Of a stretch of DNA of 64,000 nucleotides, positions 1-64,000 are shown piece by piece (the stretch's first letter is position 1; each line of letters begins with the position of its first letter). The translations under genes were made by a program, and so were the position numbers. The notes beneath the pieces are model-generated. The model was not told where the DNA came from, searched no databases, and was given only the letters and a program-made list of their open reading frames with translations. Location: positions 1 to 64,000 of the forward strand of contig NZ_QRQC01000007.1 in NCBI RefSeq assembly GCF_003475325.1, read 5' to 3'. This DNA is from Collinsella sp. AF33-16. Lineage in GTDB: Bacteria; Actinomycetota; Coriobacteriia; Coriobacteriales; Coriobacteriaceae.

Positions 1-128
1 CCTCCCGGTTGCGGACGGGGGCGCTGGCCAGCACCCCCCCCGTCGCGGTCGATCAGGCAGGCCCAGTGGGAGGACTTGCCGACGTCCAGGCCGAGCACGG
101 CCGCGGGCCTGGTGGATGGCGCTTTCAC
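1..128 (-). CDS. IS110-type transposase, 5' end only, apparently frameshifted
   Basis: Only the N-terminus lies in the window; the gene runs off the left edge. Read on the minus strand from a GTG at 128 (AAGGA about 8 bases upstream) it begins with a stretch containing GLDVGKSSHWACLIDRDG, the N-terminal start of the DEDD/RuvC-like domain of IS110-family transposases; the first catalytic Asp is in GLDVGK. At positions 34-41 there is a run of eight G (minus strand). With eight G the frame continues as an unfamiliar Gly/Pro/Arg-rich peptide; with seven it would continue as GGVLASAPVRNRE, as the family does. So this copy is either frameshifted or carries a homopolymer length error. The end repeats of the element are outside the window. 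Confidence 0.7.
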   Translation of the reverse strand, partial: MKAPSTRPAAVLGLDVGKSSHWACLIDRDGGGAGQRPRPQPG

Positions 129-378
129 GGTGGTATCCTTCCGGTAGTCGTTCGACCGGATGGCCTCCCCCTCGGCACTCACATTACCAGCCGCGGCGCC
201 TGCCCGGCACTTTCCTATCAGCCGTCGGGGGCGGCGCGTCCCGCGCCGGCAGCACCCAACGGGCCCTCTCGGGGGCAGGGACGTTCGGCCGTGCGCGGGC
301 GCCCGGTCGGCGGCCCGTTCTGGGCGCGCCTCAATCGTAGCCCGAGACGGTCCCGGGCTGACAATTTCGACTGTAATG

Positions 379-413
379 GACGTTCTTGTTTGACTAGTCG
401 TTTAAGAACGTCC
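379..413. repeat. GGACGTTCTT palindrome, copy 1
   Basis: Arms GGACGTTCTT (379-388) and AAGAACGTCC (404-413) enclose TGTTTGACTAGTCGTTT-type sequence. A near-identical copy lies at 25409-25448, differing by one base in the loop. It sits in the 395-base gap between the transposase fragment and galT and encodes nothing recognisable. It looks like a dispersed REP-like palindrome. Confidence 0.75.
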
Positions 414-426
414 CCAATGGCTACAC

Positions 427-469
427 TCAAAAACGGCGCCCGTCGGCGATGTTGCCGGCGGGCGCCGTT
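427..469 (-). terminator. Rho-independent terminator after galKT
   Basis: On the minus strand an 11-bp stem (AACGGCGCCCG at 432-442 with CGGGCGCCGTT at 459-469) is followed by a run of T. It lies about 55 bases past the galT stop codon. Confidence 0.8.
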
Positions 470-523
470 GTCGTGTGGGCGGTTATGTCGTGTGGACTGC
501 CGTTGAGCGTCCGGGTCTGTGCT

Positions 524-2152
524 CTACAGTGAGTCGATAAAGCGCTGCTGGGCGGCGCGGCCGGCCTCGTCCCATTTAAAGACGCCGGCGTTGTCGAGCA
601 CGTGGCCAAACACCACGCCGACCTCCTCGTGCAGGATGCCGATGGCGTTGTCCACCGTAAGCTCGTTCGCGCGGCGAGCAAAGACATCCGCGGTCCATGC
701 GGCGTGGCTACGGCAAAGATCGTCGCTCTCGAGCGCTGCGGCAAGGTCGTAGCTGGCATCAGCCTTGGCTGCCAGCAGGTGCTCGCGGACAGCGCCGAGC
801 TCGGGAACCAGGCGCGGCGGAAGAATAGCCAGGCCCATAACCTCGATCAGGCCGATGTTCTCCTTCTTAATGTGGTGATACTCGGCATGCGGGTGGAAAA
901 CGCCCAGCGGATGCTCGTCGGTCGTGATATTGCAGCGAAGCGCCAGGTAGGCCTCGTAAATCTCGCCGCCGGCGTTGCCGCGGGAGTCGACGCGGCGGAT
1001 GACGGGCGTCACGGTGTTGTGCGCTACGCCGTCGGCCGTGTGCGCGATAACGCCCACAGACTCGTCGGTCCACTCGCGCCAGGCGAGGATAATCTTCTCG
1101 GCAGCGTCGAGCAGCTGAGCGCGGTCATGCGAGCGCAGGCGCAGCACCGAGAGTGGCCACTGCAGCACAGTGCCGGTGACCTGGTCAAAACCGGGCATGC
1201 TAAACTGCGAGACCTCGGCGGCATGCATCATGGGGAACTCGTGCGCGCCGCCCTGGAAGTGGTCGTGCGACAGAATCGAGCCGCCCACGATAGGCAGGTC
1301 GGCGTTGGAGCCGATGAAGTAATGCGGGAACAGGTCCACAAAGTCGAGCAGGCAGGTCAAGCCCTTGCGGTCGACGTGCATCGGACGATGCTCGGAGCTC
1401 ATGGCAATGCAGTGCTCGTTAAAGTAGGCGTACGGGCTGTACTGGAAGCCCCAGCGCTCGCCGTTGAGCTGGATGGGGATAATGCGCAGGTTTTGGCGAG
1501 CGGGGTGAGCGCCGCCGTCGGCTGCGGCGGAGCGTCCGGGATAGCCCTCGTTTTCGATGCAGAGCTGGCAGGCGGGATACTTCTCGCCCGTGTTCTTGGC
1601 GGCACCTGCCGCGGCGATATCGCGCGGATCCTTCTCGGGCTTGGACAGGTTGATGGTGATCTCAAGATCGCCCCAGTTGGTGGGGGTGCTCCATTTGATG
1701 TTGCGCGCGATGGCGGCGCGGCGCACGTAGCCGGCGTCGCAGCACAGGCCGTAGAACCAGTCGGTCGCGGCGCGGGGCTCGTTGACGCCCATACGTCCGT
1801 TGAACTCTTCGTTTACAACCGAAGGCCTCGGCATGAGCGCACCCATGATGCGCATGGCGATGCGGTCGCGGCCTGACGCCGTGTCCTCGGCGGCACCGTT
1901 GGTAACGGCGGCCTCGGAAAGCGCGGCAAGCGTGCCCTCCAGGTCAAAGTCGGGGAGTGTATCGGGGTGCAAGAGCGAAATCTTCTCGGTCTTGAGTGCC
2001 CAAGCCATGTCGAGTGCGGGGCCCGTGGCGCCGATGCACTCCAAAATGGTGTTGTATGCCCAGATCCGGTCGTCCTGGCCGATCATCGATCGGTGGATGG
2101 CGTACTCGATCAGGTTCTGCGCGGCCTCTCGCACGTCAGTCATTACAGCCAT
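524..2152 (-). CDS. galT: UDP-glucose--hexose-1-phosphate uridylyltransferase (class 2 GalT)
   Basis: Swaps UMP between UDP-glucose and galactose-1-phosphate in the cytoplasmic Leloir pathway. The 542 residues match the long Firmicutes-type class 2 GalT rather than the roughly 350-residue E. coli type. Visible motifs are a CQLC pair near residue 195 and SHDHFQGG at about 295-302, where the nucleotidylated histidine region lies. It is directly downstream of galK. The start at 2152 overlaps the galK stop by 10 bases and has a G-rich element upstream; an alternative ATG at 2143 overlaps the galK stop as TAATG and begins MTDVREA. The two genes are almost surely one operon. No galE or galM is present in the window. 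Confidence 0.95.
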   Translation of the reverse strand: MAVMTDVREAAQNLIEYAIHRSMIGQDDRIWAYNTILECIGATGPALDMAWALKTEKISLLHPDTLPDFDLEGTLAALSEAAVTNGAAEDTASGRDRIAMRIMGALMPRPSVVNEEFNGRMGVNEPRAATDWFYGLCCDAGYVRRAAIARNIKWSTPTNWGDLEITINLSKPEKDPRDIAAAGAAKNTGEKYPACQLCIENEGYPGRSAAADGGAHPARQNLRIIPIQLNGERWGFQYSPYAYFNEHCIAMSSEHRPMHVDRKGLTCLLDFVDLFPHYFIGSNADLPIVGGSILSHDHFQGGAHEFPMMHAAEVSQFSMPGFDQVTGTVLQWPLSVLRLRSHDRAQLLDAAEKIILAWREWTDESVGVIAHTADGVAHNTVTPVIRRVDSRGNAGGEIYEAYLALRCNITTDEHPLGVFHPHAEYHHIKKENIGLIEVMGLAILPPRLVPELGAVREHLLAAKADASYDLAAALESDDLCRSHAAWTADVFARRANELTVDNAIGILHEEVGVVFGHVLDNAGVFKWDEAGRAAQQRFIDSL

Positions 2153-3348
2153 GCCGCGTAAGCCCCCTTGTCAGAGATGGCGTAGTGACGGGCAGAGCCC
2201 TCGCCCAGCCAGCCGTTCATCTTGGCAATGAAGGTGTCGACCAGATCGAGCGGCACGAAGGCCTGGATGGTGCCACCAAAGCCGCCACCGTGGATACGGA
2301 CGGCGCCGCGGCCGTCGAGCACGTGCTCGGCCAGCGCCAGGGCATACATGGAAGGCTGCTCGGAACCCAGCTTGGCAACAACATTTTGCAGGTACATGGC
2401 AGAGCTGGCGCCGGACTCGCGCGTCAGGACCAGGAACTGGTCAATGTCGCCGGCGTTGAGCGCTGCCCAGCGCTTATCGACCAGGCCGTTCTCGTACCAG
2501 TAGTGAACGGCGCGCAGGCAGGCGCGGTCGCCCAGCTTGGCGCGCAGCTCGGGGAGCTTAGCGTCAAAGTCGGCAACGTCGACCTCGCACAGGCGCGCCT
2601 TGCCAAACTCGGCAGCGACGTCTTGCATCTCGCGCGGAACGGCGGCGTAGTCATCGGTGGCTGCCACGTGGTCGGCGCCCACTTTAACGAGCACAAGCGC
2701 ATAACCGTGATCCTCAAAGTTGAGCTCGAGCTTCTGGGTCTTAGGCTGAGCCTGGTCCTCAAAGTCCATGTAGGCGAGGCCACCCAGGCACACGGCGGCC
2801 TGGTCCATCAGACCGCAGGGCTTGCCGTAGTAGTTGTTCTCGGTGCGCTGGCTCATCTGCGCGAGCGCGACGGGCTCAATGGCGGGCGCGCCCCAGAGCG
2901 TCTCCATGGCGCGGCCGTATGCGGCCTCGACGGCAGCGGAGCTGGAAAGGCCGCCGCCCGAGGGGACGGAGCAGGTGAAGGCGAAATCGAAGCCGTGAGG
3001 CTCAACGCCAAGGGCTGCAATCTCGTGGGCCATACCGCGCACGAGGCTTGCGGACGTGCCCTTCTCGGACTCCCGAACGTCTAGCGTGCCGAGCGCGATT
3101 TCAAACGTGGGATAGCCCTCGTCGGCTACGCGAACCTTGTTGGAATCGGTTGCCACGGCGATGCCGTCGACAGCGACATCGAGCGAGCCGGCGATAACGT
3201 GGCCACCCTCGTGGTCGGTGTGGTTGCCGCTGATCTCGGAACGGCCGGGCGCGTGTACGTAGAGCACCTGGCGGTCGCCGATGGGGCCAAACTCCTCCTC
3301 AAACAGCTTGGTAAGTGTGGCGAATGTCTTTTCGTCGGGCGTGGTCAT
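2143..3348 (-). CDS. galK: Galactokinase
   Basis: Phosphorylates galactose at C1, the first step of the Leloir pathway. The 401-residue GHMP kinase shows the galactokinase signature GRSEISGNHTDHEGG at about residues 35-49 and the ATP-binding loop PSGGGLSSSAAVE near 129-141. The start chosen is ATG at 3348 (MTTPDEK), preceded by AAAGGA; the frame stays open upstream to 3435, but that extension lacks galactokinase similarity and covers a candidate operator. It is first in the galK-galT operon and divergent from a LacI-family regulator; operator-like sites at 3389-3406 and 3457-3474 suggest repression by that protein. Confidence 0.96.
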   Translation of the reverse strand: MTTPDEKTFATLTKLFEEEFGPIGDRQVLYVHAPGRSEISGNHTDHEGGHVIAGSLDVAVDGIAVATDSNKVRVADEGYPTFEIALGTLDVRESEKGTSASLVRGMAHEIAALGVEPHGFDFAFTCSVPSGGGLSSSAAVEAAYGRAMETLWGAPAIEPVALAQMSQRTENNYYGKPCGLMDQAAVCLGGLAYMDFEDQAQPKTQKLELNFEDHGYALVLVKVGADHVAATDDYAAVPREMQDVAAEFGKARLCEVDVADFDAKLPELRAKLGDRACLRAVHYWYENGLVDKRWAALNAGDIDQFLVLTRESGASSAMYLQNVVAKLGSEQPSMYALALAEHVLDGRGAVRIHGGGFGGTIQAFVPLDLVDTFIAKMNGWLGEGSARHYAISDKGAYAAWL

Positions 3349-3388
3349 GGGAGTCCTTTCCTTGGCGCGCACGGGTGAGTTTTGCGTC

Positions 3389-3406
3389 GTTATGAGTACG
3401 TTAACA
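3389..3406 (+). promoter_or_regulatory. Candidate LacI-family operator, left arm
   Basis: GTTATGAGTACGTTAACA is an exact reverse complement of 3457-3474. The pair is 50 bases apart and lies upstream of galK. The hexamer GTTAAC inside it is self-complementary, as usual in LacI-family operators. Binding by the regulator at 3687-4718 is an inference from position. Confidence 0.6.
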
Positions 3407-3456
3407 ACTTGTAGCGGCATGAACCAAGTGTTCACGATACCGCACGTTACGGGCTA

Positions 3457-3474
3457 TGTTAACGTACTCATAAC
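3457..3474 (-). promoter_or_regulatory. Candidate LacI-family operator, right arm
   Basis: TGTTAACGTACTCATAAC is the exact inverted copy of the 18-mer at 3389-3406. Two such sites 68 bases centre to centre could support looping by a tetrameric repressor. Confidence 0.6.
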
Positions 3475-3580
3475 ACATCGCTTGTCACTTTTTGAGAATC
3501 TGGTAATCGGTAGAAATACAGCCGTGAACGGTACTGCCGTATGGACTTATAAAGCAGAAGAGATGCAGATAGAAAAAGTA

Positions 3581-3593
3581 GAGTACGTTAACA
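3581..3593 (+). promoter_or_regulatory. Third operator-like half-site before the LacI gene
   Basis: GAGTACGTTAACA repeats the 13 central bases of the two galK-side sites, about 95 bases before the regulator's start. It may serve autoregulation. Confidence 0.5.
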
Positions 3594-3686
3594 TGCGTCC
3601 GACGATAGCGGGCCTCGGCGCGGGATGTATTACTGCCCGGGCCGGCATTCACGCTATTCAGATCTCGCAAGGGTGAAGGTGATCCT

Positions 3687-4718
3687 GTGGCAAGGCGCCC
3701 GTCCAACGATACAGGTACGCGTCCGGTCTCCATGGCCGACGTCGCCCGCGCTGCTGGCGTTTCGCAGCAGACGGTTTCGCGCGTCGCCAACGGCTTGCCC
3801 AACGTTAACGAGCAGACGCGCCAGCGCGTGCAGGCCGCTATGCAAGAGCTCGGCTTTCGTCCGAGTTATGCCGGTCGCTCGCTGCGCGATGGCCGTTACC
3901 ATTCGGTCGGCCTGTGCATCAACGATGTCACCAAGTTTGGCAACCTTTCAATGATCGACGGCATCGCCAGCGCTGCTCGCGAGCGTAATTGCGCCATCAC
4001 GCTGGTCGAGATGTCCAAGACCGAGGAGTTCTCGCTTGCCGAGGCAACGCGTCGTATGGCCGCATTGCCGGTGGACGGCATCATCATCGGCATGAGCCGC
4101 ATGGCGCCCGATTTTGAGACGTTTGATCCACTGCCGGGCATTGGCACGGTCATCGTTACCATGTATGCGCATCCGCGCGTGACCACAGTCGATTCCGACC
4201 ATTACGGCTGCTCGCTGTTGCTTATGGACCATCTGTTTGAGCTGGGGCACGAACAGATTCGCTATATTGGCGGCCCGTCGTTCTCGGTCGACGAGCAATT
4301 TCGTCGAGCCGGTTGGCAGGATGCGCTCGAGCGTAAACACATCGAGCCGGCAGAGCCGCTCGAGGGCGACTGGTCTGCCAACAGCGGCTACGAGGCCGGC
4401 AGGTACCTGGCCGAGCACGATCGCACCATGACGGCGATCTATGCGGCAAACGATCAGATGGCAAATGGCGCGATTGCCGCGCTGCGTGATAGCGGTCTGC
4501 GCGTGCCTGAGGACGTGAGCGTGGTAGGCGTCGATGACTCGCTCGATGATTTTGTCGCGCATAACGAGCTCACGACCGTGCGATTCGATCTACATCAGCG
4601 CGGGCGCGAGGTATTCGAGCATGCGGTTCCCGAGGCGGGTACGGCGGGCAAAACCGTTGCCATTCGTATTCCCGGTCAGCTCATTATTCGACATAGCACG
4701 GCGATACCACGCTCATAG
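3687..4718 (+). CDS. LacI-family transcriptional regulator (GalR-like by context)
   Basis: A 343-residue cytoplasmic repressor. Residues about 15-62 form the LacI helix-turn-helix and hinge (SMADVARAAGVSQQTVSRVA, then NEQTRQRVQAAMQELGF); the rest is a periplasmic-binding-protein-like sugar sensor with the usual GVDDSLDDF near the C-terminus. The start is GTG at 3687 with GAAGGTGAT just upstream. It is divergent from galKT, and three copies of GAGTACGTTAACA lie in the intervening region, so control of galactose use is the likely role. The sugar it senses cannot be read from sequence. Confidence 0.9.
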   Translation: MARRPSNDTGTRPVSMADVARAAGVSQQTVSRVANGLPNVNEQTRQRVQAAMQELGFRPSYAGRSLRDGRYHSVGLCINDVTKFGNLSMIDGIASAARERNCAITLVEMSKTEEFSLAEATRRMAALPVDGIIIGMSRMAPDFETFDPLPGIGTVIVTMYAHPRVTTVDSDHYGCSLLLMDHLFELGHEQIRYIGGPSFSVDEQFRRAGWQDALERKHIEPAEPLEGDWSANSGYEAGRYLAEHDRTMTAIYAANDQMANGAIAALRDSGLRVPEDVSVVGVDDSLDDFVAHNELTTVRFDLHQRGREVFEHAVPEAGTAGKTVAIRIPGQLIIRHSTAIPRS

Positions 4719-4847
4719 TTTGCGCAGGTAAACGGCGATTTATCGTATTTCAATAACAATCGGTATGGATGCCGGCAGATAACAGCTGGGATACTACCGA
4801 GTGTTATGATAGACGGGTTCTTTTGTCTATCTAGGAGGCTTTGCCTG

Positions 4848-6026
4848 ATGGAGATCACCAAGGATATCCGCTACGTTGGCGTCGACGATCACGACATTGA
4901 CCTGTTCGAGGGCCAGTACGATGTGTCCGAGAACGGTATGGCATACAACAGCTACGTTATCTTGGGCGAAAAGATTGCTGTCGCCGATTCAGTCGACGGC
5001 GGTTTTGTCGACGAGTGGCTCGGTAACATCGAAGCCGTGCTCGACGGTCGCACGCCCGATTACCTGGTCGTTCACCATATGGAGCCCGATCACTCCGCCG
5101 GCATCGCCGCCTTTATGGAGCGCTATCCCCAGGCACAGATTGTGGCCAGCATGGGCGCCTTCCGCATGATGGTCAACTACTTTGGCACCGACTACCCCGA
5201 GCGCAAGATGGTCGTCAAAGAGGGCGACGTGCTCGATCTGGGCGGTCACAGCCTAACGTTTGTCGGCGCCCCCAACGTTCACTGGCCCGAGGTGATCTTC
5301 TCCTACGAGTCTACCGACAAGGTGCTCTTTAGTGCCGACGGCTTTGGCAAGTTTGGCGCTAACGACATCGAGGATCCCGAGGGTTGGGCTTGCGAGGCTC
5401 GCCGCTACTACTTTGGCATCGTTGGTAAGTTCGGCAAGTTCGTGCAGGCCGTGCTCAAGAAGGCCGCTGATCTGGACATCCAGATCATCTGCCCGCTCCA
5501 CGGCCCCGTGCTGACCGAGAACCTGGGCTACTACCTCGACACCTACAACACCTGGTCGAGCTATCAGCCCGAGGACGAGGGCATCACCATTGCCTACGCG
5601 AGCGTCTACGGCCATCTGAAGGCTGCCGTTGAGGAGCTTGCATCTGCGCTTGAGGCTCGCGGCCAGAAGGTTTCCGTCTTTGACCTGGCTCGCGACGACA
5701 TGGCCGAGGCCGTTGAGGACGCGTTCCGCTATGACCGTCTGGTGCTCGCCTCCATCACCTATCAGGGCGAGATCTTCCCGTTTATGAGCACCTTCATCCA
5801 CACGCTCGCCGAGCATGCCTACCAGAACCGCACCGTGGCGCTCGTCGAGGCCGGTTCCTGGGCACCTGCCGCCGCTAAGGTTATGACCAAGGAGCTCGAG
5901 GGTATGAAAGACATCACGCTGACGCAGAATAAGGTGACCGTCCTGGGTTCGCTCAACGACGCCTCGCGCGCTCAGATCGAGGTTCTCGCCGACGAGCTGT
6001 CCAAGTGGCGACACATTCACTTCTGA
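4848..6026 (+). CDS. fprA: FprA-family flavodiiron protein (O2/NO reductase)
   Basis: A 392-residue soluble flavoprotein that reduces O2 to water or NO to N2O, protecting anaerobes. The N-terminal metallo-beta-lactamase domain has the di-iron motif HHMEPDHSAG at about 76-85, including an H-x-E-x-D-H set; the C-terminal flavodoxin domain starts near residue 246 (ITIAYASVYGH) and binds FMN. The start is ATG at 4848 with a strong AGGAGG ten bases upstream; the upstream extension to 4806 is not family-like. No rubredoxin domain or rubredoxin gene is attached, so the electron donor must be elsewhere. It ends just before a bidirectional terminator. Confidence 0.95.
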   Translation: MEITKDIRYVGVDDHDIDLFEGQYDVSENGMAYNSYVILGEKIAVADSVDGGFVDEWLGNIEAVLDGRTPDYLVVHHMEPDHSAGIAAFMERYPQAQIVASMGAFRMMVNYFGTDYPERKMVVKEGDVLDLGGHSLTFVGAPNVHWPEVIFSYESTDKVLFSADGFGKFGANDIEDPEGWACEARRYYFGIVGKFGKFVQAVLKKAADLDIQIICPLHGPVLTENLGYYLDTYNTWSSYQPEDEGITIAYASVYGHLKAAVEELASALEARGQKVSVFDLARDDMAEAVEDAFRYDRLVLASITYQGEIFPFMSTFIHTLAEHAYQNRTVALVEAGSWAPAAAKVMTKELEGMKDITLTQNKVTVLGSLNDASRAQIEVLADELSKWRHIHF

Positions 6027-6031
6027 TGCTC

Positions 6032-6067
6032 AACCACCACAAAGGAGACCTTTGTGGTGGTTTTTGT
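6032..6067. terminator. Bidirectional terminator between fprA and the DeoR gene
   Basis: A 14-bp perfect stem (AACCACCACAAAGG with CCTTTGTGGTGGTT) with a 3-base loop and T-rich tail on the plus strand. Its stem is shared with the ACCACCACAAAGG repeat family at 22602 and 23199, so it may be a co-opted repeat. Confidence 0.8.
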
Positions 6068-6871
6068 TTAAGCGCCGGCGATGACGAGATTTGGGCGGGT
6101 GTCGTCGGCGATCTCGGCGATTGAGATGGCGACGGCGTGATCGGGGTCACGGTCCATTACGATGGCGTTGACGTCGGTCAGCTCGGCAAAGCGGTACATG
6201 CCACGTCCGTTGACCTTACTGGCGTCCATGAGGGCGACACTTTGACGAGCGGCACCGACCATAGCCGCTTTGGTCTCGGCCATCTGCGGAAAGTCGGTCG
6301 TAAAGCCGCAGCCGGGAACAAAAGCGCCAGGGCACATGACGGCAAGATCGGCGTGGACCATTTGGAGCGCCTGCATGGTAAGTGGGCCGTACAGATAGCG
6401 ATGGCCTTTGCGCAGTGCCCCGCCCAGCATGACGACATCGACTAAGGGCATGCTCTCGTCGATGTAATCGGCAATGGTAATGTCGGCCGTGATGACGGTG
6501 ATGCCATCGCGCTGGTCGAGGAGCCGGACGAACTCGAGCGCTGTGGTGCCCGAGTCGACGAGCAGAGTGTCACCATTGCCGACGAGTTCAATGGCGCTTT
6601 GCGCGATGGCCTGCTTGGCGGCGACGTTGACATTGATGCGGCGATCCTGCGTGGAAACGGTCAGGCGTTTGTGGAGCGATACGGCACCGCCATGCGTGCG
6701 GCGCAGCTTGCCTGCTTCGGCGAGCGCGTCCAGGTCGGCTCGGGCGGTGACGGAGGACACGCCAAAGGTCTGGGCGATTTCTGCTACCTGCACCGAGGCA
6801 TTATGATCGAGCATCTCCATGATGGCGGAACGACGCTCGTCGGCGAAAGCTCGGGTTGTTGCGTGGGCCAT
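6068..6871 (-). CDS. DeoR/GlpR-family transcriptional regulator
   Basis: A 267-residue DNA-binding repressor. Residues about 8-60 are the DeoR winged helix (ADERRSAIMEMLDHNASVQV, then SSVTARADLDALAEAGKLRR); the C-terminal DeoRC sensor domain has the typical DSGTTALEF and MLGGALRKGHRYLYGP segments that bind sugar phosphates. Its stop codon lies in the T-tail of the terminator. It is divergent from the class II aldolase gene, so control of that gene by a sugar phosphate is the simplest guess. Confidence 0.9.
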   Translation of the reverse strand: MAHATTRAFADERRSAIMEMLDHNASVQVAEIAQTFGVSSVTARADLDALAEAGKLRRTHGGAVSLHKRLTVSTQDRRINVNVAAKQAIAQSAIELVGNGDTLLVDSGTTALEFVRLLDQRDGITVITADITIADYIDESMPLVDVVMLGGALRKGHRYLYGPLTMQALQMVHADLAVMCPGAFVPGCGFTTDFPQMAETKAAMVGAARQSVALMDASKVNGRGMYRFAELTDVNAIVMDRDPDHAVAISIAEIADDTRPNLVIAGA

Positions 6872-6910
6872 ATCTGCTCCATCATCGTCTGAAATTTGCA
6901 GGAATTGTGT

Positions 6911-6990
6911 TGACTCTATTTTCGTTCATTTTCTTTTTGAGTAAGAAAATACCTTTCGATTACTTATCTTTTCTATAAAAGAAAGACGAT
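6911..6990. promoter_or_regulatory. AT-rich divergent promoter region with repeated TTTCGNTNA boxes
   Basis: The 335-base gap between the DeoR gene and the aldolase start is strikingly AT-rich here. TTTCGTTCA (6921-6929) and TTTCGATTA (6955-6963) are spaced 34 bases apart, and TTTTC/GAAAA pairs surround them. DeoR-type regulators often bind direct TTTCG-containing repeats. A TATAAA-like box lies near 6975. Confidence 0.45.
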
Positions 6991-7206
6991 CAAGGCTCAA
7001 AACTCAATATCGAACACGCGCGCTCGGGTTCGATCCCTTCCGTTTGCTTTTCAAAAATGAAGGTTGAACCTCGCGCGATGACAATATCTCGCACGTGCAA
7101 AGCCGCTGAATTTCATACAATGAGCGCAGCAAAACGCAAGGTAAAACGCCTTGTGAACAACTACGCCCGATGTCCAGATGCGGGCGAGGGAGAGGAGCAA
7201 ACGCTC

Positions 7207-8064
7207 ATGGCACTTGTTACCACCGAAAAGATGCTCAAGGACGCTCAGGCCGGCCACTACGCCGTCGGCGCGTTCAACGTCGAGAACCTCGAGTTTGTTA
7301 TGGCCGTTCTGGCCGCTGCCGAGGAGACCAAGTCCCCCGTCATCATGCAGACCACCCCGGGCACCATCAAGACCGCTGGTCTGGACTACTTCTACGGCAT
7401 GGTCAAGGCTGCCGCCGAGCGCGCTTCCGTGCCCGTCGCTCTGCACCTCGATCACGGCGATGGCTATGACCGCTGCATGCAGGCTTTCCGCACTGGCTAC
7501 ACCTCCGTTATGATTGACGGCTCGCACGAGTCCTTCGAGGACAACATCGCCCTGACCAAGTCCGTCGCCGATGCTGGCCGCGCCATGGGCGTGCCCGTCG
7601 AGGCTGAGCTCGGCAAGGTCGGCGGCAAGGAGGACGACGGTCCCGCGGTTGAGGGCGAGAGCCCCTACACCGATCCTGCCGAGGCCAAGGAGTTCGTCGA
7701 GCGCACTGGCTGCACCTCCCTCGCTATTGGCGTTGGCACCAGCCACGGCGTGTACACGAGCGATCCGCACATCGAGCAGTCCGTGGTCAAGGCCATCCGC
7801 GACGCCGTCGACGTGCCGCTGGTCCTGCACGGCACCTCCGGTGTGCCCGATGAGCAGGTTGCCGAGGCCGTGAAGAACGGCATCTGCAAGGTTAACTACG
7901 CTACCGAGCTGCGTCAGGCCTTCACCAAGGGCTTCATGGCCTACATGGCCGAGAACCCCGCCTGCTTCGATCCCAAGAAGCCGGCCAAGGAGGGCATGCG
8001 CGAGATCACCGAGCTGGTTAAGATCCGCATGACCAACCTCAACTCTGTGGGCAAGGCAGAGTAA
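7207..8064 (+). CDS. fba: Class II fructose-bisphosphate (or tagatose-bisphosphate) aldolase
   Basis: Zinc-dependent cleavage of a ketose bisphosphate to DHAP and glyceraldehyde-3-phosphate. The 285 residues carry LHLDHGDGYDRC at about 79-90 (zinc histidine and catalytic Asp), IDGSHESFEDN near 107-117 and LHGTSGVPD near 208. The start is ATG at 7207 (MALVTTEKML) with GGGAGAGGAG upstream; the frame is open back to 7057 but that part is not family-like. Fructose and tagatose specificity cannot be told apart by motif. The abundance of preferred codons suggests high expression, which favours a glycolytic FBA. The divergent DeoR gene is the likely regulator. Confidence 0.92.
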   Translation: MALVTTEKMLKDAQAGHYAVGAFNVENLEFVMAVLAAAEETKSPVIMQTTPGTIKTAGLDYFYGMVKAAAERASVPVALHLDHGDGYDRCMQAFRTGYTSVMIDGSHESFEDNIALTKSVADAGRAMGVPVEAELGKVGGKEDDGPAVEGESPYTDPAEAKEFVERTGCTSLAIGVGTSHGVYTSDPHIEQSVVKAIRDAVDVPLVLHGTSGVPDEQVAEAVKNGICKVNYATELRQAFTKGFMAYMAENPACFDPKKPAKEGMREITELVKIRMTNLNSVGKAE

Positions 8065-8097
8065 CAGCAAGGGTACTCCGACTCGCTACATATCCCG

Positions 8098-8222
8098 GGG
8101 AGGGACGGGGGCTTAGTTCCCCAATCGTCCTCGGGCATGCAAAAAGCCTCGCTGCGCACTTCGTGCGGCGAGGCTTTTTGCCCCCTGCGGAAAGATTGGG
8201 GAACTAAGCCCTCGTCCCTCCC
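8098..8222 (+). repeat. Class I long 3' hairpin, copy A (after fba)
   Basis: An outer stem of about 28 bp (8098-8125 with 8195-8222) and an inner stem AAAAGCCTCGC..GCGAGGCTTTT are joined by the fixed blocks CGTCCTCG (8126-8133) and CTGCGGA (8185-8191). The same blocks, with different stem sequences, occur at 35501, 39598 (minus strand) and 45055. It begins 34 bases after the fba stop. Function unknown; it may be a terminator or a structured 3' RNA. Confidence 0.75.
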
Positions 8223-8271
8223 AGGTTGACCTACTCGAGGTCGTCGCCCTTGTGGCGTTAGGGCGGAAAAT

Positions 8272-8326
8272 AATAAGAAGCCTTCGCGCTGCGGAATGAT
8301 TTTGGAAACTAAGTACGGGGACCCGC
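8272..8326 (+). repeat. Truncated class I element, right half
   Basis: AAGAAGCC then CTGCGGA (8289-8295) followed by an arm containing GGAAACTAAG, like the right halves of copies A and D. The left half is missing. Flanking direct repeats CGCCCTTGTGGNGTTNGGGC occur near 8235 and 8346. Confidence 0.5.
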
Positions 8327-8386
8327 CCAAGCCGTTCTGCTCAATCGCCCTTGTGGTGTTGGGGCTGAAAGGGTGGGACGCGTGGG

Positions 8387-9010
8387 TTATTTGGTTGTTA
8401 GGGTTAGTAGGTCGTTGGGGGTTTTGAGGTTGTAGGTGGCGTTTGGGATGTCTTGGTGTGATCCCCATGCCGCTCTGGCAAAACTGACCCCTGCCGAAGT
8501 TGCGCATTGTTCGTCGTAGACGGTGTCGCCAACGTAGACGACGTTGCCAGGATTCGCGCCCGTACGCCGGAGATATTCGAGCATGGGTGCGGGTGCGGGT
8601 TTATGTTCGGTTGTGTCTTCGACAAGGATGATGTGCTCAAAATACTTATCGAAACCAAGGGGTGCAATTTCTTTTGTGTATTCGTCGCGCGCACGTGAGG
8701 AGACGATGCCAAGTTTGCAGCCGCTATCGGCGAGTGTTGCGATGACTTCAAGCAAACCTGGAAACACGCTGATGGTGCTTTTAAAGCTGGCGGCAACTTG
8801 GCACCAGCGATCCAACGTTGCCTGCGAGTAGATTCCAAGTTTCTCAAGGGCATCCTTGCCGGGTATGCCGAGGGCAAATTCAAGCTCGTGTCGGGGGAGC
8901 GTTTTGCCGGTCTCTTCTTGGACAATCTGGACAAGCGATGATAGAACGCTTTCTTCTGTATCTGCCAATGTCCCATCAACGTCAAATACGATATGGTCAA
9001 AGTGCTTCAT
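8387..9010 (-). CDS. HAD-superfamily phosphatase, phosphoglycolate phosphatase-like
   Basis: A 207-residue soluble hydrolase. The HAD motif I is FDVDGTLAD at about residues 8-16 (nucleophile Asp and general acid Asp), motif II is IVSSR near 98, and motif III/IV is the lysine in EHKPAPAP with VGDTVYDEQCA near 158. A helical cap of the Gph/PgmB subfamily type lies between motifs I and II. The substrate is unknown; small sugar phosphates are typical. It is on the same strand as the AraC gene but separated by 56 bases. Confidence 0.88.
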   Translation of the reverse strand: MKHFDHIVFDVDGTLADTEESVLSSLVQIVQEETGKTLPRHELEFALGIPGKDALEKLGIYSQATLDRWCQVAASFKSTISVFPGLLEVIATLADSGCKLGIVSSRARDEYTKEIAPLGFDKYFEHIILVEDTTEHKPAPAPMLEYLRRTGANPGNVVYVGDTVYDEQCATSAGVSFARAAWGSHQDIPNATYNLKTPNDLLTLTTK

Positions 9011-9066
9011 ATGATTGCTCCTCTCTGTTGTTTGCCTGCAAGTTTGATGCGGTGACAGAAGAAAGG

Positions 9067-10005
9067 CTAGCGGGATTTCTGCCTGGTGCTATCGAGATTC
9101 TGCCTCGCTGCTCGATAGCTCGAAGGAGTGCATCCCATTTGTTCTTTAAATACCTGGCCAAGATGGCTTGCTGTCGCAAAGCCGCATTGGCGCGCGACTG
9201 TCTGGACCGTTCGCGTGGTGTGTGTCAAAAGTTCGCAAGCACGGTTTACGCGGTATGCGCGCAGATATGCCGCCGGGGTCGTTCCTGCGCAAGCTTCGAT
9301 AATGCGGTAACACTCTCTTTCGCTTACGCCGGCTGCAGATGCCATCTGGGGCACATCTATAGCGGCTGCATAGTTCGCGCGGATATAGTCCAGGATTGCC
9401 TTGAACTGTACGTCGCGGTTGGTCATCCAAGAGGCGTTGTCGGAGGAAAAGAGCGGTTCGGCCTTGGCGTAAATCTGAATCCAGAGCTCTGACAAGCTAT
9501 TCCGAAGCGCCATCTCGTTCTGCGGCCGTTGAAGGTCGTGGTTAAAGGAACTCTTTAGCAAATCGATAAAGGGCATATCGTCGGGGTTGGTGGGCGACCA
9601 TTTGAGCACATCGACGCCTCGACATTGCAGTAAAGGATTGATATAGCGCTTTTGAAGGCGTCCCGCGGGATCGCCGAGCATCGACGGCTGAAAGATATGC
9701 AACATTTGAATGGCTGGTGCCGAATTGGGTGATTGCAGCGTGCTGTGCAAAACGCCGCCGTTGATAAAGCCGGCGGACCCTTCCTCAAAGCGTACGTGCT
9801 CATGAGCCGCGCGCGTTCGATAGTCAATCGCTCCCTGCTCCATGTAGAAAAGCTCAACTTCGGAATGCCAGTGCCAGGGGACGGAATTGCCCGGATAGCG
9901 AGCGAATTCTGCGCGTTCGGCAATATAGGGCCAGTCATCGGCGGTCTCGGGAAACGCTTCCTCGCGTCCTCCGCGGTGCAATTCTATGTGATCCATGTTT
10001 CGCAT
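9067..10005 (-). CDS. AraC-family transcriptional regulator with N-terminal cupin
   Basis: A 312-residue regulator. The N-terminal half is a cupin sensor (PWHWHSEVELFYMEQGAIDY near residues 43-62); the C-terminal 100 residues are the two AraC helix-turn-helix motifs (DVPQMASAAGVSERECYRII and TVQTVARQCGFATASHLGQV). No clear ribosome binding site precedes either MRN at 10005 or MDH at 9996, so the start is uncertain. The target is unknown; neighbours do not suggest a pathway. Confidence 0.9.
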   Translation of the reverse strand: MRNMDHIELHRGGREEAFPETADDWPYIAERAEFARYPGNSVPWHWHSEVELFYMEQGAIDYRTRAAHEHVRFEEGSAGFINGGVLHSTLQSPNSAPAIQMLHIFQPSMLGDPAGRLQKRYINPLLQCRGVDVLKWSPTNPDDMPFIDLLKSSFNHDLQRPQNEMALRNSLSELWIQIYAKAEPLFSSDNASWMTNRDVQFKAILDYIRANYAAAIDVPQMASAAGVSERECYRIIEACAGTTPAAYLRAYRVNRACELLTHTTRTVQTVARQCGFATASHLGQVFKEQMGCTPSSYRAARQNLDSTRQKSR

Positions 10006-10030
10006 GGCATCAGTATAAAGCGCGATGGGC

Positions 10031-10240
10031 TTAGATTGCTCTTGCCTGTTCGGGGAACGCCTTGTTTAGGGATGCTTGGAGCTTTTCGAACGATGCTCGC
10101 AAGTTGAGGTTCTGGTCGGTTGAGCGTTTTGCTTTTGTGGTGGGGGAGTCGAGGAGGCCATTTCTCTGTGTCGGGGGGAAGGAGAAAAGGTCTGCATGTG
10201 TTAGGGATGGCTGCTGTGTTGCGTCATTGGAAGAATGCAT
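10031..10240 (-). CDS. Small hypothetical protein, possibly a remnant
   Basis: A 69-residue ORF beginning MHSSNDATQQPSLTHADLFS, with GAGGAGG twelve bases before the ATG. It is polar and mostly helical in character, with no domain I recognise. Upstream on the same strand an open frame from 10435 to a TAA at 10243-10245 has no ATG and ends HPVRNLLVDIEEAA, one base before the ATG region; the two may be pieces of a decayed operon. Local GC is lower than the surroundings. It could also be non-coding. Confidence 0.35.
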   Translation of the reverse strand: MHSSNDATQQPSLTHADLFSFPPTQRNGLLDSPTTKAKRSTDQNLNLRASFEKLQASLNKAFPEQARAI

Positions 10241-10493
10241 GCTTATGCGGCCTCCTCGATGTCCACCAAAAGGTTGCGCACAGGGTGTGCTGCTAGGTCC
10301 CGTGCGTTGGCAGTATTATGCAGCGGACCGTTCAAAGAAGCGCTAAAGAAAGGCTTAACCTGGTTTGGTGTTACGATGAAACCGCAGGTCAAGGCTATTG
10401 AGTAACACTCTTGAAAGGTTTTGGGCTTAAGGGCTTTCTAAGGTTTGTGACGTGGATGTGGCTCGCCTGTGTGGGGCGTGTGAATGCTCGCTG

Positions 10494-11480
10494 TTAGCGC
10501 TGCGGCTCTGCAGCCCGTACCTGCTCGATGACCTTTTCCATCGTGGCGTCGATGCGGTCTTTTTTGAGCTCGCATTCCCAGATGGTTATGGGTGTCCAGC
10601 CCATTTGAGTGAGTGCCGCCACGGCAGCGCGGTCGCGCTCGACGTTGCGACGGAACTTTGCCTCCCAAAAATCAACATTGCGCTTGGGCTGGCTCGGGTT
10701 GCACTTGGGGCAGCGGTGCCAAAAGCAGCCGTTGACGAAGATGGCGATCTTGCGCCCGGGAAAGGCGATGTCGGGCTTGCCGGGCACCTTCCATTCCAAA
10801 CGATAGCCCGTGAGGCCGGCGGCCCGTAGGCGCTGGCGAACGAGCAGCTCGGGCTTGGTGTTGGCGCGTTTGTTGCCCTTCATGGACTTTTTGATGGCGG
10901 CTCGACGGCGGACCAGTTCGCGCTCGTCAGCGGAGAGGTCCGAGGTATCGATGCCGTCCAGCAGGCCGGGCTTGGGGCGCTTTTTGCTGTGGCGCTTAGG
11001 CTTGCGCTTGGGTTTGGTAGCGGGCTCGTCGGCCGTGGTCTCGGTATCGTTGGCAGCGCCATTAGCCTCAAGCCGGTCTTCCTTCAGCTCAATCAGCGCA
11101 TCAATGAGCCCCTTGTCGGCGGGCATCCATTCCACCGTGGCAAGCGAGGTGCGCGGAATCCAGCGGATATCGAGCTGGCGGTCGTGCTTCTGGGGCTCAT
11201 CGGATTCATCAGCCAGCGAGCAGTAGTAACACTCCATTGAGAGATGAAAATCGGGGTAGTCATACTCAACGGTGTAGAAATCACGTAGGTTGGTGACCTT
11301 TACCTGTAGCTCTTCCATAAGCTCGCGGCGCACAGCGTCTTCGGGTGTTTCGCCGCGCATGAGCTTGCCACCTGGGAACTCCCACAGTCCCTGCATGTCG
11401 CCGTAGCCGCGCTGCACGGCAAGCAGCTCGTCAGATCCATCCTTGCGAATGATCCCAGCGGCAACATGAACAGTCTTCAA
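10494..11480 (-). CDS. Fusion of Nudix (MutT-like) hydrolase and Vsr mismatch endonuclease
   Basis: About 328 residues. The N-terminal 125 residues are a MutT-like Nudix domain with box GGKLMRGE..RRELMEEL near residues 37-58, expected to hydrolyse damaged nucleotides such as 8-oxo-dGTP. A basic linker (KPKRKPKRHSKKRPKP) follows. The last 130 residues are a very-short-patch-repair endonuclease: NTKPELLVRQRLRAAG, GKPDIAFPGRK (catalytic Asp), FVNGCFWHRCPKC (zinc ligands) and FRRNVERD. The start chosen is TTG at 11480 (MKTVHVAAGII), preceded by AGAGGACTCC; a GTG at 11498 is the other option. No Dcm-type cytosine methylase is nearby. Two repair activities on one chain is unusual. Confidence 0.88.
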   Translation of the reverse strand: MKTVHVAAGIIRKDGSDELLAVQRGYGDMQGLWEFPGGKLMRGETPEDAVRRELMEELQVKVTNLRDFYTVEYDYPDFHLSMECYYCSLADESDEPQKHDRQLDIRWIPRTSLATVEWMPADKGLIDALIELKEDRLEANGAANDTETTADEPATKPKRKPKRHSKKRPKPGLLDGIDTSDLSADERELVRRRAAIKKSMKGNKRANTKPELLVRQRLRAAGLTGYRLEWKVPGKPDIAFPGRKIAIFVNGCFWHRCPKCNPSQPKRNVDFWEAKFRRNVERDRAAVAALTQMGWTPITIWECELKKDRIDATMEKVIEQVRAAEPQR

Positions 11481-11624
11481 CAGGAGTCCTCTCTCCACAT
11501 CAACACATGGCAGGCTACCCTTACCTTACACAACGGTAAGGCAAGCGTAAGCCATATCGATGGTAGCCGACTCGGCTCCTTGCGACTATAGATGCCGTAG
11601 ACTAATCGCAAGAAAGGACTCGGT

Positions 11625-12410
11625 ATGCAAACCACCCAAATGGCGACCCCGGTACTGGAGGTCGCGCATCTCGAAAAGGTATATGGAGCGCTGGGCAACG
11701 TGACCCGCGCGCTCAACGACGTCAACTTTACCGCCAACCGCGGCGAATTCGTCGGCATCATGGGAGCCTCGGGCTCGGGCAAGTCGACGTTGCTCAACTG
11801 CGTGTCGACCATCGATAGCGCCACGAGTGGCACCATCCGCATCAACGGCCAGGACGTGACGCGCATGAAGCAGGCCAAGCTTTCGCAGTTCCGCCGCGAG
11901 GAGCTGGGCTTTATCTTCCAGGACTCCAACCTACTCGATACGCTCACGGCACGCGAGAACATCGCCCTGCCGCTCACCATCGCCCGCACAAACTCGGCAG
12001 AGATCTCGACCCGCGTGCAGGATGTAGCAGCGCGCCTGTCTATCAGTCAGGTGCTCGACAAGTATCCCTACCAAATGTCGGGCGGCCAGCAGCAGCGCGT
12101 TGCCGCGGCTCGCGCGCTCGTCACCGACCCCACCATGATCATGGCCGACGAGCCCACCGGCGCCCTCGATTCCAAGAGCGCTCGCCTGCTGCTCGAGAGC
12201 CTGGAGGCCCTTAACCGCCGCCTGCGCGCCACCGTGCTCATGGTTACGCACGACAGTTTTGCCGCCAGCTACACGAGCCGTGTGCTGTTTATTCGCGACG
12301 GCAAGATCTTTACCGAGCTGCGCCGCGGCGACACCGACCGCCGAGAGTTCTTCGACCGCATTATGGAGGTCGTTGCCATGATGGGCGGTGAGGGCTCCGA
12401 TGCTCTGTAA
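11625..12410 (+). CDS. ABC transporter ATP-binding protein, BceA/MacB type
   Basis: A 261-residue cytoplasmic ATPase. Walker A is GASGSGKST near residue 46, the signature is [14 protein letters not shown] near 147, and Walker B is [12 protein letters not shown] near 171. It belongs to the class that partners FtsX-like permeases for peptide-antibiotic resistance or lipoprotein/peptide export. The start ATG at 11625 follows AAAGGA. Its stop overlaps the permease start (ATG 12400, stop 12408-12410), so the two are translationally coupled. No two-component system lies next to it, as often found for true BceAB. Confidence 0.93.
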
Positions 12411-14637
12411 ACTCGCTTGGGGCAACGTCCGCCGCGCCGGCCGCGACTACCTCGTCTACCTTTTGACGCTCACCCTGGGCGTCACGGTCTTCTATGCCTT
12501 CAATACCGTCTCGATGCAGGTCGACATTGCCGGCATCGATGAAGAGGGCTTGGCACAGGTTATGGGCAGCATGCTCGGCTACCTGACGTACTTTTTGGCC
12601 GGTGTGATGGCCTTTTTGATGATGTATGCCAATAACTTCATCATGAAACGCCGCAAAAAGGAGTTTGGCCTGTACCAGGTGCTCGGCATGGGGCGCGGGC
12701 GCGTCGCCACGATCATGACGCTCGAGACCGTGATAGTATCGGTCGTGGCCTTTGTCGCCGGCATTGTGCTGGGTGTGGGACTCTCCCAGCTCATGACGTT
12801 CTTTACGGCCTCGCTCTTTAAGACACAGATTGCCAATTTCCACTTCTTTTTCTCGGTGCATGCGTTCAACCTGACCCTTGCCTGCATGCTCGTAATGTTT
12901 GTGCTCACACTGCTGCTGAACCTTCGCGCCGTGCGCCGCACCAAGCTCATCGAGCTTATGGGTGCCGAGCGTCGCAACGAGAGCATCAAGACGCGCAACC
13001 CCTGGATCGCGATTGCCATCTTTGTCGTGGGCGTGGTGCTGGTGGGCGTGGCCTATTACCGCCTGCTGCGCGACGGGTTCCCGCTAACTGCGACGGACAG
13101 CAAGCTGCAAGAGGCCATGAGCCAGTTTGGCATTACGACCGCTATGGTTACAGTGGGCACCTTTGCGCTGTTCTGGGGACTCTCGGGCATGCTTATCAAG
13201 CTGTTGCAGAGCCTGCGCAGCGTGTATTGGTGCGGCCTCAATATGTTTACCGTGCGTCAGCTTTCGGCCAAGGTCAATACGGTGTGCTTTTCGATGGGTG
13301 TCATCGCGATGATTCTGTTCCTTGCCATCACTTCGGTGACGTGCGGTATGTCGATCGCCAATGTGATGAACGAAAACCTGGAGCGCTATAACCCTGTTGA
13401 CGTGTCTCAGACGTATGTCTATTACACGCCCGAAACGCTCGATTACTACAAGGAGTATGTCAATCCGTCTGAGGCCGATCGCATGGTGCTGGCCGATGCA
13501 ACGGTCGATTTGTACGCTGCATGGCATGGCGATCGTAAAGATCCCGATAACGTTGCAGACGGTATTAAGGGCAAGTCGGCGGACAACAACGACGAGACCG
13601 GCAAGAAGGTCAATATCGCCGATGTTGCCGGTGAGCATGTGCAGATCGATTCGTATCTGAGCTACCCGCTTGGCGGCTCGGGCCCCTCGGTGGTGGCGGG
13701 TGAGATGTGCAAGGCCATGGGCGAAAAGCTTCCCAAGGCGCTCGAGGGAAGCAACGCCGATGATATGGGCCTGTTTGTGACGCCGGCGAGCCAGTACAAC
13801 AAACTGCGCCAGATGATGGGCGAGGAGCCGGTGAGCATTGGCCGCGACCAGTATCTGCTCACGTGTGATATGGGCGGCGAGTTGGTCGACATGTACACCA
13901 AGTATATGGCCGGCGGCCATGCCCTTACCTTGGGCGGGCATACGCTCAAGCCCGCAACCGATAAGTCGGACGAAGATACGGCGGCCATCGCCAACTCGGC
14001 GATGGGCAGTAATCCGGGTACCGTCGTCGTTGCCGACGAGCTGTTGTCCCAACTTAATCTGCAGCCGTATTCCAGTAGCCTGCTCGTTAACTACAAACAG
14101 GGGATGGATACGACCGAGGCAGACGAGAGCATTAAATACACTCTGCTCGACGATCTGCTCGTTGACGGCAAGAAGCCGGGGTCGTGGGGAACCTTCATCA
14201 CACGCTCCGAGATGTACACGCAAGCAGCGCAAATGAACGGTCTTATTAGCTACCTAGCCATCTACATCGGCTTTGTATTGGTCGTTGCATGCGCGGCGAT
14301 TCTGTCGATCCAGCAACTCTCCAACGTGGCCGATGGCAGCCGCAGCTATCGTGTGCTGGCACAGATCGGCTGCGACGACCGCCAGATTCGCCATTCGGTG
14401 ATGGCGCAGCAAGCGGTATTCTTCCTGTTCCCGCTGGCAGTGGGCCTAGCGCACTCCTTTGTGGCACTTAAGGTGATCATCGAGCTGGTGAGCATATTCG
14501 GAAATATGAGCATCGGCGGCACCGTGGGCCTCACCTGTGCGATCTTCCTGGCAGCCTATGGTGGCTACTTCCTGGTGACGTACCTCATGAGCGCCGGCAT
14601 GGTACAAGCTGCCATCGCCACCCGCTACAGCGAGTAA
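12400..14637 (+). CDS. FtsX-like ABC permease, BceB-like
   Basis: A 745-residue membrane protein. A first helix (YLVYLLTLTLGVTVFYAF, residues about 16-33) and a FtsX-type helix set near 55-170 and 205-320 precede a large extracellular domain of about 270 residues (about 330-600), then three C-terminal helices. This 10-helix layout with one big outer domain is that of BceB-type bacitracin/lantibiotic detoxification permeases. The start ATG at 12400 has GTGAGGG upstream; a GTG at 12388 is possible. The last 20 codons recur as a fragment at 22827-22886. A class II repeat follows the stop codon. Confidence 0.9.
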   Translation: MLCKLAWGNVRRAGRDYLVYLLTLTLGVTVFYAFNTVSMQVDIAGIDEEGLAQVMGSMLGYLTYFLAGVMAFLMMYANNFIMKRRKKEFGLYQVLGMGRGRVATIMTLETVIVSVVAFVAGIVLGVGLSQLMTFFTASLFKTQIANFHFFFSVHAFNLTLACMLVMFVLTLLLNLRAVRRTKLIELMGAERRNESIKTRNPWIAIAIFVVGVVLVGVAYYRLLRDGFPLTATDSKLQEAMSQFGITTAMVTVGTFALFWGLSGMLIKLLQSLRSVYWCGLNMFTVRQLSAKVNTVCFSMGVIAMILFLAITSVTCGMSIANVMNENLERYNPVDVSQTYVYYTPETLDYYKEYVNPSEADRMVLADATVDLYAAWHGDRKDPDNVADGIKGKSADNNDETGKKVNIADVAGEHVQIDSYLSYPLGGSGPSVVAGEMCKAMGEKLPKALEGSNADDMGLFVTPASQYNKLRQMMGEEPVSIGRDQYLLTCDMGGELVDMYTKYMAGGHALTLGGHTLKPATDKSDEDTAAIANSAMGSNPGTVVVADELLSQLNLQPYSSSLLVNYKQGMDTTEADESIKYTLLDDLLVDGKKPGSWGTFITRSEMYTQAAQMNGLISYLAIYIGFVLVVACAAILSIQQLSNVADGSRSYRVLAQIGCDDRQIRHSVMAQQAVFFLFPLAVGLAHSFVALKVIIELVSIFGNMSIGGTVGLTCAIFLAAYGGYFLVTYLMSAGMVQAAIATRYSE

Positions 14638-14674
14638 CCTGCCTAGCGAAAAGTAAAATCATCACAGGTTGAGC

Positions 14675-14824
14675 ATAAGTCAGCGAAAGCATCCCTAGGC
14701 GAGCAAGGTGACGTGAAAGAGGAGGGAAGCGTACTTCGGTACGCGACCGACGATTGAACGTCAGATTGCCGCCTAGGGGCGCTTGCAGCGTCGAGCCGTT
14801 ACGCGGTTTGGCAAAACCGCGTAA
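14675..14824 (-). repeat. Class II 3' element, copy 1 (after the membrane LuxR gene)
   Basis: Read on the minus strand it starts right after the LuxR stop with a hairpin TTACGCGGTTTT..AAACCGCGTAA, then CGACGCTGC, a stem pair CCTAGGCG/CGCCTAGG, an inner hairpin GCGTAC..GTACGC, the block CACCTTGCTCGCC and a tail TCGCTGACTT. The copy at 58961-59110 keeps these blocks while both stems have changed with pairing kept. Confidence 0.75.
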
Positions 14825-14826
14825 CC

Positions 14827-15792
14827 TCAGCGCTTCCAAAAGTGGAGGATCAACGTCGTACGGTTTTGCTGCTCGGTTTTGACCAGGATGTTGTGGATGT
14901 GGGTCTTGACGGTACCCACGGCAAGGAAGAGCTCGTCAGCGATCTCTTGGTTCGATTTGCCCAACACAACCAGACGCATGACTTCGGTTTCGCGGTTGGA
15001 GAGCTTGTAGGCGTTGCGATAGAAGGGCATCTGCTCTTCGATGTGTCGATCAAGATCGCTGACGTTCTTTTCCTCGGGCGCCTCCTGCATGCGAATCGAA
15101 AGCACGTGATAGGCATAGATGATCAGCAGAATCGCAAAGTAGCACGCAAAGATGTTCTCGCTAAAGTTGCGCTCGGACAGGTACAGCTGCAGCCAAGAGG
15201 GTGCCAGGCTCATGGGAACAACAAGGATGTTGTAGAAATCCTCGGCAACGATGCACCCGACCAGAATGGCGCCGATAATGAGGTGCTTTCGTTGATTGTT
15301 GACGCACGCCTTAAGCTCGATCTGCGTGCTTTTATGCGCCGTCCAAAAGATATACAGTCCCACAAATACAAGGAATACCTGACGCATCGTGTAGTAGAGC
15401 CATTGATGTATGGGGCCGTAGGGGACAGCGACAATGATCAGCAGCTCGCTCAGGAAGAACGTTGCGACGGGAATAACAAACTGCTTTTTTGAATGTTTGT
15501 CGAGCAAGTCCATGGCAATGAGCCAGATAAAAGCTTGTGAAGCGGTCGCCACAAGGGTCCGCAACACAGGCATGGTAATTGAGTAATAGTCGCTGGCTGG
15601 AAAACTCTGGTTTTGCAACGTGTATTCAAAAAAGAAGATCTCGGTCATCTCGATGGCATAGCAAATAAAAACGCCGCTGCCATAGATAAAGAAGCGTCGA
15701 CGAGACGAGGCATAGGCGGCAAGCGAAAGCACTGCCGTCACAATACAGATCACGAGTATCGCTAGGGTATAGAAGAACATCAGGGTGTTCAT
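14827..15792 (-). CDS. Membrane-embedded LuxR-family regulator, AguR-like
   Basis: About 321 residues. Roughly seven hydrophobic helices fill residues 1-235, starting at MNTLMFFYTLAILVICIV; the C-terminal 65 residues are a LuxR helix-turn-helix (KLSNRETEVMRLVVLGKSNQ and TVKTHIHNILVK). There is no receiver domain, so it is a one-component sensor that binds DNA from the membrane. It is divergent from putrescine carbamoyltransferase. In lactococci and enterococci AguR has this architecture and activates the agmatine deiminase operon in response to agmatine, so the same role is inferred here from position. Related membrane LuxR proteins in this class of bacteria serve other pathways, so the ligand is not proven. 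ATG at 15807 is an alternative start. Confidence 0.85.
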   Translation of the reverse strand: MNTLMFFYTLAILVICIVTAVLSLAAYASSRRRFFIYGSGVFICYAIEMTEIFFFEYTLQNQSFPASDYYSITMPVLRTLVATASQAFIWLIAMDLLDKHSKKQFVIPVATFFLSELLIIVAVPYGPIHQWLYYTMRQVFLVFVGLYIFWTAHKSTQIELKACVNNQRKHLIIGAILVGCIVAEDFYNILVVPMSLAPSWLQLYLSERNFSENIFACYFAILLIIYAYHVLSIRMQEAPEEKNVSDLDRHIEEQMPFYRNAYKLSNRETEVMRLVVLGKSNQEIADELFLAVGTVKTHIHNILVKTEQQNRTTLILHFWKR

Positions 15793-15909
15793 CTGCCACC
15801 GTCCCATCTCATTTCATCTATGGCCGAGCCCTGTATACCTTGTGGGATATAGACGTCTCAACCCTTCGTTCCATTGCGGATTAGGCGCCGAGATACAGCA
15901 TAGCCGTAT

Positions 15910-15999
15910 ACCGTTCGCGGTTCTAGATAGTAAACCCCCTGCAAGCTGGCTACCTGCGGGTTTATATTGGTTTAGAGGGGATGTAACTCCGTGAACGGT
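15910..15999. promoter_or_regulatory. Inverted 11-mers in the LuxR/ptcA divergent promoter
   Basis: ACCGTTCGCGG (15910-15920) and its near reverse complement CCGTGAACGGT (15989-15999) flank a 68-base stretch that contains a small CCCCTGCA..TGCGGG hairpin. They are candidates for the regulator's binding sites. The rest of the 329-base gap shows nothing else clear. Confidence 0.4.
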
Positions 16000-16121
16000 C
16001 TTTAATCCCGAATAAACTAGGTTAAAATTGCATACGGGTGAATGATGGTCTTGTCAACACGAGGCGTGATGTTCGAGCGCCTCATAGCAATAGTCGGCAC
16101 GACCGGCGGAAAGGAATCGAC

Positions 16122-17195
16122 ATGGCGCTGCCTAAGGATTTCATCGACACCAACGACTTCACCAAAGAGCAGATCCTGGCTATCGAGGATCTTGGCCTGG
16201 CAATGAAGAAGGCCATCAAGGTTGACGGCTATTATCCGCACCTGCTCCGCAACCAGAGCCTTGGCATGATCTTCCAGCAGGTTTCCACCCGCACCCGTCT
16301 TTCCTTCGAGACCGCCATGTGCGACCTCGGCGGCCATGCTCAGTTCTATGGCCCTGGCACCATTCAGCTCGGTGGCCACGAGTCCCTGGGCGACACCGCT
16401 CGCGTCATGGGCGACCTGCTCGACATCATGATGGCTCGCGTTGACCGTCACAAGGACGTCGTCGGCCTCGCCAAGGGTTCCGCTGTGCCCGTCATCAATG
16501 GCATGTCCGAGTTCAACCATCCCACGCAGGAGATGGGCGACCTCATGACCATGCTCGAGAACCTCCCCGAGGGCAAGAAGATCGAGGGCTGCACCCTGGC
16601 CTTCATCGGCGACGCCACCCAGGTCTGCGTCTCCCTCATGTTCATCGCCTCCAAGGTCGGCATGAAGTTTGTCCAGTTTGGACCCAAGGGCCACCAGATC
16701 CCCGACGGCGGCCTGCACGTTGGCACCGTTGAGGAGCGCGCCGAGTTCGGCAAGCAGATGATGGCCATCGCCGAGGAGAACTGCAAGGTCTCCGGCGGCT
16801 CCGTCGTCATCTCCGACGACATCGAGTGCATCAAGGGCGCCGACTTCATCTACACCGACGTGTGGTATGGCCTGTACGACGAGGAGGTCTCGGGCGAGAA
16901 CTACATGGACGTGTTCTACCCCAAGTATCAGGTCACCATGGACATGATGAACTTCGCCGGCCCCAACTCCAAGTTCATGCACTGCCTGCCGGCCACTCGC
17001 AACGAGGAAGTCGTCGACGAGGTTATGGACGATCCCGAGCGCTCCCTGTGCTGGGTCGAGGCCGAGAACCGCAAGCACTCCATCCGTGCTCTCCTCGCTG
17101 CCCTGGGCAAGCGCACCCCGCTCAACGACGAGGGTGTCGAGTACTCCGCCAAGGCCGAGCTTCACGCCGCTCTCGAGGCTCTCGAGCAGCTCTAA
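16122..17195 (+). CDS. ptcA: Putrescine carbamoyltransferase (OTC family)
   Basis: Phosphorolysis of N-carbamoylputrescine to putrescine and carbamoyl phosphate, the second step of the agmatine deiminase route. The 357 residues contain the carbamoyl-phosphate motif STRTR (about 55-59), HPTQE, and HCLPATR. The stretches [15 protein letters not shown] and FYPKYQV resemble, as I recall them, enterococcal PTC rather than ornithine transcarbamylase, and the neighbours (agmatine deiminase, AguD-like antiporters, AguR-like regulator) support that. Start ATG 16122 has GGAAAGGAA upstream. Carbamate kinase, which would turn carbamoyl phosphate into ATP, is not in the window. Automatic pipelines would probably call it ornithine carbamoyltransferase. 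Confidence 0.9.
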
Positions 17196-17327
17196 GCCTT
17201 AAGCCTGCTAAACGCACGTTTGCGGGCGGCGGATGCTCGTCTCCTGTCGTCCGCTCACCGAGGCTCAGGCAATTGCCTTAGTACCTTGGGCCTCGGATCT
17301 GTCCAAGACTGAGCGAAGGAGCTCATC

Positions 17328-18767
17328 ATGAGCGACGGAAAGAAAAAGCTTTCCTTCTTGACGGTCATTTCGACCATCATCTGCGTCGTCTTCGTTTGCG
17401 AGGCCGCCGCTCCTGCTGCTGCCATTGGAAACCAGCAGTTCTTCTGGTGGATCTTCCTGATCCTGACCTTCCTGCTTCCCTACGGCATGGTTGTCGCCGA
17501 GCTCGGTACCACCTATGACGGCGAGGGCGGCATTTACGACTGGGTACGCGATGGCCTGGGCGACAAATGGGGCGCCCGCATCTCGTACTACTACTGGGTC
17601 AACTACCCGCTGTGGATCGCCTCGCTGGCTACCATGTTCCCCGACATTTTGGGCATGGTCTTTGGCGTCGAGTTCAACTTGATCGCCAAGATGGGTATCG
17701 ATCTTGCCTTTGTGTGGATCGTCTACCTCATGGGCCGCTCCAAGGCGGCCGACTCCGAGTGGGTCCTTAACGGCGGCGCCATCATCAAGGTTGCCGTCGC
17801 CGTTATCGTTGGCGCTTTGGGCATTTGGTATGCCATGGAGAACGGTTTTGCGAACGACATGTCCGCTGCCACCTTCCTGCCCGAGCTCACCAACACCAAC
17901 GCTCTCGGCTACCTGTCGATCATCATCTTTAACTTCATGGGCTTCGAGGTCATCTGCACCATGACCGACGACATGGCCGATCCCGCTCGCGATATCCCCA
18001 AGGCTATCATCGTCGGTGGCCTGTCCATCGCCGTGATCTACCTGTTCGCTGGCTTTGGCATCGGCGCTGCGGTGCCGGCCGATTCCATCGACCCCGACTA
18101 CGGCATGATCGTCGCAGTCCAGACCATGGTGGGCGACTCCATGATCTTCAAGGTCATCTGCATTGCCTTCCTGATCACCCTGTTCGCCAACATGGCTGCC
18201 TGGTCCTTCGGCGTCAACTCTGTTGCTCGCTATGCTGCCGAGCACGGCAACATGCCCAAGGTCTTCGCCTCGATGATCTCGGATGACGACATGCCCAACG
18301 GCGCCAACCTGGTCAACGCCATCGTTGCCTCCCTGGTGCTGTGCCTGCAGCTCGTGCCCATCGACGCCATCTCCAACGGTGTCTTCTGGATGCTCTTCGG
18401 CACCTCCGTCGTCTTCCTGCTGCTCACCTATATCCCGATGTTCCCGGCGTTCCTCAACCTTCGTAAGAACGACCCCAACCGCGAGCGCATCTTCACGTTC
18501 CCGTTTAAGGGTGCCATGATGAAGGTCATGCTGGCCATCCCTTGCATCGAGCTGATCCTGGCCATCGTTGCAACGCTGGTGCCGCTCTCTGCCGCTGAAA
18601 TTGGCGACAAGCTCCCGATGATCGTTATCTTCATCGTGCTTCTGCTCATCGGCGAGGTTGTCCGCGTCGTCAGCGCCAAGGGCCGCGAGACCGAGTACAA
18701 GGGCCTCACTCCCGAGCTGGCAGCTCAGCGTCTCGCTGAGGAGGCCGCCGAGGCCGAGGAGAACTAG
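17328..18767 (+). CDS. APC-family amine antiporter, agmatine/putrescine exchanger-like
   Basis: A 479-residue membrane protein with about 12 helices, beginning KLSFLTVISTIICVVFVCEA and an unwound-helix region AAAPAAAIGNQQFFWW. It is an APC-superfamily permease; by context it should exchange external agmatine for internal putrescine (AguD role). Start ATG at 17328 follows GCGAAGGAGCTC. It lies 132 bases after ptcA and before agmatine deiminase. A very similar paralogue is encoded at 20880-22289. The highly charged C-tail (LAEEAAEAEEN) is cytoplasmic. Confidence 0.87.
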   Translation: MSDGKKKLSFLTVISTIICVVFVCEAAAPAAAIGNQQFFWWIFLILTFLLPYGMVVAELGTTYDGEGGIYDWVRDGLGDKWGARISYYYWVNYPLWIASLATMFPDILGMVFGVEFNLIAKMGIDLAFVWIVYLMGRSKAADSEWVLNGGAIIKVAVAVIVGALGIWYAMENGFANDMSAATFLPELTNTNALGYLSIIIFNFMGFEVICTMTDDMADPARDIPKAIIVGGLSIAVIYLFAGFGIGAAVPADSIDPDYGMIVAVQTMVGDSMIFKVICIAFLITLFANMAAWSFGVNSVARYAAEHGNMPKVFASMISDDDMPNGANLVNAIVASLVLCLQLVPIDAISNGVFWMLFGTSVVFLLLTYIPMFPAFLNLRKNDPNRERIFTFPFKGAMMKVMLAIPCIELILAIVATLVPLSAAEIGDKLPMIVIFIVLLLIGEVVRVVSAKGRETEYKGLTPELAAQRLAEEAAEAEEN

Positions 18768-18771
18768 GGCA

Positions 18772-18845
18772 CCCGGTTCTGGGGCTCCAACCCTCCTCGC
18801 GTACCAACGTGCGCTTCGTCGGGCTTGTCGCTCCCGACTCCGGGC
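18772..18845 (+). repeat. Class II element, short copy 4 (after antiporter 1)
   Basis: Contains CTCGCGTACCAACGTGCGCTTCG, cited here only as its two halves CTCGCGTACC and GTGCGCTTCG (18797-18818), inside outer arms CCCGG/CCGGG. It shares this core with 20354-20439 and with the minus strand of 14675-14824. It starts four bases after the antiporter stop and reads in the same direction. Confidence 0.5.
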
Positions 18846-19134
18846 ACTCTAGCTTCTTCGGAGACGTGCCCAAGCGACAGGTTTGCTAACCATTCCCCGG
18901 GGTGGGTGTGAGCGATAGCTCCGGTAACCACCGCCCACCCCAATCTCTCTTCCGTATCCTTCGTGCGTTTTGTCTCCGCGCACTTGGTTACGTCGTCGCT
19001 TGCCGGTGCGACTCCGTGAAAACCGGCGCCGGGCGCCCCGACCTTTGCCGGGGAACGGGCGCCTACCATCTCTTGGTTTTAGGCTGCGGGTAACCCGCCC
19101 GCAGCAAGCGATCGTTCGATTTGGAGGAAATCTT
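18846..19134 (+). promoter_or_regulatory. Structured leader upstream of agmatine deiminase
   Basis: The gap before aguA holds several GC-rich potential hairpins: around the GGTGGGTGTG/CCGCCCACCCC pair (18900-18941), the GGCGCC..GGGCGCC pair (19029-19062), and GCTGCGGG..CCGCCCGCAGC (19083-19104) close to the ribosome site. No known riboswitch consensus was recognised. There is no ORF with a convincing start. It may be an attenuator or an unrecognised RNA regulator. Confidence 0.35.
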
Positions 19135-20340
19135 ATGCGTACGATCACCGAGTCCGAGTCCACCCCCAAGGCCGACGGCTTCTTTATGCCCGCTGAGTTC
19201 GCCCCGCAGGATCGCGTGTGGATGGGTTGGCCCCACCGCACCGACACCTGGGCCCACGGCGCCAAGCCGGCTCAGAAGCAGTATGCCGCCATCGCCCGCG
19301 CCATCGCCGAGTTCACCCCGGTTACCATGTGCGCCAACCAGGTCGACTATGCCAACTGCAAGGCCGTCTTCGAGGAGGACGAGAACGTCACCGTCATCGA
19401 GATGACCACCGACGACGCCTGGTTCCGCGACACCGCCGCCACCTACGTCATCAACGGCAAGGGCGAGAAGCGCGCCAACCACTGGCACTTCAACGCTTAC
19501 GGTGGCCTTGTGGATGGCCTCTATTTCCCGTGGGACAAGGACGAGCAGATCGCCCTTAAGATGGCTGAGCTCTCCGGCTGCCGTCGCTATCGTCCCGATG
19601 ACATGATCCTCGAGGGCGGCTCCATCACCGTCGACGGCGAGGGCACCCTTGTCGTGACCGACCAGTGCCTGCTTTCCCCGGGCCGCACCTGCTCTGCGGT
19701 TCTGGAGGAGGAAGAGGATCCCGAGTCCATCTGGCCCAAGTTCCACAAGAAGTTTGAGCCCTGGAGCGAGGAGCTTCGCGCCTATATGGACGAGCACCTC
19801 AAGGATTACCTGGGTGTCGAGAAGGTCATCTGGGTCAAGGAGGGCATCGACCCCGAGGAGACCAACGGCCACATCGATGACGTCGCCACGTTCATCGCTC
19901 CGGGCGTCATGGCCTGCATCTGGACCGACGATCCCGAGTATCCGTTCTACGAGCAGTGCCACGCTGCCTACGAGACCCTCTCCAACGCCGTTGACGCCAA
20001 GGGCCGCAAGATGAAGGTCTACAAGCTCTGCATGCCCGTGAACCCGCTGTTCATGGACCAGGCTTCCTGCGACACCATCGACGCCGACGAGAACGCCGAG
20101 CCGCGCGTTCCCGACGAGCCGCTGATCGCCTCCTACATGAACTACCTGGTCACCAACCACGGCGTTATCGTCCCGCAGTACGGCGACGAGAACGACCAGC
20201 TGGCCGTTGACACGCTCCAGAAGATCTATGACGAGGTCTGGGGCGAGGGCGTCTACAAGTGCGTCGGCGTTCAGTCCGAGCAGGTCGTCTTCGGCGGCGG
20301 CAATATCCACTGCATTACGCAGCAGGAGCCGTCCGCTTAA
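19135..20340 (+). CDS. aguA: Agmatine deiminase
   Basis: Hydrolyses agmatine to N-carbamoylputrescine and ammonia; a cytoplasmic pentein-fold enzyme. The 401 residues show WMGWPHRTDTW near 23-33, WFRDTAATYV (catalytic Asp region) near 98-107, GHIDDVATF (catalytic His) near 243, and GGGNIHCITQQEP at the C-terminus with the nucleophilic Cys. Length is slightly above the usual 365-380. Start ATG 19135 has GGAGGAAA upstream; the open extension to 18970 is leader, not protein. It sits between the two antiporter genes and two genes after ptcA. Confidence 0.95.
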   Translation: MRTITESESTPKADGFFMPAEFAPQDRVWMGWPHRTDTWAHGAKPAQKQYAAIARAIAEFTPVTMCANQVDYANCKAVFEEDENVTVIEMTTDDAWFRDTAATYVINGKGEKRANHWHFNAYGGLVDGLYFPWDKDEQIALKMAELSGCRRYRPDDMILEGGSITVDGEGTLVVTDQCLLSPGRTCSAVLEEEEDPESIWPKFHKKFEPWSEELRAYMDEHLKDYLGVEKVIWVKEGIDPEETNGHIDDVATFIAPGVMACIWTDDPEYPFYEQCHAAYETLSNAVDAKGRKMKVYKLCMPVNPLFMDQASCDTIDADENAEPRVPDEPLIASYMNYLVTNHGVIVPQYGDENDQLAVDTLQKIYDEVWGEGVYKCVGVQSEQVVFGGGNIHCITQQEPSA

Positions 20341-20353
20341 TCGTCTGACTTTC

Positions 20354-20439
20354 CGAGGCACCCCATCTCGCCGCTCAAACCGTCGCTCGCGTACCAAAGT
20401 ACGCTTCGCTCCTCTTTCGCGGCGACCTGGGGCACCTCG
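20354..20439 (+). repeat. Class II element, copy 3 (after aguA)
   Basis: Outer stem CGAGG..CCCCA with TGGGG..CCTCG, second stem CGCCGC/GCGGCG, apical hairpin GCGTAC..GTACGC. It begins 13 bases after the aguA stop in the same direction. Core block CTCGCGTACCAAAGTACGC matches copy 1 on its minus strand. Confidence 0.6.
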
Positions 20440-20535
20440 AAAACCCAGCCGATCAATCGGACAATCGGCGAATCGAACCATCTTGGGGCATTGATGGTCG
20501 GCTTGCCCGATGTCTTGGTCGGTTGGGTTTTCTTT

Positions 20536-20575
20536 GGGCACTCCGTTGCCTCCACTTCGGAGTGCCCTTTTCTTT
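20536..20575 (+). terminator. Rho-independent terminator downstream of aguA
   Basis: GGGCACTCCG and CGGAGTGCCC pair around a short loop, followed by TTTTCTTTG. It separates aguA from the second antiporter gene. Confidence 0.85.
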
Positions 20576-20584
20576 GATTGAGTA

Positions 20585-20651
20585 CGCGTCTGGCCTGGGA
20601 TTTTTTGCGGGTTAGGCCAATTGTTCGCTTGAATTTCCCAGGCCAGACGCG
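20585..20651. repeat. Perfect 16-bp inverted repeat before antiporter 2
   Basis: CGCGTCTGGCCTGGGA (20585-20600) and TCCCAGGCCAGACGCG (20636-20651) enclose 35 bases. It follows the terminator directly. No gene lies in it. Confidence 0.65.
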
Positions 20652-20784
20652 TTTTCAATTGCCGAAAGTTATCGGTCGTGAACGCGGCCGTTTTGATCGG
20701 AGTATCTATGTACCAGCGTATCGTTATCTACACGCGCCTGTTCCGCGAGCGTTGGTCCAACAAATGCATCCTCTCCTCTCTCTG

Positions 20785-20860
20785 GGATGGCACCTGCACC
20801 GGTGACGCGGCCTGCAACCCTACCTTGGGCTGCGCCTTCGGTACAGATGCCATCCTTTTT
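20785..20860 (+). promoter_or_regulatory. Terminator-like hairpin just upstream of antiporter 2
   Basis: GGATGGCA (20785-20792) pairs with TGCCATCC (20848-20855) and is followed at once by TTTTTG; the inner part holds ACCTGCACCGG and CGGTACAGA. It ends only 20 bases before the permease ATG. This is the layout of an attenuator. A short frame from 20708 (MYQRIVIYTRL) crosses it but shows no coding signs. Confidence 0.5.
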
Positions 20861-20879
20861 GCTGTAGGGGGCGCGCGCC

Positions 20880-22289
20880 ATGGCAGGTAAAAAGTTCTCC
20901 CTGATCGAGGTCATCCTTTCGGTTATCTGCGTCGTGTTTACCATCGAGGCGGCGGCTCCGGCATCTGCCATGGGTAACGTACAGTTCTTCTGGTGGATTT
21001 TCCTTATCATTACGTTTTTGCTTCCCTATGGTCTGGTGGTGGCCGAGCTGGGTACGGCGTTTGATTCCGAGGGCGGCCTGTACGATTGGGTTCGCTTGGG
21101 CCTGGGCGACCGTTGGGGCGCCCGTTGCTCTTGGTGCTACTGGGTTAACTTTCCGCTGTGGGTGGCAAGTATCGCCTGCATGTTCCCCAGTGTCATTAAT
21201 GCGGTGTGGGGTATCGAGTTTTCACTCGGGATCCGAATTGCCATCGAGATTGCCTTTGTGTGGGGCGTCACGGTCATGGCAATGCAGCCGGTGGCGGAGG
21301 CCGATTGGGTTATGGACGGCGGCGCCGTCATCAAGGTGCTCATTACCGCTGCGGTGGGAATCGTCGGCATTTGGTTTGCCTGCAATAACGGCTTTGCCAA
21401 CGACATGTCGTTTAAGACCTTCATTCCAGATCTGGGCGACACCAATTCGTTGACGTACCTATCGATTATCCTGTTCAACTTTATGGGCTTCGAAGTGGTC
21501 GCGACCTTTGCCAGCACGATGAAGAACCCGTCGCGTGATATCCCCAAGGCGGTTATTGCCGGTGGCGTGGCCATTGCGGCGATCTACATCATCTGTGGCA
21601 TTGGCATTGGAGCCGCGGTTCCCACCGAGCAGCTTTCACTCGATTCGGGCATTGTGGACGCAGTCGCCGCTATGGTGGGGCGCACCCACCCGCTGACGAT
21701 GGTCGTGGGCGTGGCCTTTTTGGTGACGCTGTTCGCCAATATGATCTGCTGGAGCTTTGGCGTCAACAACGTAGCGAGCTATGCCGCACGTCACGGCAAC
21801 ATGCCGCGCCCCTTTGCGCTGGTGTCCAAAAAGACCGGCATGCCCAACGGCTCGGCGCTCATTAACGGCTGTTTTGCCAGTCTGGTGCTGCTGCTCCAGA
21901 TTCCGCTGGGTGAGGGTTCCGACGTCTTTTGGGTCTTCTTCTCGATGAACGTCGTCTTTCTGCTCATGAGCTATATTCCCATGTTCCCAGCGTTTTGGCG
22001 TCTGCGCAAGCACGATAATCGCTCGCGTGTGTTCCGTGCGCCTTTCGAGGGCAAGGTGCTCGCGGTGGCGCTTGCGATTCCCGTGGTGGAGCTCGTGCTT
22101 TCGATTGTTGCTACGATTGTGCCGCTCAACAGCTCACCTGCCGAGATGGCAAAGTTGCCGATTCTCGCGGGCGTAGTGATTGGCCTGTTATTGGGCGAGG
22201 TTTCGCGCCTCATATCGCGCCGCGGCCGAAGCGTCGACAATCCCGGCGTTGGTGCACGGGGGTCAGGTTACTTTGCACCAAAACAGTAA
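20880..22289 (+). CDS. Second APC-family amine antiporter
   Basis: A 469-residue, roughly 12-helix permease very close to the 17328-18767 protein throughout (EAAAPASAMGNVQFFWWIFL, LYDWVRLGLGDRWGAR, NFMGFEV). It begins at ATG 20880 with GTAGGGGG upstream. The gene has its own leader with a terminator-like hairpin, so it is probably controlled apart from the first copy. Substrate is expected to be agmatine, putrescine or a related polyamine, but duplication often means a changed substrate. Its codon use is less biased than the first copy's, suggesting lower expression. Confidence 0.86.
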   Translation: MAGKKFSLIEVILSVICVVFTIEAAAPASAMGNVQFFWWIFLIITFLLPYGLVVAELGTAFDSEGGLYDWVRLGLGDRWGARCSWCYWVNFPLWVASIACMFPSVINAVWGIEFSLGIRIAIEIAFVWGVTVMAMQPVAEADWVMDGGAVIKVLITAAVGIVGIWFACNNGFANDMSFKTFIPDLGDTNSLTYLSIILFNFMGFEVVATFASTMKNPSRDIPKAVIAGGVAIAAIYIICGIGIGAAVPTEQLSLDSGIVDAVAAMVGRTHPLTMVVGVAFLVTLFANMICWSFGVNNVASYAARHGNMPRPFALVSKKTGMPNGSALINGCFASLVLLLQIPLGEGSDVFWVFFSMNVVFLLMSYIPMFPAFWRLRKHDNRSRVFRAPFEGKVLAVALAIPVVELVLSIVATIVPLNSSPAEMAKLPILAGVVIGLLLGEVSRLISRRGRSVDNPGVGARGSGYFAPKQ

Positions 22290-22325
22290 GCGCCGCGAGT
22301 TACGCAGCGCTTGGTGCATCTTGGA

Positions 22326-22517
22326 TTACTGTTCGCGGTGCTCGGGATCGGAAACGAGCTTAGGCGCAAAGTAGGGGACGTGGCCCAGGTACGGGCGGCT
22401 GTCCGAACGCTCCTCGGCGATGCAGGGGACCTCATCGTAAGTAAGTGAGTCGCTCAGGTGGGCGATGGCCTTGGCGGCAGGAGCGACGAGCATCTTGAGC
22501 GGTGCGATAGGCGCCAT
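22326..22517 (-). CDS. Small hypothetical protein, 63 residues
   Basis: Begins MAPIAPLKMLVAPAAKAIAH and ends LVSDPEHREQ, with a strong AGGAAAGGAGATG site before ATG 22517, which argues that it is translated. The N-terminal 20 residues could form a short amphipathic or membrane-associated helix; the rest is polar, with one Cys. I do not recognise a family. It is convergent with antiporter 2, ending 37 bases from it. Confidence 0.55.
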   Translation of the reverse strand: MAPIAPLKMLVAPAAKAIAHLSDSLTYDEVPCIAEERSDSRPYLGHVPYFAPKLVSDPEHREQ

Positions 22518-22601
22518 GGCATCTCCTTTCCTGTATGCGACCCGTGCTTTGGCGCGAATGTATATGCCGCAAGTCTAGCATCCCGCCCAGGAGAGCTTCA
22601 A

Positions 22602-22637
22602 ACCACCACAAAGGGGACAGGCACCTTTGTGGTGGTT
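22602..22637. repeat. GGGGACAGG hairpin, ACCACCACAAAGG type
   Basis: ACCACCACAAAGG and CCTTTGTGGTGGT flank the loop block GGGACAGGCA, followed by TTTTGGCG. Same loop block as the CCAAAAAGGGACAGG family at 48530, 52088, 57799 and 60069. A degenerate half copy follows (CCCGCCAAAATGAACCGG). Confidence 0.7.
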
Positions 22638-22826
22638 TTGGCGTTTGCCCAGATGAAACCCGCCAAAATGAACCGGTCACCAGGAGAGGAAATGGCGTTG
22701 GGCGAGAATTTGGTTTGTTAAATAGGGTCCCGACCTGGGCTACTTATAGATTGTGGAAAACTCTATTGTCAGATTATGGCGAATGCTGCTGTAGGATTAT
22801 GACATGCGCTACTACAGCCTATGGCA

Positions 22827-22886
22827 ACGTACCTCATGAGCGCCGGCATGGTGCGAGTTGCCATCGCCACTCGCTACAGCGAGTAG
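22827..22886 (+). pseudogene. 3' remnant of a BceB-like permease gene
   Basis: Sixty bases from ACGTACCTCATGAGCGCCGG to the TAG stop are almost identical to the end of the permease gene at 12400-14637 (14578-14637) and encode TYLMSAGMVRVAIATRYSE. Nothing upstream matches. It is a leftover of a deleted paralogue or a short duplication. Confidence 0.75.
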
Positions 22887-22932
22887 CAGGCGGGCAAAAC
22901 CACCGCAAAACCGTCGCAAAACCGCGATGAAC

Positions 22933-22975
22933 AACCGCCGCGAAGGGGGACGGGCCCCTTTCGCGGCGGTTTTTT
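22933..22975. repeat. AACCGCCGCGAAGGGG hairpin
   Basis: Arms AACCGCCGCGAAGGGG and CCCCTTTCGCGGCGGTT around GACGGG-type sequence, with TTTTTTGCC at the end. A related hairpin follows at 23135-23172 with arms ACCGCCGCG/CGCGGCGGT. Terminator-like, but no gene ends directly before it except the 22827-22886 remnant. Confidence 0.55.
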
Positions 22976-22999
22976 GCCTGCCTGGTGCGTCTCGGATGC

Positions 23000-23118
23000 A
23001 AGTGAGTAGACTTTTTGGGATCTGCCGAGCACATCGCGACAAACGCTCGATAAAACCGCAGGCCAGAGCTGCGGCGTTTTGGGGTGTGCTCGGGATCCCG
23101 CCAAAAGCCTACTCACTT
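23000..23118. repeat. Long imperfect palindrome AAGTGAGTAG
   Basis: AAGTGAGTAGACTTTTTGGG at 23000 and its near complement ending CTACTCACTT at 23118 form a 119-base hairpin with a second stem GAGCACA/TGTGCTC and an inner CCGCAG..CTGCGG. No coding sign. Confidence 0.6.
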
Positions 23119-23198
23119 GGTTTTCACGGTTAGTAAACCGCCGCGAGGGAAAGCAGCTCCCCCGCGGCGGTCTTAACGTTCGCCCAGATAAAACCTGT

Positions 23199-23237
23199 CA
23201 CCACAAGGGGGATGGGCGCCTTTTGTGGTGGTTTTGG
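23199..23237. repeat. CACCACAAGGGG hairpin
   Basis: CACCACAAGG..CCTTTTGTGGTG with GGGGATGGGCG in the loop and TTTT after it. Related to the hairpins at 6032 and 22602. It lies 16 bases past the GNAT stop in the minus direction, so it could end that transcript. Confidence 0.55.
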
Positions 23238-23252
23238 TACTTGCTTAGCGGG

Positions 23253-23903
23253 TTAGCCCTGCGTGTCGCCTCCGTACATGTAGACGATAAAACCGTCGCC
23301 GGTGTCTTGACTGTGATCCTCCAGGATGCGCTTCATGTTGAGGTGCTCGTAGAACTGCCAGTCGGAGTTGCAGTCGCTCATCAGGAAGAACTTGGTGCAG
23401 CCTGCCTTGGCGAGCTCGGCGCGCGCAAGGTCGATAAGCGCGCGGCCGAGCCCCTTGCCCTGCCACTCGGGCACGATGATGATCAGGTTGAGCTGGCCCT
23501 GGGCATACTCGTTGCCTGTGGCGGCAAAGCGATCCGCCGTGGCCTTTTCGCGACTGTCGCCGAAGAGCGAGCCCTCGAGCTTGGCGTCGGCGGCCTTTGC
23601 CATTTCGGTTGCCTGGGCGAGCATCTCGTTGTAGCAGGACTCCCACGTGGGGTTGGTGCGCGGCTTGCCGTCCTCGAAGATGCCGATGCAGCAGGCGGCG
23701 ATAATGCGGCCCTCGGCCTCGGCGACAAGCGCGATAGGTGAGCGTTGCAGCTGCATAGCGATGTTAAAGCGCGCGCAGAAATCGGCAGCTTCGACGTCGC
23801 CGCGGTTGCGCAGCGTGTTGCACCACAGCTGGTTGTAGATGGCGGCGATGCCGGTCAGGTCGTCGAGCGTGGCGGCGCGCAGGGTTACGTTGTCAAGGCT
23901 CAT
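23253..23903 (-). CDS. GNAT-family N-acetyltransferase
   Basis: About 216 residues. The GNAT acetyl-CoA loop is visible as IIIVPEWQGKGLGRALI (near residues 137-153, with Q-x-x-G-x-G/A), followed by FFLMSDCNSDWQFYEHLNM, the usual beta5 and C-terminal YE pair. The substrate is unknown. Start ATG 23903 (MSLDNVTLRAAT) has AAGGAG seven bases upstream; the ORF stays open a few codons further to 23918. Not in an operon. Confidence 0.87.
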   Translation of the reverse strand: MSLDNVTLRAATLDDLTGIAAIYNQLWCNTLRNRGDVEAADFCARFNIAMQLQRSPIALVAEAEGRIIAACCIGIFEDGKPRTNPTWESCYNEMLAQATEMAKAADAKLEGSLFGDSREKATADRFAATGNEYAQGQLNLIIIVPEWQGKGLGRALIDLARAELAKAGCTKFFLMSDCNSDWQFYEHLNMKRILEDHSQDTGDGFIVYMYGGDTQG

Positions 23904-24049
23904 GAAGGCTCCTTCCAAGTTGGGTCAGGCCACCTCTGAGTGTGACATGGACGCAGGGCGGCCGCATCAATCATTCGGCAGGCGAGCCCCGATCCCTCGG
24001 GGACGGAGGAAAAGGGGTCACGAGTGAGGATTTTCGGACGCTTGCCCGA

Positions 24050-24115
24050 CGAGAGTGGATAATCTCCCACTTTGAGCGCGAACATGGGCCAAAAACGGGA
24101 GATTATCCACTCTCG
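24050..24115. repeat. CGAGAGTGGATAATCTCCC palindrome
   Basis: CGAGAGTGGATAATCTCCC (24050-24068) and GGGAGATTATCCACTCTCG (24097-24115) enclose 28 bases. The half GAGAGTGGATAATCTCCCG recurs at 25374-25392. It lies in the promoter-side gap of the DAHP synthase gene. Confidence 0.75.
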
Positions 24116-24247
24116 TGGTGAGCGGGCCCTTGTGTCGATTCATTCCCTTTTTAGTAGGCTGTGCTTGCACTTTAGCGTGCGACAGCGGATAATGCCGAGC
24201 ACTCGACAATACGCTTTTTGCTCTCTCTATAGATTGAGGAGGCCCCT

Positions 24248-25279
24248 ATGGCCATGGATTTCAAACGTAGGCTGCCGATCCCCATGGAGATCCGCGAGGA
24301 AATGCCGCTTTCCGCCGAGCTTACCGCTAAGAAGCAGGCATTCGACGCCGAGGTCGCCAAGGTCTTTACCGGCGAGGACGCGCGCAAGGTGCTCATCATC
24401 GGCCCATGCTCTGCCGATCGGGAGGATTCGGTCCTCGAGTACATGAACCGCCTGGCCAAAACCGCCGAGGAGGTCAAGGACAAGCTCATCATCATCCCGC
24501 GTGTCTACACCAACAAGCCGCGCACCAAGGGTACCGGCTACAAGGGTCTACTGCACAATCCCGACCCCGAGGCGCCCGATGACCTGCTCGAGGGCGTCAA
24601 GGCCATTCGCCACATGCACCTGCGCGTCATCGAGGAGACCGGCTTCTTTACCGCCGACGAGATGCTCTACCCCTCTAACTATCAGTACCTTGTCGATCTG
24701 CTGAGCTACGTCGCTGTGGGCGCGCGCTCGGTCGAGAACCAGGAGCACCGTCTGGTGTCGAGCGGCATTTCGGTGCCGGTGGGCATGAAGAACCCCACTG
24801 CCGGCTCCACCACCGTCATGCTCAACTCCATCTACGCCGCTCAGGCGCATCAGAGTTTCATCTTCCGCAACTGGGAGGTCGAGTGCGACGGCAATCCGCT
24901 CGCGCACGCCGTTATGCGTGGCTACATCGGTCTCGATGGGCGCACCTACCCCAACTACCACTACGAGCACCTCGAGCGCCTGGCCGAGCGCTATACCGAG
25001 CACGCCGGCTATGCCAATCCGGCAGCGGTCATCGACTGCAACCACGACAACTCGGGCAAGCGTCCGCTGGAGCAGTATCGCATTTGCAAGGAGGTGCTCG
25101 ACAGCTGCCGCCGCAACGAAGCCATTTCAAGGCTGGTCAAGGGCTTTATGATCGAGTCCTACCTTGAGGACGGCAACCAGCCGGTCGACGGCGGTGTCTT
25201 TGGCAAGTCGATCACCGATCCGTGCCTGGGCTGGGAAAAGACCGACTACCTCATTCACGAGATCGCGGAGCGGGTTTAG
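24248..25279 (+). CDS. 3-deoxy-7-phosphoheptulonate synthase (class I DAHP synthase)
   Basis: Condenses phosphoenolpyruvate and erythrose-4-phosphate at the entry of the shikimate pathway. The 343 residues fit the AroFGH type: IGPCSADRE near 57-65, RVYTNKPRTKGTGYKG near 85-100, GARSVENQEHR near 160-170, and KNPTAGST near 181, which carry PEP, metal and sugar-phosphate ligands. The start ATG 24248 follows GAGGAGGCC. It stands alone, with repeats on both sides. Which aromatic amino acid inhibits it cannot be told by eye. Confidence 0.95.
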   Translation: MAMDFKRRLPIPMEIREEMPLSAELTAKKQAFDAEVAKVFTGEDARKVLIIGPCSADREDSVLEYMNRLAKTAEEVKDKLIIIPRVYTNKPRTKGTGYKGLLHNPDPEAPDDLLEGVKAIRHMHLRVIEETGFFTADEMLYPSNYQYLVDLLSYVAVGARSVENQEHRLVSSGISVPVGMKNPTAGSTTVMLNSIYAAQAHQSFIFRNWEVECDGNPLAHAVMRGYIGLDGRTYPNYHYEHLERLAERYTEHAGYANPAAVIDCNHDNSGKRPLEQYRICKEVLDSCRRNEAISRLVKGFMIESYLEDGNQPVDGGVFGKSITDPCLGWEKTDYLIHEIAERV

Positions 25280-25334
25280 TTACGCGGGTTTTCGCTGACT
25301 CTGCCAAGACATCGGCGGTCCCGTTGCTGCCGGG

Positions 25335-25363
25335 CACTCATTGGGGACAGACTTAAATGAGTG
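25335..25363. repeat. CACTCATT-GGGGACAG hairpin, copy 1
   Basis: CACTCATT (25335-25342) pairs with AAATGAGTG; the loop is GGGGACAGACTT. The same 29 bases occur at 37795-37823, at the break of a beta-lactamase-like pseudogene. Confidence 0.8.
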
Positions 25364-25373
25364 CTCGCAGAAT

Positions 25374-25397
25374 GAGAGTGGATAATCTCCCGTTTTT
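25374..25397. repeat. GAGAGTGGATAATCTCCCG half copy
   Basis: Matches one arm of the palindrome at 24050-24115, here without the other arm, and followed by TTTTT. Confidence 0.65.
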
Positions 25398-25408
25398 AAG
25401 TAGTCGTT

Positions 25409-25448
25409 GGGGACGTTCTTGTTTGACTGGTCGTTTAAGAACGTCCCC
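25409..25448. repeat. GGACGTTCTT palindrome, copy 2
   Basis: GGGGACGTTCTT and AAGAACGTCCCC enclose GTTTGACTGGTCGTTT; nearly the same as 379-413, including the trailing CCCCAATG. Confidence 0.8.
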
Positions 25449-25465
25449 AATGACTACCCTGTTGG

Positions 25466-25724
25466 CCTTTTCCAGGCCCTGTGGGCAAAAAATGGCAAAT
25501 ATGAGTACTGTTGCTATCGTAGTGTCATATTGCCGGCATAAGATAATAGACATAACAGAAAATATGTTCATTAACCTTAACACATATAAGCCCGCTATAG
25601 AACTATTTGAGTAATTTAGGGGCGCTTGCAAGCCGTGCGGGCAGCATATGGGGCTGTTTTGGCTGTTACTAAAAAGGTAACAGTACTCATATTTGCCATT
25701 TTTTGCCCACAGGGGCTGGAAAGG
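25466..25724. mobile_element. MITE-like element with 36-bp perfect terminal inverted repeats
   Basis: Positions 25477-25512 and 25679-25714 are exact reverse complements of 36 bases (beginning CCCTGTGGGCAAAAAATGGC), and the match continues weakly outward (CTTTTCCAG/CTGGAAAGG). The interior of about 165 bases is AT-rich and has no ORF. This is the form of a non-autonomous transposon or a long RNA hairpin. Clear target-site duplications were not found. The 558-base gap between DAHP synthase and the ABC operon is made up almost wholly of such repeats. Confidence 0.6.
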
Positions 25725-25836
25725 ACCGTCAATTCGGCTCCAGGGGATGCGGCCCAAGGGCCGCAGAACGAAAAATGGGGGCGCTGGTTGTCCTGCGCCC
25801 CCATTCTTTGGGTATTGCGGTTGTTTGCCGCCGGTT

Positions 25837-27693
25837 TTACGCCGCCTCGTCGAACTGCGAGTTGTACAGGTCGGCGTAGAAGCCGCCCTGGGCGAGCAGT
25901 TCGTCGTGTGTGCCCTTCTCGACGATGTCGCCGTCGCGAATCACCAAGATTACGTCGGCGTTGCGGATTGTGGACAGGCGGTGCGCGATGACAAAGCTCG
26001 TGCGGCCCTGCATCAGCGCATCCATGGCGCGCTGAATAAGCTCCTCGGTGCGGGTATCGACGTTGGAGGTCGCCTCGTCCAAAATCAGCGCCGGACGGTC
26101 GGCCAAAATGGCGCGGGCGATGGTCACGAGTTGGCGCTGGCCCTGTGAGAGGTTGGTGCCCTCCTCATTGATCATAAAGTCGTAACCGCCGGCGAGCGTA
26201 TGGATAAAGTGGTCGCAGCGTGCGGCGCGCGCGGCGGCCTCGACCTCGGCGTCAGTCGCATCGGGACGTCCGTAGCGGATGTTCTCGCGGATGGTGCCGT
26301 TAAACAGCCAGGTATCCTGCAGCACCATGGCAAACTCGCCGCGCAGTGCCGCGCGGTCCCAGTCGCGCACGTCGACGCCCTCGACGCGCAGCGAACCGCC
26401 GTCCACGTCGTAGAAGCGCTGCAGCAGTTTGATGAGCGTGGTCTTGCCGGCGCCGGTGGGGCCGACGATGGCGATGGTTTGGCCGGGCTGTGCCTCGCAG
26501 CTAAAGTCGTGGATGATGGTCCTGTCGGGCGTGTAGCCAAACTTGACATGGTCAAACTCCACGTGGCCGGGGCGCTTTTCGGGAATCTGCGCGTCGGCCT
26601 TCTGCTCCTCCTCGGGCGCGGCCAGGAACTCAAAGACGCGCTCGGTGGCAGCGGCCATCGACTGCATCGTGTTGCTCACGTTGCCCAGCTGCTGCACGGG
26701 CTGCGTAAAGTTTCGCACGTACTGAATGAAGCTCTGGATGTCGCCGGGCGTGGCGTTACCAGTCAGCGCGAGCTGCGCGCCCACCACGACGACGCCCACG
26801 TAGCCCATGTTACCCACCAAGCTCATAAGCGGCATCATCAGGCCCGACAGGAACTGTGAGCGCCAGCCGCTAATAAAGAGGCGGTCGTTCTCCCTGTCGA
26901 ACTCCTCGATTGAGGCCTCGGCGCGATCGAACACCTGGATGACGTTCTGGCCGGCAAAGTCCTCCTCGATAATACCGTTGACGGTGCCCAGGACCTGCTG
27001 CTGCTCGCGGAAGTACGGCTGCGAGAAGTGAATCATTACGGTCAGGATAATCGCGGCGGCCGGCAGCGTGAGCACGGTGACGCCGGTAAGCGGCAGGCTT
27101 ATCGACAGCATCATGACGAGCACGCCGATAATCTGCGTGACGGACGTAATAAGCTGCGTCACGCTCTGGTTGAGTGACTGGCCGAGCGTATCGACGTCGT
27201 TGGTGATGCGGCTGAGCACGTCGCCCTTGCTGTGGCCGTTGAAGTAGCTCATCGGCACGACGGCGATCTTGGCGGCGATTTCCTTGCGCATGCGGTAGCA
27301 GATCTTTTGCGTGACGCCGGTCATGAGCCAGCCCTGAATCAGACTGCAGGCAGAGCTCGCCAGGTACAGGCAGAGCAAAAAGCCGAGCGTCTTGGCGATC
27401 CAGGTAAAGTCGACATCGCCGGTACCGTTGACCTTGGCAACCAGGCCCTCAAACAGTTTGGTCGTAACCTGGCCGAGCACCTTTGGTCCCACAATGTTAA
27501 AGATGACCGAGCACACGGCAAAGGCGACGGCGGTAAACACGGCAATCTTGTGCTGGCCGATATAGCCGAGCAGCTGCCTCATGGTGCCCTTAAAGTCCTT
27601 GGCCTTTTCGCCGCGACGCATGCCGCCCATGCGGCCCATGGGACCGCGCTGGCGGGTGGGCTTGGGAATCTGAGTCTTGGTCTCGTCTGCCAT
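25837..27693 (-). CDS. ABC exporter half-transporter B (MsbA/LmrCD-like)
   Basis: A 618-residue fused permease-ATPase. Six helices span residues about 45-340 and the nucleotide-binding domain follows: Walker A GPTGAGKTT near 415, signature LSQGQRQL near 515, Walker B LILDEATSNVD near 535. It is the second gene of marR-ABC-ABC; its ATG overlaps the stop of the upstream ABC gene as TAATG. The two half-transporters very likely form a heterodimeric multidrug or lipid exporter. The basic, Gly-rich N-terminus (RQRGPMGRMGGMRRGEKAKD) is typical of this pair in low- and high-GC Gram-positives. Confidence 0.92.
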   Translation of the reverse strand: MADETKTQIPKPTRQRGPMGRMGGMRRGEKAKDFKGTMRQLLGYIGQHKIAVFTAVAFAVCSVIFNIVGPKVLGQVTTKLFEGLVAKVNGTGDVDFTWIAKTLGFLLCLYLASSACSLIQGWLMTGVTQKICYRMRKEIAAKIAVVPMSYFNGHSKGDVLSRITNDVDTLGQSLNQSVTQLITSVTQIIGVLVMMLSISLPLTGVTVLTLPAAAIILTVMIHFSQPYFREQQQVLGTVNGIIEEDFAGQNVIQVFDRAEASIEEFDRENDRLFISGWRSQFLSGLMMPLMSLVGNMGYVGVVVVGAQLALTGNATPGDIQSFIQYVRNFTQPVQQLGNVSNTMQSMAAATERVFEFLAAPEEEQKADAQIPEKRPGHVEFDHVKFGYTPDRTIIHDFSCEAQPGQTIAIVGPTGAGKTTLIKLLQRFYDVDGGSLRVEGVDVRDWDRAALRGEFAMVLQDTWLFNGTIRENIRYGRPDATDAEVEAAARAARCDHFIHTLAGGYDFMINEEGTNLSQGQRQLVTIARAILADRPALILDEATSNVDTRTEELIQRAMDALMQGRTSFVIAHRLSTIRNADVILVIRDGDIVEKGTHDELLAQGGFYADLYNSQFDEAA

Positions 27694-30059
27694 TAGCGCT
27701 CGCCTCCTTCCATGACGGCTGCAATTTCTTCTTGGGTAAGCCCCAGCTCCTCGGCGGAAAGCTGCGACTGTGCGATTTCCAGGTACGCCGGGCAGCTGTG
27801 CAGCAGCTCCTCGTGCGTACCGGTGCCTACCACGTGGCCGTCGTCGAGCACGATGATCTGGTCGGCGTGCATGATGGTCGCGATGCGCTGGGCCACGACC
27901 ACGAGTGCCGCGTCAGTGACGTTTTTGGCCAGCTCCTCGCGTAGGCGCGCGTCGGTCTTGTAGTCGAGGGCGCTAAACGAGTCATCGAACACCACAACCT
28001 CGGGCTTTTTGGCCAACGCGCGGGCGATGGCCAGGCGCTGGCGCTGGCCGCCCGAGACATTGGAGCCGCCCTGACTGATGGGGGAGTCGTAGCCGCCCTC
28101 GCGCTCGGCGATAAAGTCCTCCGCCTGGGCGATGCACGCGGCCTCGTGCATGTCCTCGTCGCTCACCATGTCGCCGGCAAACTTAAGGTTGCTCTCGACG
28201 GTGCCCGAGAACAGGCGTCCCTGCTGCGGGATATAGCCAATGCGGCGGCGCAGCTCGGAAAGGGTCATATCGCGCACGTCGATGCCGTCGAGCGAAATGC
28301 TGCCGCCCGTGACGTCGTACAGGCGCGGAATCAACTGCACAAGCGTGGACTTGCCCGAGCCCGTGGAGCCAATGATGCCGAGCATCTGACCGGCATGCGT
28401 GGTGAAGTTCACGCCGCTAATGACGTCGGCGCGGGCATCGGGATACTGGAAGCTCACGTCGCGGAAGGTGAGCTCACCGCGCGGCGCGCTGGCCGCGGGC
28501 ACCTTGGGCGAGGCAGGGTCGTTGATGCTCGTGGGGCAAGTGATGACCTCTTCCACGCGCTCGGCTGCGACCTCGGCACGGGGCAGGATGACCGAAACCA
28601 TGGTGAGGATCATGAACGCCATGACGATCTGCATGGTGTAGGAGATAAACGCCATCATGTTGCCGACCTGCATCACGCCGTCGGACACGCCTTGCGCGCC
28701 AAACCAGACGATAAGCACGGTGATGCAGTTCATGACGAGCATCATGAGCGGCATCATAAAGCTCATGGCTCGGTTGGTGTAGAGCTGCGTGGTCATCAGG
28801 TCGAGCGAAGCCTTGTCAAAACGCTCGAGCTCATGCTCCTCGCGGTTGAACGAGCGGATAGGCATAAGGCCGTCGAGCAGCTCGCGGGCGGTAAGGTTCA
28901 CACGGTCCACAAAGCTCTGCATCTTTTTGAACTTGGGCATGGTGAGGCCCATGAGCACGCCGACGACGGCCGAGACAGCGATGATGGCCACGGCGATGGT
29001 CCACTCCAGGCCGGTGTGGTTGGCCAGGACGCGCATGACGGCGACGATGCCCATGACGGGGGCCATCAGGCACATGCGGATAAACAGGGTTGCGGCCATC
29101 TGAATCTGCTGAATGTCGTTGGTGCAGCGGGTGATGAGCGAGGCCTGGCTAAACTTGCCCACCTCGGCCGGCGAGAAGTGCATAACCTTGTTGAAGGTCT
29201 CGCGGCGCAGGTCGCGTGCGATGGAACAGGCGGTGCGTGAGGCCACGGCGCCGGTCAGGATGGTGGCGACGAGCGACACCAGGCACAGACCAAACATCGT
29301 GGTCGCCATGCGGCCCAAGTAGGCGTTCTGCACGTCGGCGGGGTCGATACCCTGCGCCTTGTACTCGTCCTGTACATAGCTCACGGCGCGTTGGGTCACG
29401 ATGGAGCCCGACATGGAGCCCATCTTGTCCGCCATGTCGTTGGCGCCCTCGACGAGCTTGCCCTGATCGATCAGGCCGCCTTCAACGCCCAGACGCAGGC
29501 TCTTCATGGTGATCTTGCCGCCGTCGGCATCAATCTGCTTTTGCATGCTCTGCGCCGCTGCGGCCCTCTGCTGCATATCGGCGAGTTGCTCGGGCGTCAT
29601 CGCTGCCATCTGCTCGGGGGTGGGCATGGCCTGGGCGGCGCTGTTGTCCTTCTCGCCGGACGTGCCCATCATGTCGCCCATGGAGCCGGCGTCGATGCCC
29701 TGGTTGAGCGAAAGGACGACGGTCTCGGGCAGGCTCATGATATCGGCAATCTTGCCGCCGTCGGCGCGCTTCTCCTCGGTGCCCTCGTACGTTCGAATGC
29801 CGTTGCTGTCCGCCTTGCTAAACACGGCCTCCACCGCTTTGGCGTCCTTGGCGCTCATAAAGAGCTTGAGGTCATCGAGCGACTCGGCACGAATGGTATC
29901 GGGTACGGGTGAGGCGATGCCGCCTTGCTGCACGCCCACGTCGACGATGTCGCTCATATAGGTAGGCAGTGCCAGATCGGCGTTACAGCTGATTACGATA
30001 AGTACGATAGCTGCGAACAGTGATGGGACATGCTTTTTAAAGAGCTTGAGAATCCTCAC
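27693..30059 (-). CDS. ABC exporter half-transporter A with long outer loop
   Basis: A 788-residue fused permease-ATPase, about 180 longer than its partner. After the first helix (SLFAAIVLIVISCNADLALP) an insert of about 170 residues (about 60-235), rich in Met, Ala and Gln (PEQMAAMTPEQLADMQQRAA), should lie outside the membrane before helix 2. The ATPase domain has Walker A GSTGSGKSTL, signature VSGGQRQRLAIARAL and Walker B VVVFDDSFSALD; the acidic residue after Walker B is Asp rather than Glu (FDDSFSALD), the usual sign of a degenerate catalytic site in heterodimers. GTG 30059 overlaps the MarR stop. Confidence 0.92.
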   Translation of the reverse strand: MRILKLFKKHVPSLFAAIVLIVISCNADLALPTYMSDIVDVGVQQGGIASPVPDTIRAESLDDLKLFMSAKDAKAVEAVFSKADSNGIRTYEGTEEKRADGGKIADIMSLPETVVLSLNQGIDAGSMGDMMGTSGEKDNSAAQAMPTPEQMAAMTPEQLADMQQRAAAAQSMQKQIDADGGKITMKSLRLGVEGGLIDQGKLVEGANDMADKMGSMSGSIVTQRAVSYVQDEYKAQGIDPADVQNAYLGRMATTMFGLCLVSLVATILTGAVASRTACSIARDLRRETFNKVMHFSPAEVGKFSQASLITRCTNDIQQIQMAATLFIRMCLMAPVMGIVAVMRVLANHTGLEWTIAVAIIAVSAVVGVLMGLTMPKFKKMQSFVDRVNLTARELLDGLMPIRSFNREEHELERFDKASLDLMTTQLYTNRAMSFMMPLMMLVMNCITVLIVWFGAQGVSDGVMQVGNMMAFISYTMQIVMAFMILTMVSVILPRAEVAAERVEEVITCPTSINDPASPKVPAASAPRGELTFRDVSFQYPDARADVISGVNFTTHAGQMLGIIGSTGSGKSTLVQLIPRLYDVTGGSISLDGIDVRDMTLSELRRRIGYIPQQGRLFSGTVESNLKFAGDMVSDEDMHEAACIAQAEDFIAEREGGYDSPISQGGSNVSGGQRQRLAIARALAKKPEVVVFDDSFSALDYKTDARLREELAKNVTDAALVVVAQRIATIMHADQIIVLDDGHVVGTGTHEELLHSCPAYLEIAQSQLSAEELGLTQEEIAAVMEGGER

Positions 30060-30505
30060 TTGGCATTTCTCCTTTCTTGATTGCAGTCGATAATTTCGTT
30101 GAGACGCCTTAGAAGGCGCACCATCTCTTGGGTATCTGTTTCGCCGAGCTGCTCGAGGAAGGCCGCGGTGCGCTCCTCGAATTCCCGACGTTTGATTTCG
30201 AGATTCTGGAATCCCTTGTCGGTCATCGTGACGTGTACACGACGACGGTCGGTCTTTGAGTGCTCGCGCTCGACCCAGCCCTTGGCTTCGAGAGTGCGTA
30301 AGGTATTGGCGATGCGGGCACTCGAGACCCAGGCGCGATTTGCGAGTTCGCTCGGCGTGAGCGAACCGCCAGCGAGCATGAGGGCGCGCATGACAGCCAT
30401 CTCGCCGCCGAGAGCTTTGTCCGCAGAGCGTGAAATGCGATGATGCATGCTGCCAAACTCAGTTAAGAGCTGACGTCCAAGCTCATGGAAATCGGTATCT
30501 TCCAC
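30056..30505 (-). CDS. MarR-family transcriptional regulator
   Basis: A 149-residue winged-helix repressor; the recognition region is LTPSELANRAWVSSARIANT followed by LEAKGWVEREHSKTDRRRVH, the standard MarR wing. It is first in an operon with the two ABC genes, overlapping the first by four bases, so it probably represses a multidrug exporter and is released by its substrates. Start GTG 30505 lies inside a 9-bp inverted repeat (30503-30539), so binding there would block both transcription and its own translation start. Confidence 0.92.
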   Translation of the reverse strand: MEDTDFHELGRQLLTEFGSMHHRISRSADKALGGEMAVMRALMLAGGSLTPSELANRAWVSSARIANTLRTLEAKGWVEREHSKTDRRRVHVTMTDKGFQNLEIKRREFEERTAAFLEQLGETDTQEMVRLLRRLNEIIDCNQERRNAK

Positions 30506-30539
30506 CGAAAACCCCTAACACTAGAAACTATTTTCGGTG
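30503..30539. promoter_or_regulatory. Inverted repeat at the marR start, candidate operator
   Basis: CACCGAAAA (30503-30511) and TTTTCGGTG (30531-30539) are exact complements 19 bases apart; the left arm contains the GTG start codon of the MarR gene. The remaining gap to the SDR gene (to 30754) shows no other feature. Confidence 0.6.
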
Positions 30540-30754
30540 AAAGATGATACCCGCATATTCGGGCCTCATGCAGTGGGCAATATAAAGAGCGCATAAAGAG
30601 TTAAAAAATTCAATTGCTGAAGCGTTTCAAAGAACTACTATGCCCGCGGTTAGGCGAGGGGTTGTCACCACCATGACGACTGGGACTCATTTATCGCCAC
30701 GTGCGATGCTCCAACTTCCCGCAAGGAGACACCTGAATCAAGGGGGTTGGAGTC

Positions 30755-31504
30755 ATGGCATTTGACTTCACGGGCAAAACCGCGATCGTTACCGGCGGCA
30801 CTCAGGGCATTGGCCTCGAGATCGCCAAGGGCATCGTCGCGGGCGGCGGACACGTCGCGCTCATCGCAAGGAACGCTGCCAAGGGCGAGGCCGCTGTGGT
30901 CGAGCTTGGCGAGGGCAACAAGTTCTATCAGCTCGATGTCGCCGATGCACCCAAGGCACGCGAGACCGTCGAGCAGATTTTTACGGACCTGCCGCAAACC
31001 AACATCCTGATCAACTGTGCTGGCGTCATCAGCACCAAGAAGTTCGACGAGATCGATGACACCGAGTGGCGTCGTACCATCGACATCAACCTCAACGGTA
31101 CCTTCACTATGATGAATGCTGTGTACCCGCACTTTAAGGCGGCCCATGCCGGCACTATCGTCAACGTGAGTTCCGTTGCGGGCAAGATCGGTGGCGGCCT
31201 GCTCGGCACCGCGGCTTACGCGAGCTCCAAGGCCGGTGTTAACGGTCTAACCAAGGCAGTCGCCAAGGAAGGCGGCAAGTTTGGCGTCCGCTGCAACGCC
31301 GTGTGCCCGTCGCTCACCCTTACCGATATGACCTCGATTCTCTCTGACGAGAACTCTCAGCGCATCATCAACGGTATTCCTCTGGGCCGCGCCGCCCAGG
31401 CCAGCGAGCCTGCGCAGATGGTGCTGTTCTTCGCTTCCGACCTCGCCAGCTTCGTGAACGGCGAGATCGGCGACTGCGACGGCGGCATCGTCCTGGACGG
31501 GTAA
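30755..31504 (+). CDS. Short-chain dehydrogenase/reductase (KduD/FabG-like)
   Basis: A 249-residue NAD(P)-dependent oxidoreductase with the Rossmann motif GGTQGIG near 13-19, NCAG near 87, catalytic Ser in NVSSVAG and YASSK near 152-156. The family is broad. The next gene is a 2-keto-3-deoxygluconate-type permease, so a role in uronate or ketodeoxy-sugar metabolism (KduD-like) is plausible, but the gene has its own terminator before that permease. It could equally be a 3-oxoacyl-ACP reductase; no fatty-acid genes are near. ATG 30755 is preceded by AGGGGGTTGGAGTC. Confidence 0.87.
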   Translation: MAFDFTGKTAIVTGGTQGIGLEIAKGIVAGGGHVALIARNAAKGEAAVVELGEGNKFYQLDVADAPKARETVEQIFTDLPQTNILINCAGVISTKKFDEIDDTEWRRTIDINLNGTFTMMNAVYPHFKAAHAGTIVNVSSVAGKIGGGLLGTAAYASSKAGVNGLTKAVAKEGGKFGVRCNAVCPSLTLTDMTSILSDENSQRIINGIPLGRAAQASEPAQMVLFFASDLASFVNGEIGDCDGGIVLDG

Positions 31505-31523
31505 TACCCCACGACGATTATTC

Positions 31524-31564
31524 GGCGACGGTTCCTGCGACTCGGGACCGTCGCCTTCTTTCTG
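31524..31564 (+). terminator. Terminator after the SDR gene
   Basis: GGCGACGGT (31524-31532) and ACCGTCGCC (31547-31555) pair, followed by TTCTTTCTG. Confidence 0.75.
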
Positions 31565-31612
31565 ACATAGGCGCGTGCGGCTACGATTCGCATGCATCCA
31601 AAGGAGATATAT

Positions 31613-32626
31613 ATGAGTGAATCGACTGCGGTGGAGGCGCCGGCGGCAAAGGAGCCGTTCTTTAAGATGTCCTCCATCCCGGGTGCCAATATTTTGGTGC
31701 CGCTTTTGTTGGGCTGCCTGCTCAACACGCTGTTCCCCGACCTGTTCAAAACGCTCGGCAGCTTTACGCTCGGCATGACCCAGCAGGGCGCAGGCCCGCT
31801 TGTTGGCGCTTTTTTGCTCATCGTCGGTACGACGATTTCGTTTAAGAGCGCTCCTGCCGCCGCTGCCCGCGGCGCCATCATCATCGCCGTCAAGCAGATC
31901 GTGGTCGTTGCCGTGTCGCTGCTCATCCTTTATGTATTCAACGACAACCTGTTTGGCATCTCTGCCATGGTGATGCTGGCCGCTTGCACCGGCGCCAACA
32001 ACGCTATGTACGCTGGTCTGATGGGCACCATGGGCAATGAGGCCGAGCGTGGTGCCGTCGCAATCACCACGCTGGTTGTCGGCCCTCCGGTCACGATGAT
32101 CGTGCTCGGCGCTGCCGGTCAGGCTCCGATCGGTTGGTCGCTCGTGGGCGCCATCCTGCCGATCGTCGTCGGCATTATTCTGGGTAACCTCTTCCCGAGC
32201 TTTAAGAAGATGATGGCACCGGCACTTTCCGCCATCATCGTGCTCGTCTTCTTTGCCATGGGCTCGACCATGACCTTTGGCCAGCTTATCAACGGTGGTC
32301 TTCCCGGCATCCTGCTCGGCGTGATCTGCTCGGTAGTCTTTGCAATTCCCGTCATCGCGGTCGATAAGCTCACGGGCGGTACGGGTGTCGCAGGTGCGGC
32401 CATTTCGAGCTGCGCCGGAGCCAATGTGGCCACGCCTGCTGCCATGGCAAGCGTCAACGAGGCCATGTACGGCGGCGCGGTGCTCGCGACGGCTACGGCG
32501 CAGGTTGCAGCATGTGCTATCGTGACGGCCATTTTGACCCCGCTGGTCACCAGCTGGTGCTACAAGCATTTTGAGGGCCAGGGCCACAGCAAAGCAACGA
32601 CCGACAAGGCCGCCGCAGCCGCCTAA
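31613..32626 (+). CDS. 2-keto-3-deoxygluconate permease family transporter
   Basis: About 337 residues, roughly ten hydrophobic helices. It starts IPGANILVPLLLGCLLNTLF and contains ACTGANNAMYAGLMG and AAISSCAGANVATPAAMA, the repeated GAN motifs of the KdgT (2-keto-3-deoxygluconate:H+ symporter) family. ATG 31613 follows AAGGAGATATAT. The C-terminal tail is polar and cytoplasmic. With the upstream SDR it suggests use of pectin or uronate breakdown products, though no KDG kinase or aldolase is in the window. Confidence 0.88.
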   Translation: MSESTAVEAPAAKEPFFKMSSIPGANILVPLLLGCLLNTLFPDLFKTLGSFTLGMTQQGAGPLVGAFLLIVGTTISFKSAPAAAARGAIIIAVKQIVVVAVSLLILYVFNDNLFGISAMVMLAACTGANNAMYAGLMGTMGNEAERGAVAITTLVVGPPVTMIVLGAAGQAPIGWSLVGAILPIVVGIILGNLFPSFKKMMAPALSAIIVLVFFAMGSTMTFGQLINGGLPGILLGVICSVVFAIPVIAVDKLTGGTGVAGAAISSCAGANVATPAAMASVNEAMYGGAVLATATAQVAACAIVTAILTPLVTSWCYKHFEGQGHSKATTDKAAAAA

Positions 32627-32665
32627 TGCCAAACGGCAATCAAAGCTAAATAACTAGCCATGCCA

Positions 32666-32701
32666 CAGGGCGGCCCCGGGGGAAATCCCGTGGCCGCCCT
32701 G
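32666..32701 (+). terminator. Hairpin after the permease gene
   Basis: CAGGGCGGCC..CGGG pairs with CCCG..GGCCGCCCTG, followed by CAGTTTCTG. The T-tract is weak, so termination is likely but not certain. The rest of the 469-base gap to pflB (32702-33095) is AT-richer, holds the pflB promoter region and an imperfect ATAACAGCC/GGCTATGTTAT pair near 32876-32913, and has no gene. Confidence 0.55.
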
Positions 32702-33095
32702 CAGTTTCTGCGGGGTCTCTGGGGCACTTTACCCTGCTAAAACTGGCATAACAGCTAGAGTGAACGTCGTACAAAGGCAAGGAAATATACCAAACAAATC
32801 GGTGAACGGTAGTTGTTCGCGCTCGCATTTCCTGCGGATTTGTTAAAAACGCACTAATGGTATAAAAAAAGAAACATATAACAGCCCTGATGAAGGGGGT
32901 GGCTATGTTATCCTTCTCAAACGGGTGAAATCTTGGGTTTTGGGTTGTAGTTCCAAGGTGGACAAACGTTTTCCCTGCACCAACGTGTGGTGAAGAACGG
33001 AAGAAGCCGGTAGTGCAAGCCGAACATTCAAGAATTCAATAAGCAGCGGTGTGAGAGAGCGCCGCATTACACGTAACTAGGAGCGTGGTTACACA

Positions 33096-35147
33096 ATGCA
33101 GGAGGCATGGGAAGGCTTCAAGGAAGGCATCTGGACGGGAGAAGTTGACGTCCGAGACTTCATCCAGAAGAACTACACCCCCTACGAGGGCGACGAGTCG
33201 TTCCTCGCCGGCCCAACCGAGCGTACCAAGGAGCTGTGGGGCGAGGTTCTCGACCTGCTGCTTAAGGAGCGCGAGCAGGGCGGTGTCCTCGATATGGACA
33301 CCAAGACCGTTACGGGTATCGTGAGCCACCCCGCTGGCTACATCGATAACGCCCACCGCGAGAAGGAGACCATCGTCGGTCTCCAGACTGACAAGCCGCT
33401 CAAGCGCGCGCTGCACGTCAACGGTGGCATCCGCATCGCTTGCCAGGCTGCCAGCCAGCACGGCTATAAGGTCGACGAGAACGTTGTCGAGCGCTACACC
33501 TTCGAGCGCAAGACCCACAACGCTGGCGTCTTCGATGTTTACACCCCCGAGATGCGTGCTTGCCGCTCGGCTCACATCATCACCGGTCTGCCCGATGGCT
33601 ATGGCCGCGGCCGCATCATCGGCGACTACCGTCGTGTTGCCCTGTACGGCGTCGACTACCTGATCAAGGACAAGGAGGCCCAGAAGGCTTCCACCCCGAC
33701 GGTCATGACCGCCGACAACATCCGCGATCGTGAGGAGCTGCAGGAGCAGATCCGCGCCCTCGGCGAGCTCAAGATGATGGCCGAGACCTATGGTTTCGAC
33801 ATTTCCAACCCTGCTACCAACACGCAGGAGGCCATCCAGTGGATGTACTTCGCCTACCTCGCTTCCGTCAAGGAGCAGAACGGCGCCGCTATGTCCATTG
33901 GCCGTACCTCCACGTTCATCGACATCTACGCTGAGCGCGACCTTGCCAACGGTACCTTCACCGAGGAGCAGATCCAGGAGTTCGTGGATCACTTCATCAT
34001 GAAGCTCCGCATGGTCAAGTTTGCCCGTACCCCCGAGTACCAGGCCCTGTTTACCGGCGATCCGCAGTGGGTCACCGAGTCCATCGGCGGCATGGGTGTT
34101 GACGGCCGTACGCTCGTTACCAAGATGAGCTACCGCTACCTGCACACGCTCGAGAACATGGGCACCAGCCCCGAGCCCAACATGACCGTTCTGTGGTCGA
34201 CCCGTCTGCCCGAGAACTTCAAGAAGTTCTGCGCCAAGACTTCTGTCGCCAGCTCCTCGATTCAGTACGAGAACGACGACCTCATGCGCGTCTACCACGG
34301 CGACGACTACGGCATTGCCTGCTGCGTGTCCTCCATGCGCATCGGCAAGGAGATGCAGTTCTTCGGCGCCCGCGCCAACCTGGCCAAGTGCCTGCTGTAC
34401 GCACTCAACGGCGGTGTTGACGAGGTCTCCAAGAAGCAGGTCGGCCCCAAGTATCGCGCCGTCGAGGGCGATACGCTCGATTACGACGACGTTGTGGCCA
34501 AGTACAACGACATGATGAAGTGGCTCGCTGGCGTGTACGTCAACTCGCTGAACATCATCCACTACATGCACGACAAGTATTGCTACGAGCGCATCCAGAT
34601 GGCTCTGCACGACAAGCACGTGCACCGCTGGTTCGCTACGGGCATTGCTGGCCTTTCCGTCGTGGCTGACTCCCTGTCCGCCATCAAGTACGCCAAGGTC
34701 CACCCCGTCCGCGACGAGAACGGCATCATTGTCGACTTCGAGACCGAGGGCGAGTTCCCCAAGTACGGTAACGACGACGACCGCGTCGACCAGATCGCTC
34801 ACGACGTTGTGCACCAGTTCATGGAGTACATCCGCATGAACGACACCTACCGCAACTCCGTGCCCACGACCTCGGTTCTGACCATCACCTCCAACGTCGT
34901 GTACGGCAAGAAGACCGGTTCTACGCCTGATGGCCGCAAGGCTGGCCAGCCCTTCGCCCCGGGTGCTAACCCCATGCACAAGCGCGATAGCCACGGCGCC
35001 ATCGCTTCGCTGTCTTCGGTTTCCAAGCTCCCGTTCCGCGATGCTCAGGACGGCATCTCCAACACCTTCTCCATCATCCCGGGTGCGCTCGGCAAGGAGG
35101 ACCAGGTGTTCTTTGGCGATATCGACCTTGATCAGCTGGGCGAGTAA
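33096..35147 (+). CDS. pflB: Formate C-acetyltransferase (pyruvate formate-lyase) lacking its glycyl-radical domain
   Basis: Splits pyruvate with CoA into acetyl-CoA and formate under anoxia. The 683 residues match PflB from the N-terminus through the active-site pair Cys409-Cys410 ([12 protein letters not shown]) and on to [20 protein letters not shown]. It then stops. The usual last 75-80 residues, with the RVSGYAV loop that holds the catalytic glycyl radical, are missing; they are encoded by the next gene, 85 bases away. The stop TAA at 35145 is followed by hairpins and a new ribosome site, so this is a real split, not a sequencing error. ATG 33096 has ACTAGGAGCG upstream. Codon use indicates very high expression. 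Confidence 0.95.
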
Positions 35148-35148
35148 C

Positions 35149-35173
35149 TATTGTTAGTGCTATACTAACAATA
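35149..35173. repeat. Hairpin right after the pflB stop
   Basis: TATTGTTAG (35149-35157) and CTAACAATA (35165-35173) pair perfectly with a 7-base loop. A second hairpin GCGCCGG..CCGGCGC lies at 35191-35210. Together they fill the gap between pflB and the radical-domain gene and could set their mRNA ratio. Confidence 0.6.
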
Positions 35174-35232
35174 ACGATTACTGATTAGTGCGCCGGTTTC
35201 GGCCGGCGCCTATCGATCGAAGGAGACACATT

Positions 35233-35484
35233 ATGAAGGTTTCTGAAGTTTCCGAGACTCAGGCCGATAACCTGGTCCACATGCTCGACGCTTACGCCGA
35301 GAAGGGTGGCCACCACCTGAACATCAACGTCTTCAACCGTGAGACGCTGCTCGACGCTCAGGCTCACCCCGAGAAGTACCCGCAGCTGACCATTCGCGTT
35401 TCCGGCTACGCCGTGAACTTCCACACGCTCACCAAGGAGCAGCAGGACGAGGTCATTTCGCGTACCTTCCACAACAAGTTCTAA
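35233..35484 (+). CDS. grcA: Separate glycyl-radical domain protein of PFL (GrcA-like)
   Basis: An 83-residue protein equal to the C-terminal domain of PflB. It contains [35 protein letters not shown] with the radical Gly at residue 58, and [13 protein letters not shown] at the end. In E. coli a longer homologue (GrcA/YfiD) repairs oxygen-damaged PFL; here the main enzyme has no such domain, so this protein should be an obligatory subunit. ATG 35233 has GAAGGAGACAC upstream. It follows pflB, and the activating enzyme lies 1.5 kb further on. A class I hairpin follows its stop. Confidence 0.93.
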
Positions 35485-35500
35485 AGGGGTTTAACTCCCG

Positions 35501-35645
35501 CAGGATCGCCGGGGCTGTTTGGGCTACCTCCCAAAACGTCCTCGGACATGCAAGAAGCCCTCGCTGCGCACTTCGTGCGGCGAGGGCTTCTTGCGTCCTG
35601 CGGAATATTTTGGGAGGTAGCCCAAACAGCCCCGGCGGGGTCCTG
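35501..35645 (+). repeat. Class I long 3' hairpin, copy B (after grcA)
   Basis: Outer stem of about 30 bp (CAGGA..GGGCTACCTCCCAAAA with TTTTGGGAGGTAGCCC..TCCTG), fixed blocks CGTCCTCG (35537-35544) and CTGCGGA (35598-35604), inner stem AGAAGCCCTCGC..GCGAGGGCTTCT. It begins 17 bases past the grcA stop and reads the same way. The rest of the gap to 35916 contains GAGACGC/GCGTCTC and GCCGTTCTGC/GCAGGACGGC hairpins and no gene. Confidence 0.75.
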
Positions 35646-35916
35646 TGTAGTCACCCTTTAGGCGGAACTCTCCTAATGGGTTGAGCGTTCTGGATTCTTG
35701 CTTGCTACCGTTTATCGCGTATAGCTACCGTTTGCGGAATAAGTAACACTCCTTAATAAACCGTGTAGAATCTCAGATAAGCACGGAGTTTTCCAGGGAG
35801 ACGCTGTCCTTTGTTGTGTGCAAGGGGCGGCGTCTCTTTGGCGCTTGGAGGCCGTTCTGCAGCAGGACGGCGGACGTGCGTCACATATTCAAAAGCCAAC
35901 GTCGAGATGGGTTGTG

Positions 35917-36777
35917 ATGATAATGGGCAAGTACGTAATCGTGGTTGAGTCTGGTTCGGATGTGACGCCGGAGCTCTGCGAGCGCTATGGCATCGTGCGC
36001 GTGCCCATGCATGTCACGATTGGTGACGAGACCGTCGAAGACGGATCGATCGACCCGCTTGAGATTTACTCGCGCTGCAACGAGTTTGGCGTGATGCCCA
36101 AGACCAGCGGTTGCTCGCCGGCGGATTTTGCGCATGTGTACGACCGCATTCACGCCGAGCAGCCCGACGCGACCATTTTGCATCTTGCGTATTCCGAGGT
36201 TACGACCTGCTCGCATCAGTCGTCGAAGATTGCGGCAAAGGGCCGCGATTACGTCTTCTCCATGGATACGCGCTTTGTGTCGGTGGGCCAGTCGCTTGTC
36301 GCCGTTGAGACCGCCAAGTATATCGAAGCCCATCCGGATGCCACCGTCGACGAGATTTTCGCCTTTACCAATTCGGTGATGGACCGCGTGCTGCTGGGCT
36401 TTGTTCCTACGGACCTTGCCTTCCTTAAGGCGGGTGGTCGCTTGTCCAACGTCGCGTTTCTTGGCGCCCATCTGCTCAAGATTAAGCCCTGCATTGAGGT
36501 AACGGGTGGCAAATTCGTGGCGACCAAGAAGCTCCGCGGCTCTATGCTCAAATGCGCCCGTGCCTTTATTGACCACATGGTTGCCAAGGGCGATATTGAT
36601 TACTCGCACATTGGCTTGGCGTATTCGGTGGGCCTTTCCCAGGAGCTGCGCGACGACATGGAAGTCTATGCGCACGACCTGGGCTTTGAGGACGTTACCT
36701 GGACGCAGGTTGGCGGCGTCATCTCGAGCCATTGCGGCCCGACCGCCTTCGGCGCGGTGCTCACGCTTAAGGCGTAA
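35917..36777 (+). CDS. DegV family fatty-acid-binding protein
   Basis: About 286 residues. Typical DegV features: VVESGSDVTPELCERYGI at the N-terminus, PKTSGCSPADFAHVYD near 66, MDTRFVSVGQSLVA near 118, and GGRLSNVAFLGAHLLKIKPC near 178. Such proteins bind a fatty acid and, as FakB, present it to fatty acid kinase FakA; no FakA gene is in the window. ATG 35917 or 35923 are the likely starts, after GAGATGGG. It lies between the split PFL and its activase, possibly by chance. Confidence 0.9.
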   Translation: MIMGKYVIVVESGSDVTPELCERYGIVRVPMHVTIGDETVEDGSIDPLEIYSRCNEFGVMPKTSGCSPADFAHVYDRIHAEQPDATILHLAYSEVTTCSHQSSKIAAKGRDYVFSMDTRFVSVGQSLVAVETAKYIEAHPDATVDEIFAFTNSVMDRVLLGFVPTDLAFLKAGGRLSNVAFLGAHLLKIKPCIEVTGGKFVATKKLRGSMLKCARAFIDHMVAKGDIDYSHIGLAYSVGLSQELRDDMEVYAHDLGFEDVTWTQVGGVISSHCGPTAFGAVLTLKA

Positions 36778-36952
36778 AGGCCGCAGGCGAGCGTTCTCCA
36801 GCCTGACATCTCGATGTAGCCCCCCAGCCATGGTGATGGGGGATAGATTAAAACGTGCCGTTCTAGTCCGAGACGTTTAAACGCAAACGCATGGGCTAGA
36901 ATGGCTCTGGCATTTTAATTGGTTGCATCCAAGGAGAGGCAAGGTAGCGCGA

Positions 36953-37771
36953 ATGGCAGAAATGACGCTTGAGGGTGTGGACGCTCGTCCCGAGGACTCT
37001 GCGTATGCCCTGGGTCGCGTGCATTCGATCGAGACGATGGGAACGGTCGACGGACCCGGCATCCGCTTTGTGGTGTTTGTTCAGGGCTGTCCCATGCGCT
37101 GCGCGTATTGCCACAATCCCGATACCTGGTCTGTTAACGGCGGCACGATGGTGACTGTCGAGCATCTCATGGACGAGTTCCAGAGCAACCATGAGTTCTA
37201 CCGTAGTGGCGGCATTACCGTTTCGGGTGGCGAACCGCTCCTGCAGCCCGAGTTTTTGGCCGACCTGTTCCGTGCAATGCACAACAATCCCGATGGCCGT
37301 GTGCATACCTGCCTAGATAGCTGTGGCTATGCATTTGATCCCAAGCATCCGGAGAAGTTCGATGCTGTTCTCAACGAGACCGATATGGTGCTGCTCGACA
37401 TCAAGCATGCCGATCCGGTTGAGCATAAAAAGCTGACCGGTTGCGATCCTGCGCGCATCCTGGCGTTTGGCGATGAGCTTGCCCATCGCAAGATTAAGGT
37501 TGTTATTCGCCATGTGGTGGTGCCGGGTATCACCGACACGGCGGAGGAATGCGAGAAGCTCGGTCGCCTGATCGCTCCATGGCACAACGTGGTGGGCCTG
37601 GAAATGCTGCCGTATCACACGATGGGTGTCGTCAAGTACGAGCAGCTGGGTATTCCCTATAAGCTCGAGGGCGTGCCCCAGATGGATACCGCGCGCATGC
37701 CCGAGCTGCGCAACGCCGTCATGACGGGCATGAAAAAGCGCCGCGCCGAACTCAAAAACGCCATCGGCTAG
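36953..37771 (+). CDS. pflA: Pyruvate formate-lyase-activating enzyme (radical SAM)
   Basis: Abstracts hydrogen from the glycine of the radical domain, using S-adenosylmethionine and a 4Fe-4S cluster. The 272 residues carry CPMRCAYC (Cys46, Cys50, Cys53) and the SAM-binding TVSGGEPLLQPEF near 96. TVDGPGIRFVVFVQGC before the cluster is the standard PflA lead-in. ATG 36953 follows AAGGAGAGGCAAGG. Its substrate here is the small 83-residue protein rather than a domain of PflB, which makes the recognition of interest. Confidence 0.94.
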   Translation: MAEMTLEGVDARPEDSAYALGRVHSIETMGTVDGPGIRFVVFVQGCPMRCAYCHNPDTWSVNGGTMVTVEHLMDEFQSNHEFYRSGGITVSGGEPLLQPEFLADLFRAMHNNPDGRVHTCLDSCGYAFDPKHPEKFDAVLNETDMVLLDIKHADPVEHKKLTGCDPARILAFGDELAHRKIKVVIRHVVVPGITDTAEECEKLGRLIAPWHNVVGLEMLPYHTMGVVKYEQLGIPYKLEGVPQMDTARMPELRNAVMTGMKKRRAELKNAIG

Positions 37772-37794
37772 CGATCTATTTTCGCCCCCAAGGG

Positions 37795-37823
37795 CACTCA
37801 TTGGGGACAGACTTAAATGAGTG
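37795..37823. repeat. CACTCATT-GGGGACAG hairpin, copy 2
   Basis: Identical to 25335-25363 over 29 bases. It ends exactly where a beta-lactamase-like reading frame begins abruptly, so it probably marks an insertion or deletion joint. Confidence 0.8.
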
Positions 37824-38042
37824 CGCGATGGCATTGCTGACGAGCAGGTTTTGGTGCGCAACAAGGCAGGCTGGATTAGCGAGGATGGTTACTATTCGAC
37901 ATGCGATGCGGGCCTTATCGGCATCGATGGCTGTACCTATGCCATGAGCGTCATGACATCGATGCCGTGGAGCGACCGCTCGAGCGAGGTTACGGCCGCG
38001 ATTGCAAAGGCGCTGTTTGATACGCGAGCTGCACTGGCTTAG
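37821..38042 (+). pseudogene. C-terminal fragment of a class A beta-lactamase-like serine hydrolase
   Basis: The frame reads RDGIADEQVLVRNKAGWISE, then DGYYSTCDAGLIGIDGCTYA and VTAAIAKALFDTRAALA. It resembles the KTG-containing end of class A beta-lactamase/transpeptidase-like proteins (K-A-G-W here), then the final strand and helix. The Ser-x-x-Lys part and all else upstream are missing, and a stop codon from the repeat lies directly before it. There is no ribosome site. It is a decayed gene. Confidence 0.65.
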
Positions 38043-38120
38043 CGTGTTCGTTTGGCGAGGTCAAACAAAATGCTGGTACCATACCGTGGTTGAGAATTTC
38101 GTATAGGTTTGGGGAATGGT

Positions 38121-38861
38121 ATGGCTACCATCGCGATTATCGGTGCGCTCGAAAAAGAGATCATGCAGATTAAGGAAGAGCTGAGCGACGTTTGCGAGGC
38201 GCGGGAGGCAGGCTTGACCGTTGTGAGCGGTGAGCTCGACGGCCTGACAGTTGTCGCCACAACGGCGGGCATGGGCACGGTGAACGCCGCCGCTGCAACA
38301 CAGCACCTCATTAGCAAGTATGCTCCGCGGGCTGTTGTGTTTTCGGGCATTGCGGGTGGTTTGAACCCCAAGCTCCATATCGACGACGTGGTCATTGGCA
38401 AACGCCTGCGCTATCTGGATACCGATACCGCGCTTATTGCCGAGTCCGCACCGGGGCTCGAGGAGTTTGACTCGACGCCTGCACTGGTCGATATTGCCGC
38501 CGATGCGCTTGCTGAGCGTGGGTTTGTTGACGCTTCGACAAATGCAGTCGCTTCGAATGAGGGCACCAAGCAGTTCCTGGTCGGCACGATTGCCACGGGT
38601 AACCGCTTTGTGACGGGCGCCGCCATGCGCAACGACGCTATCGAGGCGACGCATGCCGATTGCGTCGGCATGGAGGGCGCGGCAATTGCCCATGTCGCAA
38701 CCAAAAATGGTGTCGATTGCCTGGTGTTGCGCGCTATCAGTGATAATTGTGACGAGGCGTACGATGCAATTTGCGAGCGCGAGTTCGATCTGTTCGAGTA
38801 CGCACGTGTCGCAAGTGACATCACGCTCGATATCGTCCGCCGCATTGCCGCTGCGCAATAG
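38121..38861 (+). CDS. mtnN: 5'-methylthioadenosine/S-adenosylhomocysteine nucleosidase
   Basis: Cleaves the adenine from MTA, SAH and 5'-deoxyadenosine. The 246 residues show IGALEKEIMQIKEEL at the start, GMGTVNAAAATQHLI near 49, VFSGIAGGLNP near 72, CVGMEGAAIAHVA (substrate Glu) near 174 and LVLRAISDNCDE (catalytic Asp) near 194. ATG 38121 follows TTTGGGGAATGGT. It would also clear the 5'-deoxyadenosine made by the radical SAM enzymes nearby. Confidence 0.93.
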   Translation: MATIAIIGALEKEIMQIKEELSDVCEAREAGLTVVSGELDGLTVVATTAGMGTVNAAAATQHLISKYAPRAVVFSGIAGGLNPKLHIDDVVIGKRLRYLDTDTALIAESAPGLEEFDSTPALVDIAADALAERGFVDASTNAVASNEGTKQFLVGTIATGNRFVTGAAMRNDAIEATHADCVGMEGAAIAHVATKNGVDCLVLRAISDNCDEAYDAICEREFDLFEYARVASDITLDIVRRIAAAQ

Positions 38862-38899
38862 CGCGTCTATTTGTAAGAACCTACGACCAAGGAGTGTCC

Positions 38900-39490
38900 A
38901 TGGCCGATTCCATTAACTACCAGCTTGCCAAGTTCGTCGCCAGCTACGGCAAGGTTTCGCAGATTCCCGAGTCCACCTGCCCCGAGGTGAGCTTTGTCGG
39001 CCGCTCCAACGTGGGCAAGTCGTCGATTATGAACAAGCTCTTTGGCCGCAAGAACCTGGTCAAGGTTTCCAGCACGCCGGGCAAGACGAGCAACATCAAC
39101 TTCTTTGAGGCCGACGACGTGCATTTCGTGGACCTGCCGGGTTACGGTTTCGCCCGTCGCTCCAAGGCCGAGCGCGACCGTTGGGCCGAGCTCATCGGCG
39201 ACTTCTTCGACTCCGAGCGCAGCTTTAACTTGGTCGTCTCGCTGGTGGACATTCGTCACGACCCCAGCAAGCTCGACCACGACATGATTGACTACCTACA
39301 GGGCAACGAGTTCAACTTTATCGTCTGCCTCACCAAAGCCGACAAGCTCAGCCGCACCCAGCAGGCCCGCCAGGCAGCAGCCATCAAAAAGCAGCTCAAC
39401 GTCCCGGCCGAGAATGTAATCATCACGAGCTCCCAGACCGGCACCGGCATCGACGAACTCAAAAAGCGCATCGCCGAGGCCTGCCTCTAG
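38900..39490 (+). CDS. engB: Ribosome-biogenesis GTP-binding protein EngB/YsxC
   Basis: A 196-residue GTPase of the TrmE-Era-EngA-EngB group needed for 50S subunit assembly. G1 is GRSNVGKSS near 33-41, G2 around STPGKTSNINFF, G3 DLPGYGFA near 77, G4 TKAD near 144, G5 near ITSSQTGTG. ATG 38900 follows AAGGAGTGTCC; a GTG two codons upstream is less likely. It stands 38 bases after mtnN and may be cotranscribed with it. Confidence 0.95.
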   Translation: MADSINYQLAKFVASYGKVSQIPESTCPEVSFVGRSNVGKSSIMNKLFGRKNLVKVSSTPGKTSNINFFEADDVHFVDLPGYGFARRSKAERDRWAELIGDFFDSERSFNLVVSLVDIRHDPSKLDHDMIDYLQGNEFNFIVCLTKADKLSRTQQARQAAAIKKQLNVPAENVIITSSQTGTGIDELKKRIAEACL

Positions 39491-39597
39491 TAAGGGCTCC
39501 AGCCTAGCAAGAGCCCCTACCAATAAAAGGCCATAATTTCAGCCCGGCGCCCCTTCAAAGCGTGGGTCCCTGTAGACATCGCTAGTCACGTTACCAT

Positions 39598-39727
39598 AGG
39601 GCCACCCAGGGGCATCCCCTTAAAAACATTCCGCAGCACGAGGCCCGCTTATCCGTAGCTCCGAAGGAGCAGGATAAGCGGGCCTCAAGTGCGAGGACGT
39701 TTTTAAGGGGATACCCTTGGGCGGCCC
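39598..39727 (-). repeat. Class I long 3' hairpin, copy C (after thrB)
   Basis: On the minus strand the fixed blocks CGTCCTCG (39692-39699) and CTGCGGA (39630-39636) lie between an outer stem (GGGTATCCCCTTAAAAA type) and an inner stem GAGGCCCGCTTATCC..GGATAAGCGGGCCTC. Outside it, a further 15-bp inverted repeat (39569-39583 with 39741-39755) runs into the thrB stop codon, extending the stem to the end of the gene. It reads in the thrB direction. Confidence 0.75.
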
Positions 39728-39748
39728 GAAGGGATTAACCAGCGATGT

Positions 39749-40630
39749 CTACAGGTACTCGATTTGAGCGCCCTCGGTGTCGCACGTCAGAATATGCGTC
39801 TCACACTTGGGGAACTGCTCACGCAGCTTGACCTGCAGGAACTTGGCTACGATGGTGTCGTCAGTCACGGCCATGAGGGTCGAGCCGGAGCCACTGATCC
39901 AGATGGTCTTGGCGCCGCCGTTAAGGCAGGTGTCGCGCACAGCGTTGTAGTCGGGAATCAGGCGACGGCGATACGGCTCTTGGATGCGGTCGTCATTGGC
40001 GGCGGCAATCAGGTCCAGATCGCCGGTCTCGAGACCGCGCGTCATGCCGGCGATGCGGCCCATCTGCCACACGGCGGTGGAGAGCGGAATCTCCTGCGGC
40101 ACGACCTTGCGCGCCTCGCTCGTATGTACCTCGTAGGGCGGAATCACGGTAATAAAACGCAAGCGATCGCTCACCTCGTAGCGCAGGCATTGGGGGAGCG
40201 AATCGGTCGGTGTAAAGGAGCAGACGGCGCCGCCAAGGATGGCGGGGGCGACGTTGTCGGGATGTCCCTCGACCTCGGTGGCGATGCGGACGAGCTCGGC
40301 GCGGTCGACGGTGTGGCCCGTCAGCGCGGCGGCTGCCATGATGCCCGCGACGACGCAGGTGGAGCTGGAACCCAGGCCGCGGGCGACGGGCACGTCGGTC
40401 TGGATGTCGATAGCGACGGGGAAGGCCGGCTCGCCCCAGGCGGCCAGAGCATCGACAAAGCTCACATAGACCAGGTTATTCTCGTTTTGGAACTCCTCGG
40501 GGCAGCCCGTGATGGTGAGCTTGTCGGCGCGCTCGAAGGTAAAGTGCGAGTAAAGGCTGACGGCCATGCCGAGGGTGTCGTAGCCGATGCCCAAGTTGGC
40601 GCTTGTTGCTGGGACGGTGATCTTGATCAT
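39749..40630 (-). CDS. thrB: Homoserine kinase
   Basis: Phosphorylates homoserine at the branch to threonine. The 293-residue GHMP kinase has PATSANLGIGYDTLG near 7-21, the ATP loop PVARGLGSSSTCVVAG near 81-96, and the C-terminal GAKTIWISGSGSTLMAV. ATG 40630 is preceded by AGGAGATTCCC. It is downstream of thrC on the same strand, 201 bases apart with a terminator and hairpin between, so the two may not always be cotranscribed. Confidence 0.95.
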   Translation of the reverse strand: MIKITVPATSANLGIGYDTLGMAVSLYSHFTFERADKLTITGCPEEFQNENNLVYVSFVDALAAWGEPAFPVAIDIQTDVPVARGLGSSSTCVVAGIMAAAALTGHTVDRAELVRIATEVEGHPDNVAPAILGGAVCSFTPTDSLPQCLRYEVSDRLRFITVIPPYEVHTSEARKVVPQEIPLSTAVWQMGRIAGMTRGLETGDLDLIAAANDDRIQEPYRRRLIPDYNAVRDTCLNGGAKTIWISGSGSTLMAVTDDTIVAKFLQVKLREQFPKCETHILTCDTEGAQIEYL

Positions 40631-40639
40631 GGGAATCTC

Positions 40640-40753
40640 CTGGGCGGTCTGCCTGTTTAGTTCGCTGCTCGGGCAGTCCTGGCTCGCTCGGAAAGCACAT
40701 TAAGTGCTTTCCGGCTCGTGCGGAACTCGCGACGAACTAAACAGGCAGACCCG
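40640..40753. repeat. Palindrome between thrC and thrB, possibly a divergent class I element
   Basis: GGTCTGCCTGTTTAGTTCG and CGAACTAAACAGGCAGACC form a 19-bp outer stem; GGAAAGCAC..GTGCTTTCC forms the inner one; between them GTCCTGG and TGCGGAA recall the class I blocks. Unlike copies A-D it does not read in the direction of the gene before it. Confidence 0.5.
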
Positions 40754-40785
40754 CATGTCAGCTCGTCATCATCCCGGTGGATTTC

Positions 40786-40818
40786 TGATAAAAGAAGGTG
40801 CGCCGGCTTTCGCCGGCG
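40786..40818 (-). terminator. Terminator after thrC
   Basis: GCGCCGGC and GCCGGCGC pair around GAAA on the minus strand, followed by ACCTTCTTTTATC. It lies 14 bases after the thrC stop. Confidence 0.8.
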
Positions 40819-40831
40819 CTTAATAAGGGGT

Positions 40832-42349
40832 TTAGTTGGTGCTCATTCGTTTTGCTGCAGACTCGACGTAACTGTCCATCTCATCGACGTCGCAGACGTC
40901 TTCGAAGCGGACGGGCTTGGACTCGAGCTCGGCGAGCTGTGCCGGGGCGACCGTGTTGGTGGCCTGCTCGAGCACACGCATAGCCTCAAAGTCGTCCTCG
41001 GGCACGTCGAGGCCCAGGGCATCGCAGCAGGCGCGCGGGAACTTGTAGGGGCTGGCGGTCGAAAGCAGCACGCGGGCCTTGGCGCCCTCGGCGGGGGTGA
41101 CTTTTTCAAAGACGTGATAGCCGCAGGCGGTGTGCGGGTCGATCACGTAGCCGTTTGCGTCCCAGCAGCTCTTGATGGCAGCGCGGACCTCGTCCTCGCT
41201 GGCCCAGCCGCAGCCAAAGACGCTCTGAATCTTTGCCAGCAGGTTGGCGGGAACTTCGTAGCGACCAGTCTGTGCCAGCTGCTCCATAAGGTCGGCAACA
41301 AGCTCGCAGTCGCCGTCGGACAGGAAGTAGAGCATGCGCTCCAGGTTGGAGCTGATGAGGATGTCCATCGACGGCGAGATGGTCGTGAAGAACGGACGGT
41401 TGCGGTCGTAGACGCCGGTGGTCAGGAAGTCGGCAAGCACGTTGTTCTTGTCGCTCGCGACGATGAGCTTGGCGACGGGCAGACCCATGCGCTTGGCATA
41501 GTAGCCGGCCAGGATATCGCCAAAGTTACCGGTCGGTACACAGAACTCTACGGCGTCGCCAGCCTCGATAGCGTCGGCGCGCAACAGCTGCGCATAGGCG
41601 GCAAAGTAGTAGACGACCTGCGGTACCAGACGGCCGACATTGATGGAGTTGGCGCTCGAAAGCACCGTGCCAGCGCCCTCCAGGCGCTCGGCAAGCTCCT
41701 TATCGGCAAAGATGCGCTTGACGGCGCTCTGGGCGTCGTCAAAGTTGCCGCGGATACCGCAGACGGCGACGTTGTCGCCCTCCTGCGTGGACATCTGCAG
41801 GTTCTGCACGCGGCTGACCTTGCCCTCGGGATAAAAGACGGTGATGCCCGTACCTGGAGCGTCGGCAAAACCGGCGAGTGCGGCCTTGCCGGTGTCGCCC
41901 GACGTGGCGGTGACGATCATGATGCGCTCGGCGCCGCCGTCCTTGGCGGAGGTGCGGGCCATGAGGCGGGGGAGCATCTGCAGGGCGACGTCCTTAAAGG
42001 CGCTCGTGGGGCCACCAAAGAGCTCCATCACATAGGTTTGAGGGACGTCGGTGCCCGGCGCTGTATCGAGTTTGACGAGCGGCGTAACCTCTTCGCTCGC
42101 GAACGTGCCGCGGTATGCCTCATTCACACAGGCCGAAATTTCTTCGGCTGTGTAATCATTCAGTAACATTCCCAACACATCTTGAGCGATTTCAAAGTAC
42201 GATTTATCTGCAAGCGAGCTGATATCGACCTGCTGGGTGCCGAGCTCGTCCGAGACAAACAAACCCCCGTCGGGAGCGATGCCGGTACGGATTGCCACCT
42301 TACTTGAGCACGATAAAGTGCGTCCTCGTGTACTATGATAAGTTCCCAT
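40832..42349 (-). CDS. thrC: Threonine synthase
   Basis: PLP enzyme that converts O-phosphohomoserine to threonine. The 505 residues fit the longer E. coli/yeast-type: YHSTRGRTLSCSSKVAIRTG at the start, FGGPTSAFKDVALQ with the PLP lysine near 117-130, ATSGDTGKAALAGF near 161, and NSINVGRLVPQ near 245. ATG 42349 follows CGAGGAGCAGTGTTAT; the open extension to 42394 is not family-like. It is divergent from lysC across about 100 bases, so one region controls both ends of the aspartate pathway. Confidence 0.95.
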   Translation of the reverse strand: MGTYHSTRGRTLSCSSKVAIRTGIAPDGGLFVSDELGTQQVDISSLADKSYFEIAQDVLGMLLNDYTAEEISACVNEAYRGTFASEEVTPLVKLDTAPGTDVPQTYVMELFGGPTSAFKDVALQMLPRLMARTSAKDGGAERIMIVTATSGDTGKAALAGFADAPGTGITVFYPEGKVSRVQNLQMSTQEGDNVAVCGIRGNFDDAQSAVKRIFADKELAERLEGAGTVLSSANSINVGRLVPQVVYYFAAYAQLLRADAIEAGDAVEFCVPTGNFGDILAGYYAKRMGLPVAKLIVASDKNNVLADFLTTGVYDRNRPFFTTISPSMDILISSNLERMLYFLSDGDCELVADLMEQLAQTGRYEVPANLLAKIQSVFGCGWASEDEVRAAIKSCWDANGYVIDPHTACGYHVFEKVTPAEGAKARVLLSTASPYKFPRACCDALGLDVPEDDFEAMRVLEQATNTVAPAQLAELESKPVRFEDVCDVDEMDSYVESAAKRMSTN

Positions 42350-42452
42350 ATAACACTGCTCCTCGGATGCCTTGGTCCCAATCGGTGAACCCATGGTATC
42401 AGAGCGCGCAAAACAGGTTTGCAGAGGCTTTTAGAAAGGTAACCTCCACGCC

Positions 42453-43841
42453 ATGATAAAAATTGCCAAGTTTGGCGGCTCGTCGGTCGCCGACGCCGAA
42501 CACTTTAAGAAGATCAAGGCCATCGTCGATGCCGACCCGGCCCGCCGTTTTGTGGTGGTTTCTGCCTGCGGTCGCCGCTTTAAGGGCGACACCAAGGTGA
42601 CCGACCTGCTCTACCTGGTTAACGCGCACGTTAAGTACCACGTGTCGTGCGAGGAGCTGCTCGAGGACATTGGGCAGCGCTATTTTGATATCGCTGACGA
42701 GCTGGAGCTCACCTATCCCATCCGCGAGGAGTTCGCGGCCTTTGCCGAGCGTGCCCGCTCGGGTGGCTACTCCACCGAGGAGCTCGTGAGCCGTGGCGAG
42801 TGCTTCACCGCTCGCCTGATGGCCGAGTACCTGGGCCTGCCGTTCCTGGACGCCGCGACGGTCGTTGCGTTCCATCACGACGGTACGCTCAGCATGAACC
42901 GCACCTCCGAGCTGGTGCAGGAGTACGGTCAGCAGGGTGGCTTTGTCATGCCCGGTTTCTACGGCGCGACGCGTGAGGGCCAGATCAAGCTGCTCGACCG
43001 TGGTGGCGGCGATATTTCCGGCTCGATTCTGGCTAAGTGCCTGGGCGCCGACCTTTACGAGAACTGGACCGACGTCTCGGGCTTCTACTCTGCCGACCCG
43101 CGCATCGTACCCGAGGCTCAGCCCATTGCGCGCGTTACCTACGAGGAGCTGCGCGAGCTTTCGTACATGGGTGCAAGCGTCCTGCACGAGGAGGCCGTGT
43201 TCCCCGTGCGCGAGGCCGGTATTCCGCTAGTCATCAAGAACACCAACGCGCCGCAGGACCCCGGCACCATCATTAGCGAGACGGCCGACGAGGGCGAGGC
43301 GGAGCCCATCATTACCGGCGTGACCGGCAAGCGCGGCTTTGTCGCCATCAACGTGGCCCGCGACCGCACCAAGCCCCGTGTCGGCTTTATGCGCCGCGCG
43401 CTTTCGGTCTTCGAGCGCTATGACGTCTCCGTCGAGCACATGCCCACCGGTGTCGACCGCTTTGGCGCCGTGGTGCAGGAGCAGGACGTGCACGATTCGC
43501 TGTACTCGCTCGTGGGCGACATTCAGCAGGAGGTCGAGCCGCTCGAGATCGAGGTTGTCGAGGGCCTGGCGCTTATCGCTACCGTTGGCCGCAACCTGCG
43601 CGGTCGCGCCGGCATCTCTGGCCACCTGTTTGGCATGCTTGGCCAGGCGGGCGTGAGCGTGCGTATGATTTCGCAGAGCTGCGACGAGATCAACATCATC
43701 ATCGGCGTGGAGGAGAAGGACTTCGATCTGGCGATCCAGACCATTTACCGTGCCTTCTCCGATGAAAACGGCATTGTGAAGGTCTCCGACCTGGAGGCTC
43801 CCGCGCCGGCCGATCCCATCCAGGCCGCGCTCAAAAAGTAG
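42453..43841 (+). CDS. lysC: Aspartate kinase
   Basis: First step of the aspartate pathway. The 462 residues have KFGGSSVADAEHF near 5-17, the kinase core with RGGGDISGSILAK near 188-200 and YSADPRIVP near 214, then two ACT regulatory domains (about 300-445: VGFMRRALSVFERYDVSVEH and GISGHLFGMLGQAGVSVRMI). It is the monofunctional, long type, not fused to homoserine dehydrogenase. ATG 42453 follows AGAAAGGTAACCTCC. It is followed by a terminator and asd. Feedback by lysine or threonine is expected from the ACT domains but cannot be assigned. Confidence 0.95.
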   Translation: MIKIAKFGGSSVADAEHFKKIKAIVDADPARRFVVVSACGRRFKGDTKVTDLLYLVNAHVKYHVSCEELLEDIGQRYFDIADELELTYPIREEFAAFAERARSGGYSTEELVSRGECFTARLMAEYLGLPFLDAATVVAFHHDGTLSMNRTSELVQEYGQQGGFVMPGFYGATREGQIKLLDRGGGDISGSILAKCLGADLYENWTDVSGFYSADPRIVPEAQPIARVTYEELRELSYMGASVLHEEAVFPVREAGIPLVIKNTNAPQDPGTIISETADEGEAEPIITGVTGKRGFVAINVARDRTKPRVGFMRRALSVFERYDVSVEHMPTGVDRFGAVVQEQDVHDSLYSLVGDIQQEVEPLEIEVVEGLALIATVGRNLRGRAGISGHLFGMLGQAGVSVRMISQSCDEINIIIGVEEKDFDLAIQTIYRAFSDENGIVKVSDLEAPAPADPIQAALKK

Positions 43842-43913
43842 CGACTGCTCGGTGGATTTTTGGGTCATGTCTCAAAAATCTACGGCGGGGCGTTTCGTTT
43901 CGGTTTCGTTTCG

Positions 43914-43946
43914 ACGGGGCGGATTTCGTGCCCGCCCCGTTCTTGT
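43914..43946 (+). terminator. Terminator after lysC
   Basis: ACGGGGCGG and CCGCCCCGT pair, followed by TCTTGTAT. It lies about 70 bases after lysC and 70 before asd. Confidence 0.7.
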
Positions 43947-44014
43947 ATACACTGGCAACAATAATCGGCCTGCTTGGCGTGCGGGCAAAAGCCATAACCT
44001 TTAAAGGGGGAAGC

Positions 44015-45040
44015 ATGAAACAGTACACGGTTGCTATTTTGGGCGCGACGGGAGCTGTGGGCACCCAGATGCTCGAGTGCCTCAACGAGCAGGAGTTTCC
44101 GGTCGGTAAGCTCAAGCTGCTGGCGAGCGCGCGCTCTGCGGGCAAGACCGTTGAGTTCCGCGGCGAGCAGATCGTGATCGAGGAAGCTTGCCCCGAGGCC
44201 TTTGAGGGCTGCGACATCGTGCTCGGCGCTGCCGGCGACGATATCGCCAAGGAGCTGCTGCCCGAGGCCGTCAAGCGCGGCGCCGTCGTGGTCGACAACA
44301 GTCACGCCTTCCGCATGGATCCCGAAGTGCCGCTGGTTGTGCCTGAGATCAATGCCGACGACATCAAGTGGCATCACGGCCTTATCGCCAACCCCAACTG
44401 CGCGACCATCATCGGCCTGGTTCCCACCTGGCCGCTGCATCAGCTCGCCGGCGTGAAGCGCATGATCGTCTCGACGTATCAGGCTGCTTCGGGTGCCGGC
44501 GCTCCCGGCATGGCCGAGCTCGAGGCTCAGCTGGCCGCCCTGGGCCGTGGCGAGGAGATTCCCGAGCCGCGCGCATTTGCCGCCCAGCTCGCGAGCAACC
44601 TGATTCCGCAGATTGGCGGCGTCAAGGAGGAGGGCTTTACCTCCGAGGAGATGAAGCTGCAAAACGAGGGTCGCAAGATTATGCATCTGCCCGAGCTGCG
44701 CGTGAACTGCACCTGCGTGCGCGTGCCCGTGCTGCGCTCGCACTCCGAGAGCATTACGCTCGAGTTCGAGCGTGACATCACGGTTGAGGAGGCTCGTGCT
44801 GCGCTGGCTGCCGCTCCCGGCGTCAAGCTGGTTGACGACATGAGCGCCGAGGATGCGCACGATCGCTTCCCCATGCCGATGGATACGTCCGACCAGGACC
44901 TGATCTGGGTCGGTCGTGTGCGTCGCGACATCTCGAACCCCGAGGCCGCGCGTGGCATCACCTTCTGGTGCTGCGGCGACCAAATCCGTAAGGGCGCGGC
45001 AACCAACGCCGTCCAGATCGCTAAGCTGCTCTGCGAGTAG
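44015..45040 (+). CDS. asd: Aspartate-semialdehyde dehydrogenase
   Basis: Reduces aspartyl phosphate to the semialdehyde with NADPH. The 341 residues show GATGAVGTQMLECL near 9-22, the active-site Cys in NPNCATI near 126-132, QAASGAGAPG near 154, and the substrate His in VPVLRSHSES near 240. ATG 44015 follows AAAGGGGGAAGC; the open extension to 43928 is not family-like. It lies after lysC, with which it forms the start of the threonine route, and is followed by class I hairpin D. Confidence 0.95.
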   Translation: MKQYTVAILGATGAVGTQMLECLNEQEFPVGKLKLLASARSAGKTVEFRGEQIVIEEACPEAFEGCDIVLGAAGDDIAKELLPEAVKRGAVVVDNSHAFRMDPEVPLVVPEINADDIKWHHGLIANPNCATIIGLVPTWPLHQLAGVKRMIVSTYQAASGAGAPGMAELEAQLAALGRGEEIPEPRAFAAQLASNLIPQIGGVKEEGFTSEEMKLQNEGRKIMHLPELRVNCTCVRVPVLRSHSESITLEFERDITVEEARAALAAAPGVKLVDDMSAEDAHDRFPMPMDTSDQDLIWVGRVRRDISNPEAARGITFWCCGDQIRKGAATNAVQIAKLLCE

Positions 45041-45054
45041 CGGTGGACCTGTCC

Positions 45055-45183
45055 GGCGGGGGCCGGGCTTAGTTTTCAGAACGTCCTCGACCATGTGTGG
45101 CGCCTTGTCCTGCTCCTTCGGAGCCGCGGACAAGGCGCCACACTGGTCTGCGGAGTGTTCTGAAAACTAAGCCCGGCCCCCGC
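45055..45183 (+). repeat. Class I long 3' hairpin, copy D (after asd)
   Basis: Outer stem GGCGGGGGCCGGGCTTAGTT with AACTAAGCCCGGCCCCCGCC, fixed blocks CGTCCTCG (45082-45089) and CTGCGGA (45148-45154), inner stem TGTGGCGCCTTGTCC..GGACAAGGCGCCACA. It begins 14 bases after the asd stop and reads the same way. Confidence 0.8.
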
Positions 45184-45337
45184 CTGCGGTGACGCTGCTG
45201 CGAGTGGCCTGCGATGGGGTCGTTGTTGGTTGGGGCCGCTGGGCTGATGTGGGGGAACGTGGTTGTTGCGGGCCCTGGTCCCGGCGGCGGCCTCGGCGCT
45301 TTGCGCCTGCCGCCTTTGGGGACTGCGGAGCGCGGCC

Positions 45338-45441
45338 GGCAGCTGCGGCGCTGTCGCGCCTGCTGCCTGCGGGGACTTTGGGGTCGTGCGGCAGCTGCGG
45401 CGCTGTCGCGCCTGCTGCCTTGGGTGACTTTGGGGTCGATT
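45338..45441. repeat. Tandem repeat, two 52-base units
   Basis: Units starting at 45338 and 45390 both begin GGCAGCTGCGGCGCTGTCGC; a degenerate third unit precedes them (GCCTCGGCGCTTTGCGCCTG). The gap 45184-45497 is very GC-rich, has no convincing gene, and holds the promoter of the methyltransferase near its end. Confidence 0.7.
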
Positions 45442-45497
45442 GAGGTTGTCTGCACAATTCGCGGTATTATGTTGCGAAGTTTTGAAAGGAGCCGCTG

Positions 45498-46076
45498 GTG
45501 GTCACGACGACGTTTGCCTCGCCTTTGGGCGAAATCTTGCTTGCCGCTGATGGCCGCGGTCTGACGGGGCTTTGGTTTGAGGGACAGGAGCATTTTGGCT
45601 CCACGCTTCTCCGGGAAGACTCCGAACATGTTGAAGGCGCTGACGCGGTTTCCGGTACCGGTGGGATGTCTCCGGTGAGTCCGGTAAATGGTGCGGCCTC
45701 TTCGGTGCTTGAGCGTTCCTGGGCTTGGCTGAATGCTTATTTTGCAGGGCAGGAACCTCGGTTTACGCCGCCGTTGCATATGATCGGTACGGCGTTCCAG
45801 CGCGAGGTTTGGTTTGAGCTGCTTTCTATCCCACGTGGCGAAGTCGCTACATATGGCGAGATTGCCCAGCGTATTGCGGCTCGACATCGTGTGCCGGGAA
45901 ATGAGGCGCCCGTCGTGTCTCCTCGTGCGGTGGGGGCTGCGGTTGCGCGTAATCCCATTTCGATAATCGTGCCGTGCCATCGCGTGGTCGCGGCCGACGG
46001 ATCGCTCAACGGATATGCCGGCGGGCTTGATCGCAAGGAGTGGCTGCTTCGGCTTGAGGGCGCGTACGAGGACTAA
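45498..46076 (+). CDS. ogt: Methylated-DNA--[protein]-cysteine S-methyltransferase
   Basis: Suicide repair of O6-alkylguanine. The 192 residues include the active-site IVPCHRVVAADGSLNGYAGG near 155-174, a DNA-binding region IPRGEVATYGEIAQRIA near 115-131 and the usual AVGAAVARNP. Compared with typical 165-175-residue Ogt there are short inserts (about 40-65, EHVEGADAVSGTGGMSPVS, and PGNEAPVVSP). GTG 45498 follows GAAAGGAGCCGCTG. It stands alone. Confidence 0.93.
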   Translation: MVTTTFASPLGEILLAADGRGLTGLWFEGQEHFGSTLLREDSEHVEGADAVSGTGGMSPVSPVNGAASSVLERSWAWLNAYFAGQEPRFTPPLHMIGTAFQREVWFELLSIPRGEVATYGEIAQRIAARHRVPGNEAPVVSPRAVGAAVARNPISIIVPCHRVVAADGSLNGYAGGLDRKEWLLRLEGAYED

Positions 46077-46116
46077 CGTTCGGGCACTTTGCATAGCCAG
46101 GACGCCATGAAAGAAT

Positions 46117-46268
46117 GGGACGCGCTTTCCGAATGGAGGCCCGGGCGGAAACCACGTCCCGGAATTCCGTTTTAAAGCGGGACACGCTTTCCGAATGGCG
46201 TCCCAAGCGGAAACCACGTCCCGGAATACAGCCTCAGAGTGGGACGCCGTTTCCGGTTGAGACCACCT
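46117..46268. repeat. Tandem hairpin repeat, 62-base period
   Basis: Units start at 46117, 46179 and 46241 (the last is partial). Each opens with GGGAC.CGC.TTTCCG; within a unit GGGACG..TTTCCG pairs with CGGAAA..CGTCCC. The gap between ogt and the convergent ClC gene consists mostly of these. Confidence 0.75.
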
Positions 46269-46282
46269 GCTTGAGCATCTTT

Positions 46283-47518
46283 CTACGCTCGCTTTTGCAG
46301 TGCATAGATCGATTTGTCCATGTTGAACAGGTAAGCCACGACGCAGACAATAAAGAAAATCGGCAGATTGCCAAAGCCAAAGACCTCGCAGCCAATAAGG
46401 ATGGGCGCGAGCAGCGTGTTGGTGGCGCTGCCAAAGACGGCGGCATAACCCAGCGCGGCGCAGAGCTCGACGGGCATGCCGAGAATCCCGGCGAGCATGA
46501 CACCCAGACTGGCCCCGATGGAGAACAGCGGCGTCACCTCGCCACCCTGATAACCTGCGGCAAGCGTGGCGATGGTGAGTGCGAATTTGAGCGCCCAGTC
46601 CCAAGGCATGATGGCGATCTTGCCTTCACCGTTGAGCGCCGCTGATATCAGGTTGGTGCCAAGTCCGCAGTATCGCCCCTGCCACAGTGCGAACAGGATC
46701 GCCGACAGCGCAAGGCCCATAACGGCAACGCGCATGTAAGGGTTGGGGAGCAGCCGCGCTGCAAGGGTCTTGGCATGGGCAAGGCACCAGGCAAAAGCTC
46801 CACCTACCATACCAAACGCGATACCCAACAGCGCCAGCCGCTCAAGACCGGGGAGGTCAAGCGCATATGAGGCGACAACGGCGACCTCAAACTTCTCGAG
46901 TCCCAAGGCGCCGGAAGTCATGCTTGCGGCGAGCGAGGCTGCGAGTGCGGGAAGCAACGCACGGTATTCCAAGCGTCCTGCGACCAGTACTTCGATGGCA
47001 AAGACCGTGGCGGCGAGAGGCGTTCGAAAGAGTCCGGCAAAGCCGGCGGCCATGCCAATAAGCAAAAACGTGTTGCCGGGGTCTCGGAAAGGCAGGCGTC
47101 GGCCGATCCAATGTGAGACGGTTGCGCCGATCTGCACGGCCACGCCCTCGCGTCCCGCACTGCCGCCAAAGAGGTGCGTCCCCCACGTGCTCAGCATAAT
47201 GAGCGGCACCAAACGCGGGGAGATGGCTTTCTCGCGTCCGTGGCCCACGTCGAAGACCAGACTCATGCCGCGGTCGGTGCCCTTGCCCCAAGTGCGGTAG
47301 GCAAACACGATGGCAAGGCCCATAAGAGCGAGGAAGGGAAGGAGCAGCGTGATGTGCTCGTCGCGGAAGGCGCCGATTGCCAGGAGCACACGACCAAAAA
47401 AGGCACAGATGGCGCCAACGATAACGCCGATAGGGATTCCGACGGCGCCCATGAGCACGAGACCGCTATAGGTGTTGACCAGGCGTTTGATTCTGCTCGA
47501 AGCGCTGCTTTCTGACAT
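46283..47518 (-). CDS. ClC-family anion channel/antiporter
   Basis: A 411-residue membrane protein with about ten or more helices. The filter region GGSAGREGVAVQIG near 123-136 keeps the gating Glu but has Val where chloride-type ClC proteins have Pro (GREGP). The second filter segment is GYQGGEVTPLFSIGA near 317. I recall such GREGV/GGEVTPLF forms in the fluoride-exporting CLC-F branch, but assign that only tentatively. No fluoride-riboswitch consensus was seen upstream. ATG 47518 is chosen; GTG 47533 is the alternative. Confidence 0.87.
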   Translation of the reverse strand: MSESSASSRIKRLVNTYSGLVLMGAVGIPIGVIVGAICAFFGRVLLAIGAFRDEHITLLLPFLALMGLAIVFAYRTWGKGTDRGMSLVFDVGHGREKAISPRLVPLIMLSTWGTHLFGGSAGREGVAVQIGATVSHWIGRRLPFRDPGNTFLLIGMAAGFAGLFRTPLAATVFAIEVLVAGRLEYRALLPALAASLAASMTSGALGLEKFEVAVVASYALDLPGLERLALLGIAFGMVGGAFAWCLAHAKTLAARLLPNPYMRVAVMGLALSAILFALWQGRYCGLGTNLISAALNGEGKIAIMPWDWALKFALTIATLAAGYQGGEVTPLFSIGASLGVMLAGILGMPVELCAALGYAAVFGSATNTLLAPILIGCEVFGFGNLPIFFIVCVVAYLFNMDKSIYALQKRA

Positions 47519-47703
47519 TTTGCTTTCCGACACTTGCTCTCTTGATAGAAAAAGAGCTGGAGTTGCGCATCGTTGAGAGGCTTTCCAGCTTTAGCAAAAC
47601 AAACTTATAAGATGCGACGGGCCGCGTCAAGATAATTACCGGACGGCCTAGGAGGCGGCTGGTTGGCTGGCTTAAAACCTAGCGCGTGAAATGACGCCCC
47701 ACG

Positions 47704-48342
47704 CTATTCAGCGCGCTTGATAGGATGACGAACCACAGTCTTAAGTTTCTCCGGTGCACATTTGCGTGGATCGGAGAGATAGATTTCGTGATGTAAACGG
47801 GTGTCTGAGAAGTCGGGGGCATAGCCCTGTTCGGTCGCGTATTCATGCATGGCGTCTACGGTTGTCGGCTCGCTGTCATAGGGTCCGGTATGCATGCACT
47901 GAACGCAGAGACCCTCATCAACTTTAAGCAGCTCAACAGCGGTAAAGTCTAGTTTCTTTTTGGCCGTGGCTTCAGCGACTGCCCAGTCAAAATCATCTCG
48001 GCTGACGAAATCGGGCAGGCGGATGCACGAGATAAAGTTGAAATCGTCCTTGCGTACATAATCGATGTCGCCGCTCGGGGAGTCTTGCCACCAGAAACCC
48101 TCGAGCGGCGGTACCACAAAGTCGAAATAGCCCTCGATGCTCCTTGGGCCTTTCTTCGACATCTTGACGGTATAGGCGATGCCGTAAAGTAGCGGCAGGG
48201 CGTTTTGATACTCGCCACCTTCGGTATTTGGGTCGCCCTTTCCGCGAACGGCAACGTAGTTCATAGGCGGGACAGTTACGATGCTCGGCTTGCTTGCAGG
48301 TTTGTAGAGCTCCTTGCATTCCTTCTTAAAGTCGAACGCCAT
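47704..48342 (-). CDS. GyrI-like small-molecule-binding domain protein
   Basis: A 212-residue soluble protein. It begins FDFKKECKELYKPASKPSIV, with VPPMNYVAVRGKGDPN near 24-39, FWWQDS near 83, CMHTGPYDSEPTTVDAMHEY near 150 and LHHEIYLSDPRK near 184. This is the stand-alone GyrI-like (SOUL/effector-binding) family, which binds or hydrolyses small cationic or aromatic compounds; no DNA-binding domain is attached. ATG 48342 has GAAAGGCGGCCAAC upstream. The convergent or divergent neighbours give no clue to the ligand. Confidence 0.82.
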   Translation of the reverse strand: MAFDFKKECKELYKPASKPSIVTVPPMNYVAVRGKGDPNTEGGEYQNALPLLYGIAYTVKMSKKGPRSIEGYFDFVVPPLEGFWWQDSPSGDIDYVRKDDFNFISCIRLPDFVSRDDFDWAVAEATAKKKLDFTAVELLKVDEGLCVQCMHTGPYDSEPTTVDAMHEYATEQGYAPDFSDTRLHHEIYLSDPRKCAPEKLKTVVRHPIKRAE

Positions 48343-48529
48343 GTTGGCCGCCTTTCTGCGTATTGGCCTGCTTAGATAGTTGAATCATATCATAGAAACG
48401 AACAGCTGTTCGAATTATTTGGCTGACAGATTGAGATGCGTGCGTTGTGCTTGGCGGTCGGCCTGACCCCGTCGATGATTTCTCGGCCTCCCCGGCGCCT
48501 CATCTATAGCTGCCGTTTCCCCCATATAA

Positions 48530-48566
48530 AACCTGCCAAAATAAACCTGTCCCTTTTTGGTAGGTG
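48530..48566. repeat. CCAAAAAGGGACAGG hairpin (inverted copy)
   Basis: AACCTGCCAAAATAAACCTG then TCCCTTTTTGGTAGG. On the minus strand it matches the copies at 52088, 57799 and 60069 (arms CCTGCCAAAA/TTTTGGCAGG, loop GGGACAGGTTTA). Here it lies in a divergent promoter region, where a terminator would not make sense. Confidence 0.75.
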
Positions 48567-48614
48567 GGAAATGGGTAATACTAAAGAGTTATCCGACCAG
48601 ATGGGAATTAATCG

Positions 48615-49316
<702 letters not shown>

Positions 49317-49321
49317 CGCCC

Positions 49322-52087
49322 ATGGACCAGGACCGCCAAAACAGCCAGCGCCGCGACGCGCAGAACACGGAGCGCGAGCAGGATTTTACGACCTACCGCA
49401 CCGCCCAAAGCTCAAACGACATGGTGCCGATGGTTTTTCGCCGTAGCATCTACCGCACAATCCGAGGCAGTCTTAAGCGCTTCTTATCCATCGTCGTAAT
49501 CACGGCGCTCGGCGTGAGCGTGATGTGCGGCCTCAAGGCGGGTTGCGAGGATCTGTGCGATTCGGTCGATGCCTATTTTGACCAGCAGAATGTTTATGAC
49601 ATCAACGTGCAGTCGACCTATGGTCTGACCGATGACGATCTTGCTGCGATCCAAGAGGTCGATGGCGTCGAGACGGCCGAGGGCATCTACACCGAGACTG
49701 CCTACACCGCCGTGGGCACAACGCGCGAGCGCGTGGTTGTCCAGAGCCTTTCCAGGGAGAATATCGATCAACCGGTGCTGTTGAGCGGCGATTTGCCCGA
49801 GTGTGCCGGCGAGGTCGCGGTGACCTCACGTTTTTTGAAGGCTTCGGGCAAGAAAATCGGCGATACGGTGAGCTTTGCCGCCAACGATGCGAGCTCGTCG
49901 AACCAAAGCGCCAAGGACCAGTTTGCCGATGGGGACTACACCATCACGGCAGAGGTTCTCGATCCCACCGACGTGAGCTCCGACTCGACGGTCAACGCCT
50001 TCCGTGCTGCTTCGACTGCGGACTACAAGTTCTACGTGAGCGAGGATGCCGCGACATCTTCTTCCTACTCCGCTGTCCACGTGGTCGTCGAGGGAGCCAA
50101 GAGCCTCAACTCCTATTCGGATGCCTACTCGGCAAAGATCAATGAGGTCAAGGGCAATATCGAGAAGATCCGCGAGGAGCGTGAGAAGGCGCGCACTCAG
50201 GAGCTGACGGTCGACACACCGGCGAGCTTGGACGCGGCTGAGCGTCAGGCGAATATGGTCTTTGGGATCGAGCAGGACAACATCAATCGCATGGCCGAGG
50301 GCAGCGACGAGCGTGCGCAGGCGCAAGCCGACCTGGACCAGCGCCGCGCCGCCGCCGACCAGCAGTTTGCCGATGCCCGCGCCGAGCTCTCTGACCTGGG
50401 CGAATGCACCTGGTACATCCAGGACCGCGGCAATATCGCAAGCTACTCGAGCGTCGAGAGCGATAGTTCTTCGATCGAGGCCATCGCCACGGTGTTCCCG
50501 TTCATCTTCTTTATCGTCGCCGTGCTTATCAGCCTCACCACCGCCACCCGCATGGTCGAGGAGGAGCGCACGCTTATTGGCCTGTACAAGGCGCTCGGCT
50601 ATTCACGCGGGCGTATCCTGTCCAAATATGTGGACTACTCGCTGTGGGCGTGTCTGATCGGTGGCGTGCTCGGCAATATCATCGGATTTGTGGGTCTGCC
50701 GCTGTTCTTGTTTACGGTGTTCGACGACATGTACTCGCTGCCCCAGATGCTACTTTCGTACGACATCGTGTCCTCGATCGTTTCGGTGGCGCTGTTTGCC
50801 GTGGGCGTGGTGGGAGCCACGATTATCGCCTGCCGCCACGAGATGGCCGAGACCCCTGCCTCGCTCATGCGTCCCAAGGCTCCGCCCGCCGGCTCGCGCA
50901 TCCTGCTCGAGCGTATCGGATTTATCTGGCGCCGCATGGGCTTCTTAAACAAGGTGGCGGCGCGTAACCTGTTCCGCTACAAAAAGCGCGCCTTTATGAC
51001 CATCTTTGGCATTGCGGGCTGCACGGCGCTTGTGATTTGCGGTATGGGCATCCGTGATACGTCGGTCGCGCTGTCGCCCAAGCAGTACGGGCACATCACA
51101 CGCTACGATTTGCTGGCGGTCGCCAATCCCGATGATTTTTCGCAGACGTGCGCGGCGTTGGATGAGCGCAGTGCAGCCAAGGATTCCAACGTGACCGTGA
51201 CTTCGACGCTGCCGATTATGACCGACAACGTTACCTTTACATTCGGCGGAAAGAGCGAGACCGTGCAGCTGATCGTGGTGCCCGATGACCGCACGAACGA
51301 CCTGGATGACTACGTGCGCCTAGAGGACGAGTCCAAAGAGCCGCTGTCTTTGCGTGACGGAGACGTGTATCTGAGTAAGAGTTCACAGCTGGTGCTGGGG
51401 ATTCAGCCGGGCGATACGGCATACGTCCAGGATTCGTCGCTCAATGTTGCCAAGGTCAAAGTCAGTGACATTTCGCTTAACTATCTTGGCAACACGCTTT
51501 ACATGACGCAGGGCACCTATGAGCGCGCGTTCGGTCGAAGCGCACGCCTCAACGGCGTCTTTGTGCTGCTTAAGGGCTCGTCGGCCGACCAGATTGCGTT
51601 TAGCAAGAAGCTTAAGAGCGACGGTTGGCTCACCATCTCGAGCACGGCCGAACATTGGCAGAACTACGAGGCGAACTTTGCGATCATCAATTCGGTCGTG
51701 GTGCTCGTGACTTTTATGGCGGCATGCCTGTCGTTTGTGGTGGTGTTTACGCTGTCCAACACGAATATCTCCGAGCGCGAACGCGAGCTGGCGACCATCA
51801 AGGTGCTGGGCTTCCGCCGTGGCGAGGTGCACCATTACGTCAACAAGGAGACGTTGATCCTCACGGCAATTGGCGCCGCGCTGGGCGTGCCACTGGGCGG
51901 CTTGCTGGCCGAGAGTTTTACGTACATTTTGCAGATGCCGTCGCTGTACTTTGACGTCGAAGTCGAGCCGCTAAGCTACGTGCTCGCCGTGGTGCTTTCC
52001 TTTGGCTTTACGTTTATCGTCAACCTAGCCACCAATCGTACCCTCAACAAGATCGACATGGTCGGCGCCCTCAAGAGCGCCGAGTGA
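49322..52087 (+). CDS. Large FtsX-like ABC permease
   Basis: About 921 residues. After a charged N-terminal tail comes a first helix (FLSIVVITALGVSVMCGLKA, near 56-75), an outer domain of about 310 residues with a predicted coiled coil near 255-355 (EKIREEREKART, ERAQAQADLDQRRAAADQQF), three helices (about 400-530), a soluble segment with FRYKKRAFMTIFGIAGCTAL starting the second half, another outer domain, and three last helices. This is the duplicated FtsX layout. ATG 49322 is chosen; GTG 49310 overlaps the ATPase stop. A REP-like hairpin lies at the stop codon. Confidence 0.9.
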   Translation: MDQDRQNSQRRDAQNTEREQDFTTYRTAQSSNDMVPMVFRRSIYRTIRGSLKRFLSIVVITALGVSVMCGLKAGCEDLCDSVDAYFDQQNVYDINVQSTYGLTDDDLAAIQEVDGVETAEGIYTETAYTAVGTTRERVVVQSLSRENIDQPVLLSGDLPECAGEVAVTSRFLKASGKKIGDTVSFAANDASSSNQSAKDQFADGDYTITAEVLDPTDVSSDSTVNAFRAASTADYKFYVSEDAATSSSYSAVHVVVEGAKSLNSYSDAYSAKINEVKGNIEKIREEREKARTQELTVDTPASLDAAERQANMVFGIEQDNINRMAEGSDERAQAQADLDQRRAAADQQFADARAELSDLGECTWYIQDRGNIASYSSVESDSSSIEAIATVFPFIFFIVAVLISLTTATRMVEEERTLIGLYKALGYSRGRILSKYVDYSLWACLIGGVLGNIIGFVGLPLFLFTVFDDMYSLPQMLLSYDIVSSIVSVALFAVGVVGATIIACRHEMAETPASLMRPKAPPAGSRILLERIGFIWRRMGFLNKVAARNLFRYKKRAFMTIFGIAGCTALVICGMGIRDTSVALSPKQYGHITRYDLLAVANPDDFSQTCAALDERSAAKDSNVTVTSTLPIMTDNVTFTFGGKSETVQLIVVPDDRTNDLDDYVRLEDESKEPLSLRDGDVYLSKSSQLVLGIQPGDTAYVQDSSLNVAKVKVSDISLNYLGNTLYMTQGTYERAFGRSARLNGVFVLLKGSSADQIAFSKKLKSDGWLTISSTAEHWQNYEANFAIINSVVVLVTFMAACLSFVVVFTLSNTNISERERELATIKVLGFRRGEVHHYVNKETLILTAIGAALGVPLGGLLAESFTYILQMPSLYFDVEVEPLSYVLAVVLSFGFTFIVNLATNRTLNKIDMVGALKSAE

Positions 52088-52124
52088 CCTGCCAAAAAGG
52101 GACAGGTTTATTTTGGCAGGTTTT
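52088..52124. repeat. CCAAAAAGGGACAGG hairpin, copy 2
   Basis: CCTGCCAAAA (52088-52097) and TTTTGGCAGG (52111-52120) around GGGACAGGTTTA, then TTTTATCTG. It begins right after the permease TGA. Confidence 0.8.
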
Positions 52125-52131
52125 ATCTGCG

Positions 52132-52175
52132 CAAACGCCGGGCACCTACGAGCGACCCGGCGTTTGTTGCTTTGC
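52132..52175 (+). terminator. Terminator after the ABC permease gene
   Basis: CAAACGCCGGG and CCCGGCGTTTG pair, followed by TTGCTTTGC. Confidence 0.8.
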
Positions 52176-52255
52176 TATCTTTTGCCCGCAGGCGTGGATG
52201 AGAGGCTTTCTTTAGCCTTCGAGATTGGGCTTGAATGGGTCGTATGCCACAAAAC

Positions 52256-52395
52256 GGGCCTATCTACTACGTTTAATTGGACACCCTCAACCATGCCGGG
52301 AAAACGAAAAATAAAACCGCAGGTAGAAGGCCTGTCGATTTTCGAAAAAGGCGGTCATGGTTGGCCCCATCGAGTTAAACGTAGTAGATGGCCCC
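52256..52395. repeat. 140-base palindrome with ATCTACTACGTTTAA arms
   Basis: GGGCC.ATCTACTACGTTTAA at 52256-52276 pairs with TTAAACGTAGTAGATGGCCC at 52375-52394; a second stem CAACCATG/CATGGTTG lies inside, and the middle contains GCAGGTAGAAGGCCTGTCG. A TTTTC follows. No ORF of note. Confidence 0.65.
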
Positions 52396-52457
52396 TTTTC
52401 GTGGCGCGCGGTCAGCTCAATGCTAATCTCCGTGCCGGAACTGACCCAGTTGTTTGT

Positions 52458-52526
52458 AAGTTGCGGTGATATACGGACTGTTTGGCGCTTTGGAGCTTCA
52501 AAACAGTCCCTATCTCACCGCAACTT
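52458..52526. repeat. AAGTTGCGGTGA hairpin, copy 1
   Basis: AAGTTGCGGTGA and TCACCGCAACTT enclose a variable inner stem (GGACTGTTT/AAACAGTCC). Other copies are at 53695-53762 and 61121-61189. Confidence 0.75.
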
Positions 52527-52570
52527 AGGAGAAGGGCGGGGGTGGTTGGGTGCTGGTGGGTCGGAGCGTG

Positions 52571-53509
52571 TTAGGCCTGTTGGCGGTGCTTCCATTGTTT
52601 GCGGCACCAGCGCATGAGCGCTTTGATGACGGGAATCGTGATGAGGATGATCCATGCAGGATGGGGCTGTCCCAAACAGAGCCACATGTAGAGGAACCAA
52701 GCGATGGCGGCTGCCGGGTAGATGACCTCGATCAGCTTAGATAAGTGGCGTTGGTCGATAAAGTCGCCAAGCGCGTAATAGACGGGAATCAGAAAGACGA
52801 GGAAGAGTCCCGTAGCCCATGTGCCGTAGACAATGCCGAGCACCAGATAGGCGAGGGCGACAAGCGCAGGGAAGGGGAATTTGTTCCATGCACGTCCGAC
52901 CTTGGTGTGGAAATGCTTGCCGTGATGGTCGAGCTTGTCGTGTGCTTCCTTCCAGCTGGAAAACGTCTCGCCGTCGATGGTGACGGTGCCGTCGTCATTG
53001 GTATGCACACTATGTCCATCGTCCTCAAGCGTATCGATATGCAATCCGCCTGGCCCCACATGGACCTCTTCACCCTTGCGCTCGTTAGCCACATGGATGC
53101 CATTCCAGCCAACATGAACCTCTTCGCCTTTGTTGGGGTCAATAACGTGGATGCCGCGCGCGAGGGAAATATCGACAAGTGGCTTATCGCTGCAATCAGC
53201 GTGTTCAGTAGAAGCCTCAGCCTCCTCAGCCTTATCTGAAGCTTTGGTGCCGGCGTTGCTGTTCTGCGCCTCATCATCAGCCTGCGAGTCGTCAGTGCTA
53301 TCCACCGCCTCCCCATACAGCAGCTCATCCAGCGACACGCCATACAGCGCGGCGAGCGCAATAAGGTTATCGGTATCGGGAGAGGATTCGCTGCGCTCCC
53401 ATTTACTGACAGCCTGACGACTCACACCCAGCTGGGCGGCAAGCGCCTCCTGAGAAAGCCCGGCAGCCTTGCGGCGATCGACGAGCCGCTGTGCCATCGC
53501 AAGATCCAT
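52571..53509 (-). CDS. XRE-family regulator with membrane-anchoring C-terminus
   Basis: About 312 residues. Residues 6-60 are a Cro/CI helix-turn-helix (AGLSQEALAAQLGVSRQAVS, KWERSESSPDTDNLIAL). A Glu/Asp/Ala-rich stretch follows (about 70-110). Residues about 118-165 contain two near-exact 18-residue repeats built on KGEEVHVG..GIHV. The C-terminal 100 residues hold three or four hydrophobic helices. It is thus a DNA-binding protein tied to the membrane. ATG 53509 follows GAAAGGAACTGTC. Target and signal are unknown. Confidence 0.85.
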   Translation of the reverse strand: MDLAMAQRLVDRRKAAGLSQEALAAQLGVSRQAVSKWERSESSPDTDNLIALAALYGVSLDELLYGEAVDSTDDSQADDEAQNSNAGTKASDKAEEAEASTEHADCSDKPLVDISLARGIHVIDPNKGEEVHVGWNGIHVANERKGEEVHVGPGGLHIDTLEDDGHSVHTNDDGTVTIDGETFSSWKEAHDKLDHHGKHFHTKVGRAWNKFPFPALVALAYLVLGIVYGTWATGLFLVFLIPVYYALGDFIDQRHLSKLIEVIYPAAAIAWFLYMWLCLGQPHPAWIILITIPVIKALMRWCRKQWKHRQQA

Positions 53510-53694
53510 GACAGTTCCTTTCATGTGGTGACCGTAATCGAATGAGCCGAGTATGCCGAGAACAACCGGTAGCGACCACCATTTCTAGTTAGAATCTGCC
53601 CCAACCCTACCGCAACTACCGGTAGCAACCCCTAACGACCAGCCATTTCAGGACAAATGCCAGTGCAAGTAGCAGCCAAGAGCCCCCACTCAGT

Positions 53695-53762
53695 AAGTTG
53701 CGGTGGAATAGTTTTTGGATTCAGCCATTTGCGGACTAAGCAGGAACTATTTCACCGCAACT
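53695..53762. repeat. AAGTTGCGGTG hairpin, copy 2
   Basis: AAGTTGCGGTGGAATAGTT and AACTATTTCACCGCAACT pair around a 30-base centre. Confidence 0.75.
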
Positions 53763-53823
53763 GAATTTCAGACCAGGCACCCGCAGCAAGAAGACGAATA
53801 GCCTCGGCGAGTATGTAAACGCA

Positions 53824-53920
53824 GGGCCCTCCGACCCCGCCCGACGATTTCGATTGGCGACCTTTGACGGAGTCAAGGGAGGAGCCAAATCGAAATACGT
53901 CGGGCGGGGTCGGAGGGCCC
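53824..53920 (-). terminator. Very long hairpin after pfkA
   Basis: GGGCCCTCCGACCCCGCCCG (from 53824) pairs with CGGGCGGGGTCGGAGGGCCC (to 53920); the stem continues inward through ATTTCGATTGG/CCAAATCGAAAT and CCTTTGAC/GTCAAGGG. It is one nearly unbroken stem of more than 40 bp, 23 bases from the pfkA stop. There is no T-run, so it may act as a transcript-end protector rather than a plain terminator. Confidence 0.6.
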
Positions 53921-53943
53921 GATGGGGTGGATTCCAGCCGAGG

Positions 53944-55023
53944 CTATTCGTCGCCGAAGCTGATGCCCAACGCCTTGGCCTCGCGCACCAGGTCGCTCTG
54001 GGGGTCGACAAACTTGAGCTTGCCGGCGACCTCCTCGAGCGGCATGTGGCACATCTTGCCGTCACGCAGGGCAATCATGTAGCCAAACTCGCCGCGTAGG
54101 CACCCCAGTGCCGCCTCGACGCCGCACTGGGTCGCAAAGATGCGGTCCTGGGCGTCGGGTTGGCCGCCGCGCTGCGTGTGGCCGGGGATGGCGACGCGGG
54201 TCTCGCGACCAGTCTTGGCCTCGATCTCCTTGGCGATGTCGTAGACGATCGACGGACTCGTGCGCTCGGCGAGCTTTTTCTTGTACTCCTTCTTGGGCAG
54301 CGCTGCGTCCTCCTTGGAGATAGCGCCCTCGGCGACGGCCACGATGGTAAAGCGGCTGCCGGTCTCCATGCGATGCTCGATGGTCTTGATGACGTTGTCC
54401 ATGTCGTAGGGGATCTCGGGAATCAAGATGACGTCCGCGCCGCCCGCGACGCCGGCATACAGCGGAATCCAACCGACCTTGTGGCCCATGATCTCGATGA
54501 CAAACACGCGGCCGTGACTCGAGGCAGTGGTGTGGATGTCGTCGATGCACTTGGTGGCGACGTCGATGGCGCTCGTAAAGCCAAACGTCAACTCGGTGCC
54601 CCAGGTGTCGTTATCGATGGTCTTGGGCAGGGCGATAACGTTGAGGCCTTCTTCGCGCAGGCGGTTGGCGGTCTTGGTGGATCCGTTGCCGCCCAGCATA
54701 AACAGGCAGTCGAGCTGCAGTTTATGATAGGTGTGGACCATTGCGGGCACCTTCTCGACGCCGTCGGCCTCGGGAATGTCCAGGCGCTTGAACGGCGTGC
54801 GGCTCGTGCCCAGGATGGTGCCGCCGCGGGTGAGGATGCCGCTAAAGTCTGCCGGCGTCATCACGCGAAAACGGCTGTAGATGAGGCCCTGGTAGCCGTC
54901 CTCAAAACCATAGATCTCGATAGGCTCTTCGCTATTGGTCATGAGCGTTTTGACGATGCCGCGCATGGTGGCATTGAGCGCCTGGCAGTCGCCGCCACTG
55001 GTAAGAAGACCGATCCTGAGCAT
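53944..55023 (-). CDS. pfkA: 6-phosphofructokinase, PfkA family
   Basis: Phosphorylates fructose-6-phosphate, the committed glycolytic step. The 359 residues have LLTSGGDCQALNA near 6-18, FMLGGNGSTKTANRL near 107-121, PKTIDNDTWGT near 133-143 (catalytic Asp) and GHTQRGGQPDAQD near 282. Gly follows the GGN motif (the ATP-type residue), but Lys precedes TIDND (common in PPi-type and group III enzymes), and GGN has Asn where E. coli has Asp. ATP is the more likely donor, but PPi cannot be excluded by eye. ATG 55023 follows GGAAGGATTCATC. Confidence 0.92.
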   Translation of the reverse strand: MLRIGLLTSGGDCQALNATMRGIVKTLMTNSEEPIEIYGFEDGYQGLIYSRFRVMTPADFSGILTRGGTILGTSRTPFKRLDIPEADGVEKVPAMVHTYHKLQLDCLFMLGGNGSTKTANRLREEGLNVIALPKTIDNDTWGTELTFGFTSAIDVATKCIDDIHTTASSHGRVFVIEIMGHKVGWIPLYAGVAGGADVILIPEIPYDMDNVIKTIEHRMETGSRFTIVAVAEGAISKEDAALPKKEYKKKLAERTSPSIVYDIAKEIEAKTGRETRVAIPGHTQRGGQPDAQDRIFATQCGVEAALGCLRGEFGYMIALRDGKMCHMPLEEVAGKLKFVDPQSDLVREAKALGISFGDE

Positions 55024-55163
55024 GATGAATCCTTCCGGGCAAGTTATAACATGCGCATAAGTTTACCCCCGCACACTGTTGATGCGGAGGTAAAACGTGT
55101 TAGCTCAAATGTATAGAAATGTAAGCAACGTCAGGCGAGCGTAAGGACGACGGTGCCAGCTCC

Positions 55164-56249
55164 TTACAGCGCGAAGGCGTCGACGTCGCCCCAGTGGCGG
55201 CGCAGCGTGATGGCGGCAGCGGGCTCGGTATTGTCAAAGACGACCGACCACTGCGTGTTGCTGGTGATGTCTTCCGGATTGGGCTCTTGCGCCGCAGCGC
55301 GCAGGGCCTTCCAAGCGACTGCCTCGTCTTGGGCACCGACATGGGCGTCGAGGACATCGGCGATGGCGATGGCGCGTTCCTTGCCATGGCCCAGTTCGCC
55401 GTTCTTTTGGTTGGGTAGCACTTCGGCACCATAGCAGGCGTAGAAGTTCGTAACCTGGCGCACGGGCGTCGCCTTGCATGCGCGGTCGGGGTCGCGCGGA
55501 TCCCACTCCACCACCCGCGCGTCACCGGCGGCGTCGTTGATAAAGAAGTGGTAATCGCGTCCTGCCATGGCGTGCATGTCGTAGGCAGAAAGCAGGTCGA
55601 CGGCCTCCTGCGTGGTAGCCGCGCGGTCGAGCACCAGGCGGATGGCGAGCGAAGTGTTGATGACGGGGCGCTGCGTGTCCTGGTCACAGGGTTTGGAATC
55701 CAGGGTGAGTACGGCAATGGACACGCCACATTCGTTAACACCATCGAGCTGGGCAAACGAGCCCATGAGTGCGGCGGCGCGTCCGGCGACGGAGTCAAGC
55801 GGAGTGTTATCGCCCAGGTTATTGAGGGCGGCAAACCCGATGGAGGCATAGCCGTCGCGCGGGTGATTGCGCACCAGCAGCGCTGAGGTGTCGTCCTTAA
55901 AGTCGTAATTGCGACCGGTGCGCACGCGGCCTTCGGCATCCACGGCGACAAAAGCGCTGCAGGCAAACTGGGGCGCCTGGACATGTGCCGGCACGCCGGG
56001 GAGCGCCTGCGCCACCACGGCATCGATGTAGGCCTGGTCGTCGCGCACGCCAGCGGCGATGATGCGATCAAGATCGTAGTCGTAGACGATGTCGATTACG
56101 TACAGGTCATAGCCATCCGCGTAGCCGGTCAAGCGTTTGAGCGACGCGGCGGACTTGATTTGCTTGTGATAAACGATACCGGTGGCAGCGGCAAGGCCGA
56201 CGGCGACTCCCGCGGTACCGCAGGCGATGGCAATGTTACGTGGCTTCAT
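55164..56249 (-). CDS. Ntn-hydrolase of the linear amide C-N hydrolase / acyltransferase family, membrane-anchored
   Basis: A 361-residue protein. An N-terminal hydrophobic segment (IAIACGTAGVAVGLAAATGI) should anchor or export it. The likely catalytic Cys lies in APQFACSAFVAVD near residue 96, followed by GRNYDF near 113, which is typical of choloylglycine-hydrolase and isopenicillin N acyltransferase-like Ntn enzymes that are cut just before that Cys. NGVNECGVSI and WDPRD-like segments follow. Substrate could be an N-acyl amino acid, a peptide-linked amide or a bile salt; true bile salt hydrolases begin at Cys2, so this is not a standard one. ATG 56249 follows GAGGAGCCGTC. Confidence 0.85.
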   Translation of the reverse strand: MKPRNIAIACGTAGVAVGLAAATGIVYHKQIKSAASLKRLTGYADGYDLYVIDIVYDYDLDRIIAAGVRDDQAYIDAVVAQALPGVPAHVQAPQFACSAFVAVDAEGRVRTGRNYDFKDDTSALLVRNHPRDGYASIGFAALNNLGDNTPLDSVAGRAAALMGSFAQLDGVNECGVSIAVLTLDSKPCDQDTQRPVINTSLAIRLVLDRAATTQEAVDLLSAYDMHAMAGRDYHFFINDAAGDARVVEWDPRDPDRACKATPVRQVTNFYACYGAEVLPNQKNGELGHGKERAIAIADVLDAHVGAQDEAVAWKALRAAAQEPNPEDITSNTQWSVVFDNTEPAAAITLRRHWGDVDAFAL

Positions 56250-56410
56250 GACGGCTCCTCTCGTCCTGTTGGTGCAATTGTCGCAAAAGGAGCGCGGGCA
56301 TGATGACTCAACTTGGTGAGCGGCGCGGAACTAAGCATGGAATGAAGAGTGCGACGCTGGCGTGGCGGGGTATGCTGGAGGGGACCATCAACCCAGCGAA
56401 AGGGGAGAGC

Positions 56411-57796
56411 ATGACGGATCAGGAAACGCCCGAGCGCGCGCACGTGACGGCCGACGATATCGAGGCTGCCAACGACCTTATCGACTTTATCGAGGCATGC
56501 CCCAGCATGTTCCATACGGCAGCGACCATTATGGCCGAGCTCGACGAGGCGGGCTTTACCTACCTGCCCGAGAATGCGGCGTGGGACATCGAGCCGGGCG
56601 GGCGTTATTACACGCAGCGCAACACCTCGAGCGTCGTTGCCTTTAAGGTGGGCGAGGACCTGGCCGCGACATGGGGCGAGGACGGCGTTGCCGGCGACTA
56701 CCATTTTCAGCTCACGGCGTCGCACAGCGATTCGCCGACGTTTAAGGTCAAGGCCGTGCCCGAGCTCGACGGCGCGGGCAAGACGCTGCGCCTGAACACC
56801 GAGGCCTACGGCGGCATGATCGACTACACCTGGTTCGACCGCCCGTTGGCGCTCGCGGGCCGCGTGTTGGTGCGCGAGGGCGACCGTATTGAGAGCCGCC
56901 TGCTCGCCACCGAGCGCGAGGTCGCTATCATTCCGAGCCTTGCCATCCATATGAACCGCGGCGTTAACGAGGGCTTTGCTCCCAATCGCGCCGTTGATCT
57001 GTGCCCGCTCATCAGCGCTGGCGATCTTAAGCAGGGTGACTTTGATGCCCTGATCGCTGACGAACTGGATGTTGAGCCTGAGCAGATTCTGGGCCGCGAC
57101 CTGTTCCTGGTCAACCGACAGGATGCGCGTATTTGGGGCTGGGCCGACGAGTTTATCTCGACGCCCAAGCTCGACGACCTGGCCTGCGCCTACACCTCGC
57201 TGCAGGCATTTTTGGGTGCCGAGAATGCGCACGACGTTTCGGTCTTTTGCTGCTTTGATAACGAGGAGGTTGGCTCCGAGACCAAGCAGGGCGCCATGTC
57301 GACGTTCTTGGCCGACGCGCTGCGCCGCATCAACGGGTCGCTGGGCTTCGATGACGAGTCGTACCACCGCACACTTGCCGCTTCGATGCTCGTGAGCTGC
57401 GACAACGCGCATGCCGTGCACCCCAACCACGCCGAGAAGTGCGACGCCCGCAACCAGGTTGTGCTTAACGGCGGCATCGTCATCAAGGAGGCCGCCAACC
57501 AGCACTACTGCACCGACGCCTTTAGCCGCGCGGTGTTCCAGGCCATTTGCGATGACGCCGACGTGCCCACGCAGGCCTTTGCCAACAAGAGCGATATGGC
57601 CGGCGGTTCTACCCTGGGCAATCTGTCCAATATGCAGGCGAGCATGCATGCCGTGGACGTGGGCCTGCCGCAGCTTGCCATGCACTCGAGCTACGAGACC
57701 GGCGGCGTGCGCGACGTAATGTACGCCATCCGCGCCCTCACCGCCTTCTACGAGCGTGACCTGACCATCAACGGCGCCGAAAGCGTGGAACTCTAA
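56411..57796 (+). CDS. M18-family aminopeptidase
   Basis: A 461-residue cytoplasmic zinc exopeptidase that prefers acidic or hydrophobic N-terminal residues. Motifs: TASHSDSPTFKVK (metal His/Asp) near 105-117, KLDDLACAY (bridging Asp) near 254, CFDNEEVGSETKQGA (catalytic Glu-Glu) near 279, CDNAHAVHPNH near 338 and MHSSYETGG (metal His) near 424. ATG 56411 follows GGGGAGAGC. Earlier in-frame starts to 56300 do not resemble the family. It is divergent from the Ntn hydrolase gene. Confidence 0.94.
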   Translation: MTDQETPERAHVTADDIEAANDLIDFIEACPSMFHTAATIMAELDEAGFTYLPENAAWDIEPGGRYYTQRNTSSVVAFKVGEDLAATWGEDGVAGDYHFQLTASHSDSPTFKVKAVPELDGAGKTLRLNTEAYGGMIDYTWFDRPLALAGRVLVREGDRIESRLLATEREVAIIPSLAIHMNRGVNEGFAPNRAVDLCPLISAGDLKQGDFDALIADELDVEPEQILGRDLFLVNRQDARIWGWADEFISTPKLDDLACAYTSLQAFLGAENAHDVSVFCCFDNEEVGSETKQGAMSTFLADALRRINGSLGFDDESYHRTLAASMLVSCDNAHAVHPNHAEKCDARNQVVLNGGIVIKEAANQHYCTDAFSRAVFQAICDDADVPTQAFANKSDMAGGSTLGNLSNMQASMHAVDVGLPQLAMHSSYETGGVRDVMYAIRALTAFYERDLTINGAESVEL

Positions 57797-57798
57797 AA

Positions 57799-57835
57799 CC
57801 TGCCAAAAAGGGACAGGTTTATTTTGGCAGGTTTT
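57799..57835. repeat. CCAAAAAGGGACAGG hairpin, copy 3
   Basis: CCTGCCAAAA/TTTTGGCAGG around GGGACAGGTTTA, starting two bases after the M18 stop and ending TTTTATCTGGGC. Nearly identical to 52088-52124. Confidence 0.8.
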
Positions 57836-57883
57836 ATCTGGGCGAATGCAAAGGGTGAAACCGAACTAGATCTGCGATACGTG

Positions 57884-57917
57884 GCCGCCGAGGTGCAGTG
57901 CGCCTCGGCGGCTTTTT
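57884..57917 (+). terminator. Terminator after the aminopeptidase gene
   Basis: GCCGCCGAGG and CCTCGGCGGC pair around TGCAGTGCG, followed by TTTTTGTG. Confidence 0.85.
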
Positions 57918-57935
57918 GTGTACAGAGTACGGCTA

Positions 57936-57959
57936 ATGCTTATAAATGCTATACATGCT
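57936..57959. promoter_or_regulatory. Three ATGCT direct repeats before the toxin-antitoxin operon
   Basis: ATGCT at 57936, 57946 and 57955 lies one helical turn apart each time, in an AT-rich stretch about 55-75 bases before the antitoxin ATG. Such phased repeats suit cooperative autorepression by the antitoxin-toxin complex. Confidence 0.45.
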
Positions 57960-58011
57960 TTACGTATCTACCATAGAGCTTTATGATATTTTGAAGTATT
58001 AAGGAGGGGTC

Positions 58012-58392
58012 ATGACCACAACAGCCGCTCAGATCAACGTACGTCTCGATGCCGATCTTAAAAGGAGTGGGGACGCCGCTCTCTCCAAGGCCGGTATGAC
58101 GCCGAGCCAAGCGGTGCGAGCGCTCTGGCAGCTTGCAGCATCGCTGGCCGATCGCCCCGGTGCGCTCGAGGATATCCTGCTGCCCAGTCGTGCCCGGGCG
58201 GAACAGCGCGAGCGCGAAAAGGCCGCCAAACGTAAGCTCGAGCTTATGGATCAGGGGTCGAAGCTGTTCGCTGCCGCTTGCTGTGAGTCGGGAATCGATA
58301 TGGTCAAGGCTCAGCCATCGGACGACGAAGAGCTCAAACGGAATGCCTATGCGGATCGCTATGGCGAGGAGATGAGCTGGCTCTATGAGTGA
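58012..58392 (+). CDS. RelB/DinJ-type antitoxin
   Basis: A 126-residue protein. The N-terminal ribbon-helix-helix is QINVRLDADLKRSGDAALSK, followed by GMTPSQAVRALWQLA, as in RelB/DinJ antitoxins. The C-terminal half is charged and probably unfolded until it binds the toxin (ELKRNAYADRYGEEMSWLYE). ATG 58012 follows AAGGAGGGG. The last eight bases overlap the PIN-domain toxin start. RelB-type antitoxins usually pair with RelE/YafQ-fold toxins; pairing with a PIN toxin is less usual. Confidence 0.88.
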   Translation: MTTTAAQINVRLDADLKRSGDAALSKAGMTPSQAVRALWQLAASLADRPGALEDILLPSRARAEQREREKAAKRKLELMDQGSKLFAAACCESGIDMVKAQPSDDEELKRNAYADRYGEEMSWLYE

Positions 58393-58876
58393 GACTCCAA
58401 AGCGCATCTTGGTTGACACCAACGTGTGGCTCGATTACTTCATTCCCTCACGACGTGGTCGTTCGGTGGCGATTGAGTTTTTACGCGATGCATGCACGGC
58501 GCAGGTTGATTTGCTGTATGCGGCGACATCGTCCAAAGACCTGTTTTATTTGATTTCAAGCGAACATAAGGCATGGTATCGGCGAGAGCACGGCTCGCTT
58601 TCTCAAGATGCTGCCGTGGCGTCGACATCACTTGCATGGGATTGCCTCGACGTGTTGTCGCAACTTGCCACGTCGGTACCCTGCGACCTGAGTGACATAT
58701 GGATGGCGAGCAGACAGCGTGAGCTCCATAGCGATTACGAAGACGATTTAATCATTGCGGCAGCGATACGTGCTCAGGCGGATCTACTGGTCACCAACGA
58801 TGTCAAACTCTGTTCACACGCACCCGTCGCAGCAATGAGCGTAGAAGACGCAAAGAATTACTTAGCAACGCTCTAG
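58385..58876 (+). CDS. PIN-domain toxin (VapC-like ribonuclease)
   Basis: A 163-residue protein with PIN acidic residues in LVDTNVWLDYF (Asp near 10), the mid-protein Glu/Asp region, SDYEDDLIIAAAI (Asp near 120) and LVTNDVKLC (Asp near 138). Such toxins cleave RNA, often initiator tRNA or rRNA. Its ATG lies inside the antitoxin's last codons, so translation is coupled. The operon is preceded by repeated ATGCT boxes and followed by class II repeats. Confidence 0.9.
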   Translation: MSETPKRILVDTNVWLDYFIPSRRGRSVAIEFLRDACTAQVDLLYAATSSKDLFYLISSEHKAWYRREHGSLSQDAAVASTSLAWDCLDVLSQLATSVPCDLSDIWMASRQRELHSDYEDDLIIAAAIRAQADLLVTNDVKLCSHAPVAAMSVEDAKNYLATL

Positions 58877-58888
58877 CAATTTGAAGAC

Positions 58889-58977
58889 CCTGCAGGTCGA
58901 ATAAAAGTCAGCGAATGCCCCCAGGCAGGGCCGCGCCAGCCAGTCCCTACAGGTTGAACAAAAGTCAGCGAGAGCCC
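58889..58977. repeat. Partial direct repeat before class II copy 2
   Basis: ATAAAAGTCAGCGAATGCCC (58900-58919) is repeated as ACAAAAGTCAGCGAGAGCCC (58958-58977), each preceded by CAGGTCGA or CAGGTTGA. The first may be the stump of another class II element. Confidence 0.55.
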
Positions 58978-59110
58978 GTCTGGGCGAGCAAGGTGCCTTG
59001 AAACAAGGCGGCATTGACCTTCTGGTCATGCCGCCGAAGTTGAAAGGCAGATTGTCGTCCAGACGGGCTCGCAGCGTCGGCTCATTACGCCGTTTGTAAA
59101 ACGGCGTAAT
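58961..59110 (-). repeat. Class II 3' element, copy 2 (after the dehydrogenase gene)
   Basis: On the minus strand: hairpin TTACGCCGTTTT..AAACGGCGTAA right at the stop codon, CGACGCTGC, stem CCGTCTGG/CCAGACGG, inner hairpin GGCGGCAT..ATGCCGCC, CACCTTGCTCGCC, TCGCTGACTT. Same order as 14675-14824 with different stems. Confidence 0.75.
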
Positions 59111-59112
59111 TC

Positions 59113-60048
59113 TTAGTGTTCGATCCAGCAGCGCAGGGTCTCGCCGGCCTGCAGGTGACGCAGATTCTCCGCGGCGATGTCGACGACGTTGTTGAGCGTG
59201 GCTGCCAGGTGGAACCAGCCGGAGACGTGCGGCGTGATGAGCATGTTGGGCGCATCCCACAGGGGGCTTGTCGCGGGCAGCGGTTCGGGGTCGGTGACGT
59301 CGACCGCGGCGCCGGCGAGATGTCCCGACTCCAGAACGGCAACCAAGTCATCGGTGACCACAAGGTCGCCGCGGCCGCCGTTGGCAAAGAAGGCACCTGG
59401 TTTCATCGCGGCAAAGAACTCGGCGTTCGCCAGACCGCGGGTCTCGGGCGTGCTCGGCATAAAGGATGCGACGATGTCGGCCTCTGCCAGGCGCTCAGGT
59501 AGGGCGTCCATGCCGTCCATGTCCTCAAACACAATGGGGTAGACGAGTGGATGGCGCTTGATGCCGCGGACGTGCGCGCCCATGCCGCGGCAGAGCGTGG
59601 CAAAGTGACCGCCGATATCGCCCGCGCCCAGCACCAGCACGTTGGCGTTTTTGAGCGAGGTAACTGGCCCCAAATCCTCCCAGCGATGTTCGCGCTGCAA
59701 GTCGTGATAGCCGGGCAGGCGCTTCATCATGGAAAGGACCATGGCAAACATGTGCTCGCTCACGGCCTGGCCGTAGGCGCCCACCGAGCAAGACAGTTTG
59801 GCGTCGGCTGGCACGGTGCCGGCGGCAAGGTAGTCGTCATAGCCGGCGGTCTGCAATTGCAGCAGCTGGAGATGCTCGCATGCCGTGAGCATGTCAGAGT
59901 CGATGTTGCCCAAGATCACGTCGGCGTTGGCGACTTGTTCGCGCGTGATAGCGTCGGCGCTCGTGTAGATAAAGTCCTCGCCCGGAGCGCTCGACTCAAG
60001 AATTGCGCGATGGTGGTCGTTGACGGGCAGCAAAACCAAGATGTTCAC
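59113..60048 (-). CDS. D-isomer-specific 2-hydroxyacid dehydrogenase
   Basis: About 311 residues, NAD-dependent. The Rossmann motif is VLGAGDIGGHFATL near 138-151; catalytic residues are Arg in NGGRGDLV near 225, Glu in VDVTDPEPLP near 257 and His in ITPHVSGW near 280. The substrate loop is short, and the exact 2-hydroxyacid is unknown (glyoxylate/hydroxypyruvate or phosphoglycerate-like). GTG 60048 is chosen because AAAGGACTACTT lies just before it; the open frame to 60114 runs through a REP-like hairpin and is not coding. Confidence 0.9.
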   Translation of the reverse strand: MNILVLLPVNDHHRAILESSAPGEDFIYTSADAITREQVANADVILGNIDSDMLTACEHLQLLQLQTAGYDDYLAAGTVPADAKLSCSVGAYGQAVSEHMFAMVLSMMKRLPGYHDLQREHRWEDLGPVTSLKNANVLVLGAGDIGGHFATLCRGMGAHVRGIKRHPLVYPIVFEDMDGMDALPERLAEADIVASFMPSTPETRGLANAEFFAAMKPGAFFANGGRGDLVVTDDLVAVLESGHLAGAAVDVTDPEPLPATSPLWDAPNMLITPHVSGWFHLAATLNNVVDIAAENLRHLQAGETLRCWIEH

Positions 60049-60068
60049 AAGTAGTCCTTTCCGCTTGA

Positions 60069-60105
60069 CCCGCCAAAAAGGGACAGGTTTATTTTGGCGG
60101 GTTTT
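60069..60105. repeat. CCAAAAAGGGACAGG hairpin, copy 4
   Basis: CCCGCCAAAA/TTTTGGCGGG around GGGACAGGTTTA, then TTTTATCAGGC. One compensated base pair differs from copies 2 and 3. It lies just before the start of the dehydrogenase gene, so it does not end a neighbouring gene on the plus strand. Confidence 0.8.
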
Positions 60106-60121
60106 ATCAGGCAAAACGCTA

Positions 60122-60172
60122 TAAAAACGCCGGGCTTCGCGATGGTTAACATATCCATCGTGAAGCCCGGCG
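60122..60172 (-). terminator. Terminator after map
   Basis: On the minus strand CGCCGGGCTTCACGATGG pairs with CCATCGCGAAGCCCGGCG, followed by TTTTTAT. It begins ten bases past the map stop. Confidence 0.85.
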
Positions 60173-60181
60173 CATCCACGG

Positions 60182-61069
60182 CTACCAGCTCAGCAGCTCG
60201 TAGCCGTCCTCGGTCACCACGAGCTGTACCTCGCACTGGGCCGAATCGCTGCCGTCCTTGGTGCGCACGCACCAGCCGTCGCCCTTGCTGATCTTGATGT
60301 CGGGCGCTCCGGCGTTGACCATGGGCTCGATGGTAAAGACCATGCCCGGCACCATGATGGTGTCCACATCGGGCGCCTCGGTGGTAAAGCCCACAAACGG
60401 GTCCTCGTGGAACTCCTTACCGATGCCGTGTCCGCCGTACTCGCGCACCACGCTAAAGCCGGCGTCCTCGACGGTCTTTTGTACTGCCTCGGCCATAACG
60501 GAGAGCGGTAGCCATGGCTTGACGGCTGCCAGACCCGCCTCCACGCTGGCACGGGTGACGTCGACCAGGCGCTGGCGCTCGGCCGAGACCTCGCCGATGC
60601 AGAACATGCGGCTCGAATCACTAAAGTAACCGTCCAAGATCGTGGAGCAGTCTACGTTGATGATGTCGCCCTCGTGCAGCACGTCCGTATCGCAGGGAAT
60701 GCCGTGGCAGACCACATCATTGATCGAGGTGCACACGCTCTTGGGGTAGCCCTCGTAGTTGAGGTCGGCCGGCGTGCCACCGTGCTCGACGGTGTAGTCG
60801 TAGATCATCTGGTCGATCTGGTTGGTGGTCATGCCTGCGGCGATATGCTCGCCCACATAATCGAGCACGCCCACGTTGATGGCTGCCGAGCGCTTGATAC
60901 CCTCGATATCGGCGGGAGTCTTGTAGAGCGTGCGAGGCAGAACCTCCCAGCCTTCTTCCCACAAGCGCTCGAGGCGCTCATCAAAGGCGCTATGGCATTT
61001 CTTGTATTTCTTGCCGCTGCCGCACCAGCAAGCGTCGTTGCGGCCGGGCACGGGTCCTTTGTCATACAT
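60182..61069 (-). CDS. map: Methionine aminopeptidase with N-terminal SEC-C zinc finger
   Basis: Removes the initiator Met. Residues about 8-26 form a SEC-C metal-binding motif (GRNDACWCGSGKKYKKCH), then the MetAP type I catalytic domain: GIPCDTDVLHEGDIINVDCS near 123-142 (first metal Asp), DSSRMF, GHGIGKEFHEDP (His) near 215-226, VFTIEPMVN (Glu) near 243 and the last Glu near QCEVQLV. The finger is the form found in some actinobacterial and chlamydial enzymes and probably aids ribosome or protein contact. ATG 61069 follows AAAGGAAGTTAGCC. Confidence 0.95.
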   Translation of the reverse strand: MYDKGPVPGRNDACWCGSGKKYKKCHSAFDERLERLWEEGWEVLPRTLYKTPADIEGIKRSAAINVGVLDYVGEHIAAGMTTNQIDQMIYDYTVEHGGTPADLNYEGYPKSVCTSINDVVCHGIPCDTDVLHEGDIINVDCSTILDGYFSDSSRMFCIGEVSAERQRLVDVTRASVEAGLAAVKPWLPLSVMAEAVQKTVEDAGFSVVREYGGHGIGKEFHEDPFVGFTTEAPDVDTIMVPGMVFTIEPMVNAGAPDIKISKGDGWCVRTKDGSDSAQCEVQLVVTEDGYELLSW

Positions 61070-61120
61070 GGCTAACTTCCTTTCATTCGCAGCTAGTATA
61101 GCCCACCCACGCGGCCATAA

Positions 61121-61189
61121 AAGTTGCGGTGATATAGTTCCGATTTAAGCGGTTTAACAGCACAAATAGGAACTATATCACCGCAACTG
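61121..61189. repeat. AAGTTGCGGTGA hairpin, copy 3
   Basis: AAGTTGCGGTGATATAGTTC pairs with GAACTATATCACCGCAACT-type sequence around a 30-base centre. It separates map from the radical SAM gene. Confidence 0.75.
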
Positions 61190-61229
61190 ATGGGGCGGGA
61201 TGGCGGGCACTAGCTGCTGCGTGGTTTTG

Positions 61230-62006
61230 CTAGTAGCTCACCTGGCAGGGAATACCGAGGGCGCGCACGCGCGCGGCAATGGCGTCGAGCACCTCGGGCG
61301 CTGCTTTGGCAAGGCCGGCGACTGGTGTCTCGCGCGCGACCGTGTAGATGGTCGCCTCCTGCGGACGAATGCGCTCAAGCGCCGCGAGCCAGGGGGCAAC
61401 ATACTCCTCGCCGGTATTGTCGATGAGCTTGCCCTGATACTCGCCGGTCAAAAAGATCGTCTGGATAATAACGTGACCGTCAAAGCTTGCGAACGTCTCG
61501 ATCTGGTGTTCGACGTTGTAGGGGCCAACAGGCTGGTCGAGCAGCTGGATAAACGCCGGGTCGACGGTATCGAGCTTAAGAATGTTGTCGTCGACCATCA
61601 TGAGCGCGTCGTGCACCTCGGGGCGGTCGGCGCGTGTGCCGTTGGAGAGCACGGCGATCTTGGAGTTTGGGGCAAGCTCGTCGCGCAGTGCGACGGCGCC
61701 GGCGATGGCCCGTGGAAACTCCGGTGCGGCGGTGGGCTCGCCGTTGCCTGCGAAGGTGATTACATCGGGGAGCTCGCCCTCGGCTGCCATCTCGCGCAGC
61801 TTTGCCTCGAGCGCTTCGAGTACCACGGCAGCCGTGTTATACGGCTCATGGCAGGGGCGCTCGGCGTTGAGGCCGTTCTCGCAGTAGATGCAGTCGAACG
61901 TGCAGATTTTGCCGCTGGCCGGCATCATGTTGACGCCGAGCGAGAGACCAAGGCGACGGCTGCGAACGGGCCCAAAGATGGGGCTGGCATTCAAAAACGT
62001 AGACAT
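61230..62006 (-). CDS. Radical SAM protein of unknown substrate
   Basis: About 258 residues. The cluster motif is CTFDCIYC (near residues 35-42), preceded by PSGKICTF-like PASGKICTF; the GNGEPTAAPEF segment near 91-101 is the SAM-binding GGEP equivalent. GVNMMPASGKICTFDCIYCE is typical of the COG0731-like radical SAM group. Only one cluster motif is visible, so no extra SPASM cluster. Start ATG 62006 (MSTFLNASPIFG) has GAGGAG twelve bases upstream; ATG 62012 is also possible. The upstream open frame to 62600 is antisense to the alpha/beta hydrolase gene and not part of it. Function unknown. Confidence 0.87.
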   Translation of the reverse strand: MSTFLNASPIFGPVRSRRLGLSLGVNMMPASGKICTFDCIYCENGLNAERPCHEPYNTAAVVLEALEAKLREMAAEGELPDVITFAGNGEPTAAPEFPRAIAGAVALRDELAPNSKIAVLSNGTRADRPEVHDALMMVDDNILKLDTVDPAFIQLLDQPVGPYNVEHQIETFASFDGHVIIQTIFLTGEYQGKLIDNTGEEYVAPWLAALERIRPQEATIYTVARETPVAGLAKAAPEVLDAIAARVRALGIPCQVSY

Positions 62007-62231
62007 AGGCATATGCTCCTCAAGACAATTGTGCCTAAGCATAGCATCGGCTCCAAAGCAAGGTGTGGGCTCTTGCTTTACAAGTTTCGTTTTTTCACGT
62101 CGCTCATGATGCCGTGCCATGAAAAGCCTCGGGTCGGGTAAAGTTAATCTGTTAACAAGGTGTAAAGCAATGCGGGTCCATCCAACCGTGCTGACGTGCA
62201 ACTGGATGAGCATTGATGATGGGGGCACAAC

Positions 62232-63029
62232 ATGGATTTTACGGTCGAGAATGCGGGCACCACGATTGCCTGTCGCGAATATGCCGACCCGGATGTGTCG
62301 CCTGATGCTCCTGCCTTGGTGTGCGTGCACGGCGCTTGTGTCGACGGCACATTTTTCGACGGCATCGCTTGTGAGCTCAGTCGCAACTACCGCGTAATTG
62401 CCTACGACCGCCGCGGCTGTGGTGGCAGCAGCGATGCGGCAGACGGCAGCTATGATCTTGCCGCTCAGGCCGCCGATCTGCAAGCCGTGATCGAACACGT
62501 TGGCGCTCCGACAAATGTGCTTGCGCACAGCGCCGGTACGTTGGTGGCGCTGGAGCTTCTTCGTACCGAACCCCATCTCGTCGCCCGTGCGATTCTGCAT
62601 GAGCCGGCTGTGTCGGCCGAAGGCGTCGGCATGGGCGCAGCCCCGGTTTTGCTCGATATGATTGCGGCTGGAAAGGTTTCAAGGGCGCTCCGGCTTTTCT
62701 TGGGAGCCCTCGGCGACTTGGACCCCGAGGCTCCTGGAACGACCGAAGCGGAAGCCAAACATGCCCTGCGCAATGGTCGTTGCTTCATGGCCAATGAATA
62801 CGGGATTACTATGACCTGCGTTCCCGATTGGGATAGCGTTCGCGCGTCAAAAACGGTGGCCGCCGTGCTCCTGGGCGAGCTCTCGATTGGCACGCCCCGC
62901 GAGGCTGGCACGCGAGCGGCTGCCGAATATCTCGATTGCCCCCTCGTGACAATCCCGGGCGCGCACAACGGCCTGCGCGATCGCCCGGCAGCGGCTGCCC
63001 AGACTGTCCGTAGCATCCTGGAGCTCTAG
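62232..63029 (+). CDS. Alpha/beta-fold hydrolase
   Basis: A 265-residue soluble hydrolase. The oxyanion region is CVHGACVDGTFF near 31-42, the nucleophile elbow is LAHSAGTLVALEL near 97-109 (Ser), the acid is likely the Asp in YLDCPLVTI and the His in PGAHNGLRDRP near 247. YDRRGCGGSSDAADGSYDL fits the esterase/haloperoxidase-like branch. Substrate unknown. ATG 62232 follows GGGGGCACAAC, a weak site. It is divergent from the radical SAM gene by about 225 bases. Confidence 0.88.
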   Translation: MDFTVENAGTTIACREYADPDVSPDAPALVCVHGACVDGTFFDGIACELSRNYRVIAYDRRGCGGSSDAADGSYDLAAQAADLQAVIEHVGAPTNVLAHSAGTLVALELLRTEPHLVARAILHEPAVSAEGVGMGAAPVLLDMIAAGKVSRALRLFLGALGDLDPEAPGTTEAEAKHALRNGRCFMANEYGITMTCVPDWDSVRASKTVAAVLLGELSIGTPREAGTRAAAEYLDCPLVTIPGAHNGLRDRPAAAAQTVRSILEL

Positions 63030-63140
63030 CAGCCGTAAAAATCAAAACAGTCTTCACTCGCAAACGTTTCGGCCGTGTTAACAAATGTGCTCAAAACCTC
63101 ACGTCTGCGGCTTCAATCGCGCCGCCTGCCAACTCATAAA

Positions 63141-63197
63141 AATGTAACAGCATTCACGTGCTTGCCTGCATCGGCAAGGTGTTACCCTTGTAACATT
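63141..63197. promoter_or_regulatory. AATGTNACA boxes upstream of the GGDEF gene
   Basis: AATGTAACA (63141-63149) and, on the other strand, AATGTTACA (63189-63197) face each other, with CTTGCC..GGCAAG between. The 211-base gap is a promoter region; a shared regulator is possible but unnamed. Confidence 0.4.
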
Positions 63198-63240
63198 TGG
63201 AACCCACCGCTACCATGCGAAACTATCGAAAGGGCCCCAT

Positions 63241-64000
63241 ATGCTCAATAATCACGAGGTCAATCTAACCGACGAGGAGGCTGCCGCCGAGGTCGCCCGT
63301 GTCGCGAAGACCTACCCCGTGGTGCGTTTGCTGTCGGCCGATCAGATTAAGAGTGAGCCTAACTGCCTGCTCGCCGGTGATCGGTGTCCTTGTCTGCGTC
63401 AGTCAAGTCTTGAGGCTTTGGCAGACTCCGATGAGGTGTCGGAGCAACTGCTCAATGATGGCACTGAGTACCGCGCCCGTCTACGCCCTTTGAAGGTCGA
63501 GGGCGAGCCTCACGTCTTGCTGATGGTGCGTCCGATCGATGAGCAAGAGGCCGCAGAAGAGGACCTTGTCTACACCGACGTGCTGACGAATGTGCGCAAT
63601 CGCCGATATTACGAGGAAAAGCTCCGTAGCACCCGCGTGAATGCCGGCGTTGCGGTGATCGACCTTGATGATTTTAGGGTCTTCAACGATACGTGTGGCC
63701 GTCATGCCGGCGACCTTGCGCTCGGTGCTGTGGCGACAGCCATGCGCAGCGGAATCCGTTCGACTGACGAGCTTGTGCGCTATGGCTGCGACAAGTTTGT
63801 GGTTGTCATGCCCAATATTCCCTCCGATGACTTCACCCGTCGCCTGCATCAGGTGTCCGATGCCGTTCGTTCCACGATTATTCCGGGCCATGAGTACGTG
63901 AGCTTGACGGCATGTGTTGGTGGCGTTCGCATTCATGGCGAGACGGTCGATGAGGGCGTTGGCCGCGCTGCCCAGTTACTGAGCCGCGCTAAGGCAAAAG
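63241..64000 (+). CDS. GGDEF-domain-like protein, 3' end missing, degenerate GGDEF motif
   Basis: The gene runs off the right edge; 253 residues are visible. Residues 1-110 (MLNNHEVNLTDEEAAAEVAR..) form an N-terminal segment with Cys-rich CLLAGDRCPCLRQ. The GGDEF-like domain starts at DVLTNVRNRRYYEEKL near 116, has VIDLDDFRVFNDTCGRHAGD near 138-157, and where the signature should be it reads RYGCDKFVVVMP instead of RYGGDEF. Loss of the second Gly and the Glu would be expected to abolish diguanylate cyclase activity. It may be a c-di-GMP or GTP sensor. ATG 63241 follows GAAAGGGCCCCAT. Confidence 0.85.
   Translation, partial: MLNNHEVNLTDEEAAAEVARVAKTYPVVRLLSADQIKSEPNCLLAGDRCPCLRQSSLEALADSDEVSEQLLNDGTEYRARLRPLKVEGEPHVLLMVRPIDEQEAAEEDLVYTDVLTNVRNRRYYEEKLRSTRVNAGVAVIDLDDFRVFNDTCGRHAGDLALGAVATAMRSGIRSTDELVRYGCDKFVVVMPNIPSDDFTRRLHQVSDAVRSTIIPGHEYVSLTACVGGVRIHGETVDEGVGRAAQLLSRAKAK

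Follow-up and report, generated by a model that had tools for sequence, protein, structure and literature searches.

The four hairpins found in the window (the whole stretch of DNA analysed, 64,000 nucleotides of Collinsella sp. AF33-16, contig NZ_QRQC01000007.1) are members of an RNA family of Coriobacteriales. The family may be a 3'-UTR RNA element that is read through its core by a putative factor and sets the 3' end or the stability of the mRNA, a reading to which we give an even chance of being right. Function is argued from the asymmetry of the core and from its sense position. The original prediction, which described four stem-and-core copies behind fba, grcA, thrB and asd, was confirmed in its observation, and the family proved larger than had been reported. 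The copies, their core blocks and their host genes are as follows.

7057..8064, plus strand: fba, class II ketose/fructose-bisphosphate aldolase, host gene (NCBIfam)
8095..8225, plus strand: fba copy, outer stem, core and inner stem-loop (MFE -125.8, z -12.8)
8126..8133, plus strand: fba copy, left core block CGTCCTCG (block-pattern match)
8185..8191, plus strand: fba copy, right core block CTGCGGA (block-pattern match)
35188..35484, plus strand: grcA, glycyl radical cofactor GrcA3 (grcA3), host gene (NCBIfam)
35484..35659, plus strand: grcA copy, full predicted hairpin (MFE -138.5, z -16.9)
35537..35544, plus strand: grcA copy, left core block (block-pattern match)
35598..35604, plus strand: grcA copy, right core block (block-pattern match)
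39749..40630, minus strand: thrB, homoserine kinase, host gene (NCBIfam)
39570..39754, minus strand: thrB copy, full predicted hairpin, basal stem includes the thrB stop codon (MFE -139, z -16.9)
39692..39699, minus strand: thrB copy, left core block (block-pattern match)
39630..39636, minus strand: thrB copy, right core block (block-pattern match)
43928..45040, plus strand: asd, aspartate-semialdehyde dehydrogenase, host gene (NCBIfam)
45038..45200, plus strand: asd copy, full predicted hairpin, basal stem includes the asd stop codon (MFE -133.2, z -15.9)
45082..45089, plus strand: asd copy, left core block (block-pattern match)
45148..45154, plus strand: asd copy, right core block (block-pattern match)

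Both blocks were found at the expected coordinates and on the gene-sense strand in all four copies, and the pattern CGTCCTCGN{45,75}CTGCGGA matched the window exactly four times and 100 dinucleotide shuffles of it not once. The names given to the preceding genes agree with NCBIfam, and the stop codons, said to lie 10-35 bases upstream, were located 15-34 nt before the start points first assigned to the copies. The z of folding ranged from -12.8 to -16.9; at thrB, asd and grcA the predicted pairing extends beyond the ends originally given.

In the predicted folds of the window copies (the long form) two long stems lie on either side of an internal loop, and the outer stem runs for some 25-28 bp from its base to the core. 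The fixed blocks do pair except for a constant U/C mismatch, as had been proposed, and there is one bulged U besides. The core is thus asymmetric, with ACGUCCUCG opposite CUGCGGAAUGU giving a U/C mismatch, a bulged U and a bulged A; the bulged A appears in the short-form consensus as an extra one, further out than the other two irregularities, and bulge positions vary among copies. Between core and inner stem there is a 3-bp helix (GAC/GUC, CAC/GUG or ACC/GGU; in the fba copy, GGC/CCC, only two of three pairs form) and a 2-nt bulge, AU, or UU in the thrB copy.

The element is carried behind many unrelated metabolic genes in Collinsella and its relatives, and most genomes of the genus that have it hold 4-14 copies. 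A separate per-genome count, which scored 19 candidates in each genome, gives lower bounds. Genera other than Collinsella have the same core in a short form of the element, in part at the same genes (groEL, fba), and groEL is occupied in two families, f1 and f5. The pattern with a gap of 45-75 misses the short form, which came to light at thrB in more distant species, and a model built from short forms only (R1) recovered three of the four long window copies, missing the one at fba. Among the contig matches listed, at least nine element loci are Collinsella records, and hits outside the order (for example L040, L086 and L143) were judged to be chance.

Searched at the gathering score, the window gave no Rfam family match and 20 element loci only a tRNA. 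Collinsella-1 (RF01700) passed its cut-off in three of seven genomes, never at the element copies listed there; no described family matched. A lax-threshold Rfam search of the surroundings of the fba copy returned ten matches, all below the gathering score, which we took as long-hairpin artefacts; four of them, the best one among these (43 bits vs 196), were eukaryotic miRNA precursors. In viral contigs there were 59 pattern matches; an energy filter left 11 for inspection, and a paired outer stem was seen in none of the 11. A literature search by title and start of abstract found no description of the element; the tables of PMC8040213, which predicts 3161 candidate RNAs and among them 250 palindromic ones, may hold an earlier unannotated listing.

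A co-directional stop codon lies 24-63 nt upstream of the core in 54 of 65 locus entries; the 55 entries scored plus include one chance hit inside a gene (L032, stop at -1414). A separate table of stop distances, in which the spacing is likewise narrow, retains, of loci L031-L209, the nine Collinsella loci. Among 250 redundant copies, unrelated hits still included, 225 have the stop of a sense ORF 20-90 nt upstream of the core. For 35 of the 250, an antisense stop lies at the corresponding distance on the opposite side; 32 of these also have a sense stop, and the three with an antisense stop alone comprise two chance hits in unrelated contigs and one real element with an inverted core. The proposed rule of gene direction therefore stands in that orientation is non-random; it has exceptions, namely a single further copy, L404, and two C. 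aerofaciens loci with 17 unique copies between them (one of these, at the edge of a contig, was placed by its stem), where no co-directional gene lies immediately upstream. The next gene starts 28-681 nt past the element and is convergent in 23 of 55 cases, so the elements tend toward the ends of transcription units.

The core is also retained at a given gene. At thrB, where loci were collected by gene and independently of the core pattern, 20 of the 21 near genomes have it, and in the remaining one the inside of the element is deleted. It follows thrB in six of nine more distant genomes (in two with one altered letter in the right block) and the element is absent downstream of thrB in the other three.

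The sense position, the covarying stems and the lack of a match to a described family support the reading as a structured 3' RNA. On this reading, which draws on the sense position, the narrow stop distance, the retention of the core at the same genes in different species, the covarying stems and the lack of a U-tract, the element would be a sense-strand structured RNA of the 3' UTR, presumably co-transcribed with the preceding gene. A very stable hairpin, starting at the stop codon itself or no further than about 30 nt from it, would fold, and a putative trans factor of Coriobacteriales would recognise the asymmetric internal core. The bound hairpin would most likely mark and fix the mature mRNA 3' end, with transcription stopping further downstream and 3' trimming or decay halting at the hairpin, and the stems would evolve partly by DNA template switching. 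Genes for Rho and RNase III were present in all six genomes tested.

An unlikely alternative is that the hairpin, perhaps aided by a core-bound factor, is a terminator without a U-tract that directly stops RNA polymerase. It would fit the place of the element just past the stop and mostly at transcription-unit ends, and the 600 bases around the grcA copy hold no terminator-like site. A terminator was one of the options first proposed; its canonical U-tract form is not supported: six or more T in the 8 nt after the stem were found in 2 of 85 stem clusters (a few of them chance hits) vs 1 of 85 shuffled. The core, moreover, lies 25-28 bp above the stem base, where terminator hairpins are not known to act, and the terminator-like site in the fba copy (8159-8173) is part of its inner stem.

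We consider it slightly less probable again that the element is an RNase III processing or decay site, in which long duplex arms and a central asymmetric loop guide cleavage and so control transcript turnover. The two long stems flanking the internal loop of the long form and the presence of the enzyme gene in all six genomes are in its favour, but the inner duplex is dispensable, as short forms keep no more than a small helix above their core, and the exact core sequence is kept, to our knowledge beyond what the enzyme requires.

Pairing of the stems was examined with regard to how copies had been selected. Most copies were found by the core pattern and a pairing filter, and therefore the invariance of the core in the alignment (A3) and part of the aligned pairing arise by construction. 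However, at least 11 of 16 outer positions were paired in 102 of 104 unfiltered unique matches to the long pattern and in 52 of 54 to the short one, and positions 17-24, which had no role in copy selection, were 90.7% paired vs a mean of 44.2% and a maximum of 54.2% in 500 shuffles of arms between loci. This pairing is not an effect of copy selection. Stem pairing and two-sided changes exceed shuffles, so covariation is above background. When the structure was slid by -1 and compared with the true register, 59.4% vs 79.5% of cells were paired and 20 vs 22 pairs had a two-sided change; cells changed on both sides numbered 134 vs 132, further pair types 70 vs 66, and the covariation score was 0.358 vs 0.343.

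The original prediction had argued that a DNA-level repeat has no reason to covary. The covariation itself is present, but the argument is too strong, since palindromes are described in PMC8794818 as being perfected at the DNA level by template switching, which can yield covariation without RNA selection. We therefore rejected covariation as sole proof of RNA function.

The stems do look rewritten in this way, given few G-U pairs, one inverted core and one internal deletion. G-U makes up only 3.5% of standard pairs in the long outer stems, which fits DNA-level rewriting; the inverted core is at one asd locus, replacement alleles at thrB carry remnants of an earlier element, and near genomes show four element alleles at a single gene. 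In C. aerofaciens, inner hairpins are exchangeable as modules: the 53-nt inner module of the grcA copy is letter-identical to those of ppc and ilvE copies in other genomes, with different outer stems. Eight of 137 entries in the module table (M14, M17, M18, M20, M24-M27) come from unrelated contigs hit by chance, and after their removal 30 modules at 15 gene loci are left.

G-U vs A-C mismatches were used as a test of strand. With a fixed register, 27 long-form stems contain 21 G-U vs 6 A-C, or 14 vs 4 at positions 17-28 only. A neutral count of isolated mismatches in 85 stem clusters gave a weak excess, 42 vs 27 (p 0.09), and inner stems gave 9 vs 5; a first count, 92 vs 73, was confounded by conserved internal loops, and unrelated hits are still included in both the 92/73 and the 42/27 figures. 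We regard the G-U excess as supporting, not decisive.

That the family is a DNA-level palindromic repeat, REP/BIME-like or mobile, inserting preferentially behind stops with incidental RNA folding, would accommodate the copy number, the stems rewritten as units, the identical modules at several genes, the thrB remnants, the inverted core and the scarce G-U pairs, but appears the least probable of these alternatives given the single direction with few exceptions, the narrow stop distance, groEL occupied in two families, the core kept asymmetric and the excess of G-U over A-C on the sense strand.

Returning to the 3'-UTR element, a wider and more doubtful possibility is that a Coriobacteriales-wide 3'-UTR mark and a dedicated putative RNA-binding factor determine where central carbon and fermentation mRNAs end and how long they last, joining them in a 3'-end regulon, and that in C. 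aerofaciens this is a nested mobile system, with inner modules passing from the host hairpin of one gene to that of another while the outer stems stay behind. That common gut bacteria of one order share a sense-strand 3'-UTR RNA, multi-copy and with a strongly conserved core, implies an as-yet-unnamed recognition factor for mRNA 3' ends, and the core RNA is a concrete bait for a pull-down of this putative factor. The family furthermore offers a natural record of long hairpins that change sequence while staying paired, and the four alleles at one gene, together with the inversion and the deletion, open the template-switch account of how RNA stems evolve to testing in bacteria.

Among known systems, REP/BIME sequences are multi-copy palindromes that lie in intergenic hairpins close to gene 3' ends, independently of the direction of the neighbouring gene, and REPs can protect upstream mRNA. 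The element resembles them in copy number and place; its direction, however, is nearly fixed, with a sense stop at 225 of 250 copies and one real antisense-only copy, the stem that holds the core is far longer, and its sequence is unconserved between loci. Integron attC sites also lie behind stop codons as folded elements with a direction, and they too have bulged bases and stems that vary; the likeness is a lead only, and the element here is dispersed among housekeeping genes. Unlike a Rho-independent terminator, it has no U-tract right after the stem. Collinsella-1 RNA (RF01700) is an RNA motif from the same genus with matches at other places, and neither it nor any other Rfam family reached the gathering score at the element. 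The L17 downstream element, outlined by Weinberg (2010, PMC2864571) as a 3'-UTR RNA motif following ribosomal protein L17 genes, is similarly an RNA structure in a potential 3' UTR, often with no gene immediately downstream, whereas the element here follows many unrelated metabolic genes and has a long variable stem. Finally, the hairpins described in PMC8794818, including those of rRNA, are kept paired by multi-base compensatory events and show loop inversions; the multi-base compensatory stem changes and inversions are shared, but those are RNA genes and this is a 3'-UTR family with exchangeable inner modules, in which compensatory changes above controls go together with a constant sense position after the stop, exceptions aside.

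We found four matches to CGTCCTCGN{45,75}CTGCGGA in the window and none in 100 dinucleotide shuffles. Each copy follows a gene named from NCBIfam:

8126-8191, + strand: element copy, core to core; pattern match, host gene fba upstream
35537-35604, + strand: element copy, core to core; pattern match, host gene grcA3 upstream
39630-39699, - strand: element copy, core to core; pattern match, host gene thrB upstream
45082-45154, + strand: element copy, core to core; pattern match, host gene asd upstream

Pattern matches and gene names agree with the original prediction of four copies with fixed blocks, each in the sense of the preceding gene. RNA folding gave -125.8 to -139 kcal/mol (z -12.8 to -16.9, 200 shuffles per copy), and in the thrB and asd copies the basal stem included the stop codon. 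An Rfam search of the window returned no family at gathering score. A further hairpin family in the window consists of GTTGCGGTGATAT in inverted pairs, each with a span of 65 nt (52460-52524, 53697-53761 and 61123-61187); with up to 2 mismatches, this sequence has 8 matches vs 1.3 expected, 6 of them within the three pairs. At 25464-25727 there are inverted arms of 60 nt, 87% complementary and 144 nt apart.

Read from its base, the element may start with a basal stem; above it lie about 25-28 bp of variable outer stem, the core, a variable 3-bp helix and a form-specific part. In the short-form core, ACGUCCUCG faces CUGCGGAAUGU, one A and one U are bulged and there is a U/C mismatch; a few base pairs and a small loop lie above it, and the outer stem often has an extra internal loop AC/UUA. 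This form was found in more distant Collinsella, in other genera and at some loci of genomes near to that of the window. In the long form, the letters directly outside UCC/GGA are variable, and the 3-bp helix leads through a 2-nt bulge (AU in most cases) into an inner stem-loop.

The long-form pattern was present in 24 of 43 Collinsella genomes (4-14 matches in 22, one match in two), its reversed control in none of the 43, and named Collinsella aerofaciens records contain the element. A few long-form matches are chance hits in coding DNA, namely the sole match of genome G037, judged by its look, and loci L004 and L008, which are without an outer stem. Across the order, the short-form pattern occurred in 31 of 297 genomes, from 10 of 107 genera, with at least two loci (L370 and L396) due to chance; its control pattern matched none of the 297. 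R1, a model built exclusively from 32 short forms, nevertheless found three of the four window copies. It matched at least 73 of 246 genomes of the class (at least 24 of 110 genera) at E <= 0.001; in a search of the phylum with E <= 1e-6, 9 of 246 genomes matched, eight from the same family. Matches in the class but outside the order were weaker (best 49 bits vs 89 bits for the top class-wide match); some loci there (L455, L458) have core-like sequence and a sense stop, so the element family may extend past the order. Just past the asd element, 45266-45335 (+) gave a weak R1 match (E 0.0078); it is GC-rich, the full core is absent, and it is perhaps a decayed copy.

Copies had been expected to read in the direction of the gene before them, and this was borne out. 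A sense stop lies 20-90 nt ahead of the core in 225 of 250 copies, redundant ones counted; 35 have an antisense stop at the mirrored distance on the other side, 32 of these together with a sense stop. Two of the three antisense-only copies are chance hits, and the one genuine case follows asd and has its core inverted. Among 211 unique copies, 185 have a same-strand ORF (80 aa or longer) that ends 24-63 nt (median 45) upstream. The 26 exceptions, listed by class, are nine copies from a single locus ahead of a tRNA-Leu(gag) gene, eight from a locus adjoining a gene that reads away (one, at a contig edge, assigned by its stem), L020, L269 and L382 near the end of the available sequence stretch, L404, L266 with its inverted core, three copies from one genome that is not of the order, and one chance hit. 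At the tRNA-Leu(gag) locus (L287, L029, L042, L343), a facing pair of elements is separated by about 310 bp, with an oppF-like gene on the other side; one follows this gene in sense and the second is without a co-directional host.

Gene direction was also sorted with a codon-based gene caller for 65 locus entries, orthologues of different species being kept separate. The nearest upstream gene was co-directional in 55, opposite in 8 and absent in 2, and the stop-to-core distance was 24-63 nt in 54 of the 55. The downstream gene was 100-650 nt away in 43 of the 54 entries that have one and convergent in 23 of 55, thus the elements tend to mark ends of transcription units.

Host names are best NCBIfam hits, several from partial ORFs and under the curated cut-off. 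One further set comprises pyruvate:ferredoxin oxidoreductase, phosphate acetyltransferase, lactaldehyde reductase, PEP carboxylase, a heavy-metal P-type ATPase, phosphofructokinase, an oligopeptide transporter ATPase, the lactate transporter LarD, a branched-chain aminotransferase and one unnamed; a second comprises groEL (in family f1, L360, and two f5 genomes, L369 and L446), class II aldolase, FGAM synthase, PRPP synthase, a calcium-type ATPase, an iron alcohol dehydrogenase, a flavorubredoxin-like protein and three without a good name. Carbon and fermentation genes are prominent among these names.

For the 32 short forms, RNAalifold predicted 27 pairs, 20 with two-sided change. With our own structure, 79.5% of cells were paired vs 68.5 +- 1.0 in shuffles, with 132 two-sided changes vs 59.3 +- 5.7; none of 500 shuffles equalled either value. 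As a control, the structure slid by -1 did at least as well in two-sided changes (134), further pair types (70 vs 66) and covariation score (0.358 vs 0.343), but worse in paired cells (59.4%) and in pairs with a two-sided change (20 vs 22). In 27 long-form stem clusters, 93.8% of 24 positions each were paired, against a mean of 54.4% (maximum 63.4%) when right arms were redealt among loci, and left arms of different loci were on average 40% identical. Pairing at positions 1-16 had partly guided the choice of copies, so positions 17-24 give a less biased test, with 90.7% paired vs a shuffled-arm mean of 44.2% (maximum 54.2%). Under selection by core pattern only, at least 11 of 16 outer positions paired in 102 of 104 long and 52 of 54 short unique matches. 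In seven other genomes, the left arm of the thrB copy is 31-62% identical to that in the window; the two arms of a copy pair at 22-26 of 26 positions in six of them and at 13 of 26 in L232 (ungapped register). The observation that stems differ yet stay paired holds.

Invariant core columns in the short-form alignment A3 are so by construction, and the independent evidence comes from loci fetched by protein. Of 21 near genomes (thrB 99-100% identical), which we infer to belong to the C. aerofaciens complex, 20 have the core after thrB, as do 6 of 9 at greater distance (88-90%), two of these with one letter of the right block changed. It follows asd in 4 of 8 more distant genomes read, among which the asd stop was not located in L262; L267, L268 and L269 show small changes and L266 is inverted.

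The earlier argument that a DNA-level repeat would not covary goes too far, since replication template switching, as described in PMC8794818 and PMC8604942, produces multi-base compensation as well as arm homogenisation and spacer or loop inversion. Four element alleles occur at thrB among the 21 near genomes, in 5, 5, 6 and 4 of them; the remaining genome carries an internally deleted version of the third type. Behind the fourth type, three of four genomes (L216, L218, L220) carry the 3' half of another type, as if the fourth type had taken the place of that element's 5' half. After asd, one genome has an inverted core between intact arms, and G-U accounts for 3.5% of standard pairs in long outer stems. 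Pairing is thus probably kept in part at the DNA level, and covariation by itself is no proof of RNA function. Template switching does not explain why the core mismatch and bulges survive in one orientation and at one distance from the stop, which points to selection on the transcribed strand. The sense-strand excess of G-U over A-C (21 vs 6; 14 vs 4 at positions 17-28 only) agrees with such selection, although a neutral count is weaker (42 vs 27, p 0.09). Two other copies after asd are unusual: L245 has unrelated DNA beyond its left half, as if inserted in the hairpin, and L254 has G and C runs within the element, which probably arose in assembly because the hairpin is strong.

The inner stem-loop is a separable part of the element in C. 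aerofaciens and near genomes. Leaving aside 8 chance hits, we counted 30 inner modules, spread over 15 gene loci and further loci that have no host ORF. Of these modules, 8 are shared by two or more genes, and different genomes carry two or more modules at 12 of the 15 genes. One 53-nt module is letter-identical at grcA in the window, ppc (L017, L297, L305, L339) and ilvE (L338), where the surrounding left outer arms are 31-50% identical from gene to gene. Modules at different genes share at their ends only the 7-8 nt core blocks.

The best reading is a hairpin at the mRNA 3' end that would be recognised through its core, by a putative factor postulated from core conservation alone, and would then block or direct 3' trimming. 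The main rivals are a terminator that acts with the help of a factor and a site for RNase III; each of the six genomes tested has genes for Rho and RNase III. A canonical intrinsic terminator was rejected because no U-tract was found after the stem.

Collinsella-1 was rejected as the identity of the element, as its sites, over the cut-off in 3 of 7 genomes, coincide with none of the copies listed for those genomes. At gathering score, Rfam gave no family match for the element in the window or at 20 other loci, and we found no description of it in the literature compared, which did not extend to the candidate tables of PMC8040213. The nearest kind is that of structured RNA motifs in 3' UTRs, for example the L17 downstream element (PMC2864571); we class the element as a probable structured 3'-UTR RNA, unusual for its copy number, stem turnover and nested exchangeable modules.
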